Under the pieces are notes generated by a model, which was not told the DNA's origin, ran no database searches, and saw only the letters and a program-made list of their open reading frames with translations. This document shows, one piece after another, positions 1-64,000 of a stretch of 64,000 nt of DNA (positions are counted from its first letter, which is position 1; each line of letters begins with the position of its first letter). This stretch comes from Zopfochytrium polystomum (Eukaryota > Chytridiomycota > Chytridiomycetes > Chytridiales > Chytridiaceae), in assembly GCA_025765615.1 (NCBI GenBank), contig JAIVFJ010000029.1:186001-250000 (forward strand), read 5' to 3'. A program made the translations under genes and the position numbers.

Positions 1-1040
1 CCTTGCATGATTGGGTTGAACGCCACGGGCCTCGCGCTGCTGCTCACTTGCAGGACGACGGTTGCAAATTTGCGGCGCGGAAGTGTGCAGCGAGAGACGC
101 AGCGACGTAATATACAAAATGGTCTATTGCCACGCCCCGACCGAGGCTGTCGACGGCACTTGCAGATTATGGGGAGCGATGGACTGGATCACGGATCCTG
201 GCTGTCGAAAATTGCTCCGTGCATTGACTGGTCGTTACTGAGAGCAGGATCGTGGGGCAGAGTGTACCTTGAGATTATTATTCCCTGGACAGGATTCGTC
301 GCGCTGCACTTTGGCGTTTTCATATCATTGACGGACATCGCTCCGGTGATATCTGAAGTCGCCTCCGCAGTGATACAGTTTGCGATCGAAATGCTTCTCG
401 TTTGGATCGCTCTTGAGCGATACAGAGAAAAAAGGTGGCCTCAGAAACTTAAATCAGCCATGATTATATCTGTTTCTTTATGTACCTTGAGTCGGTAAAT
501 CGGTCCCGAAACCGATCACTCCGTTAAATAGTTTGAACAGATAGCCCACTATTCGTCCGCGGGTATTGTGGACATGTTCCTCTCTATATCAAACTATTTT
601 ATCAAATCGATTACATCCCACGCGATCTTCAACATTATAAGCCTGTGGTTTCGCTTCAGCCTCCCGAGATCCCCCGACTCCGCTTAATACTAATGCGAAG
701 TTTGGCCCCCTCGTCCTCGAAGGTTGCGGCGATTCTTCTTCCACAAGTCGTTGCGGAATACCCCATGACCCACGTCCCGAACGAACGTCGAAGTGCGAAT
801 CGTCGAACATATGAGGGTCGGCGAGAGAGAGTTGAGGAGATTGACTTCGCCGCCACGGCACTCGCCAGCTATGGCATGTGTGTGCGATTTGTTTTGTCGG
901 CTAAACCATCAACGATTCTTTTCCTCCGAGTCGATAGTTTGAGCTTCTTCGTCGCGGGTATCACAAGCCTCGTATTTCAATGGTTCGCCACCGGCTTCTT
1001 CTTGGTTATAACCAGAATGTCATCAGGTAACCAGGACTAA
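1..1040 (+). pseudogene. Multi-pass membrane protein, family M1, copy A (5' end outside window)
   Basis: Unrecognised gene whose segments align by eye with the copies at 1926-3112 and 63134-63715. A first segment (7-490) carries LTCRTTV, then APCIDWSLL and two hydrophobic helices. A second (about 600-1040) carries RSLAPSSSKVAA and ends in a long hydrophobic helix before a stop at 1038-1040. A short interval with stops near 490-600 probably holds an intron. Near 675 the paralogous reading needs one extra base (copy B reads LPDI where copy A breaks after LP), so this copy looks frameshifted, although an unrecognised intron could also explain it. No function is assigned. What is visible is a hydrophobic, integral-membrane, lineage-specific family. 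Confidence 0.5.
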
Positions 1041-1158
1041 GCAAAGCGGAATGGTTCGCCTCAGCGTGTGGACTCGAACTGGCCGTTCCTATCCCCGACT
1101 TTGACTCTATGCGGGGGGAAAACGTGGAAAGTTCGGGACTATTCGCAACAGCCGAAGT

Positions 1159-1557
1159 TTGGTTAACCTGCAAAAATACCCTCAACACTCCAACACATCG
1201 TCGATGTCTCCAGGCTGCAAGGTGTCAGAGACGTACAATCCTCCCTTTACTCCATGGACGCGTCTCCGGCTTCTCGCAGTCAGCCACTACGTCTCTTGCG
1301 TCGCCCACAGTAGCAGAACCGCCTTCGCCGGCGGCGACGACGGTGTCGTGTTGGGCGGGTTTGGGCGTGGGAAGACGAGGAGTAGGACGTGGGATCCGAG
1401 GCAGTATGTCGGGAGCGCGACGGATGTGTTGTTTGGCATCTGTGCGTCGTTCTTTGTGGCGGGCGCTATCGCGCGAGGAATTGCGGGGGTGCGGAGATTG
1501 CGGGGGTGCGGGTGTAGCCACTTGCGAGGCAGGAACACAAAGCGGGGTCGAATTTGA
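1159..1557 (+). CDS. Small membrane module with WDPR-Y-GSAT motif, copy A
   Basis: The reading frame contains TWDPRQYVGSATDVL followed by one hydrophobic helix and ends at 1557. The same motif plus helix occurs at 3591-3794 (WDPRDYIGSATEIL) and on the minus strand at 63776-64000 (WDPRDHLVSPADIG). In copies A and B it lies a few hundred bases downstream of the M1 frame, so it is either a separate small gene or a terminal exon of the same unit. The region just upstream (1100-1300) shows no clear coding signal. Function unknown. Confidence 0.4.
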   Translation: MVNLQKYPQHSNTSSMSPGCKVSETYNPPFTPWTRLRLLAVSHYVSCVAHSSRTAFAGGDDGVVLGGFGRGKTRSRTWDPRQYVGSATDVLFGICASFFVAGAIARGIAGVRRLRGCGCSHLRGRNTKRGRI

Positions 1558-1925
1558 TCGTGCCAGGCCGAGAGCGTGCTTGATATCCAACGGCCCTTCA
1601 GCCTATTTGCTCGTACTCTGGGATGAAAATTTTGGAAAAGAACTCCCTTTGCTAAACAAACCTCGAAAAAAGAAAGAAAATCAATACCCCACAAACTCCC
1701 CAGCAAAGAGCCAACCCGAGGACTCATCTCGAGCAGAAAGATCTCCGGTGATCATCACCTCAGCCCCTGCTGTCTAAATTAGACTGGCACTTTAGCTCAA
1801 CGAGTTACCGTCGGACCTCAAATAGATCGCAGCAAGCTCGTCAACTCTGGCAACGATCTGCCTCCTTTCCGGCCATCTGCCACCTATCCTTCGACCCTAT
1901 AACGGATGCGAGATCCGTTTCACTG

Positions 1926-3112
1926 TTGCGCCTTATTGAACAGCCAAAATCTCATGGTCTCACCATCTTTTTCCCTGCTGTCGTCTTTTACGGATCTGTG
2001 CGAACGAGCCTGGCTTTCTTGCCGGGAATGGTCGCGGTCTTGGTTCACTCCATGATAACGAATGAGAAGCTTCAAGACAGCGTCTACGGGACTTTCCTCT
2101 GCCTCGTTGCAACGGACCTCGCCTTCTTGCTTCTCTTGGTGTCTTGCCAGTTACCGTCAGAAGGCTTGGCAAGCTCAATCTTCAAACTTGCTCTGACAAC
2201 CGTCAGCACGGGAAGGAATCAATTGGAATCAGTTTTTGGGGTCGGATAGTCAGTCCCGACATCGGTAGACGAAGGGCCTTACTTTCTCCATCCGAAGTCT
2301 CTATCGGCTCAGTACTTCACATGCGTGGATCGTGGAGCAGACTGTTTTTAGAACCTACAATTTCCGTTTTGGGACTGTCAGTGATCAAGTACTTCCTAGT
2401 TTTTCTTGTTGTGCCACTGTCAGCGACCGCCGCAGAGGTTTTAAACGGCATCGTGCAATTTGGATTTGCGACACTGGTGTTGAAGATTTTCGTCGAGGGA
2501 CCCAGCAATCGCCTTCCGATGGAGCAATGGCGGTCGGCAGTGTTAACTTCTCTGAACCTGTGTGCTATTGTCGCAGTAGGTAATCGATTGCCACCTAGCA
2601 TATTTAACTGTACTTGATAGGTTGTGCGTGTATTTATAACATCAGTGATATACGCATCCTTCTTAGCCCAAGATTATCTGATGCGAGCTATTTGGGTTCA
2701 ATTTGTTTTCGACTCGATAAGCATATTCCTTTGCTTTTATCTTCCCGATATACGACTATTCCGGCTTATTTTCCTTCGAAGCCTCGCTCCAGCTGTGACG
2801 AAGATCGCAGCAGTTTTCTACTCTCCGCTGGTGTCCACTTCTCCGTTTGTCCACCTCCCGGGAAGCGCTGAAAAAACATTGTACCCTTCCAGACTCGACA
2901 GCGACGACCGGCTGGAGTTAGAGTTTTCGGCAACGACGCTCGCTAATTTCGGAATTTGCGTTAGACAGCTTCTTTGCTTCACTTCAAGAGCAGGCATGGC
3001 CCTCAGATTGGACGTGAAGACTTATTACTTCACAATCGCTGTCGGTCTTGTTTGGCAATGGGCGTTCACTGCGCTGTGTTTATGGAGGATAAGCTTGCAC
3101 CACTGGTTGTAG
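1926..3112 (+). CDS. Multi-pass membrane protein, family M1, copy B
   Basis: Three coding blocks separated by short non-coding gaps. Block 1 (1926-2249) has two hydrophobic helices. Block 2 (2320-2590) begins near MRGSWSRLFLEP and matches the GSWGRVYLE block of copy A. Block 3 (2624-3112) has two helices, the RSLAPAVTKIAA motif and a final helix before a stop at 3110-3112. The order of blocks equals that of copy A, so this is a tandem paralogue. A stop or intron interrupts at about 2595-2620. The exact start is not resolved. No enzymatic motif is visible, and a membrane role is inferred only from hydropathy. Confidence 0.5.
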
Positions 3113-3379
3113 CTCGTCGAATGCCGGTTCGCTGATGCATTTGATGCATCCAATTGCAGATTTCAAAGCTCTGATTGAAAGTAAAAATCAAGCTCGTCAG
3201 GTTTCAAGTGAAATTCACAGCGATGCGACCTCCGCCAATTGTTCAAACATGCAATCTTGGGAGGACGAAACTCGCAACGAGGTTCAATTTTCCCATCAAG
3301 TTGATCCGATGTGTCGGTCCTGCCAAACTCACCATACTCGCAAAACACTCGCCTTCGCCTTCTCGCTCTCAGCCACTAA

Positions 3380-3794
3380 TTGGTAACGCTCGGTTACGTC
3401 CGAGGTGCTTTCGCCGGAACCTGCTTTGCTATTATCAACCTCATGCTCGCCCGAGGCGAAGACCGAACCTTCTGCTCGATAGTCGTCGACGACCTACCGC
3501 TACCAACCAGTCAAGGCCTGGCCGTGGGTATATTTCCTGCAATCGAGTACCAAACTGCGTCGCTCTGGATTTTCGTTGTAATTTCCGACGTTGTGGGACG
3601 TTTGCTACGGCGCTGATGATCATTTTTTGGATTTGCTGTGGAGGCGGAAAATGGTTGAAGATAATTCACGCCTTCACGATGGGTGGGATCCCCGAGACTA
3701 CATTGGCAGTGCTACCGAGATTCTAATTTGTATCCCCATCTATTTATTGGCATCGGGATGCGTAATTCAGGGCATAACAGGGTTTGCGAAGTAA
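3380..3794 (+). CDS. Small membrane module with WDPR-Y-GSAT motif, copy B
   Basis: Frame 3380-3616 shows two to three hydrophobic stretches (for example GTCFAIINLMLARG and SLWIFVVISDVV). A second frame, 3591-3794, continues with HDGWDPRDYIGSATEIL, one helix and a stop at 3792-3794. The two frames overlap and are probably joined by a short intron that I cannot place with certainty. The motif and position downstream of the M1 frame repeat what is seen in copy A. Function unknown. Confidence 0.4.
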
Positions 3795-4003
3795 AAATGC
3801 AAAAATGAGTTTCGAGTGACATCTAATCAACGACTGTGCAGCCGTAGCGCTATTGACGTCAACGTAGCGCAAGCTGTGGCGATTCCCGGTTCTAGCCGAT
3901 TTTCTGCGGAACTGGGAGACATTAGGAAGCTTTTTTAGTGTCGGTTCCTTCCTGCAATTTACAAAATCACATTTAACTCTGTCGTTTCTCACGGCTGCAA
4001 ACG

Positions 4004-4950
4004 ATGCAGTCATTCACCATCCTTCTCATGATGATGTCCGCTGTTGCCTCGGCACTTCCCACGGCCCAGATGTTTTCCGACCTTAACTACCCCTACGAAG
4101 CGCAGTCAGCAGACTTTGAGAACGATCTCAATGTATGTGGTCACATGAGATCGTTCTCAAAGATCTAGCACCAAACACCGTTCACGGGATTCATTTTCAC
4201 GCATTCGGGGTGGGACGCAGTAGCCGATCTGACCGCCACCCAACCGCTCTAAACCTCCTTTTTCGTTTCGTGCAGGATGAGTCGGATAACCGAACGGGCT
4301 TAACACTGTCCGGTCATTTTAATCCTACTTGAAGCCCACACGCTCGGCGTCTTCGCTGTCCCTCTCCAGCTTCCATGTCGGTGACATCGGCAACATCACA
4401 TCTGACGCCGGCGGGACAGCGAGCGTGCGATCTTCCGTCCGTCTATCCGACAGTCTGCAACTCTCCACTGGATGAGTCAGATCGTCGGGCAGGGTGTCGT
4501 TCTCCACAACGGCGCCGACGATTGCGTGATGCAGGTTTGAGCTTCTCCAATATTATCTTCACAGTCTTATGTGCCGTTTGTGCAGCCAGCAGGCAACTCG
4601 GGCTCGCGGATCGCGAACGGCGTCCTCGGATGGAAAAACGGCACGACCTTTCCTTACTGGTACACTGCATCTAGTAGAAATTCCGCTGGCAAGAAGGCTA
4701 TTTCGGTCGTGGCTCCTTTGGGCAGCTCGACCGTGAAGGGGCTCGCCATTTTCACCCAAGATGGTCCTTCCAGCCCGGTAAAAATAAAGGCTGCTTTCAT
4801 TGGCTTTGCACCTGGCTCAAAGCATGGGATCCATATGTGTATATAATTTCGGAGGAAGCATCCGTTGCTGCTTTACATTTCGCCCTTAGGAGCTTTCGTT
4901 TTGCTATTACCGACGGGCTCACAGGACTGACAACCGGCGGTCATTTCAAT
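4004..4950 (+). pseudogene. Secreted Cu/Zn superoxide dismutase-like protein with two SOD-type domains, probably decayed
   Basis: The start at 4004 gives a signal peptide (MQSFTILLMMMSAVASA). Pieces of a Cu/Zn SOD follow in order: HGIHFHAFG (metal-ligand H-x-H), an intron 4211-4274, GLTLSGHFNP, FHVGDIGNITSDAGG, IVGQGVVLHNGADD and GNSGSRIANGVLG with the conserved Gly-x-Arg. A second SOD-like domain begins near 4700 (VKGLAIFTQDG, GSKHGIHM) and ends near GLTTGGHFNF at about 4950. The family dismutates superoxide, here presumably outside the cell. The frame changes at about 4330 and 4470 without good splice sites, so the gene is probably inactive. Family identity is secure; activity is doubtful. 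Confidence 0.6.
4114..4162. repeat. Perfect 17-bp inverted repeat (hairpin) inside the SOD-like gene
   Basis: The arm 4114-4130 is the exact reverse complement of 4146-4162, separated by a 15-base loop. Both arms fall in sequence that reads as coding, at the point where the frame changes between the signal-peptide exon and the first SOD block. Confidence 0.8.
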
Positions 4951-4998
4951 TTTGAAGCTTTATATTGAATGATTCCTATTTAACCAAGTATCTTCTTA

Positions 4999-6035
4999 GA
5001 GCATCGCCACCAGGTGGGCTAAATTTGGGGTGGGCTAAAGGGTGGGGCAAATTTTTTTGTAATTGATTTTTAATAGCCCGCCATGCAACTGCCACCAGCT
5101 TCGGGTTATTCTATCTGCCCTTGTCATGAACTTTCAGACAATCCTGCGAAAAAGCAGACAATTTCGGCGAACGGCAGCCCCACGACAGCTTATCAGTAGT
5201 ATTCTGCGGTCGGAGCAGGCTCGAGAGAGGCGATTGACAGCTGTCCTTGCGTTTGTTCATGCAGATGACAGTGATTCAGATCAAGGATTGGACCAAAACA
5301 GGAGGCGTGGAGGAGGATCTCGACCAGCAAAGCAACAGAACATCAGCCGCGAGTTTCAAAGTTTTATAAGCAGTTGGTTGATGACTACTTCTCCGAGACT
5401 CGGAGATATGGCGACCTGGAAGGGACAGTATCAGGGAAAGGAGAAACGGGCAACAATAATTCTGGAGGCGATTGTCGGCCCCGACCTCTACTTTTGGCAT
5501 GCTTTCTTTGGAGTGCCTGGATCAAACAATGATATCAACGTCATTGATCGCTCTCCCATAACATCGGCGCTTCTAGACAATCAGGTGCCAACGGTCGAAT
5601 TCGAGCTCAACGGACAGAAATATTCCAAAGGCTATTTTTTAGCTGATGGAATATATCCCGAATGGTCGGTCTTCGTTCAAACAATCACTGCTCCTCAGAG
5701 TCCAGCAAAACAGCTTTTTGCAGTTCGGCAGGAAGCGCTTCGAAAGGATGTTGAGCGAGCTTTTGGAGTTTTGCAGGCGAAATGGGGAATATTGAGGGCA
5801 CCGTGCAAGTACTGGAGCCAGGAGAGGATGCATAAAATTATCATCGCTTGCATCATCATGCACAACATGATTATCCGGCACGAGAGGCGCCAAATTGGGC
5901 ATGGTCTTGAAAAGGGAACTCGGCCTACGCAGCCAGAGGATCTGAACGTGCCACTCAACTCCAACAGTGGTGTTCGGGTTCCGACAGTGCCTTCGAGTGA
6001 GGTAAAAACGTTGGCTTGGTTGATTCGATCACGCA
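4999..6035 (+). mobile_element. PIF/Harbinger DNA transposon, left half
   Basis: The left end is placed at about 4999 after a TTA trinucleotide, the usual Harbinger target. It starts with GC-rich terminal sequence (GCCACCAGGTGGGCTAAAT, and GGGGCAAATTT further in). A related terminal sequence (GCCACCAGTGTGGTAAATG) is found at about 32490, in the half now lying at 32474-33750. The half is cut at 6035 by gypsy copy 1. The exact terminal bases are uncertain. Confidence 0.7.
5063..6035 (+). pseudogene. PIF/Harbinger transposase, internally deleted and interrupted
   Basis: The frame contains the family sequence WKGQYQGKEKRATIILEA, then FGVPGSNNDINVIDRS with the second catalytic Asp, a later DGIYPEW block, and VERAFGVLQAKWGI. 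The usual region between the N-terminal DYF motif and WKGQY, about 130 residues including the first catalytic Asp, is absent: an out-of-frame DYFSETRRYGD at about 5385-5417 runs straight into WKGQY. The gypsy insertion at 6036 removes the C-terminus, which I find on the minus strand at 33654-33750. The protein is therefore non-functional on two counts. Family identity is confident. Confidence 0.75.
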
Positions 6036-6398
6036 TGTCAGGAACAGGGCAGGACAGGACAAGGCAGACAAGGAACTGAGAGGAGTGATGATTGTATTGG
6101 AAACAATAATTCACTTGAGGGATGGGACAGGTCCCCCATCCCCCTTTTATACCTTTTGAGAGTCTTCCTTGTCAAGACTCAAAGAAAGTTCCAGAAAGAG
6201 CAATTAGTAATACAATGATACCAATGATACCAATGACAACAAGACAAGTCAGGAAAGCAAAGAAGGTTCCAGAAGGTTCCACAAGGTTCCATGAAGGAAT
6301 GTTCTAGAAGGTTCCAGAAGGTTCCAGAAGGTTCCACAAGGTTCCATGAAGGAATGTTCTAGAAGGTTCCAGAGGTTTCCAGAGGGTGATTCATAACA
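6036..6398 (-). repeat. 3' LTR of gypsy copy 1 (363 bases)
   Basis: Begins TGTCAGG and ends TTCATAACA on the plus strand. It differs from the 5' LTR of copy 2 (33751-34113) by one base that I can see, while it differs in length and indels from its own partner LTR at 10998-11353. Confidence 0.9.
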
Positions 6399-9300
6399 TC
6401 ATCTCCCCCTTTTAGGCCTCTTCTGCAACTTGGTGGGGTACCTGGTCTTGAACTTGAGCAGAAGGTCTTGGCAGTGAGTGAGGTTTGACTCAGGTTCCCA
6501 GGTGTTGTCAGCATCTGAGTAACCTTTCCACTTAACAAGGAACTTGAGTGTCCTTCCAAACCACTTGGCATCCAAGATTTGTTCAACCTCAAATTCCTCT
6601 TCACCTTCTACCTCAACTGGAGGAGGAGGAGGAACAACTCTGCCTGGAATGGAATTGGCCACAAACTTCTCCAAAAGGCTGACATGGAAAACTGGGTGAA
6701 TCTTCATGGATGCAGGGAGATCCAGCTTGAAGGTGACTGGATTGATTTGCTCCAAGATCTTGAAAGGTCCCAACTTGAGGTTGTCTAGCTTGGGACTTGG
6801 TCTTTTGGTCTGCAAGTTCTTCCTCAGAAGCCAAACTTGCTGACCCACAGCAAGGTCATGGTCCATTCTGTGAGTGTTGGCGAATCTTGAGGCATCTTCT
6901 TGGGCTTGCTTCAGGGTGGAGTCCAGGAAGGTGCTGATGATCTTGAGCTTATGCAAGTGTGAAGCCACAGCAGGAGCTTGGACATTGGATAGGGTCTCTT
7001 GTCCCAAAAGATCTCCTCTTGGATTGAAGCCATAGGTTGCAAAGAAAGGAGATAGCTGGGTGCTTGAGTGGAGAGAATTGTTGAGAGCAAATTCCGCCAG
7101 CGGAAGGAGGGTGGGCCAATCATCCTGTTGATAGCTGACATAGCACCTCAAATACTGCTCCAGAGTCTGGTTTGTTCTTTCTGTTTGTCCATCAGTCTGA
7201 GGGTGATAAGCAGTTGACAGTTGAGACTTGATTCCAAGGGCTGTTGTGAGTGCTTTCCAAAATTGAGATCTGAACTGAGGTCCTCTGTCACTGATGATTG
7301 ACTGAGGCAGCCCATGGAGCCTGAATATGTGCTGCAAAAACAGGTCTGCTGTTCCTTGTGCATCTATATTCTCAGTGCAGGGGATAAAATGGGCCAACTT
7401 TGTCCTTCTGCAGATGACAACAAGGATAGAGTCAAATCCATGGGATGGGGGCAGTTTCACAATGAAGTCCATGGATATTGATGACCAAGGGCTGATGGCA
7501 ATTGGGAGGGGCTCCAGAAGTCCATAGGGCTTGTGTCTGCTGGATTTGTTTCTTTGACAGGTTTCACAGCTGCTGACATAGTTCTTGATGTACTTCCTCA
7601 TGCCTGGCCAGTAGAAGTCTCTGGAAACAAGCTCATATGTCTTGTGCTCTCCTGGGTGTCCAGCTGTTGCTGCATCATGCCTTGTCTTGAGTATCTCAAG
7701 TTTTTCCTCCTCTTGGCTGACTTGAATCTTGTGAGGCTTGGGGTCCTTGGAAATAGCATGGGCCCACACACTGTCAGGAAGCAATGAAAGGTGTGTCTTG
7801 GATGGTGGGGTGAAACCATCTCCCCCTTCAGGTGCAAGGTCTGTTCTTCTTGACAGGGCATCAGCCACAGTGTTCAGGTGGCCAGGGGAATAGCACAGCT
7901 TAAAGTCATACTCAGAGAGCAGTTCAGCCCACCTGGCATGCCTCTGCTTGAGCAACCTCCTTGCCCTGAAGAAGGTGAGGTTCTTGTGATCAGAATAGAC
8001 AGAGATGCCTTTAGAACCAGCCAAGTAGTGTCTCCAGAATTTGAATGCTTCCACAATTGCAAGCAACTCCTTGTCATGGACTGTGTAGTTACACTCAGCA
8101 CTGTTCAGCTTCCTGGAGTAATATGCCACTGGATGCAGAGGAGCAGAGGGGTCCTGAGAGCTTGGCTGGGACAGAACAGCGCCAAGGGCATAGTCTGAGG
8201 CATCAGTTTCCAAGGTGAAGGGAAGCAAGGGATCCACATGCTTAAGGAGTGGTGCACTTGTGGTTGCTGTCTTAAGAGCTAGCCAGGCTTGCTCTGCTGC
8301 TGGGGTCCATTCAAACTTGGTGGTCTTCTTGGTGAGATCAGTGAGAGGCTTGGCTATGGCAGAATAGTTGGCAATGAAGGTTCTGTAGAAGTTGCAAAAT
8401 CCAAGGAAGCTTTGTACATCCTTGATGGAATTTGGAGCCTTCCATTCAAGAATAGTTTGGATCTTGTCTGGTGCCATGGAGATCCCTTTGTCAGACACAA
8501 TGAACCCCAAAAACTCAATGGAGGTCTTGTGGAATTCACACTTCTCCAGCTTTGCATAGAGGTGATGCTGTCTGAGTCTCTCCAAGACAGTCTTGACATG
8601 TCCCATATGGCTTGCAGTGTCAGATGAAAATACCAGGATATCATCCAGGTAGACAATGACAAAAAGGTCCAGAATATCCCTGAAGATGTCATTCATCATG
8701 CCTTGGAAAATAGCTGGTGCATTGGTAAGTCCAAAGGGCATAACCAAGTACTCAAAGTGACCGTATTTGCATCGGAAGGCAGTCTTCCATTGATCCTGGG
8801 GCTTAATTCTGACCAAATTGTAGGCACCTCTGAGGTCAATCTTGGAAAATATCCTTGCATGGCTCAGTTTGTCCAGTAATTCAGAGATGAGAGGCAGTGG
8901 ATAGCGGTTCTTGACTGTCATCTCATTGAGATCTCTGTAGTCCACACAGGGTCTCAGTCCCCCATCCTTCTTCTTGACAAAAAAGATGGGAGCTCCAGCT
9001 GGTGACTTGGAAGGTTGGATGAATCCCTTGTTCAGCATTTCTTCAATGTATTCTTGGAGGGCCTTGGCTTCTGGTGGAGAGAGGTGGTACAGTGGCTTGA
9101 AAGGTGGGCTGCAAGTTTCATCCTTGAGTGGGATTTCACAGTCATAAGGCCTCTGAGCTGGTAGCAGGTCTGCCTTGGTCTTGGAAAACACATCAGCATA
9201 AGGGAGATATTCTTTTGGTAGCTTGGATGCCAGCAAAAGGTCTGATGGGTCCAAGTTCCTGTGCTCTTCAGCAGTGGTGCATGAATTCTTGACTGGGAAC

Positions 9301-10118
9301 TGTGATTCTTGAATCTTTGACTGAGAGTTCTGTTCTTGGCAAAGACTGTGAGCTGTGGAACTTGAATCTTGAATGTGGACTGTGAACTGTGGTACTTGAA
9401 TCCTTGACTGTGGGTTCTGTGAACTAGAGTCTTGGCCATGACTGTGAGCTCTATGAGCTCTACTTGAATCTTGACTGTGAACTGTGAACTGTGGAACTTG
9501 AGTCTTGGCTGGCTGTGAATCTTGAATCAAGGGCTTGAGAGCATGAGACTTGGGGGCTTGACTTGAGTTTTGGGTGACTGTTCCAATTGGTGGAGGTTGG
9601 ACTTGACCAGTGACCCAATCAATGTCAGGGTTCTGGGCTTGCAGCCATGGTAATCCCAGGATGACAGAGAATGTGGGTGAGCCAAGATCCAATACTTCCA
9701 GGTTGACCATGGATGGTGGAAAGTCTTGGATGTGGAGGTTTAGCTTGGTTTCATGGCTGATTTCCTTGAACAGAGCATGATTGGCAAAGTGGACCTTGAG
9801 GGGTGTGGATTTCTTGATGGTGGGAATGGCACAAGCCTTGGCAAGGGTGGCATCAATGATGTTGCAGGATGATCCAGAGTCGATAAGGGCCTTGGTTGTG
9901 ATGGTTGACTTGGGTGAGAGTTGAATCTTGACATCCATGGTGAGTTGGTGGGGCTTGGAATCTGAGGTGTTTGTGGTGCTGGTGGTGGTGATGAAACAGG
10001 GGCAGCTTGGAGGAGGGTCCAGGGAATTGCCCCTCAGTGAGCCTGGACCTGGGAGTTTGGGTGCTTCTTCCTTGGGCAGTCCTTGACAGCATGCTCCTTG
10101 GAGCCACAGTAAAAACAC
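6399..10118 (-). CDS. pol: Pol polyprotein (protease, RT, RNase H, integrase, chromodomain), gypsy copy 1
   Basis: About 1,239 residues in one open frame. Domains in order: aspartic protease (ALIDSGSSCNIID), reverse transcriptase with YLDD, RNase H (TLETDASDYALG, SDHKNLT, VADALSRR), integrase with HHCC zinc finger (HP...CETCQRNK) and D,D,E residues (SMDFIVKL, SDRGPQF, HPQTDGQTERTNQ), GPF module (KLGPFKIL), and a chromodomain (FLVKWKGYSDADNTWEPE). Chromodomains in this family direct insertion to modified chromatin. There is no ATG at the start of the frame; it overlaps gag by 85 bases in the -1 frame and is probably expressed by frameshifting at 10055-10061. The stop codon directly abuts the LTR. 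Differences from copy 2 are confined to the last third. Confidence 0.9.
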   Translation of the reverse strand: MFLLWLQGACCQGLPKEEAPKLPGPGSLRGNSLDPPPSCPCFITTTSTTNTSDSKPHQLTMDVKIQLSPKSTITTKALIDSGSSCNIIDATLAKACAIPTIKKSTPLKVHFANHALFKEISHETKLNLHIQDFPPSMVNLEVLDLGSPTFSVILGLPWLQAQNPDIDWVTGQVQPPPIGTVTQNSSQAPKSHALKPLIQDSQPAKTQVPQFTVHSQDSSRAHRAHSHGQDSSSQNPQSRIQVPQFTVHIQDSSSTAHSLCQEQNSQSKIQESQFPVKNSCTTAEEHRNLDPSDLLLASKLPKEYLPYADVFSKTKADLLPAQRPYDCEIPLKDETCSPPFKPLYHLSPPEAKALQEYIEEMLNKGFIQPSKSPAGAPIFFVKKKDGGLRPCVDYRDLNEMTVKNRYPLPLISELLDKLSHARIFSKIDLRGAYNLVRIKPQDQWKTAFRCKYGHFEYLVMPFGLTNAPAIFQGMMNDIFRDILDLFVIVYLDDILVFSSDTASHMGHVKTVLERLRQHHLYAKLEKCEFHKTSIEFLGFIVSDKGISMAPDKIQTILEWKAPNSIKDVQSFLGFCNFYRTFIANYSAIAKPLTDLTKKTTKFEWTPAAEQAWLALKTATTSAPLLKHVDPLLPFTLETDASDYALGAVLSQPSSQDPSAPLHPVAYYSRKLNSAECNYTVHDKELLAIVEAFKFWRHYLAGSKGISVYSDHKNLTFFRARRLLKQRHARWAELLSEYDFKLCYSPGHLNTVADALSRRTDLAPEGGDGFTPPSKTHLSLLPDSVWAHAISKDPKPHKIQVSQEEEKLEILKTRHDAATAGHPGEHKTYELVSRDFYWPGMRKYIKNYVSSCETCQRNKSSRHKPYGLLEPLPIAISPWSSISMDFIVKLPPSHGFDSILVVICRRTKLAHFIPCTENIDAQGTADLFLQHIFRLHGLPQSIISDRGPQFRSQFWKALTTALGIKSQLSTAYHPQTDGQTERTNQTLEQYLRCYVSYQQDDWPTLLPLAEFALNNSLHSSTQLSPFFATYGFNPRGDLLGQETLSNVQAPAVASHLHKLKIISTFLDSTLKQAQEDASRFANTHRMDHDLAVGQQVWLLRKNLQTKRPSPKLDNLKLGPFKILEQINPVTFKLDLPASMKIHPVFHVSLLEKFVANSIPGRVVPPPPPVEVEGEEEFEVEQILDAKWFGRTLKFLVKWKGYSDADNTWEPESNLTHCQDLLLKFKTRYPTKLQKRPKRGR

Positions 10119-10957
10119 AGTCCCTGCTGGGCCCTCCTTGTTTTCTCCTCTTGGCTCAGAGGACCCTTAGGAAGTGTCTCAACTGCATCCACTTGCATGG
10201 GTTCAGGAACTGTAAGAGCTTGAGGAACTGGGGTAGGTCTTGATGTAGTTCCTACTTGTCTTTGCTTCAGCCTCTTGGAGTAGAGTCTGTTGTCAATCTT
10301 GATGGCAAGGAGAATGTACTCTTCCAAGGTCTCAGGGATGTGCAGAGACTGGGAGAGCATGTCTTGGATAGACTCATGGAGACCATCATGGTACAGCTCC
10401 ATCAGAGCTGCATCATTGTATCCAGAGTCTCTGGCTAGTTGCTTGAATTGGTTTGTGTAGGCCACACAAGATTGCTTTCCTTGCTTGATATGCTTGAGCT
10501 TGGATCTTGCTGTCCAAGATGCGTAGGGGTCACCAAAGGTAGCTTCCAGCCCCTCCCAGAGCTCTTGCAGGGTGGTGGGTGTGCTTGGGAGAGATCTGTA
10601 CCATGATTGAGCTTGACCAGACAGGAGGGTGCTTGTGAAAAGAACCTTGACTTGCTCACTGGGAAATCTTGAAGGTTGGAGAAGGATGACATTCTCCACA
10701 GTGGCCATAAAGTTCCTAAGGTCTTTGGCCAGCCCAGTGAACTTGTCAGGGCTGGGAACCTTGGGCTCTCTTGCTTGGTTGGCTTGGGGCAGGGGAAGAG
10801 CTTGATGTTCTTGTTGGTGAAGTTGTTGTTGAAGCTGGTGCTGCTGGTGAAGGACTTGTTCTTGAAGTTGGTGCGTCTGTCTTGAGAGGGCTTGTAATTG
10901 GTCCATCAAGGCTTGGAAGGCAGTTGCATCAGGGAAGGTGTTGTTTGGGTCAGACAT
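10034..10957 (-). CDS. gag: Gag polyprotein, gypsy copy 1
   Basis: 307 residues from ATG at 10957. A glutamine-rich N-terminus is followed by a retrotransposon gag domain (LLSGQAQSWYRSL, then W-x-A-R-S-K-L) and a single C-terminal zinc knuckle CFYCGSKEHAVKDC (CX2CX4HX4C). It forms the particle and binds element RNA. It is identical in translation to gag of copy 2. The last codons overlap pol. Confidence 0.9.
   Translation of the reverse strand: MSDPNNTFPDATAFQALMDQLQALSRQTHQLQEQVLHQQHQLQQQLHQQEHQALPLPQANQAREPKVPSPDKFTGLAKDLRNFMATVENVILLQPSRFPSEQVKVLFTSTLLSGQAQSWYRSLPSTPTTLQELWEGLEATFGDPYASWTARSKLKHIKQGKQSCVAYTNQFKQLARDSGYNDAALMELYHDGLHESIQDMLSQSLHIPETLEEYILLAIKIDNRLYSKRLKQRQVGTTSRPTPVPQALTVPEPMQVDAVETLPKGPLSQEEKTRRAQQGLCFYCGSKEHAVKDCPRKKHPNSQVQAH
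10055..10061 (-). promoter_or_regulatory. Putative -1 frameshift heptamer CCCAAAC (gag/pol), copy 1
   Basis: On the minus strand the gag codons read CCA AAC preceded by C, the canonical X XXY YYZ arrangement. The -1 frame after it is the pol frame (PKLPGPGSL). The same site occurs in copy 2 at 35050-35056. Confidence 0.55.
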
Positions 10958-10997
10958 GATGGCAGAGAGTAGTAGGAGAGGGTGAAGTGAATTATGA

Positions 10998-11353
10998 TGT
11001 CAGGAACAGGGCAGGACAGGACAAGGCAGACAAGGAACTGAGAGGAGTGATGATTGTATTGGAAACAATAATTCACTTGAGGGATGGGACAGGTCCCCCA
11101 TCCCCCTTTTATACCTTTTGAGAGTGTTCCTTGTCAAGACTCCAAGAAAGTTCCAGAAAGAGCAATTAGTAATGCAATGATACCAATGATACCAATGACA
11201 ACAACAAGACAAGTCAGGAAAGCAAAGAAGGTTCCAGAAGGTTCCACAAGGTTCCATGAAGGAATGTTCTAGAAGGTTCCAGAAGGTTCCAGAAGGTTCC
11301 ATGAAGGAATGTTCTGGAAGGTTCCAGAGGTTTCCAGAGGGTGATTCATAACA
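10998..11353 (-). repeat. 5' LTR of gypsy copy 1 (356 bases)
   Basis: Shares its diagnostic indels (an additional AAC triplet and absence of a short block in the pentamer array) with the 3' LTR of copy 2 at 38713-39068, not with its own partner. Confidence 0.9.
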
Positions 11354-14225
11354 TCGAGGGTGTCACGGAAAGGAGTAGCAAAGGAGTAGGTGGCCAATTG
11401 TAAGTGGAGCTGGTGTGCTCGGAGGAGGCGGAGTTGACGACGGAGTTGACCAAGGACGGCTGTCGTGCCGATGTGCGCCGTTGCAGGTAGAATAGTGTCG
11501 GAAGTCAGGGGAATTTGAATAGGGATGGTAGTTTCTGGGACGGAAGAGGCGAGGCGATCAGCAGCCTCGTTACCGGCATCACCGGAATGACCACGGATCC
11601 ACTGAACCGAGGGAAGTGGACCTTGTCGTAGGGAGAGGGTGTGTGCAACCATGGCCCAGAGTTTGCCAAGAGGAGAACGGAGGAGAGTAGAGCGGCTGAC
11701 TAGGAGGGGGGGGAAGGGGAGGAGGCGGATTGGGAGAGTTGGTAGCAGATAAAAAAGTGGCAGGGACGTTCAGGGGGGGTGCAAAAAGTTGATTGAAGGT
11801 GGTAACAACGGCGTTGTTGTCGAGGTGAATGATAAGGGGGTGTGGGAGATGTTGGGTGGAGATCAAAGCAGAGAGGAGACCTACAAGCTCAGCAGTGGTG
11901 GAGGGGGAGGACATTGCGGGAAGAGCAACAGGGAAGGAAAGGGGTGGGTCACGAGAAACTATTGCAGCAGACATGAAACCAGAGGTGCGGAGAGAACCAT
12001 CAGTGTAGATTGAGAGGGAGGGGATGTCCGCGGGCGCGTTAAAGGGGGCTATGGGGTGGAGTGAGGCAGGGGGAGGAATTTCTACCGGGTAGAGAGGGTG
12101 GTAAAAGGGGTTGGAAAGGCGGCGACGAGGAGGTATACCAAGAAATGCGCGGGAGCGAAGCGTGGGGAGATTGCGAAAGTGGGGTTCTAGCTCATGGTAT
12201 AGTGTCCGCCGTTGAGTGTTAGAACGCCGTCTGCCACGGAAGGAAAGGGGTCGTAAGGATGCAGAGAGGAGTTTTTCGAAGAAAAAAATGCCTTGACGTT
12301 GGAGAAGGGGGAGAAGGGGGAGGCGGAGGGACCACGGGATGGAGGAAATGGGATGGGCTTGAACGCGGAAAAGTGGCAAGTGGGAAGATGTTATGGAGAA
12401 TTGATTGGCAAAGAGAAGGGGTACAAGAGCGTTAGAAAAGCTGGTTTGGGAGAAGGGGAGAGGTACAGGGTCGGTGAAAAGGGGAGTGGCTTGACAGTGT
12501 AAAAGTTGGAGACGTTGAAACAAAATATGAGTTATAGGACCAATAAGGGCAGTGTCGGTTAGGCGTTGGTGAAGATCAGAGAACATGTCAGAGCAATATT
12601 CAGCGTAAAGATCGGGAATGTGATAGAGGAGGTGGTGATGGACGATAGTGGAGGGAAAGGAAGCACTGAGGCCCACAATCTTTTTGAAGGCCCGTCGGAT
12701 GTGGGATGTTTCATTTAAAAGGAAGGTACGGGGGAGGTGCGCAGTCTTCCACAGGAACCGCAGACGGGGAAGGAGGACATTGCGGAAAACGTATGCAGCG
12801 AGTTTGTCCCCTACGACCTTGCGCTGGAGGGTAGTGATTATGTCGGAGATGGTGGTTGAGATTTGTCGGCGAGCGGCACTAGAGCGTCCATCTGCTGTGA
12901 AAAAGTTGCCAAGATGCCTGAAGGGGGAAGAAGGTGGTTGGATGGGAATGGGGGTGTCGCCCCATAAGATCTGCTGCGGAGTGTTATCGTTGGTGTTGGC
13001 GGCTGTGACAAAGATTTTGCGAGTATTTGATTCGATGTTGTTGTGCGACTGATATTCAAAAAGGATATCAGCTTGGCGCTGCAAATCTGCATAGGAAGTG
13101 GCGATGGTGTTGGTGTCGTCGACCAAGGCAAAGCCAGTTACGGACACGGGGGGTGCTGCAGAAAGAAGGGCGGGGTGGATGGAACGGGGGAGTTCGACAG
13201 AAAAGGTGATGCCGAGTGTGTGCTGGTCCAGAGCGCATAGGACAGGGTCCCAAAAAATGCGCCAATCGAGAGGGCCTTCAAGCGAGCCTTGTTGTATCAT
13301 GGTACCTATGGGAAAGGTGGGAGACGGGCCAAAAGCGGTTAGTACATATGATCGGAAGCGAGTTTGCGTATTTGCGCGCATGCGAATATATGACTCTGGG
13401 AGGCGGATGCGACGCCATGCACTAATCAGGCCAGCGACAGGAGCGCTGTCGAAGGCCTTCTTAATATCGTTCAGCAGGAGGAAAAGGGGGGAGGAGGTTG
13501 CATGAGAGAAATCTAAAGCGGAACGGACCAGGTGGAGAGGTGTGTCAGGTGAGGAACCAGGGAGGGCAGAGAAGTTGCGACCTTTCAGGATGGAGGGGGA
13601 AGAGGAGAGAATGTGGGAAATGCGGCGGAGGCGAACACCCTGGACGACCTTGGCAGCCAACTCGCAGAGGCTGATGGGGCGGAGATTTGTAAGATCGCCG
13701 CCCCACACGTCTTTTTTGGAATGGGAAAGATAGCAGTGAGCGACCAGGAGGAGGGAATGTCGAGGAGCAAGAATGATCGTTGGATCAAGGACGAAAAGAA
13801 GGCGACTGCGTCCGGACCAGCGAGGAGGAGCAGCTCGCGGGAGAGTTGGGACGGCCCAGCCGCTTTGTTTTTAGCAAGAGAGTTAAGGACGGAGCGGCAT
13901 TCATCAAGGGAGGGTGGAAGCATGATATTGGCAAAGGTGTCGAGGGCAACGTAAGGGCGAGGAGTCATTTCGGCATGAAAGGGCGAGGTTGGGGGAAAAG
14001 GTTGAAGAGTGCGGGGACGAAACCAATGCTCCACTTGTTGCGCGCAGAGCTGAGGGATGTCATCGGGGTTGTGTTCGATGTAAGGTCCATCTGGGCTGTC
14101 TGTGAGGATGTGGTCAATGTTGGAGTTGGTGCGTTTCCGGTTGAGGATATTATTGAGGACGGTGCGAATTTGAATAAAGCACTGACTAACGACCGCCTGC
14201 AAGGGCATTCTATTTGGACCGTTTT
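11354..14225 (-). mobile_element. LINE (non-LTR retrotransposon), 5' part: reverse transcriptase and most of RNase H
   Basis: Two minus-strand frames, 14208-13585 and 13708-11579, continue each other after a one-base shift near 13706: IFPIPKKT is followed by GGDLTNLRPISL, the typical start of a LINE reverse transcriptase. The catalytic motif reads FALVDDTNTIA. An RNase H domain follows (IYTDGSL, TAELVGLLSAL, HLDNNAVV). After another shift, WIRGHSGDAGNEAADRLA completes it. No endonuclease domain is seen upstream, so the element is 5'-truncated. The frame is broken at 11354 by the gypsy LTR at DTLD and continues at 39069. Confidence 0.8.
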
Positions 14226-14265
14226 GCCCGTTCGCTTTTCTCGCGTAAAATGATCACCGCCCTTA

Positions 14266-14705
14266 TCAAACCGCCGCCGCCCGCGCCGAAAGCTGGCGCA
14301 CGTCGGACCAGCCTTTGATCGTCCCGTTGCTGAACACTTGGATCCCTTGCGCTGTCGACGAACCGGGGGCGACGAACGTCACGTTGTGGCCGAGCTGCGC
14401 GAGGTACGCAGCCGTGCTGTTGTCGAAGCCGACCCAGCCGGGAATGGCGGGGTAGGACGCCGCCCATTCCAGCATAGTGAGCGGGGGGGAGAGCTGGTCG
14501 TGCCAGCGTGGGGCGGCCTTTGAAAAAACCGGACGAAAGGACGAGTTAAAACCCAACAAACATCAATTTTTTCGGCGTTGCCGCCTTGCAGGAGGATGTC
14601 GGCGTCGACGTTGGAGCAGACGTCGACTTCTGTTGCGACGGCGCCGCGGGTGCCGGCTGCGCATTGTTGGATGGGCAAGAAGGAAAATTTTCTTTGTTTC
14701 GTGTG
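14266..14705 (-). pseudogene. Gamma-glutamyltransferase remnant (N- and C-terminal ends only)
   Basis: The minus strand shows an N-terminal GGT motif, RGAVATEVDVCSNVDADILL then QGGNA, at about 14680-14580. A C-terminal GGT end follows directly in another frame: APRWHDQLSP, YLAQLGHNVTF, TAQGIQVFSNGTIKGWSDVR. The family is normally about 550-600 residues and cleaves the gamma-glutamyl bond of glutathione. Here the roughly 400 residues between, including the catalytic Thr region, are missing. The gene is a deletion relic next to the LINE 5' end. Confidence 0.6.
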
Positions 14706-16237
14706 CTTGAATAATAATAATATTAATTCTGCGGCTTGATTTTGTTCATGTCTGTTTCTCTTTCGACGTTTACTGGGTCTTGGGGGCAAACAAGCAGCTG
14801 CGGGATCGGAAAATGTAGATCGTGTTTTTCCGTCGATTTGTTCGCCCGAAAGCCGGCGCGAGCTGGCACCAGACAACTCCAGCGAACTTCAAGAAGAATT
14901 CCCACAGAATGCAAGCTTGCCAGACACATCTCCAAATTTTCTCGAGCAATCAAAGTCGCATCGGGTGTGTTGGATTGATGCCCACCGCATTTCAGGCTGA
15001 ACGCAGATCGCGGTGGCTGCGCTTTCCCGATTTGCTTTCTTCCTTCTTTCAGATGAGATGATTGCTTGCTGCGCCAACGCGCGATAAAGCGTCACGGGAA
15101 CATGCGTGGAGGCAAGTCCACTGCGCTTGAAGGCCGTTTTCGGCGCTCACCATTGGGTTCTGCCCATGCAACGCCCCAACACCAAAATTCATGACCATCA
15201 TGACCATCGTGACCATCGTGATCTCCCGCCGCACGCCACGTGAGATGGCCTTGAGGCCACTTTGGACTGACGGAGTGCGGGTTTCTTAATGTTTCGTTCA
15301 AGGAGCAACGAGCGATGCAAGAGAAATGCCCCGTCCTTTTGATGGAGTTGTGAATATCTGATAGGATGCTGAAATATCCTGCCGGCCATCGCGAAGGAGA
15401 TTTTGCGTTAGTCCGTGTCCGCCATTAGCCCACTGGCGCTTCGGCGAAATACCCCAATGGAGCCATTCCAAAGAGTTCTTCGATATTGGACCACTGTACC
15501 CAAATCGCAACATACGACAGACACATTTGTCGGCAGTCGCAAACGCACAAACGCGTCGTAGGCGCTGCGCTCCTTGGCTTTTTGATGATTCCAAAAACAA
15601 CAAAAAAGTAAGTCCCGACCCACTTTACGCACCACGATCGCTGCATCCCCGTCCCACCGTCATCACCACTGTGGAGGAGGATTTGCTTCTGGCGCTGTGT
15701 TGTGGACGGGGGCGAAGCGCCATCCTCATTGGTGTCGATCTCGTTGTGGAGGCATTGCCTCTCATCGGCCCTTAGGAGCGCGTGCGGGGCCTGTGGGCAA
15801 TCAGGCTCCAGCTGACCCGTTCAGGGAAGGCTCGACGGCAGTGAGCCTTGGAGACGACAAGGGGATCGTCGGTGCAGCAACAAGGGAGTTTGGAAATACC
15901 ACCGTCATCACAAAAATGTTTTCGTCGCATTTCAAATGGGATGCGACGCATTTGTGCGCTTGCGAGTGCAAGTGGTACGACAAATGTGTCTGTCTTAGTT
16001 TTGTGATTTGCGTACGTTTTGGGAGTGGCACAATTTTGCCGTTATTTGCTTGGCAATTGTTTTTAAACTTCCTTTTCAGCAGTGGGCAGCTTGCAAAGTC
16101 CCCAACAGTGGCGCATAGCACAATAATCACACATACTCAGGCAGCAGTCATGGGTGGGAAGGCAGTCTCCTAAAATGAAACACAATGACCGCAGTCACAC
16201 TGGAGGAGTTGAATGTAGAGCAAAAGTGACAGCACAT
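14706..16237. other. No recognisable gene
   Basis: Several short open frames on both strands, none with a family motif or consistent codon pattern. I see nothing supportable here. Confidence 0.5.
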
Positions 16238-17914
16238 TGTCAGGAACAGGGCAGGACAGGACAAGGCAGACAAGGAACTGAGAGGAGTGATGATTGTATT
16301 GGAAACAATAATTCACTTGAGGGATGGGACAGGTCCCCCATCCCCCTTTTATACCTTTTGAGAGTCTTCCTTGTCAAGACTCAAAGAAAGTTCCAGAAAG
16401 AGCAATTAGTAATACAATGATACCGATGATACCAATGACAACAAGACAAGTCAGGAAAGCAAAGAAGGTTCCAGAAGGTTCCACAAGGTTCCATGAAGGA
16501 ATGTTCTAGAAGGTTCCAGAAGGTTCCAGAAGGTTCCATGAAGGAATGTTCTAGAAGGTTCCAGAGGTTTCCAGAGGGTGATTCATAACATCATCTCCCC
16601 CTTTTAGGCCTCTTCTGCAACTTGGTGGGGTACCTGGTCTTGAACTTGAGCAGAAGGTCTTGGCAGTGAGTGAGGTTTGACTCAGGTTCCCAGGTGTTGT
16701 CAGCATCTGAGTAACCTTTCCACTTGACAAGGAACTTGAGTGTCCTTCCAAACCACTTGGCATCCAAGATTTGTTCAACCTCAAATTCCTCTTCACCTTC
16801 TACCTCAACTGGAGGAGGAGGAGGAACAACTCTGCCTGGAATGGAATTGGCCACAAACTTCTCCAAAAGGCTGACATGGAAAACTGGGTGGATCTTCATG
16901 GATGCAGGGAGATCCAGCTTGAAGGTGACTGGATTGATTTGCTCCAAGATCTTGAAAGGTCCCAACTTGAGGTTGTCCAGCTTGGGACTTGGTCTTTTGG
17001 TCTGCAAGTTCTTCCTCATGTCTGGCCAGTAGAAGTCTCTGGAAACAAGCTCATAGGTCTTGTGCTCTCCTGGGTGTCCAGCTGTTGCTGCATCATGCCC
17101 TGTCTTGAGTATCTCAAGCTTTTCCTCTTCTTGGCTGATTTGAATCTTGTGAGGCTCGGGGTCCTTGGAAATAGCATGGGCCCACACACTGTCAGGAAGC
17201 AGTGGAGGGTGTGTCTTGGATGGTGGGGTTAAACCATCTCCCCCTTCAGGTGCAAGGTCTGTCCTTCTGTGCTCATCAGTGGTGGGGCTTGAATTCTTGA
17301 CTGGGAACTGTGATTCTTGAATCTTTGACTGAGAGTTCTGTGAACAAGAGTCATGGCCATGACTGTGAGCTCTATGAGCTCTACTTGAATCTTGACTGTG
17401 AACTGTGAACTGTGGAACTTGAGTCTTGAAGTTGGTGTGTCTGTCTTGAGAGGGCTTGTAATTGGTCCACCAAGGCTTGGAAGGCAGTTGCATCAGGGAA
17501 GGTGTTGTTTGGGTCAGACATGATGGCAGAGAGTAGTGGGAGAGGGTGAAGTGAATTATGATGTCAGGAACAGGGCAGGACAGGACAAGGCAGACAAGGA
17601 ACTGAGAGGAGTGATGATTGTATTGGAAACAATAATTCACTTGAGGGATGGGACAGGTCCCCCATCCCCCTTTTATACCTTTTGAGAGTCTTCCTTGTCA
17701 AGACTCAAAGAAAGTTCCAGAAAGAGCAATTAGTAATACAATGATACCGATGATACCAATGACAACAAGACAAGTCAGGAAAGCAAAGAAGGTTCCAGAA
17801 GGTTCCACAAGGTTCCATGAAGGAATGTTCTAGAAGGTTCCAGAAGGTTCCAGAAGGTTCCATGAAGGAATGTTCTAGAAGGTTCCAGAGGTTTCCAGAG
17901 GGTGATTCATAACA
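16238..17914 (-). mobile_element. Non-autonomous, internally deleted gypsy derivative (copy 3)
   Basis: Two 353-base LTRs (16238-16590 and 17562-17914) flank about 970 bases of internal sequence. The 5-base target duplication CACAT is intact (16233-16237 and 17915-17919), so this insertion is a simple transposition. The primer site next to the 5' LTR and the purine tract next to the 3' LTR are retained. Most of gag, all of RT, RNase H and the integrase core are deleted. Confidence 0.9.
16591..17640 (-). pseudogene. Deleted pol frame of gypsy copy 3
   Basis: A 349-codon open frame that joins fragments of the parent: the linker rich in SQDSS/HSQ repeats, then a segment beginning RRTDLAPEGGDG, the integrase zinc-finger start up to FYWPDMRK, then directly QTKRPSPKLDNL with the GPF module and the chromodomain. 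The junctions fall inside words shared by both sides, for example at ATGAGGAAG, as expected from template switching. A gag start at 17522 opens about 40 codons and stops. Not autonomous; mobilisation by the full copies is inferred. Confidence 0.75.
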
Positions 17915-18650
17915 CACATGATATTCCTGGCTAGTCTCCCGCTGCAGTACTGACCATGCCATCTTGGAGTTGACTTGGGAGATCAGACAGGATTCGGTAC
18001 TTTGCCAAGCGTATCTCCATAGCTGGTCAATGTCGCAAACAGCGTGCCCAGCAATGTTGTTGATTCATGAGAAAAGCGGCCTTCCTTGTCTGTCCCCTTG
18101 GCTCTTGAGTTTTTGGGTGAATGCATTAATGCAACGAGCGATGCGATGATTCGCAATTTGCTAGAATTTGACGCTCGATTTGAAACTCGCACCCTTCCAA
18201 CCCTCTCCTATTTGTAAATACAAAGTGAAGAAAAATTAGAATGTTTATGAAGGAGTGCTGATGGCGGGGACACCCAAAGAGGTCATTCTAGATCACCACT
18301 GTTTAAAAGGCGATACCATGGCGAATGGTGGGGATTAATCAAGGATCTCCGCTGAGGCCAAGTGTTTATCCCCTTTTGTTGTTCACAAATGAGAGGTACG
18401 TCTGTTTCGCGAAGAAGGCTGCTTCAACATTTATTAGACAGAGGGAGCCCTTCGCAGAAATGCCGCTGGTGCTGCCAACGCGAGTGGGGTGAGGGCTTCT
18501 CGTGGGGAACTGGGTCCAAATCCGCTGCTTCTTCTTTTCCTTATTTCGTGGGCCGCAGTCGGGACAGTCTTCGCGAGCTGCTTTTCTCGGCCACAAATCC
18601 TCGGAGGTCTGGTCCGCTTGGTTTATCATCCATTTTTTTCGTCGTTTGTC

Positions 18651-18685
<35 letters not shown>

Positions 18686-18772
18686 CGTGGGCCGTTGACC
18701 TCGGAGACCACCGCCAAATATAAATAGCTCCCTCGCCTCGCCGCCCGCTTTCTTCTGCTCATCGATCCCACC
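17915..18772. other. Intergenic; long poly-T tract and TATA box upstream of the PB1 gene
   Basis: No gene recognised. A nearly uninterrupted T run spans about 18653-18685. A TATA-like AAATATAAATAG lies at about 18715-18726, some 50 bases before the ATG at 18773. Confidence 0.5.
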
Positions 18773-20578
18773 ATGGAAAGCAATAATGATAACAGCAGCA
18801 GCAGCAGCAGCAACGCCAGCACGCCCCAACAGAGAGCACCGGCGGCGGGAGAAGCCACCATCGCCGCCACTGTCACCTTCAACGGCGTGTCGCGCACCCT
18901 CTCCCTCGACCCCGCCACCGCAGCCCTCGGCGGCTGGGCCGCCGTCCACAACGCCCTCCTCGCAGCCCACGGCATCGCCGCCGACTCCCCCGCAGGCAGC
19001 GCCATCGCCGTCACCTACACCGACTCGGAGGGCGACAACATCCTCATCGACTCGGACGAGGAGCTGCGCGACCTCCTGACCGTCCTCAGGACCGCCGCCG
19101 CCCCGCCGCCGCAGTCCTCCGCGTGGACCGTCGTCGGCGCCGGCAGTGGCGGAAGTGGCGGAAGCGACGGCGAAGGGGCACCCTGGCCACACGTGACGTT
19201 CCACCTGGCGGCACAGTCAGACATGGCGTTTGCCGGGTACAAGGAGGCCGAAGTCTCGGCCCTCGACACGATGGCCGAGGACATAGGCCCGGCCGTCGAC
19301 GACGCGGAGAGGGAGGACGGGAAGAAAGTGTTCCAGTACAAGGTGCACTTCCACCCCGCGTTCCACCCCTTTTACCACCCGTACCACCACCATCACTTCA
19401 ACAGCGACATGATCCGTCGCGGAAGGGGAGGTGGCATGAAGGGACTCGGCCGCGAACGCTGGTTCTTTGGACACGGCCACGGCCACGGGCACCGAGACAT
19501 GCACCGACTCATGCACGGCCGGCACGAACCCTCCCACCGAGGATCGCGCTCGACTTCAAGCTCGTCGTCTTCATCGTCGTCCTCGTCGTCTTCGTCCTCA
19601 GAGTCAGAGGCTGACGAGGGTGGGGAAGTCGACGCCAAGAAAACCCGCGACGCCAAGAAACACGGCAAACACGACAAGTACCACGGCAAAAGGCACGGCG
19701 GCAGACGTGGGCACGGAGGTCGCCACAGCCACGGGAAGAAGAGCGCCAATAAGCACGGCAAGAGCAAAGAAGCGGAGGATGAAGAGACAGTCATGCAGGA
19801 GGAAGGAGCCGCGTCGACTTCCTTCCAGCCCACCACCTCTTCCTCTTCGTCGTCCTCCTCGTCCTCGTCCTCCTCCTCTTCATCTTCCTCGTCCGAGTCG
19901 GAAAAAGACCTGAAAAAGTCCAAGAAGAAGGACAAGGAGCACGCGCGCCGCCACGACAAGCACGCGCGCGGCTACGACGGCCACCGCCACCACCGCGACC
20001 GCCACGAATTCCACCACCCGCACCCTGAAGACTCGTTCTTTCCCTTTGGCTTTGACGGCCACTTTGACCCGTTCCACGGCCGCCACTTTGCACACGGTTT
20101 CCGCGGCGGTCGCGGAGGCGGCTTTGGCGGTCGCGGTCGCTTTGGCGGCCGCGGCGGGTTCGCCAGCCACGGAGGCGGCTTCGCGGGTCGCGGCGGCTTC
20201 TCTGGCCCGTTCGGCGCTCACTTTCCCCCCGCGCCGCCTCCCACACCCGCACATCCGGACGCGCCGCATCCTCCCGAAATGCCGTCCTTCCCGGGCAGCA
20301 TGCCACCCATGCCGCCCATGCCACCGACTCCTCCGTCGTACCCTCACGGCGCGATGCCGCCGCCTTACTTTTCTTGGCCGGACTGGGATCCCCGAGACCA
20401 GCGCCGGCACCGACACGGCCACCGCCACCGCGGGGAGCACGGGGAGCAGCGCTCGCACAGACACGGCCACGGCCACGGCCACCGGCACGGACACACGCGG
20501 TTTGACGAGGATAGAACCCCGAGGGATCAGCAGCAGCAGCAAAAGCAGCAGACGCAGCAAGGCGGAGAGAAAGCTTGA
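18773..20578 (+). CDS. PB1-domain protein with polyserine, His/Gly-rich and RGG-like regions
   Basis: 601 residues in a single exon. Residues about 33-106 form a PB1 domain: VTFNGVSRTLSL, then the acidic OPCA motif TYTDSEGDNILIDSDEEL at 81-98, which in this family pairs with a basic PB1 partner. The rest is low complexity: a histidine-rich stretch (HFHPAFHPFYHPYHHHHF), two long serine runs each followed by an acidic/basic linker, many HG repeats, a glycine/arginine/phenylalanine region (GRGGGFGGRGRFGG), and a proline/methionine stretch. The C-terminus is again His/Gly-rich. A TATA box sits just upstream and an AATAAA at about 20717. No partner or enzyme domain is visible. A scaffold or assembly role is inferred only from PB1 plus disorder. 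Confidence 0.85.
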   Translation: MESNNDNSSSSSSNASTPQQRAPAAGEATIAATVTFNGVSRTLSLDPATAALGGWAAVHNALLAAHGIAADSPAGSAIAVTYTDSEGDNILIDSDEELRDLLTVLRTAAAPPPQSSAWTVVGAGSGGSGGSDGEGAPWPHVTFHLAAQSDMAFAGYKEAEVSALDTMAEDIGPAVDDAEREDGKKVFQYKVHFHPAFHPFYHPYHHHHFNSDMIRRGRGGGMKGLGRERWFFGHGHGHGHRDMHRLMHGRHEPSHRGSRSTSSSSSSSSSSSSSSSESEADEGGEVDAKKTRDAKKHGKHDKYHGKRHGGRRGHGGRHSHGKKSANKHGKSKEAEDEETVMQEEGAASTSFQPTTSSSSSSSSSSSSSSSSSSSESEKDLKKSKKKDKEHARRHDKHARGYDGHRHHRDRHEFHHPHPEDSFFPFGFDGHFDPFHGRHFAHGFRGGRGGGFGGRGRFGGRGGFASHGGGFAGRGGFSGPFGAHFPPAPPPTPAHPDAPHPPEMPSFPGSMPPMPPMPPTPPSYPHGAMPPPYFSWPDWDPRDQRRHRHGHRHRGEHGEQRSHRHGHGHGHRHGHTRFDEDRTPRDQQQQQKQQTQQGGEKA

Positions 20579-20807
20579 GTGGATCTCGCGTTCTTAGCTT
20601 TTGGTTTTTTATTTCTTCTCACTTTTTCGCGCAGTCTCCTTGCATTTCGTTATCTCTTAGCAGTGCTGTTTGGTCTTGGTGATTTCCCTGGCATTACTTC
20701 TGTTTCGTGAAGGCAAATAAACCTCGTAAAAAAGGGCCAAAACTAAATCCAACGCGCTTTTTTTCCCCCTGTCGTTTAATGTTTCTTACCGCAGGAGGGA
20801 AGAGCCT

Positions 20808-21766
20808 TCACGTCGCGCTCTTCACGAATCGTGCCACCACGTGTGGGTAGAGACTTGCCGAATTCTAAGAAGGACCGAATCAATACCACTCCTGTCAGGG
20901 GGGAGTGCTGGCTCACCTCGGCAACGGGGTACTGCACCTCCACCTTTTCCCACCCTCCCAGCTCCTCCAACCACTCCGCGCTATCCCTCACAATCTCACA
21001 ACCCCCCGCGCATCGCGTCCACACCGGGTTCCAGATCCTCTGCACGGTCCTCGCCACCGAGTCCTTGGACCCCACGTGCTCGTACAGCAGGATCTGGCCG
21101 CCCGGTTTCAGGAGGCTCTGCAGGTACTCGAGGTGGGAGCGCGGGTTTGGGATCGAGCAGAGGACCTGGACGAGGACGATGGTGTCGATTGATGAGGCGG
21201 TGATGGAGGCCGCGGTGAGAGATGAGCGGTCGGGGGTTAAGCCGGCGGGGATGATGGTTGCCTTGGAGTGCAGGCGAGATCGGATGAGGTTTGCTTCGAG
21301 TTTGACCCGCAGCGTGTCGAAGGGCTCGAGGCAGAACAGCCGTTCGATCTGGAAAACGAAGCCGCTTCAGGGGTGGGACGGGGGTGGATGGGCTCACCTC
21401 GTCCGGCTCGTAAAACTTGACATTCTCCCCGCTGCCCGCGCCGACTTCCAACACCCTCCCGCGGGCCAAGCTCAGCAGCGCCCTCTTTATGCCCTGGTTC
21501 ATCTGCGCGGCCTGACCCAGCAGCGCCGACAGCCCGTGGCCCAGGATGAGCCTGCCCCATCGGAAGGGGTTGATCAATCCAATGAGTCCTGCCGCTTTGC
21601 TGCCGAACTGCTCTCGGACGGCGGGGACGAGGCCGTAAAAGACCATCATGAAGAGCAGGATGGCGGGTTCGAGCGATGCGTAGGCGTAGGCGAGCGGGTT
21701 GGAGGGTTTTGAGAGCTGGGCGGTGAGATCGTTGGAGCGGATGGAGATCTGCGAGGGCGTCGACAT
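20808..21766 (-). CDS. METTL7-like membrane-associated methyltransferase
   Basis: Three exons, complement of 20808-20864, 20917-21348 and 21398-21766, with introns of 52 and 49 bases, giving 285 residues. The N-terminus has a hydrophobic anchor (PAILLFMMVFYGLVPAV). The SAM-binding motif is VLEVGAGSGENVKFY, followed by ERLFCLEPFD, DTIVLVQVLCSIPNP and LLKPGGQILLYEHV. Those blocks match class I methyltransferases of the METTL7 type, which in animals are endoplasmic-reticulum or lipid-droplet thiol methyltransferases. The substrate here is not known. Exon 3 was chosen because the duplicate at 22857 has the same exon ending (HVVARF). A decayed paralogue lies 1.1 kb away on the same strand. Confidence 0.85.
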
Positions 21767-22856
21767 GATGCTGCTGTGCTGGGGTTGGCGGTCAGCCGAT
21801 GTCTCTTGCGTGGACGAAAAAAGCTACCACACCCAAAAATTGGATTGTTGGAGGGAGGGCGCAAGAAAACTACCGGTCGGAGGCGGGTTGGAGGAGTCAG
21901 CGGCGCGTGGGCGGGCAGGGTGTCGGGTAAACACGAAGCAGCACGCACATAACAGGTAAGCCACACCCACACAACTGATTTCACCAACGCCGCGAGGACA
22001 GCATCTCGTTGAGTTTTTTAGTAGTGCACCTGGATTTGGTAGCGTTGCCAGCGCAATGATATCAGTCAGTGAACTTGTCGCTCAACGAAGTAATAACAAG
22101 CACTCGAGAGGAAGAAGTCATAAAAGGACATGCAGGGCCTGAAGCAGCAAGGGCCGAGTGGGTCACTGAGCTGTGGCTGGCGCGCTCACCCAGTCGAGCC
22201 TTACTGTCTACGACGTCGCCATCGGGCTCGACCGCCGAGCCGTCCTCCTCCAAATTTTGCCGCCAGCAGGTCCAGCCGTACGCTTGCTGCTCCGGCGTCA
22301 CTTTGGTCGCAGGACGCGACCACTTGCCTCGTCGACGCGTGCGGTTCCACACCAGAGAACCCATCTACCCCGCTGGCCAACGTCAAGCCCGCCTGCCAAT
22401 TTTTGTCGCGTGTGCTTGGTCGTTTAGTGTGCCACACAGAATCTGAAATCGAACCTCATTGGTTACTTCCATCATCAATCTCCTCCTCCTCTGAGGGCGA
22501 ACTTTGAGAAAGGAGCTGCGCGCTGCACGTCCCCCTCTCCAGCCGCTGCAGTCACTACTCCCACCCCACCGCCACATGATGGATCAATGGAGACCACCTC
22601 CCTCTTGGAGGGGCAAGTCTGTAATTAGCGGTTCCCTGTAGTCAGTCCATTCTCGTCATTGCAGGAAATGATACTTCACGAATACGATGGCATGATTATT
22701 TCCCGTCAATGAGGATATCGGAGAAAAAGATAGAGCGCGAATAATGGATGGAAGAGGGTAACCAATAGTGGGAAGAAATTGGTGATAAAAACAAAAAAAA
22801 ACCGAGTACATAAGCGGACCGGCCGTTGAAAGGGGACCACCTTTGTACACGATGTA
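21767..22856. other. Intergenic between the METTL7-like gene and its pseudogene
   Basis: The only possible coding segment is a minus-strand ATG frame at 22062-22364 (about 100 residues, starting MGSLVWNRTRRRGKW). It has no motif I recognise and could be chance or one exon of a small gene. Confidence 0.3.
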
Positions 22857-23780
22857 TCAAGCACACTTCATGAAACGCGCAACTACGTGTCGGTACACAA
22901 AGGCCGAATTCTGGCCAACAGGAAGCATTAGAAGTAAGGTCAACGGGCTTTTCGCGGTCTCACCTCGGCAACGGGGTATTGCACTTCGACGTCTCCCAGC
23001 CTCCGAGCTCATTCAACCAATCCGCGCTGTCCCGCACAATCTCGCAGCCTCCTAAGCAACGCGACCACACCGGGTTCCAGATCCTCTGGATCGTTCTTGC
23101 GACGGGATCTTTGGAACCAACGTGCTCGACAGCAAAATTTGGCCCCCAGGTTTCAGAAGGGTTTGGAGGTACTGGAGGTGCGAGCGGGGGTTTTGTATCG
23201 AGCATAGGACTTGGACGAGGACGATGGTATCGATGGAAGACGGGTGAAGGAGGCAGCGGTGAGCGCGGAGCGATCGGATGTTAATCCTGAAGGGATAACA
23301 GTAGATTTGGATTCCAGCCGAGATCGCGCGAGGTTAGACTCCAGCTTCAATCTCAACGTGTCAAACGGCTCCAGGCAGAAGAGCCTTTCAATCTGGAATG
23401 AAAGCGTCAATTTTCCATCGAACGGCTGCCGAAGGGACAGTCACCTCTTCCGGCTCGTAGAACTTGACGTTCTCCCCGCTGCCAGCACCGACCTCCAGGA
23501 CCCTCCCGCGTGCCAAACTCAGCAACGTTTTCTTGATGCCTTGGTTCATCTTTGCGGATGCCGTGGCCCAGGATGAGCTTTCCCCACAGGGACGGGTTGA
23601 GCACGTTCCCAAGCTTGCCGCGGCCAAACTGTTCTCGACGGCGGGGAGGAAGCCGTAGAAGACCATCAAGAAGAGCAGGATTGCGGGTCTGAACGAGTTC
23701 TGAGCGTATGCGAGCGGGCTGGAGGGCTTTGCGACCTGAGCGCCGAGCTCGCTGGAACGGATGGAGATCTGCGACGACAT
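22857..23780 (-). pseudogene. METTL7-like methyltransferase pseudogene
   Basis: Parallels the intact copy exon by exon: MSSQISIRSS start, VLEVGAGSGENVKFY, intron with GTGACTG...CAG, ERLFCLEPFDTLRLK, and a last exon ending HVVARF. It carries several frame errors. In exon 1 a one-base deletion near PAV and a 20-base deletion before MNQGIK cancel each other but scramble about 30 residues. In exon 2 the frame shifts after TAASFT and again at LLxxEHVG. The copy is therefore inactive. It lies head-to-head with the kinase gene that starts at 23914. Confidence 0.8.
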
Positions 23781-23913
23781 GCTTGGGGCCGACGGCGTGG
23801 GGTTGGCTCACGGTGGGGGAGCGCGTTCTACAAGAGAAGAGACTTGCAAGCCGTCCTCCTTGTCAGCGGCTCAAGGCAACGACGACAACCGCAACGACGA
23901 CGTCAACATACCT

Positions 23914-26411
23914 ATGGCTGACTCGACCAGCCACGGCCTCAAGCGGCCCCGCGAGGGCGGCAGCGATCTCCCTTCCAGCAGCGGATCAGGCAAGCGCCTG
24001 ATGCCGTCCGGGCCGTCCAGATCCGGCGCCAACTCGCCCGCACACCGATCCGCACCCTCCTCGCGGCCCTCCAGCTCAGCGACCTCCCCCACTGGCCCAC
24101 CACCACCGCCCCCGCCACCACCGCCGCCGCCGCCGGGTAGGTCCACTCCGCCGCCCCCTCCCCCCGACGAATCCTTCCTCGCCTCCGGCAGCGACGAGGA
24201 TATGGACCAGGGCGGATCGCCCTCCCCTTCCCCGGACGCCTACACCCGCCGCCCGTCGCCGCCGCGCGCCCCAGCACACCACGCCCACTACGACGACGTC
24301 GACTCGGGCGTAGCCGACTTTTCGCACGGCGGGAGGGGGGCAGCCGCGGCGGGCACCTCCGCCGGTGCCTCTGCCGCCGCGGCGCGCGACAGTAACAGCG
24401 GCAGGGCGGAGGAGGACAACCACGCCAGCGGGCGGGAGGACGGCGAGGCGTCGGACGTGGACGACGACATGAAGTTTGGCGGGAGCGGGGAGATCTACGA
24501 CTCCACGTCGCCCGATCTCGTTTCGGAGCGTTCGCGACCGGGGGCCGCCGCGGCGACCAGCCGGAACAGGACCGAGTTGAGGGAGTTTAAAGGCGTTTCA
24601 AACGTGACGGACTACGAGGTCGAGAAAAAGGTTGGCGAGGGCACGTTCGGTCTGGTAAACATCTGTCGGCACAAAACCATGTCCGGAGTGTTTGCGCTGA
24701 AAAAGATTTTGATGCACAACGAGAAGGAAGGGGTAAGCGGCGTGCTCGCGGTTGCGATTCGGTTGAACTAATGGCTTCATTTCTCTTGAAGATACCCATC
24801 ACAGCTTTGCGCGAAATAAGACTGCTGAAGTCTCTGAACCACAAAAACATTATCACACTGACCGAAATGGCGATTAAAAAAGGTATATTTTTTCACCTTC
24901 AAAAGACCTCACCCACGACATTTAACACCCCTTTAACAAAAGCGGATGGGAAACATAGAGGCGAGATCCACATGGTTTTCCCCTACATGGAACACGATAT
25001 GTCCGGTCTTCTCGAGAATCCTAACGTCTGCTTTACACCGGCCCAGATCAAAAGTTTCATGAAGGCTGCTTGAGGGAACGCACTACTTGCATCTGAACAG
25101 CATTCTCCACCGCGACATGAAGACGGCAAACATATTGGTTGACGCGCGCGGCACTCTCAAGATTGCAGACTTCGGGCTGGCGCGCGCCTTGCTCAAGTCG
25201 AAGAAAGACGTTAAATACACGAATTGTGTCGTGACACGATGGTATCGTCCGCCCGAACTTCTCATGGGCGAAACGATTTACGGACCAGCGATCGACATGT
25301 GGGGTGTTGGGTAAAGTGAACATTTTCGTTGGCTCAACATTCTTGTTCACTGAGAATGCCCTTTGTTCAGCTGCGTGTTCGGTGAAATCCTCAAGCGCCG
25401 ACCCATCCTCATGGGTAACAGCGACCTTGACCAGCTGGAGAAAATCTTCGAGCTGTGCGGGACGCCGACGCAGCAATCGTGGCCGAACTGGGACAAACTG
25501 CCGGACATGAAAGCAATCGCAGGTTTCGAGCGACAACACCATCGTAGCATCAAGCAGAAATTTCATCAGTTGGGTGGCAGTGCTTAATTTGTTTTATGGA
25601 CTTGCTCTAACTGTGGACGCCTTTTGCTTTTGCAGCTTCCTTGAAGACCAGCGCCACATGGGCGCTGTCGAATTGCTCGAAAAGCTTCTCGTTTGCGATC
25701 CGGCCCAACGCATGACGGCCCAAAACGCGCTGACGTCCGTGTACTTTTTCCACTTTCCCCATCCTGCGGAGCCGGGAACTTCAGAGTAAGCCCATCCCCG
25801 TTTGCCCTTTATTTTTGGTGGCATCGAAAACAAGCAAGCGCGAAGAGAAACACTAATGGACTCTTCTCACCCCGAACCATTTCCCCAACACCAGCTTCGC
25901 GAACAACTGGGAATCTTCGCACGAGCTGCAGAGCCGCGAGCGCCGCAACCAGGCGGCCGAAGTCGCGCAGATGCAAGGCGGGAGGAGCATGCTGCCGCAG
26001 CTGCCCTTGCACTACGAGGTGAACCCGAACCGCGGTCGCGCTCCAAGCGGCGGGCGAGGCGGACACCGCGGGCAAGACGGTGCGGGCGGTGGTGGTGGTG
26101 GCGGAGGTGGATATGGATCGCGATACGGTGGCGGCGGTGGCGGTGGTGGTGGCGGTGGGCCAACGGGAGGTGGCGGTGGCGGAGGGTACGGTCGGCACGG
26201 TGGAGGGGATTACCGAGATAGTAGGCGTGGGGGCGGCGGCGGTGGAGGAGGAAGTCGTGGTGGATGGGGTGGCGGCGGTGGGGGACGGGGTGGGGGCGGA
26301 GGAGGGGGAGGAGGAGGAGGAGGAGGCTGGCGTGGGGGGTACGACCGTGACGACCATGGGTCATCCAATTCGCACCGGCCGAACCACCCGCTGCCGCCGC
26401 GACCGGTGTGA
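23914..26411 (+). CDS. BUR1/CDK9-type cyclin-dependent protein kinase
   Basis: Exons 23914-24732, 24792-24882, 24943-25310, 25371-25568, 25636-25785 and 25895-26411. A long disordered N-terminus with a 13-proline run precedes the kinase domain. Motifs seen: [35 protein letters not shown] (PSTAIRE position), [50 protein letters not shown] and AIDMWGVGC. After the kinase come PAEPGTS and [13 protein letters not shown], typical of fungal Bur1, and a glycine-rich tail. The family phosphorylates the RNA polymerase II CTD and elongation factors in the nucleus. At about 25068 the frame breaks within what should read [13 protein letters not shown]: two bases are missing, so this allele, or this base call, is disrupted. 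ATG 23914 is preferred over 23761, which overlaps the METTL7 pseudogene. Confidence 0.8.
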
Positions 26412-26795
26412 TCGGCAATGTGAAAACCATGAAAATAAAAGTAAACTAAACTGCTATCCATTACTGGGGCGCTGCCAACGACTTCTGCCAATAGTGAAAG
26501 ACGAGAATTAGTCAAGTATCGATGTATGGTGAAGGAGACTAGGAAAGATAGGCGAGATGACTCTCGTCGTTGATTCTTCACGCATCACGCTTATGGGGCC
26601 ATCATCAATGTATTCATGTTGCGACGACTGCAACAGAAAAGCAAAACCACCTCATCGCATGACTGAAACTATGTGCAACAGAGAGGATCATCAAAAAAAA
26701 ACGAAGTGTGAAAAGGAAGAGCAAAAAAACAAAGCAGAATGCGAAAACGAAACAGCCAATTGATCACAAGTTATTCAAATCCAGTGCAGATGTCA
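26412..26795. other. Intergenic, 3' ends of two convergent genes
   Basis: Contains an AATAAAA at about 26433 for the kinase gene and an A-rich stretch at 26690-26760. No gene seen. Confidence 0.5.
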
Positions 26796-28362
26796 TCACT
26801 CCAGCGCGTTGTACCAGCCCGACTGGGCTACAACTTCCTTCACGGAGTCGACCTTGAACCAGAGGTAATCGTGGCCGCCGCGCCAGCTGTAGATGAGTTT
26901 CGTCATCGAAGGGCTGGCCTCTTGCGAACCCGTGCCACTTGGGACCACGGGTCCAGGCATGAGAGGGATGGGCACGTGGTCGGCTTGGTCACCGTCTGCT
27001 GAGGAGAGGAGGATGCGATCTGGTTGACCCATGACGGCAAAGATCTCGGACACTGGTGTTCCAGGGGCGCCAAGGATTTTCCCGAGAGACTGCATAACCC
27101 TGTGTGTACAATGAGTCAGCGCGTCAGTCACTTGATCGATCACCATCGAGCAAACTGGAGCAGCAACTTACAGATGCTTCTTGCCGTTGAATCCGTCCAC
27201 ATCTGCGAGGAGACGCAACGTCAGATCGCCTTTCCGATGCGCAAGAAACGAAGAACAGTGGCAACAGACCTTTGACGAATTCGTCCCCACCTGAGAAATG
27301 ACCCTTCACGGCCTTGAGCCTCTGAAACTCGACGCCCAACGCCGACACGTCCAAAGTCGCGACATCCTGCTGCTGGTGCTCAGTCATCTTCAAGTGCTTT
27401 CCCGAGGTGGATGGCGACGATTTAGAATGGTCAGAAGCCGGTTTGACGACTTGGCCCGACTGAAGTGGCGGATTCGCAGTTTGCAGTGCCGCGGGGGTTT
27501 GCTCCGATCCGACGCCCAGAAGGACCACGACCAAGGTGACGCTGGCGGCGGTGATCAGGAAGGCGATCAGCCCGAACACGCACTTTGTGAGGATGGATCC
27601 AGGGCGGTAGCCTGCGAAACGCGAGGAGACGGTCACGATCTTGCCCGATTCGTCGCGTTCGCGGTAGCGCCGCTTTCTTCGTACGCGCGAAGGAAGCGTC
27701 GGCGACGAGGGCGGGTGGAGAGGTGATGGGGTGATGGCGCCGCTGTCGTCGTCGTCGCTGTTTGACGAGGTGCTGGAGGGGGGTGTGTGGCTGGTGGGGG
27801 GGGAGAAGAGGCGCTGCTGATTTGGTTGGAGTTTGTGTGGGGGTTCCCACAAGAGAGGGTTTTATGGTGGTCAGCAGGGATGAGGACGGCACGGACAAGG
27901 ACGACGACCGGAGGCGGCGCGGGGATTCGCTGTGCGAGTCTGACGACGTAGCGCCGAACCGCGACACCCTCCTGCGCGGGCTGTGGCGGAGATTCGCGCC
28001 GCGAGGAGCTGCCTTTGGCCGTGTGGCGGTCCCGGCGTCGGTGCTGCGATCTGAGTAGGAGTCGTCGTCGGATGATGAAGAGAGGGGGTCGAAGGATTCC
28101 GCACCAGAGTCGTCCTGGTGGGAAACGGATCGCTGGGTGGAGGATGCGAGGGTGTGAAGCGAAGCGGTGGGCCTGGATGCGGCTGTGGCGGCTTTCAGGG
28201 AGGAGTCGGGGATGGGGGTGCCGACTTCGACGACCGAGGCGGGGCAAGCGCCGGAGTCGACGGCGGCGGTCGTTGGATCTGGGGACGACGTGGTGGAAGG
28301 AACGGACGGAGGAGTGTGGGTGGGCTTGTCTTGTTTCCCCGTTCGTTTGTTCTTTCGGCGGC
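26796..28362 (-). CDS. Single-pass membrane protein, fungal conserved type, no start codon visible
   Basis: The terminal exons are clear: 26796-27099, 27172-27202 (31 bases) and an exon beginning at 27270. They read FVKDVDGFNGKKHL, VMQSLGKILGAPGTP, LIYSWRGGHDYLWFKVD and stop. Upstream is a helix LTKCVFGLIAFLITAASVTL preceded by a basic RRKRRYRERDESGK, and before that about 180 residues rich in Ser, Asp, Thr and Pro reaching to about 28360. The frame shifts at about 27820-27850, where a 34-base GT-AG segment could be an intron. No methionine occurs in the whole N-terminal part, and upstream homology ends where a repeat of actin-gene flanking DNA begins (28363), so the 5' end may be lost. Function unknown. 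Confidence 0.55.
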
Positions 28363-29534
28363 GGCCACGTAGCCAACAGGGCCCTAGGTACGCTCAGATT
28401 CCGGCCCAGTGCGAGATGTGCTTCGTAGCTGGCCGGCTAGTCGCTTCAGTTCTGTTAACTAGCCTGTGATTCTGTGAAACAGCAAAAAAAACCCGCAAAG
28501 AGCGTTATGGACGGGTACCAGCCGGAGGGCTGACGCGGAGGCCTCCGATTTGCAACTTATCAGATAAGTGTTTATACTTATAAATGGAATAAATTGCGCT
28601 TCCCAGCGATGAGTGCTCTGCGAAACTGAAAGAGCGACCATTCTCAAAACTCAATCTCGTATAGGCTCCTCTCGACACCAAGGCCAGCCGTGAAAAGATG
28701 ACCCAAATTATGTTTGAAACTTTCAAAGTCCCTGCGTCCTACGTTCCCATCCAAGCCGTGCTTTCGTTGTTCGCTTCCGGTCGAACAACTGGTATCGTCA
28801 TGGACTCCGGCGATGGCGTTTCAAATGCTGTCCCAATTTACGAGGGATACGCGGTCCGTAATGAAATTATTTGGAGTGTTTCCCCCGCCGTTCTCACCAA
28901 ACTCGCATCGAAAGCAGTTCTCGTACGCGATCCAACGCATCAACCTCGCCGGCCACGACCTTACCAAGTACCTTCAGCGCATCCTATTGGGCCGCGGCCT
29001 CTCGCTCAACGGCAGCTCCGGGTTCGAAGTCGCCCGCGACATGAAAGAAAGGCGGTGCTACGTCGCACTCGACTAATAGAAAGAAATGACCATCGCCAAC
29101 ATTTCCAGCTCCCTCGAACAAGGATATGAGCTCCCTGACGGCGAAGTAATAACCATTAGCAGCGAGCGCTTCAAGGCGCCCGAAGCGCTCTTCCAACCAT
29201 CACTGGTCGGCCTGGAATCCCCCGGCATCGCCGAGACGACTTACACTCGATCCTCAAGTGCGACATGGACATCCGAACAGAGCTCTACCGCAACGTGGTC
29301 CTGTCTGGCGGGACAACTACGTACCCTGGGCTCGCTGACCGCATGCACAGGGAGCTCATCGAGCTGGAACGGTCGACGATGCCAGTAAAGGTGGTTGCCC
29401 TACCTGAGCGCAAATCTAGTGTCTGGATCGGCGGGTCGATTTTGGGGTCGCTGTCGACATTCCAGCAAATGTGGGTGTCAAACCAGGAGTACCATGAGAG
29501 TGGCCCGCGTATTGTGCACTTCAAATGCCAGTGA
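28363..29534 (+). pseudogene. Actin pseudogene, N-terminally truncated chimera
   Basis: Bases 28363-28665 resemble 29950-30240. After CTCGTATAG the sequence jumps into actin at about codon 107 (AGGCTCCTCTCGACACC, corresponding to the [17 protein letters not shown] region). It continues as [21 protein letters not shown], then an intron-like break, [13 protein letters not shown], an in-frame stop after CYVALD, and further frames with [14 protein letters not shown] and [17 protein letters not shown] to 29534. The first third of actin is missing and at least one stop and one frameshift are present. It is a tandem relative of the intact gene at 30805-32072. Confidence 0.85.
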
Positions 29535-30804
29535 ATCAAGTTAATCTCAGGAGGAAAAGGAGTTTTCCCGCACACCACATATGTTTTTTTCGCTTGCCCA
29601 GTCAAGGACGTTGTTCAAAAAAATATGAATACCCCAATTTGGTTTCGCAAACAGCCGATCTTCAGAACAAACTTAATTGAAGGCTCGCCTTTGGATAAAC
29701 GCGAAGAATAAAGCGGGGCTGCCCTGCAATCGACGCCATTAATTAGCATAAAGTGGGGGTGTCAAAATAAAAAATGTGGTGAGGTTGCTAGTTGACGAGA
29801 CATCAAGAAGGTACTTGGATAAATAGTAATCAATCAGTAAGGGTTCAAAACTTTAACAGTTCGGCTTCCCGATCCGCCGCTCCCGTCAAGAGCACCGTGC
29901 CCTGCGAGCGAAGCTGTTAATTAGCATTAAACGTGTCTACTCCCAGCCTTTGCCAGGGCCACTAAGCCAACAAGGCCCTGCATGCACTCAAATTCCGTCA
30001 AAACGCCGGACGAGCTTCGCAGCTGGTCGGCTAGTTTCTAGTTCGCTCAGCTTGTGAGATTGTGAAAGAGCAAAATGAACCACAAAAGCACAATGTGACG
30101 GGTTCCTGCGGGAACGTTGGGGATGACGACGAGGGGCCGCGATTTTGCATCTTATTTGATTAGTGCTTGAAAATGGTAAATGTGAGTGTGCTGTGAAACT
30201 GAAATCATCAAAACTCATTCTCGTATAGTTTCAGTGCTACCGGTGGCGACTGCGGCTCGGGTACTCCAGCCAATACGAAACTCAAGTATGAACTCTGCCA
30301 GTTCAAGCAATTTGTCTTGATGCTGGTTTTGATTTTGAGAGGTCTTTCGGGCGAGTGATCATTCCATAGGATTTATGCCCGGTGCATTAAAGGTTCGATT
30401 TTACTGGGGGTTGGTTCACCTTCAAGCGTTCGGACAGTCCTGCGATTGAAAGGTCCGAACAGGAGGCACCATGGATGAAAGGCATCAATCCTCGACGGCG
30501 AATTCGAGGAGGGGTGGATTTTTTCGCGCTTCCTTCAAAGTGCTTGGATAAGGAGTACAGCCCACACGTGCATGGATTTGACTGCAGAGATCGGTTGCGG
30601 GCGCGTTTGACAAACAGAGGCAGAGAGCAGAAAACACAGGAAAGAAAAAACAATCAAATTCACCTTCCGTCCACCCCCAGGAGCGAAGCCTGAAGCATAC
30701 ACGGTCGATTCGAAGGACGCTCGCCAGTGATATATATTAACGAACTCGTTCGACCTCTACCCATCTCATTTCGCACAAACACTTCGGAAAAACACTCAGG
30801 GAAA
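29535..30804. other. Intergenic; upstream copy of the actin-flanking repeat and TATA region
   Basis: 29950-30240 is the second copy of the segment also found at 28363-28665 (both begin AGCCAACA.GGCCCT and run to CTCGTATAG). The rest has no coding signal. A TATATATTA at about 30730-30738 lies some 70 bases before the actin ATG. Confidence 0.55.
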
Positions 30805-32072
30805 ATGGTTCAGACGCTCGACGACGTTGCCGCCATCGTTATCGACAATGGATCTGGCATGTGCAAGGCCGGCTTCGGCGGTGACGATGCTCCTCGAGCG
30901 GTTTTCCCAGCAATCGTCGGCCGCCCTCGTTACCAAGGTGCGATGGTCGGTATGGCGGAAAAGGACTCTTTCGTTGGCGACGAGGCTCAAGCGAAGCGGG
31001 GCATTCTCTCGCTGCGGTATCCGATTGAGCACGGCATCGTTACAAACTGGGACGACATGGAGAAAATATGGTGGACACCCCGCATCTCTTTCTTTCTTCT
31101 TTTCCGTCATTAATTTTGCACCTGTTGCAAAAGGCATCACACCTTCTACAACGAGCTTCGCACTCCACCTGACGAGCACCCAGTTCTACTTACGGAGGCT
31201 CCTCTCAACCCCAAAGCCAACCGTGAAAAGATGACCCAAATTATGTTTGAAACTTTCAACGTCCCTGCCTTCTACGTCTCCATCCAAGCCGTGCTTTCGT
31301 TGTACGCTTCTGGTCGAACGACCGGTATCGTTATGGACTCCGGCGATGGCGTTTCACACGTTGTCCCCATTTATGAGGGATACTCGGTCCGTCATGATTC
31401 TTCTTTTCAATCATTTTTCACTCGCCGTTCTCACCAAACTCTCACCCAAAACAGTTGCCTCACGCAATCCAACGCATCAACCTCGCCGGCCGCGACCTTA
31501 CCGAGTACCTTCAGCGCATCCTAATGGACCGCGGCTACTCACTCATTGGCAGCTCCGGGCTCGAGATCGTCCGCGACATCAAAGAGAAGCTCTGTTACGT
31601 TGCCCTCGATTATGACCAAGAAATGACCATCGCCAACACCTCCTCCTCCGTCGAAAAAGCATACGAGCTCCCCGACGGCCAAATCATGACCATCGGCAGC
31701 GAGCGCTTCAAGGCGCCCGAAGCGCTCTTCCAACCATCACTGGTCGGCCTGGAGTCTCCTGGCGTCGCCGAGACGACTTACAACTCGATCCTCAACTGTG
31801 ACATGGACGTCCGCAAGGAACTTTACGGCAACGTGGTCTTGTCCGGCGGAACGACCATGTACCCCGGGCTCGCCGACCGCATGCACAGGGAGCTCACCCA
31901 GCTGGCGCCGTCGTCGATGAAAGTCAGGGTGGTGGCGCCGCCTGAGCGCAAATTTAGTGTCTGGATCGGCGGGTCGATTTTGGCGTCGTTGTCGACGTTC
32001 CAGCAAATGTGGGTGTCAAAGCAGGAGTACGATGAGAGCGGCCCGGGTATTGTGCATCGCAAATGCCAGTGA
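30805..32072 (+). CDS. Actin, divergent but intact
   Basis: Exons 30805-31070, 31134-31386 and 31455-32072 give 378 residues, the normal actin length plus a slightly longer N-terminus ([20 protein letters not shown]). Nucleotide-binding and structural motifs are present: [76 protein letters not shown] and the C-terminal HRKCQ, where Phe is usual. Actin polymerises into microfilaments in the cytoplasm. Substitutions at positions that are nearly invariant in fungal actins (for example [13 protein letters not shown] and [14 protein letters not shown]) suggest a specialised paralogue rather than the main actin. A TATA box lies about 70 bases upstream. Confidence 0.9.
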
Positions 32073-32473
32073 ATCAAGTTAAGCATTGGCGTCAAACGGT
32101 TTTCCTCCACACCACGTTTTAAATTTTTTTTCACTCAAACGCACCAATATTGTTGAATAAATACGAAGATCCCTCACGGCCCTGAAACCAAATGATTCTC
32201 GTTCAAATTTCTTTATTTAAGACTTGTCTTTGGATTCACACGAAGAACAGAGCGGGGGGTTTGACAACTGACATTTGTTCAGCAAATGCAGTCATTAAGA
32301 GGCAATTTGTGAGGTGAATTTCGAACAAAATGTGTTGGCTTGCTGCGTGAAGAGACATTACAGTGAATTTCATATTACTTGAGATTTTGGGGCTGAAAAA
32401 AAAAATGTTTCGGGGGGACAAAACTTTTTTTTTGCTGCCTCAAATCTCAAGGACCAGCCGGGGTAAATCCTAA
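32073..32473. other. Intergenic, AT-rich
   Basis: 3' flank of the actin gene up to the Harbinger end. No gene or repeat recognised. Confidence 0.5.
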
Positions 32474-32651
32474 ATTTGCCCCGGAATGGCAGCCACCAGT
32501 GTGGTAAATGCCGTGGCAAATTTGCACGGAGGCCAAACTGGGGCAAATCCGTCCCAATTTGCCCCAGTTTATTCGCTGGGGTATTCCTTTTCTAAACAGA
32601 CAAGTCAGTGTTGCTCGTTGCGTTGCACTGCCCCTTGACGAATCCGCCGTC

Positions 32652-33620
32652 ATGGGACGAGGGGTTTCGTTCTCTTCGGCTGAGGATGTCGCCATTGTCA
32701 AGGCCTGGCTTGCTGTTGCGCAAGACCCAATTGTTGGCACGGACCAGACCCTAGCAGCTTTCTGGGAGCGGATCTTCTTGATTGCTTCGGAGAAGCAGAA
32801 GAGCCTCAAGACGAGGACATCACGGGGAGAATCGCTCCGCGGTCGGTATGGGGCGATCCAAAAAGCTGTTGGAAAGTTTGTCGGTGTTCACAAGGCTGTT
32901 TTTGATCTCAACGAAAGTGGGAAGACTGATCTAGATCGGTTTACCGACGCCTGTCAACTGTACAAGGAGGAAGAGGGTGTTGCCTTTCAGTTCAAAGAGT
33001 GTTGGGACGTTTTGAAGGAGTCCCCTAAGTGGATGGAGGGGGAACAAACTCTCAACGCCAAGCCCGCTGGATCTGGCAGCAGTAGATCGTCAAAGGGGAA
33101 GAGCAAGGATCTGGGGCCAACAAGAGACAGAAGCTCGCCAGCAGTTGAGGATTATCCCGGCACCAACAAGCGTGCAGATGAATCTGGCGAATCCTCCAAC
33201 CTCCATTCAGATAACAATTCAGAGACTAAAGAAAGGCTAAAGATCGGCTGATTGGTAAGTTTTTTTGATCAATGCGACGCTAAGCAAGATCTGCAGGTAC
33301 AAAACTTGCGAAACGACAGCGCATCGATCACAGCAGAGAAACAAAAGTCGGCAAAACTAGAGGTCATGACAGGAATGGCAGATGAGCTCAGGAAAAGTCG
33401 GGAGGATACCAAAACGTTCTATGACAGTATTGTTGATATCGAAACAAAGCGGGTCCAGTTGGAGGGGGATCGTGTGAAGACAGAGAGCGAGAAGCACGAG
33501 CTAGAAATACTTCAGTTGGACACAAGCAAGTTGGACCCTGTTGCAGCGACGATCGTGAAGGCGAAACAGCAGCAATTGTTGGCAAAATACGTTGTGGGCT
33601 CGGGGAACTCTGTGCAGTGA
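32652..33620 (+). pseudogene. Harbinger accessory Myb/SANT-like DNA-binding protein (ORF1), frameshifted
   Basis: ATG at 32652. The reading gives FSSAEDVAIVKAWLAVAQDP, WERIFLIA, SLRGRYGAIQKAVGKFVG, LNESGKTDLDRFTDACQLY and FQFKECWDVLKESPKW, the trihelix/SANT pattern of Harbinger ORF1. A stop ends the frame at 33251. A GTAAGT...CTGCAG segment at about 33256-33297 could be an intron, but the conserved LIGTKLAKRQR that should span it is split over frames. A second frame (to 33620) holds the coiled-coil tail (EVMTGMADELRKS, ending VVGSGNSVQ). Such proteins help the transposase bind the terminal repeats. The copy appears decayed. Confidence 0.7.
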
Positions 33621-33653
33621 CTTTTCCCACTGCTTAAACTAAAAAACAATAGA

Positions 33654-33750
33654 TCACTCGTCCATCTCCCTCCCGTGTTGGTTCCACAGGTGTTGAATGA
33701 GATTGTTGCGTAGTATGTGGTGGGCCTGTCGATCTGCCAATTCCCTGCGT
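33654..33750 (-). pseudogene. C-terminal fragment of the Harbinger transposase
   Basis: Reading inward from the gypsy junction on the minus strand, the frame gives RRELADRQAHHILRNN then LIQHLWNQHG and a stop (33654-33656). This is the usual HHQLxxDLIEHLW ending of Harbinger transposases. It continues the frame that breaks at 6035, using one ACGCA. Confidence 0.8.
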
Positions 33751-33778
33751 TGTTATGAATCACCCTCTGGAAACCTCT

Positions 33779-33888
33779 GGAACCTTCTAGAACATTCCTT
33801 CATGGAACCTTGTGGAACCTTCTGGAACTTTCTGGAACCTTCTAGAACATTCCTTCATGGAACCTTGTGGAACCTTCTGGAACCTTCT
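33779..33888 (+). promoter_or_regulatory. Heat-shock-element-like arrays in the LTR
   Basis: Contiguous alternating nGAAn/nTTCn pentamers: four units at 33779-33798, eight units at 33814-33853 and four at 33869-33888. Three contiguous inverted units already fit the consensus site of heat-shock factor. They lie 110-220 bases upstream of the TATA box. The 356-base LTR type keeps an uninterrupted eight-unit array. Binding is inferred from the pattern only. Confidence 0.6.
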
Positions 33889-33997
33889 TTGCTTTCCTGA
33901 CTTGTCTTGTTGTCATTGGTATCATTGGTATCATTGTATTACTAATTGCTCTTTCTGGAACTTTCTTTGAGTCTTGACAAGGAAGACTCTCAAAAGG

Positions 33998-34005
33998 TAT
34001 AAAAG
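33998..34005 (+). promoter_or_regulatory. LTR TATA box
   Basis: TATAAAAG, followed about 35 bases later by the 11-base self-primer candidate, which is about where transcription would start. Confidence 0.65.
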
Positions 34006-34032
34006 GGGGATGGGGGACCTGTCCCATCCCTC

Positions 34033-34126
34033 AAGTGAATTATTGTTTCCAATACAATCATCACTCCTCTCAGTTCCTTGTCTGCCTTGTCCTGTCCTGC
34101 CCTGTTCCTGACATCATAATTCACTT
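34033..34126 (+). promoter_or_regulatory. Tf1-like self-primer and primer-binding site
   Basis: AAGTGAATTAT at 34033-34043 is exactly complementary to ATAATTCACTT at 34116-34126, which begins two bases after the LTR end at 34113. No TGG, expected for a tRNA primer, follows the LTR. The Tf1/sushi group primes reverse transcription by folding the first 11 bases of its mRNA onto such a site. Confidence 0.7.
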
Positions 34127-34153
34127 CACCCTCTCCTACTACTCTCTGCCATC

Positions 34154-35077
34154 ATGTCTGACCCAAACAACACCTTCCCTGATGCAACTGCCTTCCAAGC
34201 CTTGATGGACCAATTACAAGCCCTCTCAAGACAGACGCACCAACTTCAAGAACAAGTCCTTCACCAGCAGCACCAGCTTCAACAACAACTTCACCAACAA
34301 GAACATCAAGCTCTTCCCCTGCCCCAAGCCAACCAAGCAAGAGAGCCCAAGGTTCCCAGCCCTGACAAGTTCACTGGGCTGGCCAAAGACCTTAGGAACT
34401 TTATGGCCACTGTGGAGAATGTCATCCTTCTCCAACCTTCAAGATTTCCCAGTGAGCAAGTCAAGGTTCTTTTCACAAGCACCCTCCTGTCTGGTCAAGC
34501 TCAATCATGGTACAGATCTCTCCCAAGCACACCCACCACCCTGCAAGAGCTCTGGGAGGGGCTGGAAGCTACCTTTGGTGACCCCTACGCATCTTGGACA
34601 GCAAGATCCAAGCTCAAGCATATCAAGCAAGGAAAGCAATCTTGTGTGGCCTACACAAACCAATTCAAGCAACTAGCCAGAGACTCTGGATACAATGATG
34701 CAGCTCTGATGGAGCTGTACCATGATGGTCTCCATGAGTCTATCCAAGACATGCTCTCCCAGTCTCTGCACATCCCTGAGACCTTGGAAGAGTACATTCT
34801 CCTTGCCATCAAGATTGACAACAGACTCTACTCCAAGAGGCTGAAGCAAAGACAAGTAGGAACTACATCAAGACCTACCCCAGTTCCTCAAGCTCTTACA
34901 GTTCCTGAACCCATGCAAGTGGATGCAGTTGAGACACTTCCTAAGGGTCCTCTGAGCCAAGAGGAGAAAACAAGGAGGGCCCAGCAGGGACTGTGTTTTT
35001 ACTGTGGCTCCAAGGAGCATGCTGTCAAGGACTGCCCAAGGAAGAAGCACCCAAACTCCCAGGTCCAGGCTCACTGA
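34154..35077 (+). CDS. gag: Gag polyprotein, gypsy copy 2
   Basis: 307 residues with the same translation as gag of copy 1, including the zinc knuckle CFYCGSKEHAVKDC. The ATG follows the primer site by 28 bases. The last codons contain the slippery heptamer at 35050-35056, and the stop is at 35075-35077. Confidence 0.9.
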   Translation: MSDPNNTFPDATAFQALMDQLQALSRQTHQLQEQVLHQQHQLQQQLHQQEHQALPLPQANQAREPKVPSPDKFTGLAKDLRNFMATVENVILLQPSRFPSEQVKVLFTSTLLSGQAQSWYRSLPSTPTTLQELWEGLEATFGDPYASWTARSKLKHIKQGKQSCVAYTNQFKQLARDSGYNDAALMELYHDGLHESIQDMLSQSLHIPETLEEYILLAIKIDNRLYSKRLKQRQVGTTSRPTPVPQALTVPEPMQVDAVETLPKGPLSQEEKTRRAQQGLCFYCGSKEHAVKDCPRKKHPNSQVQAH

Positions 35078-38000
35078 GGGGCAATTCCCTGGACCCTCCT
35101 CCAAGCTGCCCCTGTTTCATCACCACCACCAGCACCACAAACACCTCAGATTCCAAGCCCCACCAACTCACCATGGATGTCAAGATTCAACTCTCACCCA
35201 AGTCAACCATCACAACCAAGGCCCTTATCGACTCTGGATCATCCTGCAACATCATTGATGCCACCCTTGCCAAGGCTTGTGCCATTCCCACCATCAAGAA
35301 ATCCACACCCCTCAAGGTCCACTTTGCCAATCATGCTCTGTTCAAGGAAATCAGCCATGAAACCAAGCTAAACCTCCACATCCAAGACTTTCCACCATCC
35401 ATGGTCAACCTGGAAGTATTGGATCTTGGCTCACCCACATTCTCTGTCATCCTGGGATTACCATGGCTGCAAGCCCAGAACCCTGACATTGATTGGGTCA
35501 CTGGTCAAGTCCAACCTCCACCAATTGGAACAGTCACCCAAAACTCAAGTCAAGCCCCCAAGTCTCATGCTCTCAAGCCCTTGATTCAAGATTCACAGCC
35601 AGCCAAGACTCAAGTTCCACAGTTCACAGTTCACAGTCAAGATTCAAGTAGAGCTCATAGAGCTCACAGTCATGGCCAAGACTCTAGTTCACAGAACCCA
35701 CAGTCAAGGATTCAAGTACCACAGTTCACAGTCCACATTCAAGATTCAAGTTCCACAGCTCACAGTCTTTGCCAAGAACAGAACTCTCAGTCAAAGATTC
35801 AAGAATCACAGTTCCCAGTCAAGAATTCATGCACCACTGCTGAAGAGCACAGGAACTTGGACCCATCAGACCTTTTGCTGGCATCCAAGCTACCAAAAGA
35901 ATATCTCCCTTATGCTGATGTGTTTTCCAAGACCAAGGCAGACCTGCTACCAGCTCAGAGGCCTTATGACTGTGAAATCCCACTCAAGGATGAAACTTGC
36001 AGCCCACCTTTCAAGCCACTGTACCACCTCTCTCCACCAGAAGCCAAGGCCCTCCAAGAATACATTGAAGAAATGCTGAACAAGGGATTCATCCAACCTT
36101 CCAAGTCACCAGCTGGAGCTCCCATCTTTTTTGTCAAGAAGAAGGATGGGGGACTGAGACCCTGTGTGGACTACAGAGATCTCAATGAGATGACAGTCAA
36201 GAACCGCTATCCACTGCCTCTCATCTCTGAATTACTGGACAAACTGAGCCATGCAAGGATATTTTCCAAGATTGACCTCAGAGGTGCCTACAATTTGGTC
36301 AGAATTAAGCCCCAGGATCAATGGAAGACTGCCTTCCGATGCAAATACGGTCACTTTGAGTACTTGGTTATGCCCTTTGGACTTACCAATGCACCAGCTA
36401 TTTTCCAAGGCATGATGAATGACATCTTCAGGGATATTCTGGACCTTTTTGTCATTGTCTACCTGGATGATATCCTGGTATTTTCATCTGACACTGCAAG
36501 CCATATGGGACATGTCAAGACTGTCTTGGAGAGACTCAGACAGCATCACCTCTATGCAAAGCTGGAGAAGTGTGAATTCCACAAGACCTCCATTGAGTTT
36601 TTGGGGTTCATTGTGTCTGACAAAGGGATCTCCATGGCACCAGACAAGATCCAAACTATTCTTGAATGGAAGGCTCCAAATTCCATCAAGGATGTACAAA
36701 GCTTCCTTGGATTTTGCAACTTCTACAGAACCTTCATTGCCAACTATTCTGCCATAGCCAAGCCTCTCACTGATCTCACCAAGAAGACCACCAAGTTTGA
36801 ATGGACCCCAGCAGCAGAGCAAGCCTGGCTAGCTCTTAAGACAGCAACCACAAGTGCACCACTCCTTAAGCATGTGGATCCCTTGCTTCCCTTCACCTTG
36901 GAAACTGATGCCTCAGACTATGCCCTTGGCGCTGTTCTGTCCCAGCCAAGCTCTCAGGACCCCTCTGCTCCTCTGCATCCAGTGGCATATTACTCCAGGA
37001 AGCTGAACAGTGCTGAGTGTAACTACACAGTCCATGACAAGGAGTTGCTTGCAATTGTGGAAGCATTCAAATTCTGGAGACACTACTTGGCTGGTTCTAA
37101 AGGCATCTCTGTCTATTCTGATCACAAGAACCTCACCTTCTTCAGGGCAAGGAGGTTGCTCAAGCAGAGGCATGCCAGGTGGGCTGAACTGCTCTCTGAG
37201 TATGACTTTAAGCTGTGCTATTCCCCTGGCCACCTGAACACTGTGGCTGATGCCCTGTCAAGAAGAACAGACCTTGCACCTGAAGGGGGAGATGGTTTCA
37301 CCCCACCATCCAAGACACACCTTTCATTGCTTCCTGACAGTGTGTGGGCCCATGCTATTTCCAAGGACCCCAAGCCTCACAAGATTCAAGTCAGCCAAGA
37401 GGAGGAAAAACTTGAGATACTCAAGACAAGGCATGATGCAGCAACAGCTGGACACCCAGGAGAGCACAAGACATATGAGCTTGTTTCCAGAGACTTCTAC
37501 TGGCCAGGCATGAGGAAGTACATCAAGAACTATGTCAGCAGCTGTGAAACCTGTCAAAGAAACAAATCCAGCAGACACAAGCCCTATGGACTTCTGGAGC
37601 CCCTCCCAATTGCCATCAGCCCTTGGTCATCAATATCCATGGACTTCATTGTGAAACTGCCCCCATCCCATGGATTTGACTCTATCCTTGTTGTCATCTG
37701 CAGAAGGACAAAGTTGGCCCATTTTATCCCCTGCACTGAGAATATAGATGCACAAGGAACAGCAGACCTGTTTTTGCAGCACATATTCAGGCTCCATGGG
37801 CTGCCTCAGTCAATCATCAGTGACAGAGGACCACAGTTCAGATCCCAATTTTGGAAAGCACTCACAGCAGCCCTTGGAATCAAGTCTCAACTGTCAACTG
37901 CTTATCACCCTCAGACTGATGGACAAACAGAAAGAACAAACCAGACTCTGGAGCAGTATTTGAGGTGCTATGTCAGCTATCAACAGAATGATTGGCCCAC

Positions 38001-38712
38001 CCTCCTTCCACTGGCAGAATTTGCTCTCAACAATTCTCTCCACTCAAGCACCCAGCTATCTCCTTTCTTTGCAACCTATGGCTTCAATCCAAGAGGAGAT
38101 CTTCTGGGACAAGAGACCCTATCCAATGTCCAAGCTCCTGCTGCGGCTTCACACTTACATAAGCTCAAGATCATCAACTCCTTCCTGGACTCCACTCTGA
38201 AGCAAGCCCAAGAAGATGCCTCAAGATTTGCCAACACTCACAGAATGGACCATGACTTTGCTGTGGGTCAGCAAGTTTGGCTTCTGAGGAAGAACTTGCA
38301 GACCAAAAGACCAAGTCCCAAGCTAGACAACCTCAAGTTGGGTCCTTTCAAGATCTTGGAGCAAATCAATCCAGTCACCTTCAAGCTGGATCTCCCTGCA
38401 TCCATGAAGATCCACCCAGTTTTCCATGTCAGCCTTTTAGAGAAGTTTGTGGCCAATTCCATTCCAGGCAGAGTTGTTCCTCCTCCTCCTCCAGTTGAGG
38501 TAGAAGGTGAAGAGGAATTTGAGGTTGAACAAATCTTGGATGCCAAGTGGTTTGGAAGGACACTCAAGTTCCTTGTTAAGTGGAAAGGTTACTCAGATGC
38601 CGACAACACCTGGGAGCCTGAGTCAAACCTCACTCACTGCCAAGACCTTCTGCTCGAGTTCAAGACCAGGTACCCCACCAAGTTGCAGAAGAGGCCTAAA
38701 AGGGGGAGATGA
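34993..38712 (+). CDS. pol: Pol polyprotein (protease, RT, RNase H, integrase, chromodomain), gypsy copy 2
   Basis: About 1,239 codons, same domain order as copy 1: DSGSSCNIID protease, VYLDDILVFS reverse transcriptase, RNase H, zinc-finger integrase with D,D,E, KLGPFKIL and chromodomain. It has no ATG of its own and is in the -1 frame to gag. At the protein level I see only a handful of substitutions relative to copy 1, all after residue about 940 (for example TAALG for TTALG, and NDWP for DDWP). The terminal KRGR-stop codons also form the purine tract, and the stop codon touches the 3' LTR. Confidence 0.9.
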   Translation: MFLLWLQGACCQGLPKEEAPKLPGPGSLRGNSLDPPPSCPCFITTTSTTNTSDSKPHQLTMDVKIQLSPKSTITTKALIDSGSSCNIIDATLAKACAIPTIKKSTPLKVHFANHALFKEISHETKLNLHIQDFPPSMVNLEVLDLGSPTFSVILGLPWLQAQNPDIDWVTGQVQPPPIGTVTQNSSQAPKSHALKPLIQDSQPAKTQVPQFTVHSQDSSRAHRAHSHGQDSSSQNPQSRIQVPQFTVHIQDSSSTAHSLCQEQNSQSKIQESQFPVKNSCTTAEEHRNLDPSDLLLASKLPKEYLPYADVFSKTKADLLPAQRPYDCEIPLKDETCSPPFKPLYHLSPPEAKALQEYIEEMLNKGFIQPSKSPAGAPIFFVKKKDGGLRPCVDYRDLNEMTVKNRYPLPLISELLDKLSHARIFSKIDLRGAYNLVRIKPQDQWKTAFRCKYGHFEYLVMPFGLTNAPAIFQGMMNDIFRDILDLFVIVYLDDILVFSSDTASHMGHVKTVLERLRQHHLYAKLEKCEFHKTSIEFLGFIVSDKGISMAPDKIQTILEWKAPNSIKDVQSFLGFCNFYRTFIANYSAIAKPLTDLTKKTTKFEWTPAAEQAWLALKTATTSAPLLKHVDPLLPFTLETDASDYALGAVLSQPSSQDPSAPLHPVAYYSRKLNSAECNYTVHDKELLAIVEAFKFWRHYLAGSKGISVYSDHKNLTFFRARRLLKQRHARWAELLSEYDFKLCYSPGHLNTVADALSRRTDLAPEGGDGFTPPSKTHLSLLPDSVWAHAISKDPKPHKIQVSQEEEKLEILKTRHDAATAGHPGEHKTYELVSRDFYWPGMRKYIKNYVSSCETCQRNKSSRHKPYGLLEPLPIAISPWSSISMDFIVKLPPSHGFDSILVVICRRTKLAHFIPCTENIDAQGTADLFLQHIFRLHGLPQSIISDRGPQFRSQFWKALTAALGIKSQLSTAYHPQTDGQTERTNQTLEQYLRCYVSYQQNDWPTLLPLAEFALNNSLHSSTQLSPFFATYGFNPRGDLLGQETLSNVQAPAAASHLHKLKIINSFLDSTLKQAQEDASRFANTHRMDHDFAVGQQVWLLRKNLQTKRPSPKLDNLKLGPFKILEQINPVTFKLDLPASMKIHPVFHVSLLEKFVANSIPGRVVPPPPPVEVEGEEEFEVEQILDAKWFGRTLKFLVKWKGYSDADNTWEPESNLTHCQDLLLEFKTRYPTKLQKRPKRGR
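35050..35056 (+). promoter_or_regulatory. Putative -1 frameshift heptamer CCCAAAC (gag/pol), copy 2
   Basis: Gag codons CCA (35051-35053) and AAC (35054-35056) preceded by C fit X XXY YYZ. The -1 frame after the slip is pol. No downstream stem was evaluated. Confidence 0.55.
38698..38712 (+). promoter_or_regulatory. Polypurine tract overlapping the end of pol
   Basis: AAAAGGGGGAGATGA ends exactly at the base before the 3' LTR (38713). The last three bases are the pol stop codon. Confidence 0.7.
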
Positions 38713-39068
38713 TGTTATGAATCACCCTCTGGAAACCTCTGGAACCTTCCAGAACATTCCTTCATGGAACCTTCTGGAACCTTCTGGAACCTTCTAGAAC
38801 ATTCCTTCATGGAACCTTGTGGAACCTTCTGGAACCTTCTTTGCTTTCCTGACTTGTCTTGTTGTTGTCATTGGTATCATCGGTATCATTGTATTACTAA
38901 TTGCTCTTTCTGGAACTTTCTTTGAGTCTTGACAAGGAAGACTCTCAAAAGGTATAAAAGGGGGATGGGGGACCTGTCCCATCCCTCAAGTGAATTATTG
39001 TTTCCAATACAATCATCACTCCTCTCAGTTCCTTGTCTGCCTTGTCCTGTCCTGCCCTGTTCCTGACA
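38713..39068 (+). repeat. 3' LTR of gypsy copy 2 (356 bases)
   Basis: Same indel type as the LTR at 10998-11353. About five single-base differences from it are visible. Confidence 0.9.
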
Positions 39069-40388
39069 CTCGACATTGTCAACTGGGAGGCCACCTATCT
39101 GGCTCTCCACTCGGGACACCGGCCTACCACCCTTTTCGACACTCTCCCGGCCTCTGCTCGTCGTAAATTCCGCCTCCAACTCTTCACAGCATCCCTCCCC
39201 ACGCAATCCCGCCTCTGTCTATGGTACCCCCACGCATACCCTGACGGACATTGCCGGCGTTGTGAAGTCGATTCCGAGACCTTCTCCCATCTCTTCTCAT
39301 GCCCCCACTCCCACGATGCACTCCTTGCCCTTCAACAATCCCTCGCCTCCGCCCTTGCTGCTTCCACTCCCCCAACACCTCACCACCCGCCCCCCCACGC
39401 TTCCGCTCGTTTTTGGCTCTCCTTGCCCGAATTTTCCTTCAATCTTGACAATCCCTTTAATTTTCACTCTCTTCTTCGCAGTATTATTCCTCAATCCTTT
39501 TATGACATTTTACACTTCCCCCCTTCCTTCCCGGCCGAGGCAGTCATCACCGCACTGGTCCGCATCTTCCACGATCTCCTCCTGGACGTCCATCGGCTCA
39601 TCTGGCGCCCCCGTTGCGATATCACCATCGCTTGGGAGAAAGAGCACGGCATCCAACCCTCTGACAAACGCCAACAAAAAACACCGGCTTCCGTATCGAC
39701 TGCCAGGCGTACCCCATCCCCGGCTCCTCCGCAGCTTAACCCAGCCCTACCTCCACCTCCTGCTGCACAGCAACCACCTGCCCCAAGATATCAACCCCGT
39801 CGGGATCGCCCTCCTCACCCTGCCTTATGCGACATCTGCAGACGCCACCACAACAACCAATGCCCTAGTGACTGGCTTCGCACCGACCAAGGTCGACAAG
39901 CGTGGACTCGGCACTACCTCGGCCTTACCCGCCCTACTCTGGGCTCCCTATGGATCCGGCGATCCGTCAATACCACCAACAGGGACCCAACCAATTCCAC
40001 ACCAACACCACGCACACGACCTCGCCCACCTGCTTGTGTTCCGCCTGACGTCCACTGACAGCGTACTCTCCCTTCTCTTCCACCCAAATTCCGACCCTTC
40101 GTCTTATGTTTACAAACGCTTCCACAGCACCTGCTCGACGCTTCTAGCGTGTTCCGGTTGGCCTTGGCCACCTTCTTCTTTCGTTTGCCCCCTTTCCCTT
40201 GCGATAGTTCTCCTGTTGCTTTCCCTTCTTTCTATTTTGCTTGCTTGTTGGCGGCTAGGGTGGCCTGTACTTCGGTTTGGTTCTGCCAAGGTCCTTGGCC
40301 TCCGGGTCATACCTGCGTGGCATCTCACTCTTCCCGTCACGCTGCCTTACTGCGGCGTGGAATAAATAAAAAAAAAAAAAAAAAAAAA
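39069..40388 (+). mobile_element. LINE, 3' part with zinc-finger region and poly-A tail
   Basis: From the gypsy junction the frame reads LDIVNWEATYLALHSGHRP and goes on to a Cys/His cluster (CLWYPHAYPDGHCRRCEVD, ETFSHLFSC), typical of the C-terminus of non-LTR elements with RNase H. The frame is open to 40058. The element ends in AATAAATA and 21 A residues (40368-40388). The first codons continue DTLD of 11354 through the shared CTCGA. It is the missing end of the LINE at 11354-14225. Confidence 0.8.
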
Positions 40389-40515
40389 GTCAGTGCTTTA
40401 TTCTAAACGTTTATGAAAGCTGCCCTCGTGACAGGGTCCGATAGCTCACATTCTTCGAAAATAGCCAAGTCGGAAATGGGAGTGTGTCAGTTAGTGCGAT
40501 TGCCGATGTGCTTTC

Positions 40516-41946
40516 TTACGCTGCCAATTTGCTTGATTTTCCTCCCGATTCAAGTATGTTGGTGCTGATGCCTGTCGACTCCCTGTCCTTGCTCGAACCT
40601 TTCAGCGTATAGTACTCCGCTATTTCGCGAATTCTCGTGATGTCGGAGAGAAGGACCAAAATCATGATATTTGGCGCTTGATAAATGAAAACGCTTTGTC
40701 GGAACGGGTAAGAGAAAGGCTTTGACGATGGCGATGTTTCGTGTAAATAGAACTCACACAGCTTTTCAATTGTTTTGGCCCAAATGCAATTTGCAATGAT
40801 GCAATAAGTGCTTTGTTGGTGCCCCACTTCAAATGCTCAAACCTGATAGCATAGGGAACAAATACTGGCCTACGCACGAGGTCCTTAATCACAGCGTTTA
40901 ATCTTAATTGAACCTCACCAGAGGTCAAGTAGTGGAGCAAAACAGCTGAAATGTAGCACGCACTGCGAAGGACAGAGAGCACAACGTGCATAATCGACAC
41001 AGGAACTTGCTTTACTTGAGACATTGTGGTGATGATCCTGTACTGGGCGATCAGGAAGAAAATCGTTTCTGTGACGCAGAGAAAAATCATTGTCGTGTAT
41101 CCCAGGGCGTAGTTCGCGGGCAGCAGTTCTAGCAAGTAATTTTCCTGAAATTTTCTCGTCATATTGATGGTTTTTGTTTGATGGAGAATGAAGCGAAAAT
41201 ATCATACCGTCCAGTTCTTGTACCAGAAGACGTTTCCTTCGGTGGGAAGTTTGAGAATGCGAAAGGACGCTTGGTTCCACTTACTAATGCTGTCAAATCA
41301 AAGTCAGAGATCTCTAAGCGGCATCGATGCAATCATTCTTACATTTGTATCACAGCAAAGACAATACCAATTACCGTTGGAAGGATCCATAGTCGATTTG
41401 AGGTTGGATATAGTGTGAGCATGGTACGGTACACTGTGTGAAAGAGCAAGGAGGACATCTACGTTTAAAACAATTAATAAGATCAATATCTTTCGCCGGA
41501 CACGATTCTCACAGCAAGTATGTCGCCACCTGAAAAGCGCATTCCAGCCGCAAAAAGTGGAGGTGGATTTCAACGAAGTTTTCGCTTGAGTAAGGTTAAA
41601 ATAGGGATCGACTTACACGAAGTCCACATGGTCCGAATCATCAGTTTATCGTAATCAAAGTCACGCGATAGGTCTAAGGTGGAAAGTGTAGAGGCAATTG
41701 TGTGCTCCAGGTGCCCGACGACGGCCAAGATGATTGACCAGAATAGAGCCTGATCTTTGATCTTTGCGATCGCGTCCCAGTAGCACACGACCTTTATACG
41801 TTCGATTCGTTAAAAAAATTGAAGGCGCGGCTTGTCTTACTCGGGTAAAGGGGATGGAGGAGAGGGCTCGCTGTCCTTACAATCGTGAACACGGAGAGGC
41901 TCATTGCAACCATCATGTTACTGTCGGCGATCTGCTGGGAGCTCAT
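40516..41946 (-). CDS. Multi-pass membrane protein, family M2, copy 1 (eight exons)
   Basis: Exons on the complement: 40516-40693, 40760-40826, 40919-41144, 41208-41289, 41343-41458, 41513-41529, 41617-41791 and 41881-41946. All have GT-AG introns and the phases agree, giving 308 residues. The start is MSSQQIADSN. About seven hydrophobic helices follow, for example FWSIILAVVGHL, WILPTVIGIVFAVI, TTMIFLCVTETIFFLIAQY and MHVVLSVLRSACYISAVLL. A predicted loop has FWYKNWT, and the tail is polar. Exon 6 from the 3' end is only 17 bases, and the same micro-exon occurs in copy 2. No known family recognised; seven helices could suggest a receptor-like topology, but that is only inference. Confidence 0.7.
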
Positions 41947-42631
41947 GTCGTCCTAATCCTCGTCACAGTTTGTGCCCAATGGGTTTTCACAGTTTGAGTC
42001 TTTCAAGAACTGATCGCGTATATGGTCGGTCTTAAAGGCGCTGCTGCGATCCGTAAGCGCGAGGTGTGGTTTTTCTTCTCTTTTTGACGCGAGGACCTCC
42101 TGTCGACAAACCCGGAAAAAAAAGAGAAAAAAAAAATAAAAAATACCCAAAATTCATAAACGACCTTGTCAGCGCGTTAAGTTGCCACGGACGAAACACG
42201 GAAGGGTTGGCAACCGAAGACTGATACACGTTGTCATGTGTTCAAACTCGGCTCGAAACGGGTAGGGTGGGTGTAGGTCCTGCCCAGGCGGCTTTCCAGT
42301 GCTGAGGACCAAGGGGAGCAAAGACCGCAAGAGAGGCGGTGGACGCGGAGATTTTGTGCGACTGCAGTTCCCACCAATTGCATTGCAGAGAGCCACCCGG
42401 GAGCACAGTGGCGAGACAAACCGACAGAGTCTGACGCAAGAGGGTGCTGTCGGCGATCTGCTGGGCGCTCATGGCGTCTTCTACTCTTCGTGTTTGTGAC
42501 TTTATGTCCACTGGGTTTTCAAGAACGTAAATCAGGGAAGATAGGTTGGCGATCCGCTGGGGCGGCAGCCTCCAAAAACAAAACGAACAAAAAAAAAAAA
42601 ACAAAAAAAAAAAAAAACAAACGGCAGTTCC
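41947..42631. other. Intergenic with an isolated copy of the M2 first exon
   Basis: On the minus strand an ATG at 42472 opens MSAQQIADSTLLRQTLSV, nearly the first exon of M2 copy 1 (MSSQQIADSN), with matching upstream sequence. Nothing of the later exons follows. An A-rich tract lies at 42590-42620. The rest shows no gene. Confidence 0.5.
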
Positions 42632-43697
42632 TTGTCAACGCGGCAACAATGTTACCCCGGCAGAGGGTGCCAACAGCATCACCGCATTGACTGCGACGGA
42701 ATTGCTGTCGTCCTCACGACGACTGTCAAGCAGGATGTGTTCCGCTTCGTACTTTGGCGCTGTCCTGAGCCCGGATCACAGCCTTTTTTGGGGCTCTCAG
42801 ATTTTGACCCCGACGGATTCGGTTTTGAATTTGGTATACCCGTCGCGTGCTTCGCTGCGATACGGCACGACGAGGGCAACGGCTTCATCGCATTCTTCAT
42901 TGTGCGCAACAAGCAGCTGCGCAACGCCGGCTACGGGTGGCAGATTTCCCGGACGGCGCTGAAGTACCTGGGAGCGGAGCGGAACATCTGCCTTGACGGG
43001 GTGGAACATCAGCAAGGATCGTACGTGCGGGCCGGGCGTGGGACACGAGGCGGTTCAAGCTGACGCTCGACGGTCACGGTACAGCGCCGGCACGCTAGGA
43101 GAATGCTGCTGATCTCGTGACAGTGCGGGCAGGACTTGCGCTGGTAAATGTGGGCCTTGCCCGCGATGCGGAGAGCGTCGTCCAACCACCGTTGCGACGA
43201 TCGGCGACGGCACAGGACCTTTGGTCAGCCTTGCCGCGGTGAGTGCATTCGTGGAGCGGCACAGTGGGTTCGCGCGTCGCCAAGGGTTCATGGCTGGCTG
43301 GCTTAGCTCCACGGAGATTGATTCTGTGGCGCTAGAGGCGTCCAGCGGAGAGATTGTCGCGTTCGTCAGTGTGTGGACGGCGGTCGTTCGATACAGCATC
43401 GGGCCAGTGTTCGCGGCCGACCCGGAGACCGCCACACACGTTCTCGCTGCGATCGTGGCGAGGGTGCGACGGCGTGAAAAGCTTTCGTCTTTGTCGTCGC
43501 GACAGGAGCAACCGCAGGAGATTCGTTTGCACGCAGACGTGTGCATGGCCAACCCATCCGCCCGTAGCGTTTTTGAGCGCTTTGGCTTCTTTGACTCGAA
43601 ATCGCTTGTGTGCGGCCGCATGTTTACAAAGGGCAACCCACTTACTGAATCAGACGTCGGCCGAGCCTTTGCGATCATGGCTTTGGAGTCAGGCTAA
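42632..43697 (+). pseudogene. GNAT-family N-acetyltransferase with C-terminal second domain, broken frames
   Basis: Frame 42632-43063 gives a GNAT core: VACFAAIRHDEGNGFIAFFIVRN, NAGYGWQISRTALKYLGAE and ICLDGVEHQQGSY, close to the LGxRNIGLDGVxxQQxNY pattern of two-domain acetyltransferases. Frame 43221-43697 gives the second domain: FVERHSGFARRQGFMAGWL, YSIGPVFAADPETA, LHADVCMANPSARSVFERFGF and a stop. Between them (43020-43220) the frame shifts and a TAG occurs. Two GT...AG segments (from 43019 and from 43148) might be introns, so the gene could be spliced rather than dead. The family transfers acetyl from acetyl-CoA to amines; the substrate is unknown. It sits between the two M2 genes. Confidence 0.55.
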
Positions 43698-44094
43698 GGC
43701 GAGTTGGGGAGGACGTTCATCTTTCATCTTTTCAGCTGGCTTTGTGAAGATATCAAGGTTTTTTCTCCTCAGCTCCCTCTATTTCCACTCAGCCTTTTGG
43801 GCAAACCCTCGCATATTGGTGGCTGTCTCTGTTTCTGTTAATTTTCGCACTACTTAAGAGAAGTTTTCTGCTTTCGCAATACGTGTTGATTTGCTGTCAT
43901 TTCCCCTCATCAACGGAGTCGTTTGAGTGACGTGGATTTACGCTTTCAGCTCTTAGCCATAGTTGCGTTACAGGAGACTACTCTGGTCAAGATAAGGATC
44001 AAAAGCCGTATATTTCTCAAAAGCCCAATCCCAAACTTAAACTTGACTCGACAACACTGGAGTCTTTAATCCGGGGGACCTCAAGGGTGCAGAT
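43698..44094. other. Intergenic
   Basis: No gene recognised between the GNAT frame and the 3' end of M2 copy 2. Confidence 0.5.
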
Positions 44095-45466
44095 TCAACT
44101 ATCTTCGTGCTGAGCTCCGAAGGTACACCGCCGCGATTCTGCGATTCGAAATACTCTATAATCTCTCGGATTCGGGCACTGTCCGACAGCATCACAAGAA
44201 TCATGAGATTCCCTGCTTGAAATATGTAAGGGCTGGGGGTGTGAATTACTGGTCAGAAGCCAACGTGCACGGAGAAGGCAGCTGGAGAACCCACCCAGCT
44301 TTTTAAAGGTCACAACATTGTCATTGCCAGCCGACACAGGCACCAATTATTACATTTTTGTAAGTTAGTTACCAGCAACACGAATAGAGCAAGGGGTAGA
44401 TACCAGTTTCCCCAGGGAAAAAGTATCCACCTTCAGAAGGCTTTAACTCAGTCTCCTGAAACTCAAGCATGCCGTAGCCACTCACCAAGCGATAAATACT
44501 TCATTATCACCGACGAAACAAAGCAAGCACTACGCAGAAAGGCTTGGACGATTAGCCACCACGGGAGCGGAAACTTTTGAATCATAGACAAGGATGTGAT
44601 AATTGTGTACTGCGACAGAACGAAAGCGACCGTCTCTGCGATGGACTGGTAGATCATCACCGCGATTCCCAATACGTAAGTGTGGAAAGAGATTTGGAAA
44701 ACCTGCCAGTCGTGAAAAGCTTGTCGCTGCTTCAGTATTGCCTCACCATAATGTCTCGTTCCCAAAGGTAGTTGTCTGAAGGAAAGCATTAAGACAATGG
44801 AGAGATTGGTACTCACACTTACAGGCGCTTTTTTCAAGCCAAACAGAGTGTGCTTTTGATGTTAGCTAGTGCGTCGTTGGTCCAGATCTTACATGTGAAG
44901 GGCGACTCCAACCGACGTCAAAGCTAGCGGGATCGCCCAATGGTGGTCGCCATAAGGATTCATTATTAAAACTGTGCGGTACGACGAGTGGAAGAGCAAC
45001 GACGCCGTCTAGTTATCCAACATGAGTTCCGCCGCTCAAAGTTTGCAAATTGAAATTCAAGGGACCGCACCGTCAAAACATCCGCCACTAATCATTGCAA
45101 AAGCAAAGAGATAAGCGGATCCGATAGAGGCTTTCGTGAAACGCAAACGAAATCTACCTGTAAGACGAATACTTTGCGAAAGGTGTAAAGGGAAATCCAA
45201 ATCTTTCGCCAACTCGCGATACGCGAGCGACGATCCAATATTCATCACGAGTTGCCCAAGAAAGGCAAGAATCATGGACCAGAACAGCAGGCGATCTTTA
45301 AAGTTCATGATGACCTCCCATGAGCAGACTGCCTGATTTTTTTTTTTTTTTTCTCTCTCAGTACCTCTCGTATTGAGTTGTGTTCGATCACACTTACGAT
45401 AGAAACCGTTGAGAAGCTTAAAGCAGCTTGCACGTTGGAGCTCACGATCACGCTTGTTGTGTCCAT
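44095..45466 (-). CDS. Multi-pass membrane protein, family M2, copy 2
   Basis: Paralogue of 40516-41946 with the same intron positions. Clear exons on the complement: 45398-45466 (MDTTSVIVSSN), 45158-45332, 45071-45087 (17 bases), 44893-45008, 44486-44702 and 44095-44232 (IFQAGNLMILVMLSD, IREIIEYF). The lengths 175, 17 and 116 equal those of copy 1. The exon between 44893 and 44702 is unclear: a 5-base exon (CGCCT, 44824-44828) plus a 29-base exon ending at ATG|GTGAGG near 44750 would keep the frame. The exon between 44486 and 44232 could not be placed, so this copy may be damaged. Function unknown. Confidence 0.55.
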
Positions 45467-46143
45467 GACGCCCGCAAATATACGCGATCGGTTGCAGGCG
45501 TTGGATCCTTTTTGAAGCCTCGAAGTTGTCGCGACTTTGTCACTTCTAAACTGTTGGTTCGCGACAGAGCCCGTTTGGAGGTGCTGGGTCCCTCGAAGCC
45601 TCCGCGGTGGGTATGAAGTTGTCGCGACTTCGTCTTCTCCAAAATTACAGCGTCTACTTCCTGGAAAAAAAAACTTAACAAAACGCAGAAGAAAAAAAAA
45701 TCGTCCATCGAACAGTCCCTTTCATCTTAGAGACGTGAAGTGAAAGAGGGGATTGTGATCAAACCCCTCACCATTACCCACTCGCGGTCCAGGATCCCAG
45801 ATTATGGACTTCGGTTACATTCCCTCTCAAATTAGTGAACACACAACGCGGCAGATTCACGTCAACGCTATATCTTGACAAGACGAATATCGCTCAACAT
45901 TCCGCCCAAACGCAAAAAACACACCCACACAACCGTGCCCGAGAAGTGGAACAAACAGAATGAGAAACTAAGACTGCAGGAGAGAACAAACGAAATTTTG
46001 GAGGGAGGTGGGGGGGCGAATGCAACAAGGCAAATCACGAGCGGAAGAATGGTACGAGAGACGAGAGCAGCAGCGGCAGGCATTGGACAAAAACGGAACA
46101 ATTGTCCTTTGCACTTCTTTACAGTTTTCGAAAACAACACAAC
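45467..46143. other. Intergenic
   Basis: Upstream of M2 copy 2 and downstream of the calcineurin gene. No gene, only short A-rich stretches (for example 45665-45700). Confidence 0.5.
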
Positions 46144-48646
<2,503 letters not shown>

Positions 48647-48841
48647 TGATGATTGATTGAATGACCGAAAGAAAGAAAGATTTTTCTTTCGCAAATATGA
48701 AACCTAATGACTTCATCGCATTACCCAGCTTGTATTTTGTCACTCTATCTTCAAGGCATAATAATGATGAGAAACACGCAGTACGTAAACGACAGAGTAA
48801 ATGCCGTTATCTGTGTGGGGCAGTGTCATTAGTGTCCGGAA

Positions 48842-50979
48842 TCACCAATAGCAGATGCTCAAAATAGCGGCACAACTTACAAACATATACGCCTGCGGAA
48901 CTAAGGTTTTGCGCGTGCGCTCGTTAGCATTTTTCGTCACATCAACAGCCCCCCAAAAACGCAACAAAATCCCTTTCAACTCACCTGACTTTATCAAAAC
49001 CAAGCAAAACAGCCCATACCCCCCCGTCACCATCCAAAACGGCCGCCCCTTGAGCAACCACCCCTCCTGCTCACCCCTTCTTTCCCCACCCTCCCCGCCG
49101 CGCTCCCCGTCGGAACCTCCCAAATCCCCCACCGACGGGTCCGGCGGCAACGTAAACAGCACCGCGTCGTCCGGCTCCAGCGCGTGCTTGCGGAAATACG
49201 CACGCACCTCGGCCTTGTACAGAAAATCGTCGTCTGACCCGATGTAGTCGGCGATGTAAAAGTCGTCGTCGAATGTAGTGGTGGTGGAAGGGGGGTGGGA
49301 GAGATCGAAGTGGAGGAGGTGCTCGGATTTGATGGGGACGGTTTCGCTGCGTGGGAGACGCGCGGTGATGGTGGTGGTGGTGGGGGTGGGGGATTTGCTG
49401 GGGGCGTTAGGGGTGAGGGCGAATACGTCGTCCGCGGACCGTCGCCGTCCGCCGAGGGGCGTTGTGTCGCCGCCGCCTCCCCGCCCCTCCCCGCCCCGCG
49501 CAAGCCCGTTCCCACCACCACCACTGTCGACGCCGTCGTCGTCGACGCTGCCCCATAACGAGCGGAGGTGCGCGCGGTAATCGTCCAGTAGCGGCGACGA
49601 CTCTGGCGGCGGCGTCAGCCGCCCCTCTTCTTCATCGTCGTCGTCGTGACCCTCATTTGGTGCGCGGCGTCGACGGCGCCCGGCCTCCCCTCCGTCGCTC
49701 CGCCGCGCAAACACGCCCCCCGCCAGCTCCGCGACGCTGCGCCTTCCTGCACTGCTCGCGGCCGGGATGACGATATCGAGGGCGGGGGAGACGAGGCCGT
49801 GCACGAGGCGGGCGAGGTTTCGGGAGAGGCGGGTGCCGGCGAGGTGCGCTGCGGAGAGGGACGGATGCAGGGTAGAAGTGGCGGACGAGGAGAGCCTGCG
49901 GGAGGCGGTGGAGGCCGAGGCGCGGCGGTGCTGGTGGCGGAGGTGGAGGCGGTTGAGGAGGGCGATTACGTGGTCGCTGCGGACGGCAAAGTAGTGCACG
50001 TCGCCGACGATGGTGAGGTTGTTGAGGGGCTGGGGTTTTGGGTTGCCGGGGGGGTTTGTTAGCCCTGATGCGACCCCAAAGAGTAAAATGAATGGGGGGA
50101 CATTACATTCTTCGCCTTCATCCGATGAAGCAGCCCGTCCTCCGGCTGCGTCCGAAACAACACCTTGTTGATCTGATGCGCCGCATAGTGGTGATGCAGC
50201 CGCCTCTCGCCCCCACCACCGCCACCGTCGCCGCCATCACCCTCCCCACAGCTGCCCGACGAGTCAACCGTCGTAACGCGCGCAATGATAAAGTCCTTCC
50301 CGACCCGCGCGTGGCTGCGGATGCTCGCCTCGAACGACTCGATTGTGAACGGGTCCTCCGTGCTCGAATGCACCACGTCCACCAGCGGCTCCGGGATGGG
50401 CTTCCCGGGGACGGCAACGTACTCTTTCGTCGGCGACGGTGGTTGTTCGATTTTTCGCGGTGCGGCGGACCCCGCTCCCGACGAAAACGACGGCGACGAC
50501 GGAGAGCCCGTGGCGCCGGACGCGGCCGTCTCCCCGCCGTCCTCGCTTCCCTCCTCGCCCTTCCCTTCATGCCGAATCGTCACCAACCCCGCCTCGACCT
50601 CGTCGCCGCCGCCGCCGCCCGGGCTGTCCCCGCCACGCTCGCTCCGCACCGCCTCCGACTCCACCGGCGTCCCGACCAGCTTAATATCGCGGAACCGCAG
50701 CGGCCGTGACGGCGGCTGCTGTTGCTCCGTCGGCGAGCCGTGGGAGGAGGCTGGCGCGCGTGGGTGGATGACGCAGAGGAGCACATCCGTGGTTGGCGAA
50801 GGCGGCGCGCAGGTCGAGGACGGCGACGCGGGGCGGTCGTAGGTGGCTGGTGGCGGCGCGGTACTGGCTGCGGCGGCGGCGGCGGTGGGGTGGGATGTTT
50901 CTTCGTCGTCGGGCGCGGGGAGGGCGTGGCTGCTGTCCTGCGACGCGATGCGGGAGTACCCTGGCCGGAAGGTGAACAT
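48842..50979 (-). CDS. Fungal conserved hypothetical membrane protein
   Basis: Exon 1 is 50107-50979, from ATG (MFTFRPGYSRIAS), and is mostly disordered with acidic and glycine-rich parts. Exon 2 starts at 50029 (PLNNLTIVGDVHYFAVRSDHV). A later ordered block reads FYIADYIGSDDDFLYKAEVRAYFRKH and DDAVLFTLPPD, and a C-terminal helix reads FWMVTGGYGLFCLVLIKS. An 84-base GT-AG segment at 48901-48984 contains a TGCTAAC branch-like site and has no stop, so it can be spliced or retained without shifting the frame. The protein then ends with a second helix (YMFVSCAAILSICYW). The ordered block recalls conserved fungal proteins of unknown function. Confidence 0.65.
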
Positions 50980-51300
50980 TTTCCCGGTCGGGAGAATGAA
51001 ATGTGTTGGTTAAGATTAGGGGGGTAATGCTTAAGAAAGCCCCTTTTTCCCAACTGTATCTTGCGGCTGCTTTTGCAATATGCTTGAGTTTCTGGCTTCA
51101 CTGTGTTATTTTTAGCTTTCTACCCTTTATTTAGGTCATATGCACAAGTTTGCTAGTGTAGTCCATATTTGAAGCTCGATGGCAAACTCGAATAGAAATG
51201 GTAACGTTCTAAACATTGCTTAATGCAAGAGGGTGGCCGATCCCCTTCTGGAACACGGTTCCAAACACAAAAAGAAAATGACAAACACAGTCACTTTCTC
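50980..51300. other. Intergenic
   Basis: Between two minus-strand genes. No gene seen. Confidence 0.5.
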
Positions 51301-52107
51301 TCACTGGAGCGCATCATTGACGGTCCGCCGCGTCCACTTGTTCAGCACACCCCCGATCCCAAACGCCGGCAGAATCCTCCCCATCCTCGCCAGCGTCGAC
51401 GGCACGTACTCCTTCGCCACCCGCCCGACCCTCGCGCCGAACCCGCCGCCGCTTCCTGCCCCCGCCGCACCGGACCGGTGGTTGTACAGGTCCAGCCCCA
51501 TCAAGTGCAACGGCGTCGACACGACCTGGATCGCGCACGGCAGCGCGAGCTGCACGCCCACATCCACCGCCGCCTTGACGCGCGCCCTCCTCCTCGCCTC
51601 CTCCTCCGGATCCCCCCCGTCGCCGCCACCAGCTAACGCGCGTCGCTCAACCGCAGCGGCAATCAGCGGCGGGAGGGTGAACGACGCGGCCATGGTCAGC
51701 ACGTCGCGGGAGGTGAAGAGCGCGTAGGAAGACAGCGGCAGCCGTTGCGGGGCGGTGACGCCGTAGAGGCGGGTGAGGAGCTGGTCTTTCCAGAGCGTCA
51801 TTGTGACGTTGACGAAGGAGGAGGTGGCGAGCTTGGGGAGCGACGGGTCGATCGAGGCGTGGAGGCTGAGGCTTTCGGCCGAGTTGGTCTGGTTCGGGGG
51901 GTGGATTTGGGGGAAACGTTCGTTAGAGGAAAACCCGATCGAGCTTGCCCTCCCCAGCAGGAGATGACGGCTTACCAGCGCGTACGTCGAAAAGTACACG
52001 GCAAACACGGCCAGGACGCTGGGCTGCCGAAAGTGGGTCAGCGGCCGCGTCAGGAGGGTCGTGAACCCTTCCTGCAGGCCGCGGAGCAGGGTCGTCTTGC
52101 CCGACAT
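51301..52107 (-). CDS. Fungal conserved hypothetical, probably mitochondrial inner-membrane protein
   Basis: Exons 51301-51888 and 51976-52107 on the complement, giving 239 residues from MSGKTTLLRGLQEGFTTLL. The 87-base intron has GTAAGC, a CTCTAAC branch-like site and CAG, and happens to be in frame. Conserved blocks: FRQPSVLAVFAVYFSTYAL, FTSRDVLTMAASFTLPPLI, and a C-terminal LPCAIQVVSTPLHLMGLDLY with several hydrophobic helices. That last block recalls a fungal family of unknown function with a STPLHLLGLDLYN signature. An upstream in-frame extension to 52515 is repetitive (Thr/Ala) and was not used. Localisation is inferred. Confidence 0.6.
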   Translation of the reverse strand: MSGKTTLLRGLQEGFTTLLTRPLTHFRQPSVLAVFAVYFSTYALVSRHLLLGRASSIGFSSNERFPQIHPPNQTNSAESLSLHASIDPSLPKLATSSFVNVTMTLWKDQLLTRLYGVTAPQRLPLSSYALFTSRDVLTMAASFTLPPLIAAAVERRALAGGGDGGDPEEEARRRARVKAAVDVGVQLALPCAIQVVSTPLHLMGLDLYNHRSGAAGAGSGGGFGARVGRVAKEYVPSTLARMGRILPAFGIGGVLNKWTRRTVNDALQ

Positions 52108-52690
52108 GTTTGCAATGATGCTGCGGTCGATGATGGCGACGACTGTTGTGGGGGCGTGTGTGTGTGGCGAAAAAGAAAGAAAGAAAGAAGGAAAGAAAGA
52201 AAGAGGGTTAGCGGTTGAAGAACGGCCCCGCACTCTCTCTGGGTGGCGTTGCATTGTTATGAATGGGAGGAGGGTATGCCCAAGGAACTGAAAGCGTGAA
52301 AGCAGAAGACCTGGCGCGGTGGAGCCGGCGGTGGCGAGGGCGCCCGCAAAGTCAGCGATCAGGGCCTTTTGCAGCGACCTCGGGGCCGTCGCTGTAGTTG
52401 TCGTCGTCGTCGTCTCCATGGTCGCCGCCGTCGTAGTCGTCGCCGTCGCCGTCGCCGTCGAGTGCTGTGGACGAGGAGGGATCATGGCCGCGGAGAACGG
52501 GTCCACCGTTTTCATCAGCGTTTTTTCTTTGTTTCGTTTTCGTTATTGTTTTTTTCTTTCGTTTTTGTGTTTTTTTCTTTTTCGCTCGTTTTTCCCTTGT
52601 TTTTCTTTCTTTTTTTTTGTTTTTTTTGTTTTTTTTTTTTGTTTTTTTGTTTTTTTTTTGTTTTTTTTTGTTTTTTTTCCCCCCCCTTTA
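52108..52690. repeat. GAAA-rich and T-rich low-complexity sequence
   Basis: A GAAA/GAAAGA stretch at about 52165-52205 and a long T-rich region at about 52518-52680 made of T runs broken by single G or C. No gene. Confidence 0.6.
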
Positions 52691-53520
52691 CTCCGACGCA
52701 CCAACGGATCTGCACATGCTGAAAATCTCTCCCGCTGTCACGTGGAGATACGTGTGCACTGTGCACAACACGGCTTTCCCGTCGTTCAACAGGGCGCGCC
52801 GCTTCCCCTGCTCGGATTCCACCTTCTCGGAGCTTTTATATGCATTGAACGCTATCTGATGCATCCGCAAGAAAGTGAGCGATACAAGAGTTTGCTATCT
52901 ATATCTAAGCAGTCGTTACGCCTTCGACATCCCTACCTTCAACCTGGTTGGACAACAATTTCGCGCTACGTGCTGGACTTCATTGCTCAACAGCTGGACA
53001 CGGCCACACAACTGCCATTGGACTCCACTTGCACAGGTCGTTTCCGTGCTTCAATGGGGCTCCCCTGTTCACACGAGATCTCCACGAAGCTGTCAAGCAA
53101 TCTTGCAATTGAAAAAGAAGATATCTATTCACATTGGCGGATCGTTAAAGCTACTGAAGAACCAGCTTCTCTGATTCCAGTATCCTCACTGGATACACAG
53201 CTAACTTCTGCCATGGCAAGTGCTGTCAGCATGCCTGTGGCAAAGAAGCAGCGTTTGCTAGAACAGTCACAGGCCATCGCGAACAGGCTGATCCAGCAGA
53301 CAATTTTGGACCCAAAGATCGCAGCTGTTCGTGGAAGGCCGAAAAACTCGCAGCAAATGCGGATGCAGCAAAAGCGACTACTCGCATTCCAAGTCAGTTT
53401 GAGCTTGTTGAAGTTGTGGGGCGACAGCGGAAATGTGGGCAGTGCCGCGGTTGTGGGCATGATCGACGAACGTGCCAGGTGGTTGTGTGGTGGGCTCCGC
53501 GCTCGCACTTTGCTAACAAA
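52690..53520 (+). pseudogene. Mutator-like (MULE) transposase C-terminal relic
   Basis: The plus strand encodes fragments typical of the end of MULE-type transposases: a SWIM-like STCTGRFRASMGLPCSHEIS, then a segment ending IYSHW, a linker with RGRPKNSQQ, and in another frame a Cys/His knuckle ELVEVVGRQRKCGQCRGCG then HDRRTC at about 53400-53475. The catalytic core is absent and the frame shifts at least once, so it is a remnant. Terminal repeats were not found. Confidence 0.55.
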
Positions 53521-53548
53521 GGCGTGTAATTTATTTATATTTCGAAGA

Positions 53549-53581
<33 letters not shown>

Positions 53582-53650
53582 GTAGTGGCCTCCCTCCGCA
53601 AGATACGTCCAAAACGAAATCAACACGGCTTCCCCTCACTCCCTTCCGCC

Positions 53651-53997
53651 TCACAGATCCGCCATGTCCGCGTCCTCCCTCCTCCACCGCACCCGCTTTC
53701 CCGCCCGCTCCGCGCATCCGTCGTCGTCATCATCAACGCCATCCGCCACGACCGCCTCTTCCGCCCCGCCACCTCTTTCCAATCCACCCTGTTCCAGCTC
53801 CCCCGTTGACGACGCAAGAGGCCTCGGCGACGGCGCGCCAGGCGACACCAGCGTGGCCGCCGGCGACGCCGCCGCCGCCGCGTCACCCGTCTCTGCGCCG
53901 CTGAACACGCTCGCAAACTCGGGAATCAGCCCCATCGCGTCGGCCCACCGCCGCTTCGACCCGACCACCAGCGGCAGCGGCGGCAGCTGCAGCGCCG

Positions 53998-54028
<31 letters not shown>

Positions 54029-55219
54029 TGAATTAGGCACGACCGGACTGCCCCAGCCGCCGCCGAGATTCGACGCCGCCGCATCCTTCCCGTTCGAATA
54101 CTGCTTCCGCATGCCACCACCGGCCGCCGCCGAGAACCCAGACGCCAGCCGCGACGGCAGCCGCCCGCCGCCGCCGCCCTGCGGCTGCAAACTCGCCCTG
54201 CGCGAATGCGGCGGCGAACGGAACGCGTTCCCGTTCGCCGCCGCCGCCGCCGCCTGCTGCCGATGGTCCGGCCCTAGCCCGAGGCTCCCTAGCGAGTCAA
54301 ACAGGCTACGCGACGAGTACAGCGACGGCGGGAAGATCTTGGACTCGTGCGGGTGGTGCAAAGAAGGCGACTGGGGACGCTGCTGCTCGGATGATGCCGC
54401 GGGGATCGGCGCCGAAAACGTGAACTCCGTCGTCGAAGGAATCATATCCCCATCCGCCGCTGCCGCCGCCGCCGCAGCCGCCGACGGCTCCGACGCCATC
54501 GCTGCACTTGCACTTCCGCCGCTGTTCCCGCAGTCCACTGGCATCCCTCCCGCCGCCGCCGCAAGCTCCTCCGGCGGCGCACCAAACCCACCCACACCGT
54601 CCACCTCCGGATCCACGGTCCCGCCACCTCCCTCTCGCCGCACTTCGCGCAAGCTGGCCACCGTGCCGCGCAGCAGCGCCAGAAAGTCGACCGTCGCGGC
54701 GGACGTCGAGAGCAGATTCGCCTGCTTGACGCGCAGGAAGCCGTGCAGGTCCGTCATGGAGATGGTCATTGCGTCGGGGAGGTGCGGCCGGGTGGGGGGA
54801 GGCGGTTGCGTGGGGGAGCCAGTGGCGTTGGGGGAGGGTGTCAAGGGGGAGAGGGAGAGGGATTGGAAGCGGGCGGAGGGGCGGGCTCGGCAGGAGGGTG
54901 CCGGCGGCGACGGCGTGGAGCCGGCGGAGGCGGTTGGGGCGGCGGCGGTGACGGCGAGGAACTGGACGAGATCCTCGATGCACTGGACGTAGCCTTCTTC
55001 GAACGCCCGGGATCGGTGGCTCTGGGCTTCTTTGAACAGCTGGGTGACGGCTAGGGCGGCCGCCTTGAAGTTTGCCGTGAGTGGATCGCCGCTGGGTGCG
55101 GCGTTCGCAGGACTGCTTCTGCTTGTGCCAGCCGATGAGGCTGCTCCGCCGCCGCCGACTCGCAGATCCATCGCCAATCCGATCTTGGGGGAGGAGAGTT
55201 GAAGGCTTGAAGGCTGCAA
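53651..55219 (-). CDS. Disordered protein with HAPSTR1/C16orf72-like helical motif
   Basis: 522 codons, one exon. The most ordered part, residues about 49-90, reads NFKAAALAVTQLFKEAQSHR then EEGYVQCIEDLVQF, which recalls the conserved helix of the HAPSTR1 (C16orf72) family of stress-response proteins. A second ordered stretch is MTDLHGFLRVKQANLL. The remainder is Ala-, Gly-, Pro- and Thr-rich, with an alanine run and a run of ten threonines. The C-terminus has a basic KRVRWRRED that could be a nuclear signal. The first methionine (55219) or the one at MDLRVGG could start it. The family assignment is tentative. Confidence 0.5.
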
Positions 55220-55632
55220 AAGTATGCAAGCTGCTGAGGTTCCAAGCCGGCGATCGGGTGAAGCGTGAAGCGAAGTGTAATCTGAAAGAGTGTGAGTCTG
55301 TGGGCCACTGATCTATGGAGTTACTTTCGTTTCTTTTTTTTTTTTTGGAATTTTTTCAGCCAATCAAAAACAAACTTGTCACGCAACGGCCAAGTCGCCA
55401 CAGCATTTTTTTTTTTTTGATTGGTCGCCGTTGACTTGTCGGGGCGGCCCAGCAAGCACGAAAAAGCAGGGTTATGCAGGAAGAAAAAACGCACAGAACG
55501 CAACGTACCATTTTGGTTCAAGTGGAAGCGGCATAGGCAAAGAGAAAACGAGGCGTTACACTGGGCCAAACTGTGTTTCCAATACTGCTCAAAACAAGGA
55601 AGAGGGAAACCCTGAAGTCCACCAGCCATTAT

Positions 55633-57349
55633 TCACAAAAAGTCCTCGGCGACAGACGTCAGGGCGTTCAGCAGGGACGGGTCAAAAGTGAGGGGGTCCG
55701 CGTCCGGCGGGAGAACTGACGAGTCGACGACAACCGGCGCCGCCGTCGCGGGAGCTCCCCTTGCCGATGTGGAAGTCGCGATGGCGCTGGCGGTGGTGGC
55801 GGTGGCAGTGGTGGTTGTGGTGGTTGTGGTGGTCCGAGTGGTGACCGTGGAAGCGGAGCTGACCACAGACTTGATGGGTGCTTCGGCCTGCGTGCGGCTG
55901 ATTTCATTTTGTTTTCGATGGATTCGGAAGAGGGTTAGATCGAAAAAAGGCTTGAGGAACGTCGTGCGGTTCAACGTTGCACAACTCACCCAGAGCCTTC
56001 GTCCCTCCGCTGTTCCTTTCCCAGAGCCTTCACCGCCGGCGGCGGAGGGGCGGTGTCTTCCGGCTCAGACAACCCCGAAAAAACGGCCGCCATGGCCGCA
56101 GCGTCCGACGCCGCCGCTCTGGACCGCTTGAAGCCCGCCGACGGAAAGCTGCTGGAACCAGCGGCGGCACTGCTCGATGAGTTTGCCGCTGTACCAGCCG
56201 CCGCCGTTTGGCCAAGGGCAACCGCAGGCGGCAGCGGCACCTTTGGCGGTGGCGCCGCCGCCAGCACCACCACGGACCCGGTGTCGCCGTCCGCTGTTAC
56301 AAAAGAGCTTGTGGACGTAGCGGACGACGAGAGGCGCGAGATTGACGCGATGGCCTGGGAGCCTTCGACGGCCGGGATGCTAAGAGGTGCGATGCCGGCT
56401 GCGGAGGCGCGGCGTGGCTTGGGCGGCGGTGCGGCGGCGGGCGCGGCATTCAAGTCGATGAGGGGTTCTGGCGGCGGGGTGACGGGCACCTGCGCCCGCT
56501 CGTACGCCTCCTCTTCCTCTCTGCGGACCTTTTCGTCGATAACCTGATACACGGATTGAGCGTTCGTCAGATCCACACGACGATTCCGCAAAGAGGCGTG
56601 AGGAACCAAATACCAACCTTGCCCGTCAGCCGCCGCACCTCCTCCGCCGTCAGCGGCCTCGCCGACCTCCCCTCATCGATCCCCAAAAACGAATCGTCGT
56701 CATCGTCGTCGTCAAAGCCGTACCCCATCCCGCCGCCAGCCGCGCCCGTCTCAAAGTTCGGCACCCCGTGGTACAGCGGTCCCCCCCCTCCTCCTCTCCT
56801 CAGCGGTCCCCCGCCTCCTAACCCCGCCCCGCCTCCTCCCGCGGCCGGCCGGTGCGGATCCAGAAGAGCGCTCGACGCTCCCGCCGCCGCGCCAGCGTGG
56901 CCGTCCCGCCGGAACAGCGTCGCCATCCGCGACCAAAAGTCGGGCACGGAGAAGTTGGGGCCGGTCACGCTCCGCGGCGATGCGAAGGGGTCGATGCCGC
57001 CGGGCTGGCCGTTCAAGAGGTTCTCGAACTGAAGGGTGGGGGGACGGGGGTGGAAGAAAGGAGGAGATTGGGGATGTGGGGTTTAAGATGAAACCGGTGT
57101 TTGGATCGCGCGATCTCTTTATCGACTGGCACAAGGGTGGCTCTGAGGCGGGCTTTGGCGCCCGCTGGGCGATCTGGCAAGATCGATCCGATCCCAATCG
57201 TGCCTTACCTCAAGATCGTCAATCTCGTCGTAGTCGAAGGAGGGGACAGGAACCCTGCGGCTGTTTGCGACGCGGCCGGGCCACAGCCAAGCGAGTGCGG
57301 CTGGGCACGCCCCTTCCTCGCCACAGCAGGCTCCGAAACACGACTGCAT
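55633..57349 (-). CDS. Unrecognised disordered protein, four exons
   Basis: Exons on the complement: 55633-55897, 55990-56543, 56618-57028 and 57209-57349, phases consistent, giving 456 residues. The N-terminus MQSCFGACCGEEG is cysteine-rich and might be lipid-modified. Then come VPSFDYDEIDDLEFENLL, NGQPGGIDPFA, an Asp run (FDDDDDDDSFLGIDEG), LTAEEVRRLTGK and VIDEKVRREEEEAYERA, followed by Ala/Pro/Ser-rich sequence with an acidic/basic patch and a Thr run. A DPLTFDPSLLNALTSVAEDF ending is conserved-looking. I do not recognise the family. Confidence 0.6.
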
Positions 57350-57565
57350 TATCCCAATGTGGCGGCTCGGGGTGGTGGTTCAAGAAATCCTTAATGAACT
57401 GCAGAGAGCACCATCTCCCTAAAGCATTCGACGACCGCTATCTTCTTCATCAGCCGATGGATTCTCAAAGGATGAGGATTGAACTTTGTTTAATGCTCCC
57501 AACGTCAAACGGCGTAGCGGCCCCCTCGCGCGCGACGACACCCTCCCATTCATTGCATTCAACAA

Positions 57566-59059
57566 TCACTCTAGTATTGACGGATTCCGAGAAGCCCGCT
57601 CCAAACGCAACGCGCGCTGGTGGTACACTTTGCGCGTCTCGCGGTAGCTCTTTTGAAAGTCCTCCACCGACGTCTTGCCGTCCAAGAACGACTGCGCTAT
57701 GGACTCGGAAAGCTCGTCGGACTCTGTTGCTCCGGCTCGTATCCGACTTATTAGGTAGTCGGGTGCGAATCGCTGTTTTCACGGTTGGGCGAAGGGGGGG
57801 AAATGGGAATGCTATATATGCGACTTGGCCGTCGTTTTGCACTCAGTTTCCTCTTACCAGCAACTCATCCTGATATGTCCGGGTATTTGCATCGTACTGA
57901 CGTCGTTGCTCTGCTTGCAGTGCCTGCTGCTCTTTCAAAGAGGCACGGGCAGCCTCGATCTGGGTCTCGTACGCAAGGTTTTGTCCTGCCCAGGGAGAAA
58001 CAAAGATAAGCCGCCAAAAATAAGCCATCGGCAGCCTCACTTGCAATCTGCTCGTTGCTCGAAATGAGTTCCTGCCGTTGCCGGCGAGGTTCATGTGGTT
58101 GACTGAGAAGGAGTTGCTCAAACGCCCGTTCGTCGTTCATAATCTCTTCCAACTCTTCGAGGCTGGGGGTTGCAAGCGAGTAGTCAGAGGTGGCGCAGTG
58201 ATTCTCACTACCCCGATAAAAGACGTTTCGGGATCTTACCTCAGCTTGTCCAAGCCGTACGGATCTGAGGAGTACCCGCTCTGCTGGGGTGGCGGTGCTG
58301 CGTTCTGCGAGCTGAAACTTGGTTGACTGGCCCGGCCCATCCTCGCAAGATTTGGGTTCGGCGCATAAGTCGGCGGGATGGATGGATACCTGCGGTCGTT
58401 AAGTCAGTCCCCGCCGTAGTGTGACACTGGACATCAATATTCTTACCCAGCCTGCGAGCCCGCGCCATCCGGTGGAATCGGCCCACCCACCGCCGCGCGC
58501 ACTGGATTCCGCTCGACCAGCTCCCTCACGACCTCCGCCACGACCCTCGCCAGCGACGTCTGTGGCGACCAGCCAGTAGCCGTCAGCCGCTCGTGGCCCG
58601 TGATGAGCCCGGACGCGCCGATCCACGGGTGCGTGACGGCGCGGGCGGGGACGATACTGACGACGGGGGCTAGCTCGGGGAAGCTGGCGCCCAGGCGGAT
58701 CTGGAGGGCCAGCCGCGGGAGCGGGGAGGAGGCGGAGGCGGCGGCGGAGGGGGGGATCGGGAGGTCGAGTTCGAAGAGGGTGTCGCGCTCGAGCTCGCGG
58801 ACGGGCGGGAGGGTGGGGGTTGGGGCGAGGAGGGTGGCGATCTGCTTTTTGCGGCTAAGGCGAGCAACGTTAGAGATCGCACCAAGAGCCTGGCTTCTCA
58901 CAGCTCTTGGATCGCGGAAGAGCCACCCGATGGTCCTTGCGGCGATGGCGATGCGGGGGACAGCATCGAGTAGAGGGACGACGCCGCCATGCCGCTCGAT
59001 CCGCCGTCGGTGGAGGTCGCCGTCCCCGTCTGACCCCCAAAGCCCAGTGCCGCAAACAT
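57566..59059 (-). CDS. VPS37: ESCRT-I subunit VPS37 (UEV-like plus Mod(r) domain)
   Basis: Exons on the complement: 57566-57772, 57858-57985, 58041-58162, 58240-58389, 58447-58854 and 58902-59059. Phases agree, giving 390 residues. The N-terminal half is UEV-like as in VPS37A: KKQIATLL, LALQIRLGASFPELAPVVSI, and ARVVAEVVRELVERNPV. After a linker comes the Mod(r) domain: LDKLSLEELEEIMNDERAF, NEQIARQNLAYETQIEAAR, and the end FLDGKTSVEDFQKSYRETRK. ESCRT-I sorts ubiquitinated membrane proteins into multivesicular bodies, with VPS37 bound to VPS23 and VPS28. All introns are under 90 bases. The gene looks intact. Confidence 0.85.
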
Positions 59060-59294
59060 GAGTGCTCGTGGTGGGAAAGAAAAGAAAATACAGACAGGGT
59101 ATCGTTCGCTACCCCCGTTCCATTTAAAAATAAAACAGCGGATTGATTCTTACAGGCCCTAGCTATTAGTTTCCCTCTCCCGCCATTGAATCAACTGTTT
59201 GAATCAGCAACGCCGTGGAGCAGTACGATGATACAGCAATTCCACGCGCACGACCCTGGTAGTTAGACAAGCACCATCACCTTCACCCTCCCGC

Positions 59295-60325
59295 TCACGA
59301 CGCCGCCGCCCCCGCCCCAACCCCCGCCCCCACCCCCGCCGCTCCAAACGGCCGCATCTCAAGCTCCGGCGCGAGCGCGGGTGCCGCACCCTTGTGGAAC
59401 GCGCCAACCCACGCCTGCCCGCCGGCGTCCACGAATCGGCCCGTCCCCGCCGCGAGCCGGTTCCCGTCCCACGCATCGCCCGACAGCGACGACCCGTCCG
59501 GCCACGTGTACGTCCCGGCGCCGGAGAACCGGTTGTCGTGGAAGTTGCCGTCGTAGGTGGCCCCGCTGGCGAAGGTGAGGCGGCCTTGGGGGGGGGGGAG
59601 GAGGGGAGGGGAGAGGTGGTGAATTGGTCCGGCGGCAAAGGTCGTCGGACGGGGGGGAAAACCGGTGACGGTGCTGCAGAGGCACTGAAGCGATTACTCA
59701 CCTCGCCCGGCCATCTTGTCCATATCCCACATCCCCTCGTACGTCGACTCTTCACACGAGTACCGGCCCATCCCGTGCCGCACAATGACGACGTCGCTGC
59801 CTGCCGTCGGCGCCGCAGCAGCCGGTGCGCTGGCGCCGCCCTGTGTTGTTGCGGCCGTGGCTGGTGCACCCACGACGGCTGGTGGAGACGGCGTGACTGC
59901 GACCGCGGACGCCTCAACCTCCTTGTAGCCGCCCTCTGAAGCGGTGGTCGAGGGGGGAGGGGTCTGTTAGAAAAGGTGGCGGAATCGTGAGGTTCGAACC
60001 AAAGTCGAGTCGTTACCGTAACGCGATCCGTCCGGGAAAATGAAGATGCCAGTCTTGATGGCTGGCTGGGCTAAGAATGAAAATGGAGATGTAATGGATC
60101 GTTATTTTGCCATTCCCGACGATCCGGGGCGGTGGGTAAGCTGATCAAATCCCATCTTGACGAACTGCAAAATTGGTCCTCACAGGTGTCCGGCCTGCCT
60201 CCGGCGCCGGCAGCCGCGTTCGCTCCCGCGCCGGCAGCACCAGCTCCGCCCTTTCGAGCCTCTGGGCTCTTTGCGTTGCCGCGTTTGTTGCTGGCGTTCC
60301 CGTTGCCGTCGTGTTTGTCGGGCAT
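59295..60325 (-). CDS. MORN-repeat protein, intact copy
   Basis: Exons on the complement: 59295-59584, 59702-59935, 60017-60061 and 60184-60325, giving 236 residues. The start MPDKHDGNGNASNKRG is followed by an Ala/Gly-rich linker. MORN-type repeats read TGIFIFPDGSRYEGGY, GMGRYSCEESTYEGMWDMD, LTFASGATYDGNFHDNRF, and GAGTYTWPDGSSLSGDAWDG. MORN repeats often bind membranes or build scaffolds, and several belong to flagellar proteins, which would suit a zoosporic fungus; that link is inference. It is divergently transcribed from the gene at 60603, and the pair is duplicated at 61.7-62.7 kb. Confidence 0.75.
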
Positions 60326-60602
60326 ATCGGAAGACTTCAAACAACTTTTTTTTTCTTTTTTGACCAACTGCATTAACCGTGAACGTCTAGTTTACGAGGT
60401 AGCGCCGACAAAAGAGGAATTGACTTCGTAGTAGCAGCATTTCGATGAGAATTCGCCGCATTGTGTGAGTTGGAGGGTTTCAAAGTGTTAGATTACACTA
60501 TTAGAACAGTGTTCATTCGCTGGTGGCCAAACAAGAGTGGTGTGGGCTGACGAAAGACAATTCAAGGAGCAAGGCCAAGGATCGCAAACAACAAACAAAA
60601 GA

Positions 60603-61672
60603 ATGCGCGGCGGCCAGGAGAAAACTCTACCTCTTCCAGCCCAGGCGGCATCGACTCTGCGTCGATGGTACCGCAAATCGCTCCCGAACGAGCTCCGTCC
60701 CCGGATGCCACCAGCCCAGACCGTGCGGTGGCTGGCGGCCTTCGTTATCCTCGCGCTCCTCATCGCCGCCGACCTTCGGATCAAAGCGCTGATTGCAGCC
60801 GGGGGGCACCGCTCGCCCCAATCGGACTTTAGCACCGACATCAAGGGGAATCGCAGTTTCGCACAGGTGCAAGGCGAGCACGTGTGGCTCGCGGAGGAGG
60901 CGGTCGACGCGCTGGCGCGGCGGGCGGAGGCCGTGCTGGTCGATGAGGGGATGGCGGACGTGGCGGTTAATGGGAATTCGTACCCACTAGCAGTGTAGCG
61001 GGGTGACTGCGTACAAGGACTATGAAGGACGGGAGACAGTTTTTAGGGAAGAGGGGTTTTCATTTCTGCTTCCCTCTCACACCCTACTGCCTTTTATGCT
61101 GCCCAGGGGGAAAGACACTTTCCCAAATTTTAAGGATGCTTGGGTCACTTTGCACTCAAGTGCCACACTGCAGACAAATCCTCCCAAAATTCTGTCTGCC
61201 CAAATCCCAACAGCGGTGCCGACGCATGACGCAGGGGCGAGTCAAAGCGGTGCTCGCAGCCTCGGTGCCGCCGACGGTCTACGACCACGAAAAGATGTCC
61301 GAGCTGATGGACGCAGGGAAGCGACTCCCGCTCAAGTACGGACTCCGCGTCCTGGACGCGGCGCGAAAGGCGGGCGACTTGGTCGTTACGGTCGGGCACG
61401 GCGCGGACGCGAACGTACGGGTCAACACCATCACCAGCGTGTACGGCGACCTCGCCGACTTTATTGCGTGCGTCCGGGCTGCGTCACTGTCGAGGAATCC
61501 GTGGGACAAGCGGTATGCGGCGCCCGTCGCGTTCCGGGTGCCGTGCACTACCTTTCGCGGCTGGCGCGCGACGGGGATGCACGTGTACGGTGCGGACGCG
61601 TGCGACGTCGCCGGAGGCGTTGGGAAGAGGTCCAGAAACAAAAGTCGAGTTCGTGTTGGCCGACTCAACTAG
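60603..61672 (+). CDS. Type II membrane protein of unknown function
   Basis: Exons 60603-60992 and 61214-61672 give about 282 residues. One N-terminal helix (VRWLAAFVILALLIAADL) follows a basic start (MRGGQEKTLPLPAQ). The second exon has a conserved-looking core: VPPTVYDHEKMSELMDAGKR, AGDLVVTVGHGADANVRVNT and SVYGDLADFIACVRAASLSR then NPWDKRYAAPVAFRVP. The donor GTGTAG at 60993 is weak, so exon 1 may end elsewhere; the acceptor CAACAG is clear. I do not recognise the family. The region from the start through MRGGQEK is repeated at 62533. Confidence 0.55.
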
Positions 61673-61703
61673 CCCAGCCATCCTGCCCATATCCCACATC
61701 CCC

Positions 61704-62265
61704 TTACCGCCCCTCCCATGGTGCACGATGACGAAGGTCGCTGCCCGACCTTAGTGCCGCCGCAGCCGGCGCGATGGCACCGCCCTGAGCTGCCGCGGCC
61801 GGTGCGACCGCGACGGCTGCTGCTGCGGGTGCAGGAGACGGCGTGGTGGCAACCGCTGACGCCTCGACTTCCTTGTAGCCGCCATCTGAAGCGGGAATCA
61901 ATTTTGCGGGAGGTTGAGTGGGGAGGTTGACTGGGGTGGCAGAGTCGTGAGCAAAGCTGCTTCTTTACCGTAACGCGATCCGTTCGGGAAAATAAAGGCG
62001 CCAGTCTTGATCGCTGGCTGGGCTAAGGATGATCATGCAGATGTAATGGAAAACAAGGATCGTTGTTTTGTGTTTCCCCATGATCCGGGGGCGGTGGGTA
62101 AGCTGATCAAACCAAAAAACGGTCCTCACAGGTGTCCGGCCTCCTCCAGCTCCAGCGGCCACGTTAGCTCCGGCGCCGGCAGCACCAGCTCCGCCCTGTC
62201 GAGTCTCTGGGCTCTTTGCGTTGCCGCGTTTGTTGCTTGCGTCCTCGTGTTTGTGGGGCACGTCT
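61704..62265 (-). pseudogene. MORN-repeat protein, decayed second copy
   Basis: The minus strand repeats the pieces of the intact gene: MPHKHEDASNKRGNAKSPET at 62261, the Ala/Gly-rich linker, IKTGAFIFPNGSRY, and GGYKEVEASAVA. Past that point the sequence equivalent to GMGRYSCEES is partly deleted and shifted, ending in WDMGRMAG without the later repeats. Confidence 0.7.
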
Positions 62266-62532
62266 GAAGAACTTTAAACCTTGTTTTTTCTTGCTTGGCC
62301 AACTGCGTTCACCCTGAAAGTCTATTTTACAAGTTAGCACCGACCGAATGGGGAATTGACTTCGCAGTAGCAAGATTTCGGTGAGAATCGCCGCATTGTG
62401 CGAGTTGGAGAGTTTCAAAGTGTTCGAAAAACCAGCAGGGCAGTGGTCGTTCACTGAGAACCAAACAAGACTGGCAGACTGTGAGACAATTCAAAGCAAC
62501 GGCCGGGTGTATCCAACAAAAACAAAAAGGAT
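62266..62532. other. Duplicated divergent promoter region
   Basis: Aligns by eye with 60326-60602 (for example GAGAATCGCCGCATTGTGCGAGTTGGAG against the same words near 60450). Both lie between a MORN start and a MxGGQEKTLPLPAQ start. No gene. Confidence 0.55.
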
Positions 62533-62725
62533 GCACGGCGGCCAGGAGAAAACTCTACCCCTTCCAGCCCAGGCGGCATCGACTCAGGGAGGAGTTTTGG
62601 GGCGCGTTTGTCGAGTTGCTGCAAAATGGCGAGTTCAAGCCGCAGGAGGGGTCGTCGAGGCGCAGCAGGACATGATGGCAGGGAAGGTATCCAACTTCAA
62701 ATTTGTCGTCCGCGTGCACGAGTAA
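62533..62725 (+). pseudogene. Chimera: first codons of the type II membrane gene fused to an oxidoreductase tail
   Basis: Begins MHGGQEKTLPLPAQAAST as in the gene at 60603, then changes to FWGAFVELLQNGEFKPQ and, after a frame change, VVEAQQDMMAGKVSNFKFVV. That ending resembles the C-terminus of medium-chain dehydrogenase/quinone oxidoreductases (dGkikP...eAqxdmxaGKxxGKxVl). A recombination product, not a working gene. Confidence 0.45.
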
Positions 62726-62900
62726 TGGGCTTTCTTGTTTGGTTGCGGACTGTTGGGCAATTTCCTCTGTTTTTTCAACTTTAAAATAAGATCCGTCACC
62801 AATCCCTTTTCCGGTGAAAGCGACAAGCGAGCTCTCGTTCGTTCTTCCTCCATTAACTGCTTGCAGAAATCAGTTATTTTGAAAATCCTCTCGGGGCCTC

Positions 62901-62982
62901 CGACAACGGCAGGACTCGAACCTGCGCACGGAAACCGTAACAGATTTCTAGTCTGTCGCCTTAACCGCTCGGCCACGTTGTC
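62901..62982 (-). tRNA. tRNA-Ser (AGA)
   Basis: On the minus strand the 82 bases form an acceptor stem GACAACG/CGTTGTC with discriminator G. The D arm contains GCCGAGCGGTTAAGGC. The anticodon loop CTAGAAA carries AGA, and a long variable arm (TACGGTTTCCGTGC), typical of class II tRNA-Ser, follows. The T arm is GCAGGTTCGAGTCCTGC. No intron. Confidence 0.95.
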
Positions 62983-63133
62983 AACGACATTGGATAAGAT
63001 AAATATATTGAGAACCCTCCAATAACTGCAATATATTTGTTTTTGCCAGGATAATTATAAAATCTTCCAAGCATCAGCTAATTCTACCAACCAAAAAAAA
63101 AAAAAAAACGGAAAAAAAAGACAAAAAAAAGGA

Positions 63134-63715
63134 ATGGCCGTAACACAGCGGCCGCACCTTGCAGTGCCCACCCCTCAACGAGATCGCCCACCACGACGCG
63201 TTCCTCCTCCGCGCCCTCGCCGTCCTCGCAAGCGCCTTTTGGCCTCCTCTTCACGTACGACGTCTACTGTCTCGTCGGCACGGCCTTCAGCTTCGGCTAC
63301 TTTGGATTGGCCATCAACTACGTCGGCTACGAGATGTGCCTGCTCGTCGCGCTGCTCACGTGTCGCACCACCGTTATGGGCGTCAAAGAGGCCAGCCGGA
63401 GGTACCAGGGGGGACTGGCGGACCGCGCCTACGAGGGTCCTGCGCCGCGCGGCGCCGTGCATCGACTGGACCCTGCTGGAACCGGGCACCTGGGGCCTGG
63501 CGTTTGTCACGGTCCTGGCGTGGACCGTGCCGGTGCTGATGGTGCGCGTTTCGGTGGTGTCGGACGAGATGTCGAAGCTGATCCACCTTCCGATGTACTT
63601 TGTGCTCGGGATGGTTCAGGTTTTCGCGCTGGTGGAGGTGGCGCCGGGGAAGAGGTTCTGGGAGCGGGTGGTCGCGTCGGTGATCGCGTCGGCGTGGAAC
63701 TTGCTGTACCTTGAG
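63134..63715 (+). pseudogene. Multi-pass membrane protein, family M1, third copy (frameshifted)
   Basis: Pieces in three frames together give a membrane protein like the units at 1-3.1 kb: NEIAHHDAFLLRALAVLASAF, then after a one-base shift near 63239 LLFTYDVYCLVGTAFSFGYF, YEMCLLVALLTCRTTVMGVK, then after another shift near 63405 APCIDWTLLEPGTWGLAFV and further helices to LLYLE followed by GTAAGG at 63716. The motifs LTCRTTV and APCIDW.LL are shared with copy A. Either the copy is decayed or the sequence has base errors. Confidence 0.55.
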
Positions 63716-63775
63716 GTAAGGGAGGGATTGTACATATGTTCCGATCAAGTTGGTCATGACTCCATTTTAAGCGGA

Positions 63776-64000
63776 CTACAAAGTCGGTCCATTTAGAATT
63801 GTCAAAAGAGCACCCATGTAACATATTTTGATCGCAGCACCTCTAAGTCGTCTAGAATAGCAAATCAATCCTACTATTATTCCGCCCACCACAAAAAGTG
63901 AAGTGGCAGTTACAAGACCAATATCCGCAGGGCTTACCAGGTGATCCCTGGGATCCCACCCATGGTCTGTGCTTTCCCATAGTCTTTTTTCCCCACGAGC
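63776..64000 (-). CDS. WDPR-motif membrane module, third copy (runs off window)
   Basis: A minus-strand frame open from the window edge reads STDHGWDPRDHLVSPADIG, then a helix LFVVGGIIVGLICY and a basic end, with a stop at 63776-63778. A GTGCTG after CTTAGAG may be a splice donor. It matches the modules ending at 1557 and 3794 but lies on the opposite strand. Confidence 0.45.
   Translation of the reverse strand, partial: ARGEKRLWESTDHGWDPRDHLVSPADIGLVTATSLFVVGGIIVGLICYSRRLRGAAIKICYMGALLTILNGPTL

Follow-up and report, generated by a model that had tools for sequence, protein, structure and literature searches.

The Galileo inversions of Drosophila buzzatii, 2j, 2q7 and 2z3, are the closest described counterpart of the locus reported here (PMC2775673). 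As 2z3 is described there, opposed copies of one element lie at the breakpoints with their target duplications exchanged, both copies are chimeric, and un-inverted chromosomes carry a single target sequence. Exchanged duplications together with chimeric copies formed the basis for concluding that a Galileo inversion arose by ectopic recombination (PMC2775673). Yeast Ty1 offers a second point of comparison, as an LTR retrotransposon whose copies are reported to mediate inversions, deletions and translocations (PMC3102749).

The stretch of DNA that we analyzed, hereafter the window, is 64,000 bp from the chytrid Zopfochytrium polystomum (contig JAIVFJ010000029.1, positions 186,001 to 250,000 of the forward strand). 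All comparisons were made within the same assembly (80.16 Mb in 761 contigs, which supply the C-numbers used below). We propose that a 22,397-bp segment of the window was probably inverted in the living genome by recombination between two opposed LTR elements, a proposal that rests on the assembled sequence. Opposed homologous copies lie at both breakpoints, their duplications are exchanged, and relatives carry the un-inverted order with a single target. Galileo is a transposon of the cut-and-paste type, bounded by terminal inverted repeats, and its inversions are population polymorphisms (PMC2775673). The present locus instead has LTR retrotransposons, one inside a Harbinger and the other inside a LINE, its segment measures 22 kb, and it is seen in one assembly. 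In the Ty1 work the element had been introduced on a chromosome arm, whereas the event here is read from an assembly (PMC3102749). Because the mechanism is already known from Galileo, the window is a well-documented further example and not a new kind, a clean instance of a known route by which mobile elements rearrange genomes. What sets it apart is that a single ectopic recombination event is documented with unusual completeness, all within one assembly. The duplications are exchanged, the LTRs form reciprocal hybrids, a conversion-like tract has sharp edges, both of the disrupted host transposons have unbroken relatives, and paralogues free of the insertions show the other order. In a limited literature search we found no prior report of a retrotransposon-driven inversion in a chytrid, and the window provides a testable case of one.

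The two elements belong to the same Ty3/gypsy chromodomain LTR family, measure 5,318 bp each and lie in opposite orientation, copy 1 at 6036..11353 on the minus strand and copy 2 at 33751..39068 on the plus strand. In both, the gag and pol frames are open from stop to stop, with 321 and 1,255 aa in each; those of copy 2 lie at 34112-35077 and 34945-38712, both on the plus strand. Copy 2 is a Ty3/gypsy chromovirus by its Pfam domains, which are gag, protease, RT, RNase H, integrase and, at the C-terminus, a chromodomain. The end of the gag ORF overlaps the start of pol, which is read in another frame (34112-38712). The Tf1 layout is a single ORF, and this overlap, unlike that layout, suggests that programmed frameshifting may be used. 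With the Tf1/sushi chromoviruses, as described in PMC10085805, the window elements share an integrase with a chromodomain. Their layout may be self-priming, as in that group: the primer site at 34116-34126 is complementary over 11 nt to LTR positions 34033-34043, a presumed transcript start that begins 35 nt past the initial T of TATAAAA. They also share the occurrence of mosaic copies, ascribed in that paper to recombination between elements (PMC10085805). Two ORFs in different frames set the window elements, classed by Pfam and layout alone, apart from Tf1/sushi.

The 5-bp outer flanks of the two copies are exchanged. Copy 1 has ACGCA on its left (6031..6035) and TCGAG on its right (11354..11358), and copy 2 has TGCGT on its left (33746..33750) and CTCGA on its right (39069..39073), all read on the plus strand. 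TGCGT is the reverse complement of ACGCA, and TCGAG of CTCGA; in other words, each half of a target duplication has its partner at the other element. These swapped duplications had been noted in a preliminary description of the DNA, and we confirmed them, with the flanks and the positions and lengths of the LTRs, base for base. Could the pattern have arisen with no inversion at all, through two independent insertions that left no duplication, into Harbinger and LINE fragments already so ordered? Copies without a matching duplication do exist in the family (a single LTR on C124, below). However, both 5-mers would match in exchanged form by chance with a probability of 4^-10, or ~1e-6, and the order of Harbinger, LINE and flanks fits solely after re-inversion, which leaves this explanation a very small probability. 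Together with the controls, the unbroken relatives and the swapped 5-mers led us to reject both chance and independent insertion. Aberrant transposition is a process of cut-and-paste transposons and does not apply to LTR elements; we considered it for the window inversion and ruled it out on that general ground. It is a rival that was also weighed for the Galileo inversions (PMC2775673).

The LTRs tell of the same exchange. Copy 1 has a 363-bp 3' LTR (6036..6398, minus strand) and a 356-bp 5' LTR (10998..11353, minus strand), and copy 2 has a 363-bp 5' LTR (33751..34113, plus strand) and a 356-bp 3' LTR (38713..39068, plus strand), so that the original partner of each LTR lies in the other copy. 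The two 363-bp LTRs are one substitution apart, and the two 356-bp LTRs four substitutions apart with no indels. As now paired, the LTRs of copy 1 differ by four substitutions and two indels and those of copy 2 by three substitutions and two indels. The swap of LTR types is thereby borne out, with differences of 1 and 4 in the re-inverted pairs versus 6 and 5 events in the present ones. Copy 1 now combines the 3' end of one parent with the 5' end of the other, and copy 2 is its reciprocal hybrid, as judged on LTR alleles. Dating either copy by its LTRs as now paired would be wrong.

For comparison, we scored the best 40 of 962 LTR candidates in the assembly and extracted 30 loci, two of which were the window's own. 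Eighteen loci formed nine pairs, each of which had an exact 5-bp direct duplication. The ten remaining loci comprised four single LTRs, three with a duplication (C265, C12, C106) and one without (C124), and six loci that had no partner or end in view or lay within an array. The C124 LTR (C124:41699-42061) has the unlike flanks GTTCT and GCAAT, and is possibly the product of another ectopic exchange. In eight of nine other pairs of the family, chosen by similarity to the 5' LTR of copy 2, the two LTRs are identical, and in the ninth they differ at one site; the 356-bp pair, with its four sites, is more diverged than any of these nine so chosen. Three of its four differences (187C, 218G, 235C) are alleles found in other LTRs of the family, so the pair is itself somewhat mosaic.

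Each element sits within another transposon, and both of these hosts are broken in the present order. A PIF/Harbinger element is split into a left piece at 4999..6035 (plus strand), with the left end and the transposase (Plant_tran, PF04827), and a right piece at 32453..33750 (minus strand), with the transposase C-terminus and a stop at 33656-33654. A LINE is split into a 5' piece at 11354..14171 (minus strand), with a reverse transcriptase (PF00078), and a 3' piece at 39069..40387 (plus strand) that ends in a poly-A tail. The LINE's own 16-bp target duplication, AGTCAGTGCTTTATTC, is likewise split by the inversion, with one side at 14172..14187 (minus strand) within the inverted segment and the other at 40388..40403 (plus strand) outside it. 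Re-inverting 11354..33750 restores all of the features that had been predicted from the letters, namely both target duplications, the LTR pairs, the Harbinger transposase frame and the LINE frame. The joined Harbinger flanks give an open frame down to the stop, and the joined LINE flanks are open through DTLDIVNW. With both breakpoints inside LTR elements that are themselves nested in other transposons, no host gene was cut.

The first host is placed in the Harbinger class by its Plant_tran/DDE_Tnp_4-type DDE transposase and by matching terminal repeats: GAGCATCGCCACCAG... and its complement stand at the two ends of the copy on C73, and the complement also ends the Harbinger copies on C98 and C8 on the right. 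The right terminal repeat was sought in the window and is absent there, with 92 bp of another repeat in its place. These 92 bp (32361-32452), between the broken right end of the Harbinger and the flank, have many matches as paired inverted copies and are MITE-like.

Unbroken relatives of both hosts are present elsewhere in the assembly. Those of the Harbinger on C98, C73 and C71 follow the window as far as 6035 and resume at 33750 in descending order; the two matches overlap by 5 bases, the single target, which reads ACGCA on C98 and C73 and ACACA on C71; a relative on C8 has both outer parts, with the junction outside the match. Seven LINE relatives (C312, C50, C1, C535, C621, C310, C34) are continuous across 11354/39069, with a single CTCGA at the restored junction in six and CTCAA on C1. 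Relatives whose native sequence matched the present junctions would have spoken against an inversion; the opposite was found, as three copies of the Harbinger and seven of the LINE pass through the restored junctions without a break.

The order preceding the host insertions can be seen as well. At the left breakpoint, position 4998 joins 32360 (minus strand) directly on C331, C204 and C351, where the Harbinger is lacking (the junctions on C331 and C204 were inspected base by base), and at the right breakpoint 14169 (minus strand) joins 40388 directly on C331 and C414, where the LINE is lacking. The restored adjacency is therefore carried by C331 at both breakpoints, by C204 and C351 at the left and by C414 at the right, and on C204 and C351 pieces of the segment lie with the right flank in the restored orientation. 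Identity to the window is 84-97% over the longer flanking matches and 80-92% in pieces of the segment, and these contigs have indels of their own, such as ~340 bp extra near 4945-4950. For these reasons we treat them as diverged paralogues within one assembly, and not as the same locus of another strain. Because insertion-free paralogues carry the other order, the arrangement in the window is either derived or an assembly flip.

The second of these possibilities deserves attention. It would hold that the genome is un-inverted and that the assembler crossed from one element to the other within an identical stretch. The two copies share a 3,847-bp identical tract (7279..11125 on the minus strand, 33986..37832 on the plus strand), a type of repeat that the shorter of long reads fail to span, and the restored order is the one found on the paralogous contigs. 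Moreover, this pair, with an identical stretch common to no other scored copy (best 40 of 773 candidates), is the most likely site for a flip. We nevertheless consider a flip somewhat unlikely. Differences at both ends of the elements are retained in the assembly, the identical middle would need a separate cause, such as earlier conversion or a collapse of copies, and most other copies of the family that we looked at are resolved correctly. Among 38 other places from the best 40 of 773 candidates, searched at each expected end over no more than 161 bases, both ends were located in 31, and 27 of these had an exact 5-bp duplication (26 directly, and C66b after one further window). The four exceptions lie in or resemble arrays: C61a and C61b form opposite ends of a single array whose outer flanks match, C11 begins inside an array, and C18 is in an evenly spaced run of copies. 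One end was missing in the other seven places, in one case cut by the end of the contig. The copy on C8 was counted in both controls. An internal control is also available, as a third, short copy of the same family inside the segment (16238..17914, minus strand) has an intact direct duplication, CACAT/CACAT. That the assembly resolves most of the other examined copies with correct duplications speaks for reads long enough to span the family, and the window is without gaps. The preliminary description had allowed either an inversion by recombination or an assembly flip; unbroken relatives and insertion-free paralogues favor the first and, for an arrangement known from the assembly alone, make the second less likely.

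The same LTR family also occurs in tandem arrays, with an even spacing of 4,952 on C11 and C64, 4,160 on C18 and 1,725 on C6, and with shared outer flanks on C61. These arrays point to frequent unequal exchange within the family.

The identical tract itself bears on how the exchange may have taken place. The copies differ at 53 alignment columns, every one located on the sense strand either within bases 1-235 or beyond position 4075. To see whether the middle is unique, we compared 2,001 bp out of the 3,847: over this length only the window copies match in full among the best 40 of 773 candidates, and the next best is 40 bits lower, or ~9 mismatches as judged by bit score. At ~9 mismatches per 2,001 bp, the chance of finding zero differences in 3,847 bp is ~3e-8. 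The 3' parts of the two copies, by comparison, differ at 20 of 933 sites. For the 3' part of copy 2 at least six other places within ~1 mismatch are known among the best 40 of 737 candidates, and the nearest places of the two 3' parts, in the best 40 of 737 candidates for each, do not overlap. We hypothesize that an identical middle between unlike ends results from crossover with gene conversion between these two neighbors, and that the tract is the region of both.

The direction of the putative conversion was sought through the 3' parts of C9 and C78, through the middles of C40 and C23, and by a search with the 3' part of copy 1, and none of these yielded an assignable donor. In copies whose 3' part is close to that of copy 1 or copy 2, the middle lies 6-8 per kb from the shared one (C40, C23) or, among the matches listed, ~11 per 2 kb from it (C118, C30). 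The nearest middles among the best 40 of 773 belong to C9, with a mostly copy-2-like 3' part, and to C78, with a mosaic one. The mosaic nature of the family accounts for this outcome, in that near relatives of either 3' part have middles unlike the shared one.

Hypothetically, the inversion required several steps. The Harbinger and the LINE would have inserted first. An element of the 363-bp LTR type would then have entered the Harbinger at ACGCA, and one of the 356-bp LTR type the LINE at CTCGA, in the opposite orientation. A break or a stalled fork in one copy may have been repaired from the other, and a crossover at some point within the tract common to both copies would then have inverted the intervening DNA. 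The shared tract would have been made identical by gene conversion.

A real inversion need not involve a crossover. Swapped duplications and a lengthy copied tract would likewise be expected if a replication fork switched template between the opposed copies, or if one was copied from the other by break-induced replication. Break-induced replication is among the mechanisms that have been proposed for Ty-mediated rearrangements (PMC3102749). A clean reciprocal inversion would demand two switches, however, and the four junctions between elements and flanks show neither duplication nor deletion. We regard such a replicative origin as decidedly improbable, although by sequence alone it is indistinguishable from a crossover. 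Another version of the crossover reading is a standing flip-flop, in which the identical 3.8-kb arms recombine again and again, which would preserve their identity and re-invert the 22-kb segment each time. Both orientations would then coexist in one culture, and the element pair would act as a reversible switch of the orientation of an actin-like cluster. We find this doubtful.

In the single inversion by recombination that we favor, the segment carried with it an actin-like gene at 30817..32069 (plus strand). The cluster to which it belongs (28650-32069) contains one gene that resembles Zopfochytrium actin at 86-94%, depending on the exon, and a neighbor with stop codons, and similar clusters are found on C204, C331 and C351. 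By identity, the best counterpart of a public Z. polystomum actin in the assembly is on C115, at 99% over residues 169-375, 97% over 1-89 and 85% in a piece that crosses an intron. Elsewhere in the segment, an 83-bp piece (17950-18032) matches arrays with a period of ~930 bp on C540 and C235.

More broadly, window positions 4146-51600 are part of a segmental duplication with copies on C331, C204, C351, C414, C551 and C604, which are 84-97% alike over the longer flanking matches and vary in their element content. Past 50 kb, C331 alone of these contigs still matches, to its end at ~51.6 kb (best 35 of 250 candidates). A homologue search with a host gene at 48842-50236 returned two distant matches. 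Further along the window, a tRNA-Ser (AGA) gene lies at 62900-62983 on the minus strand.
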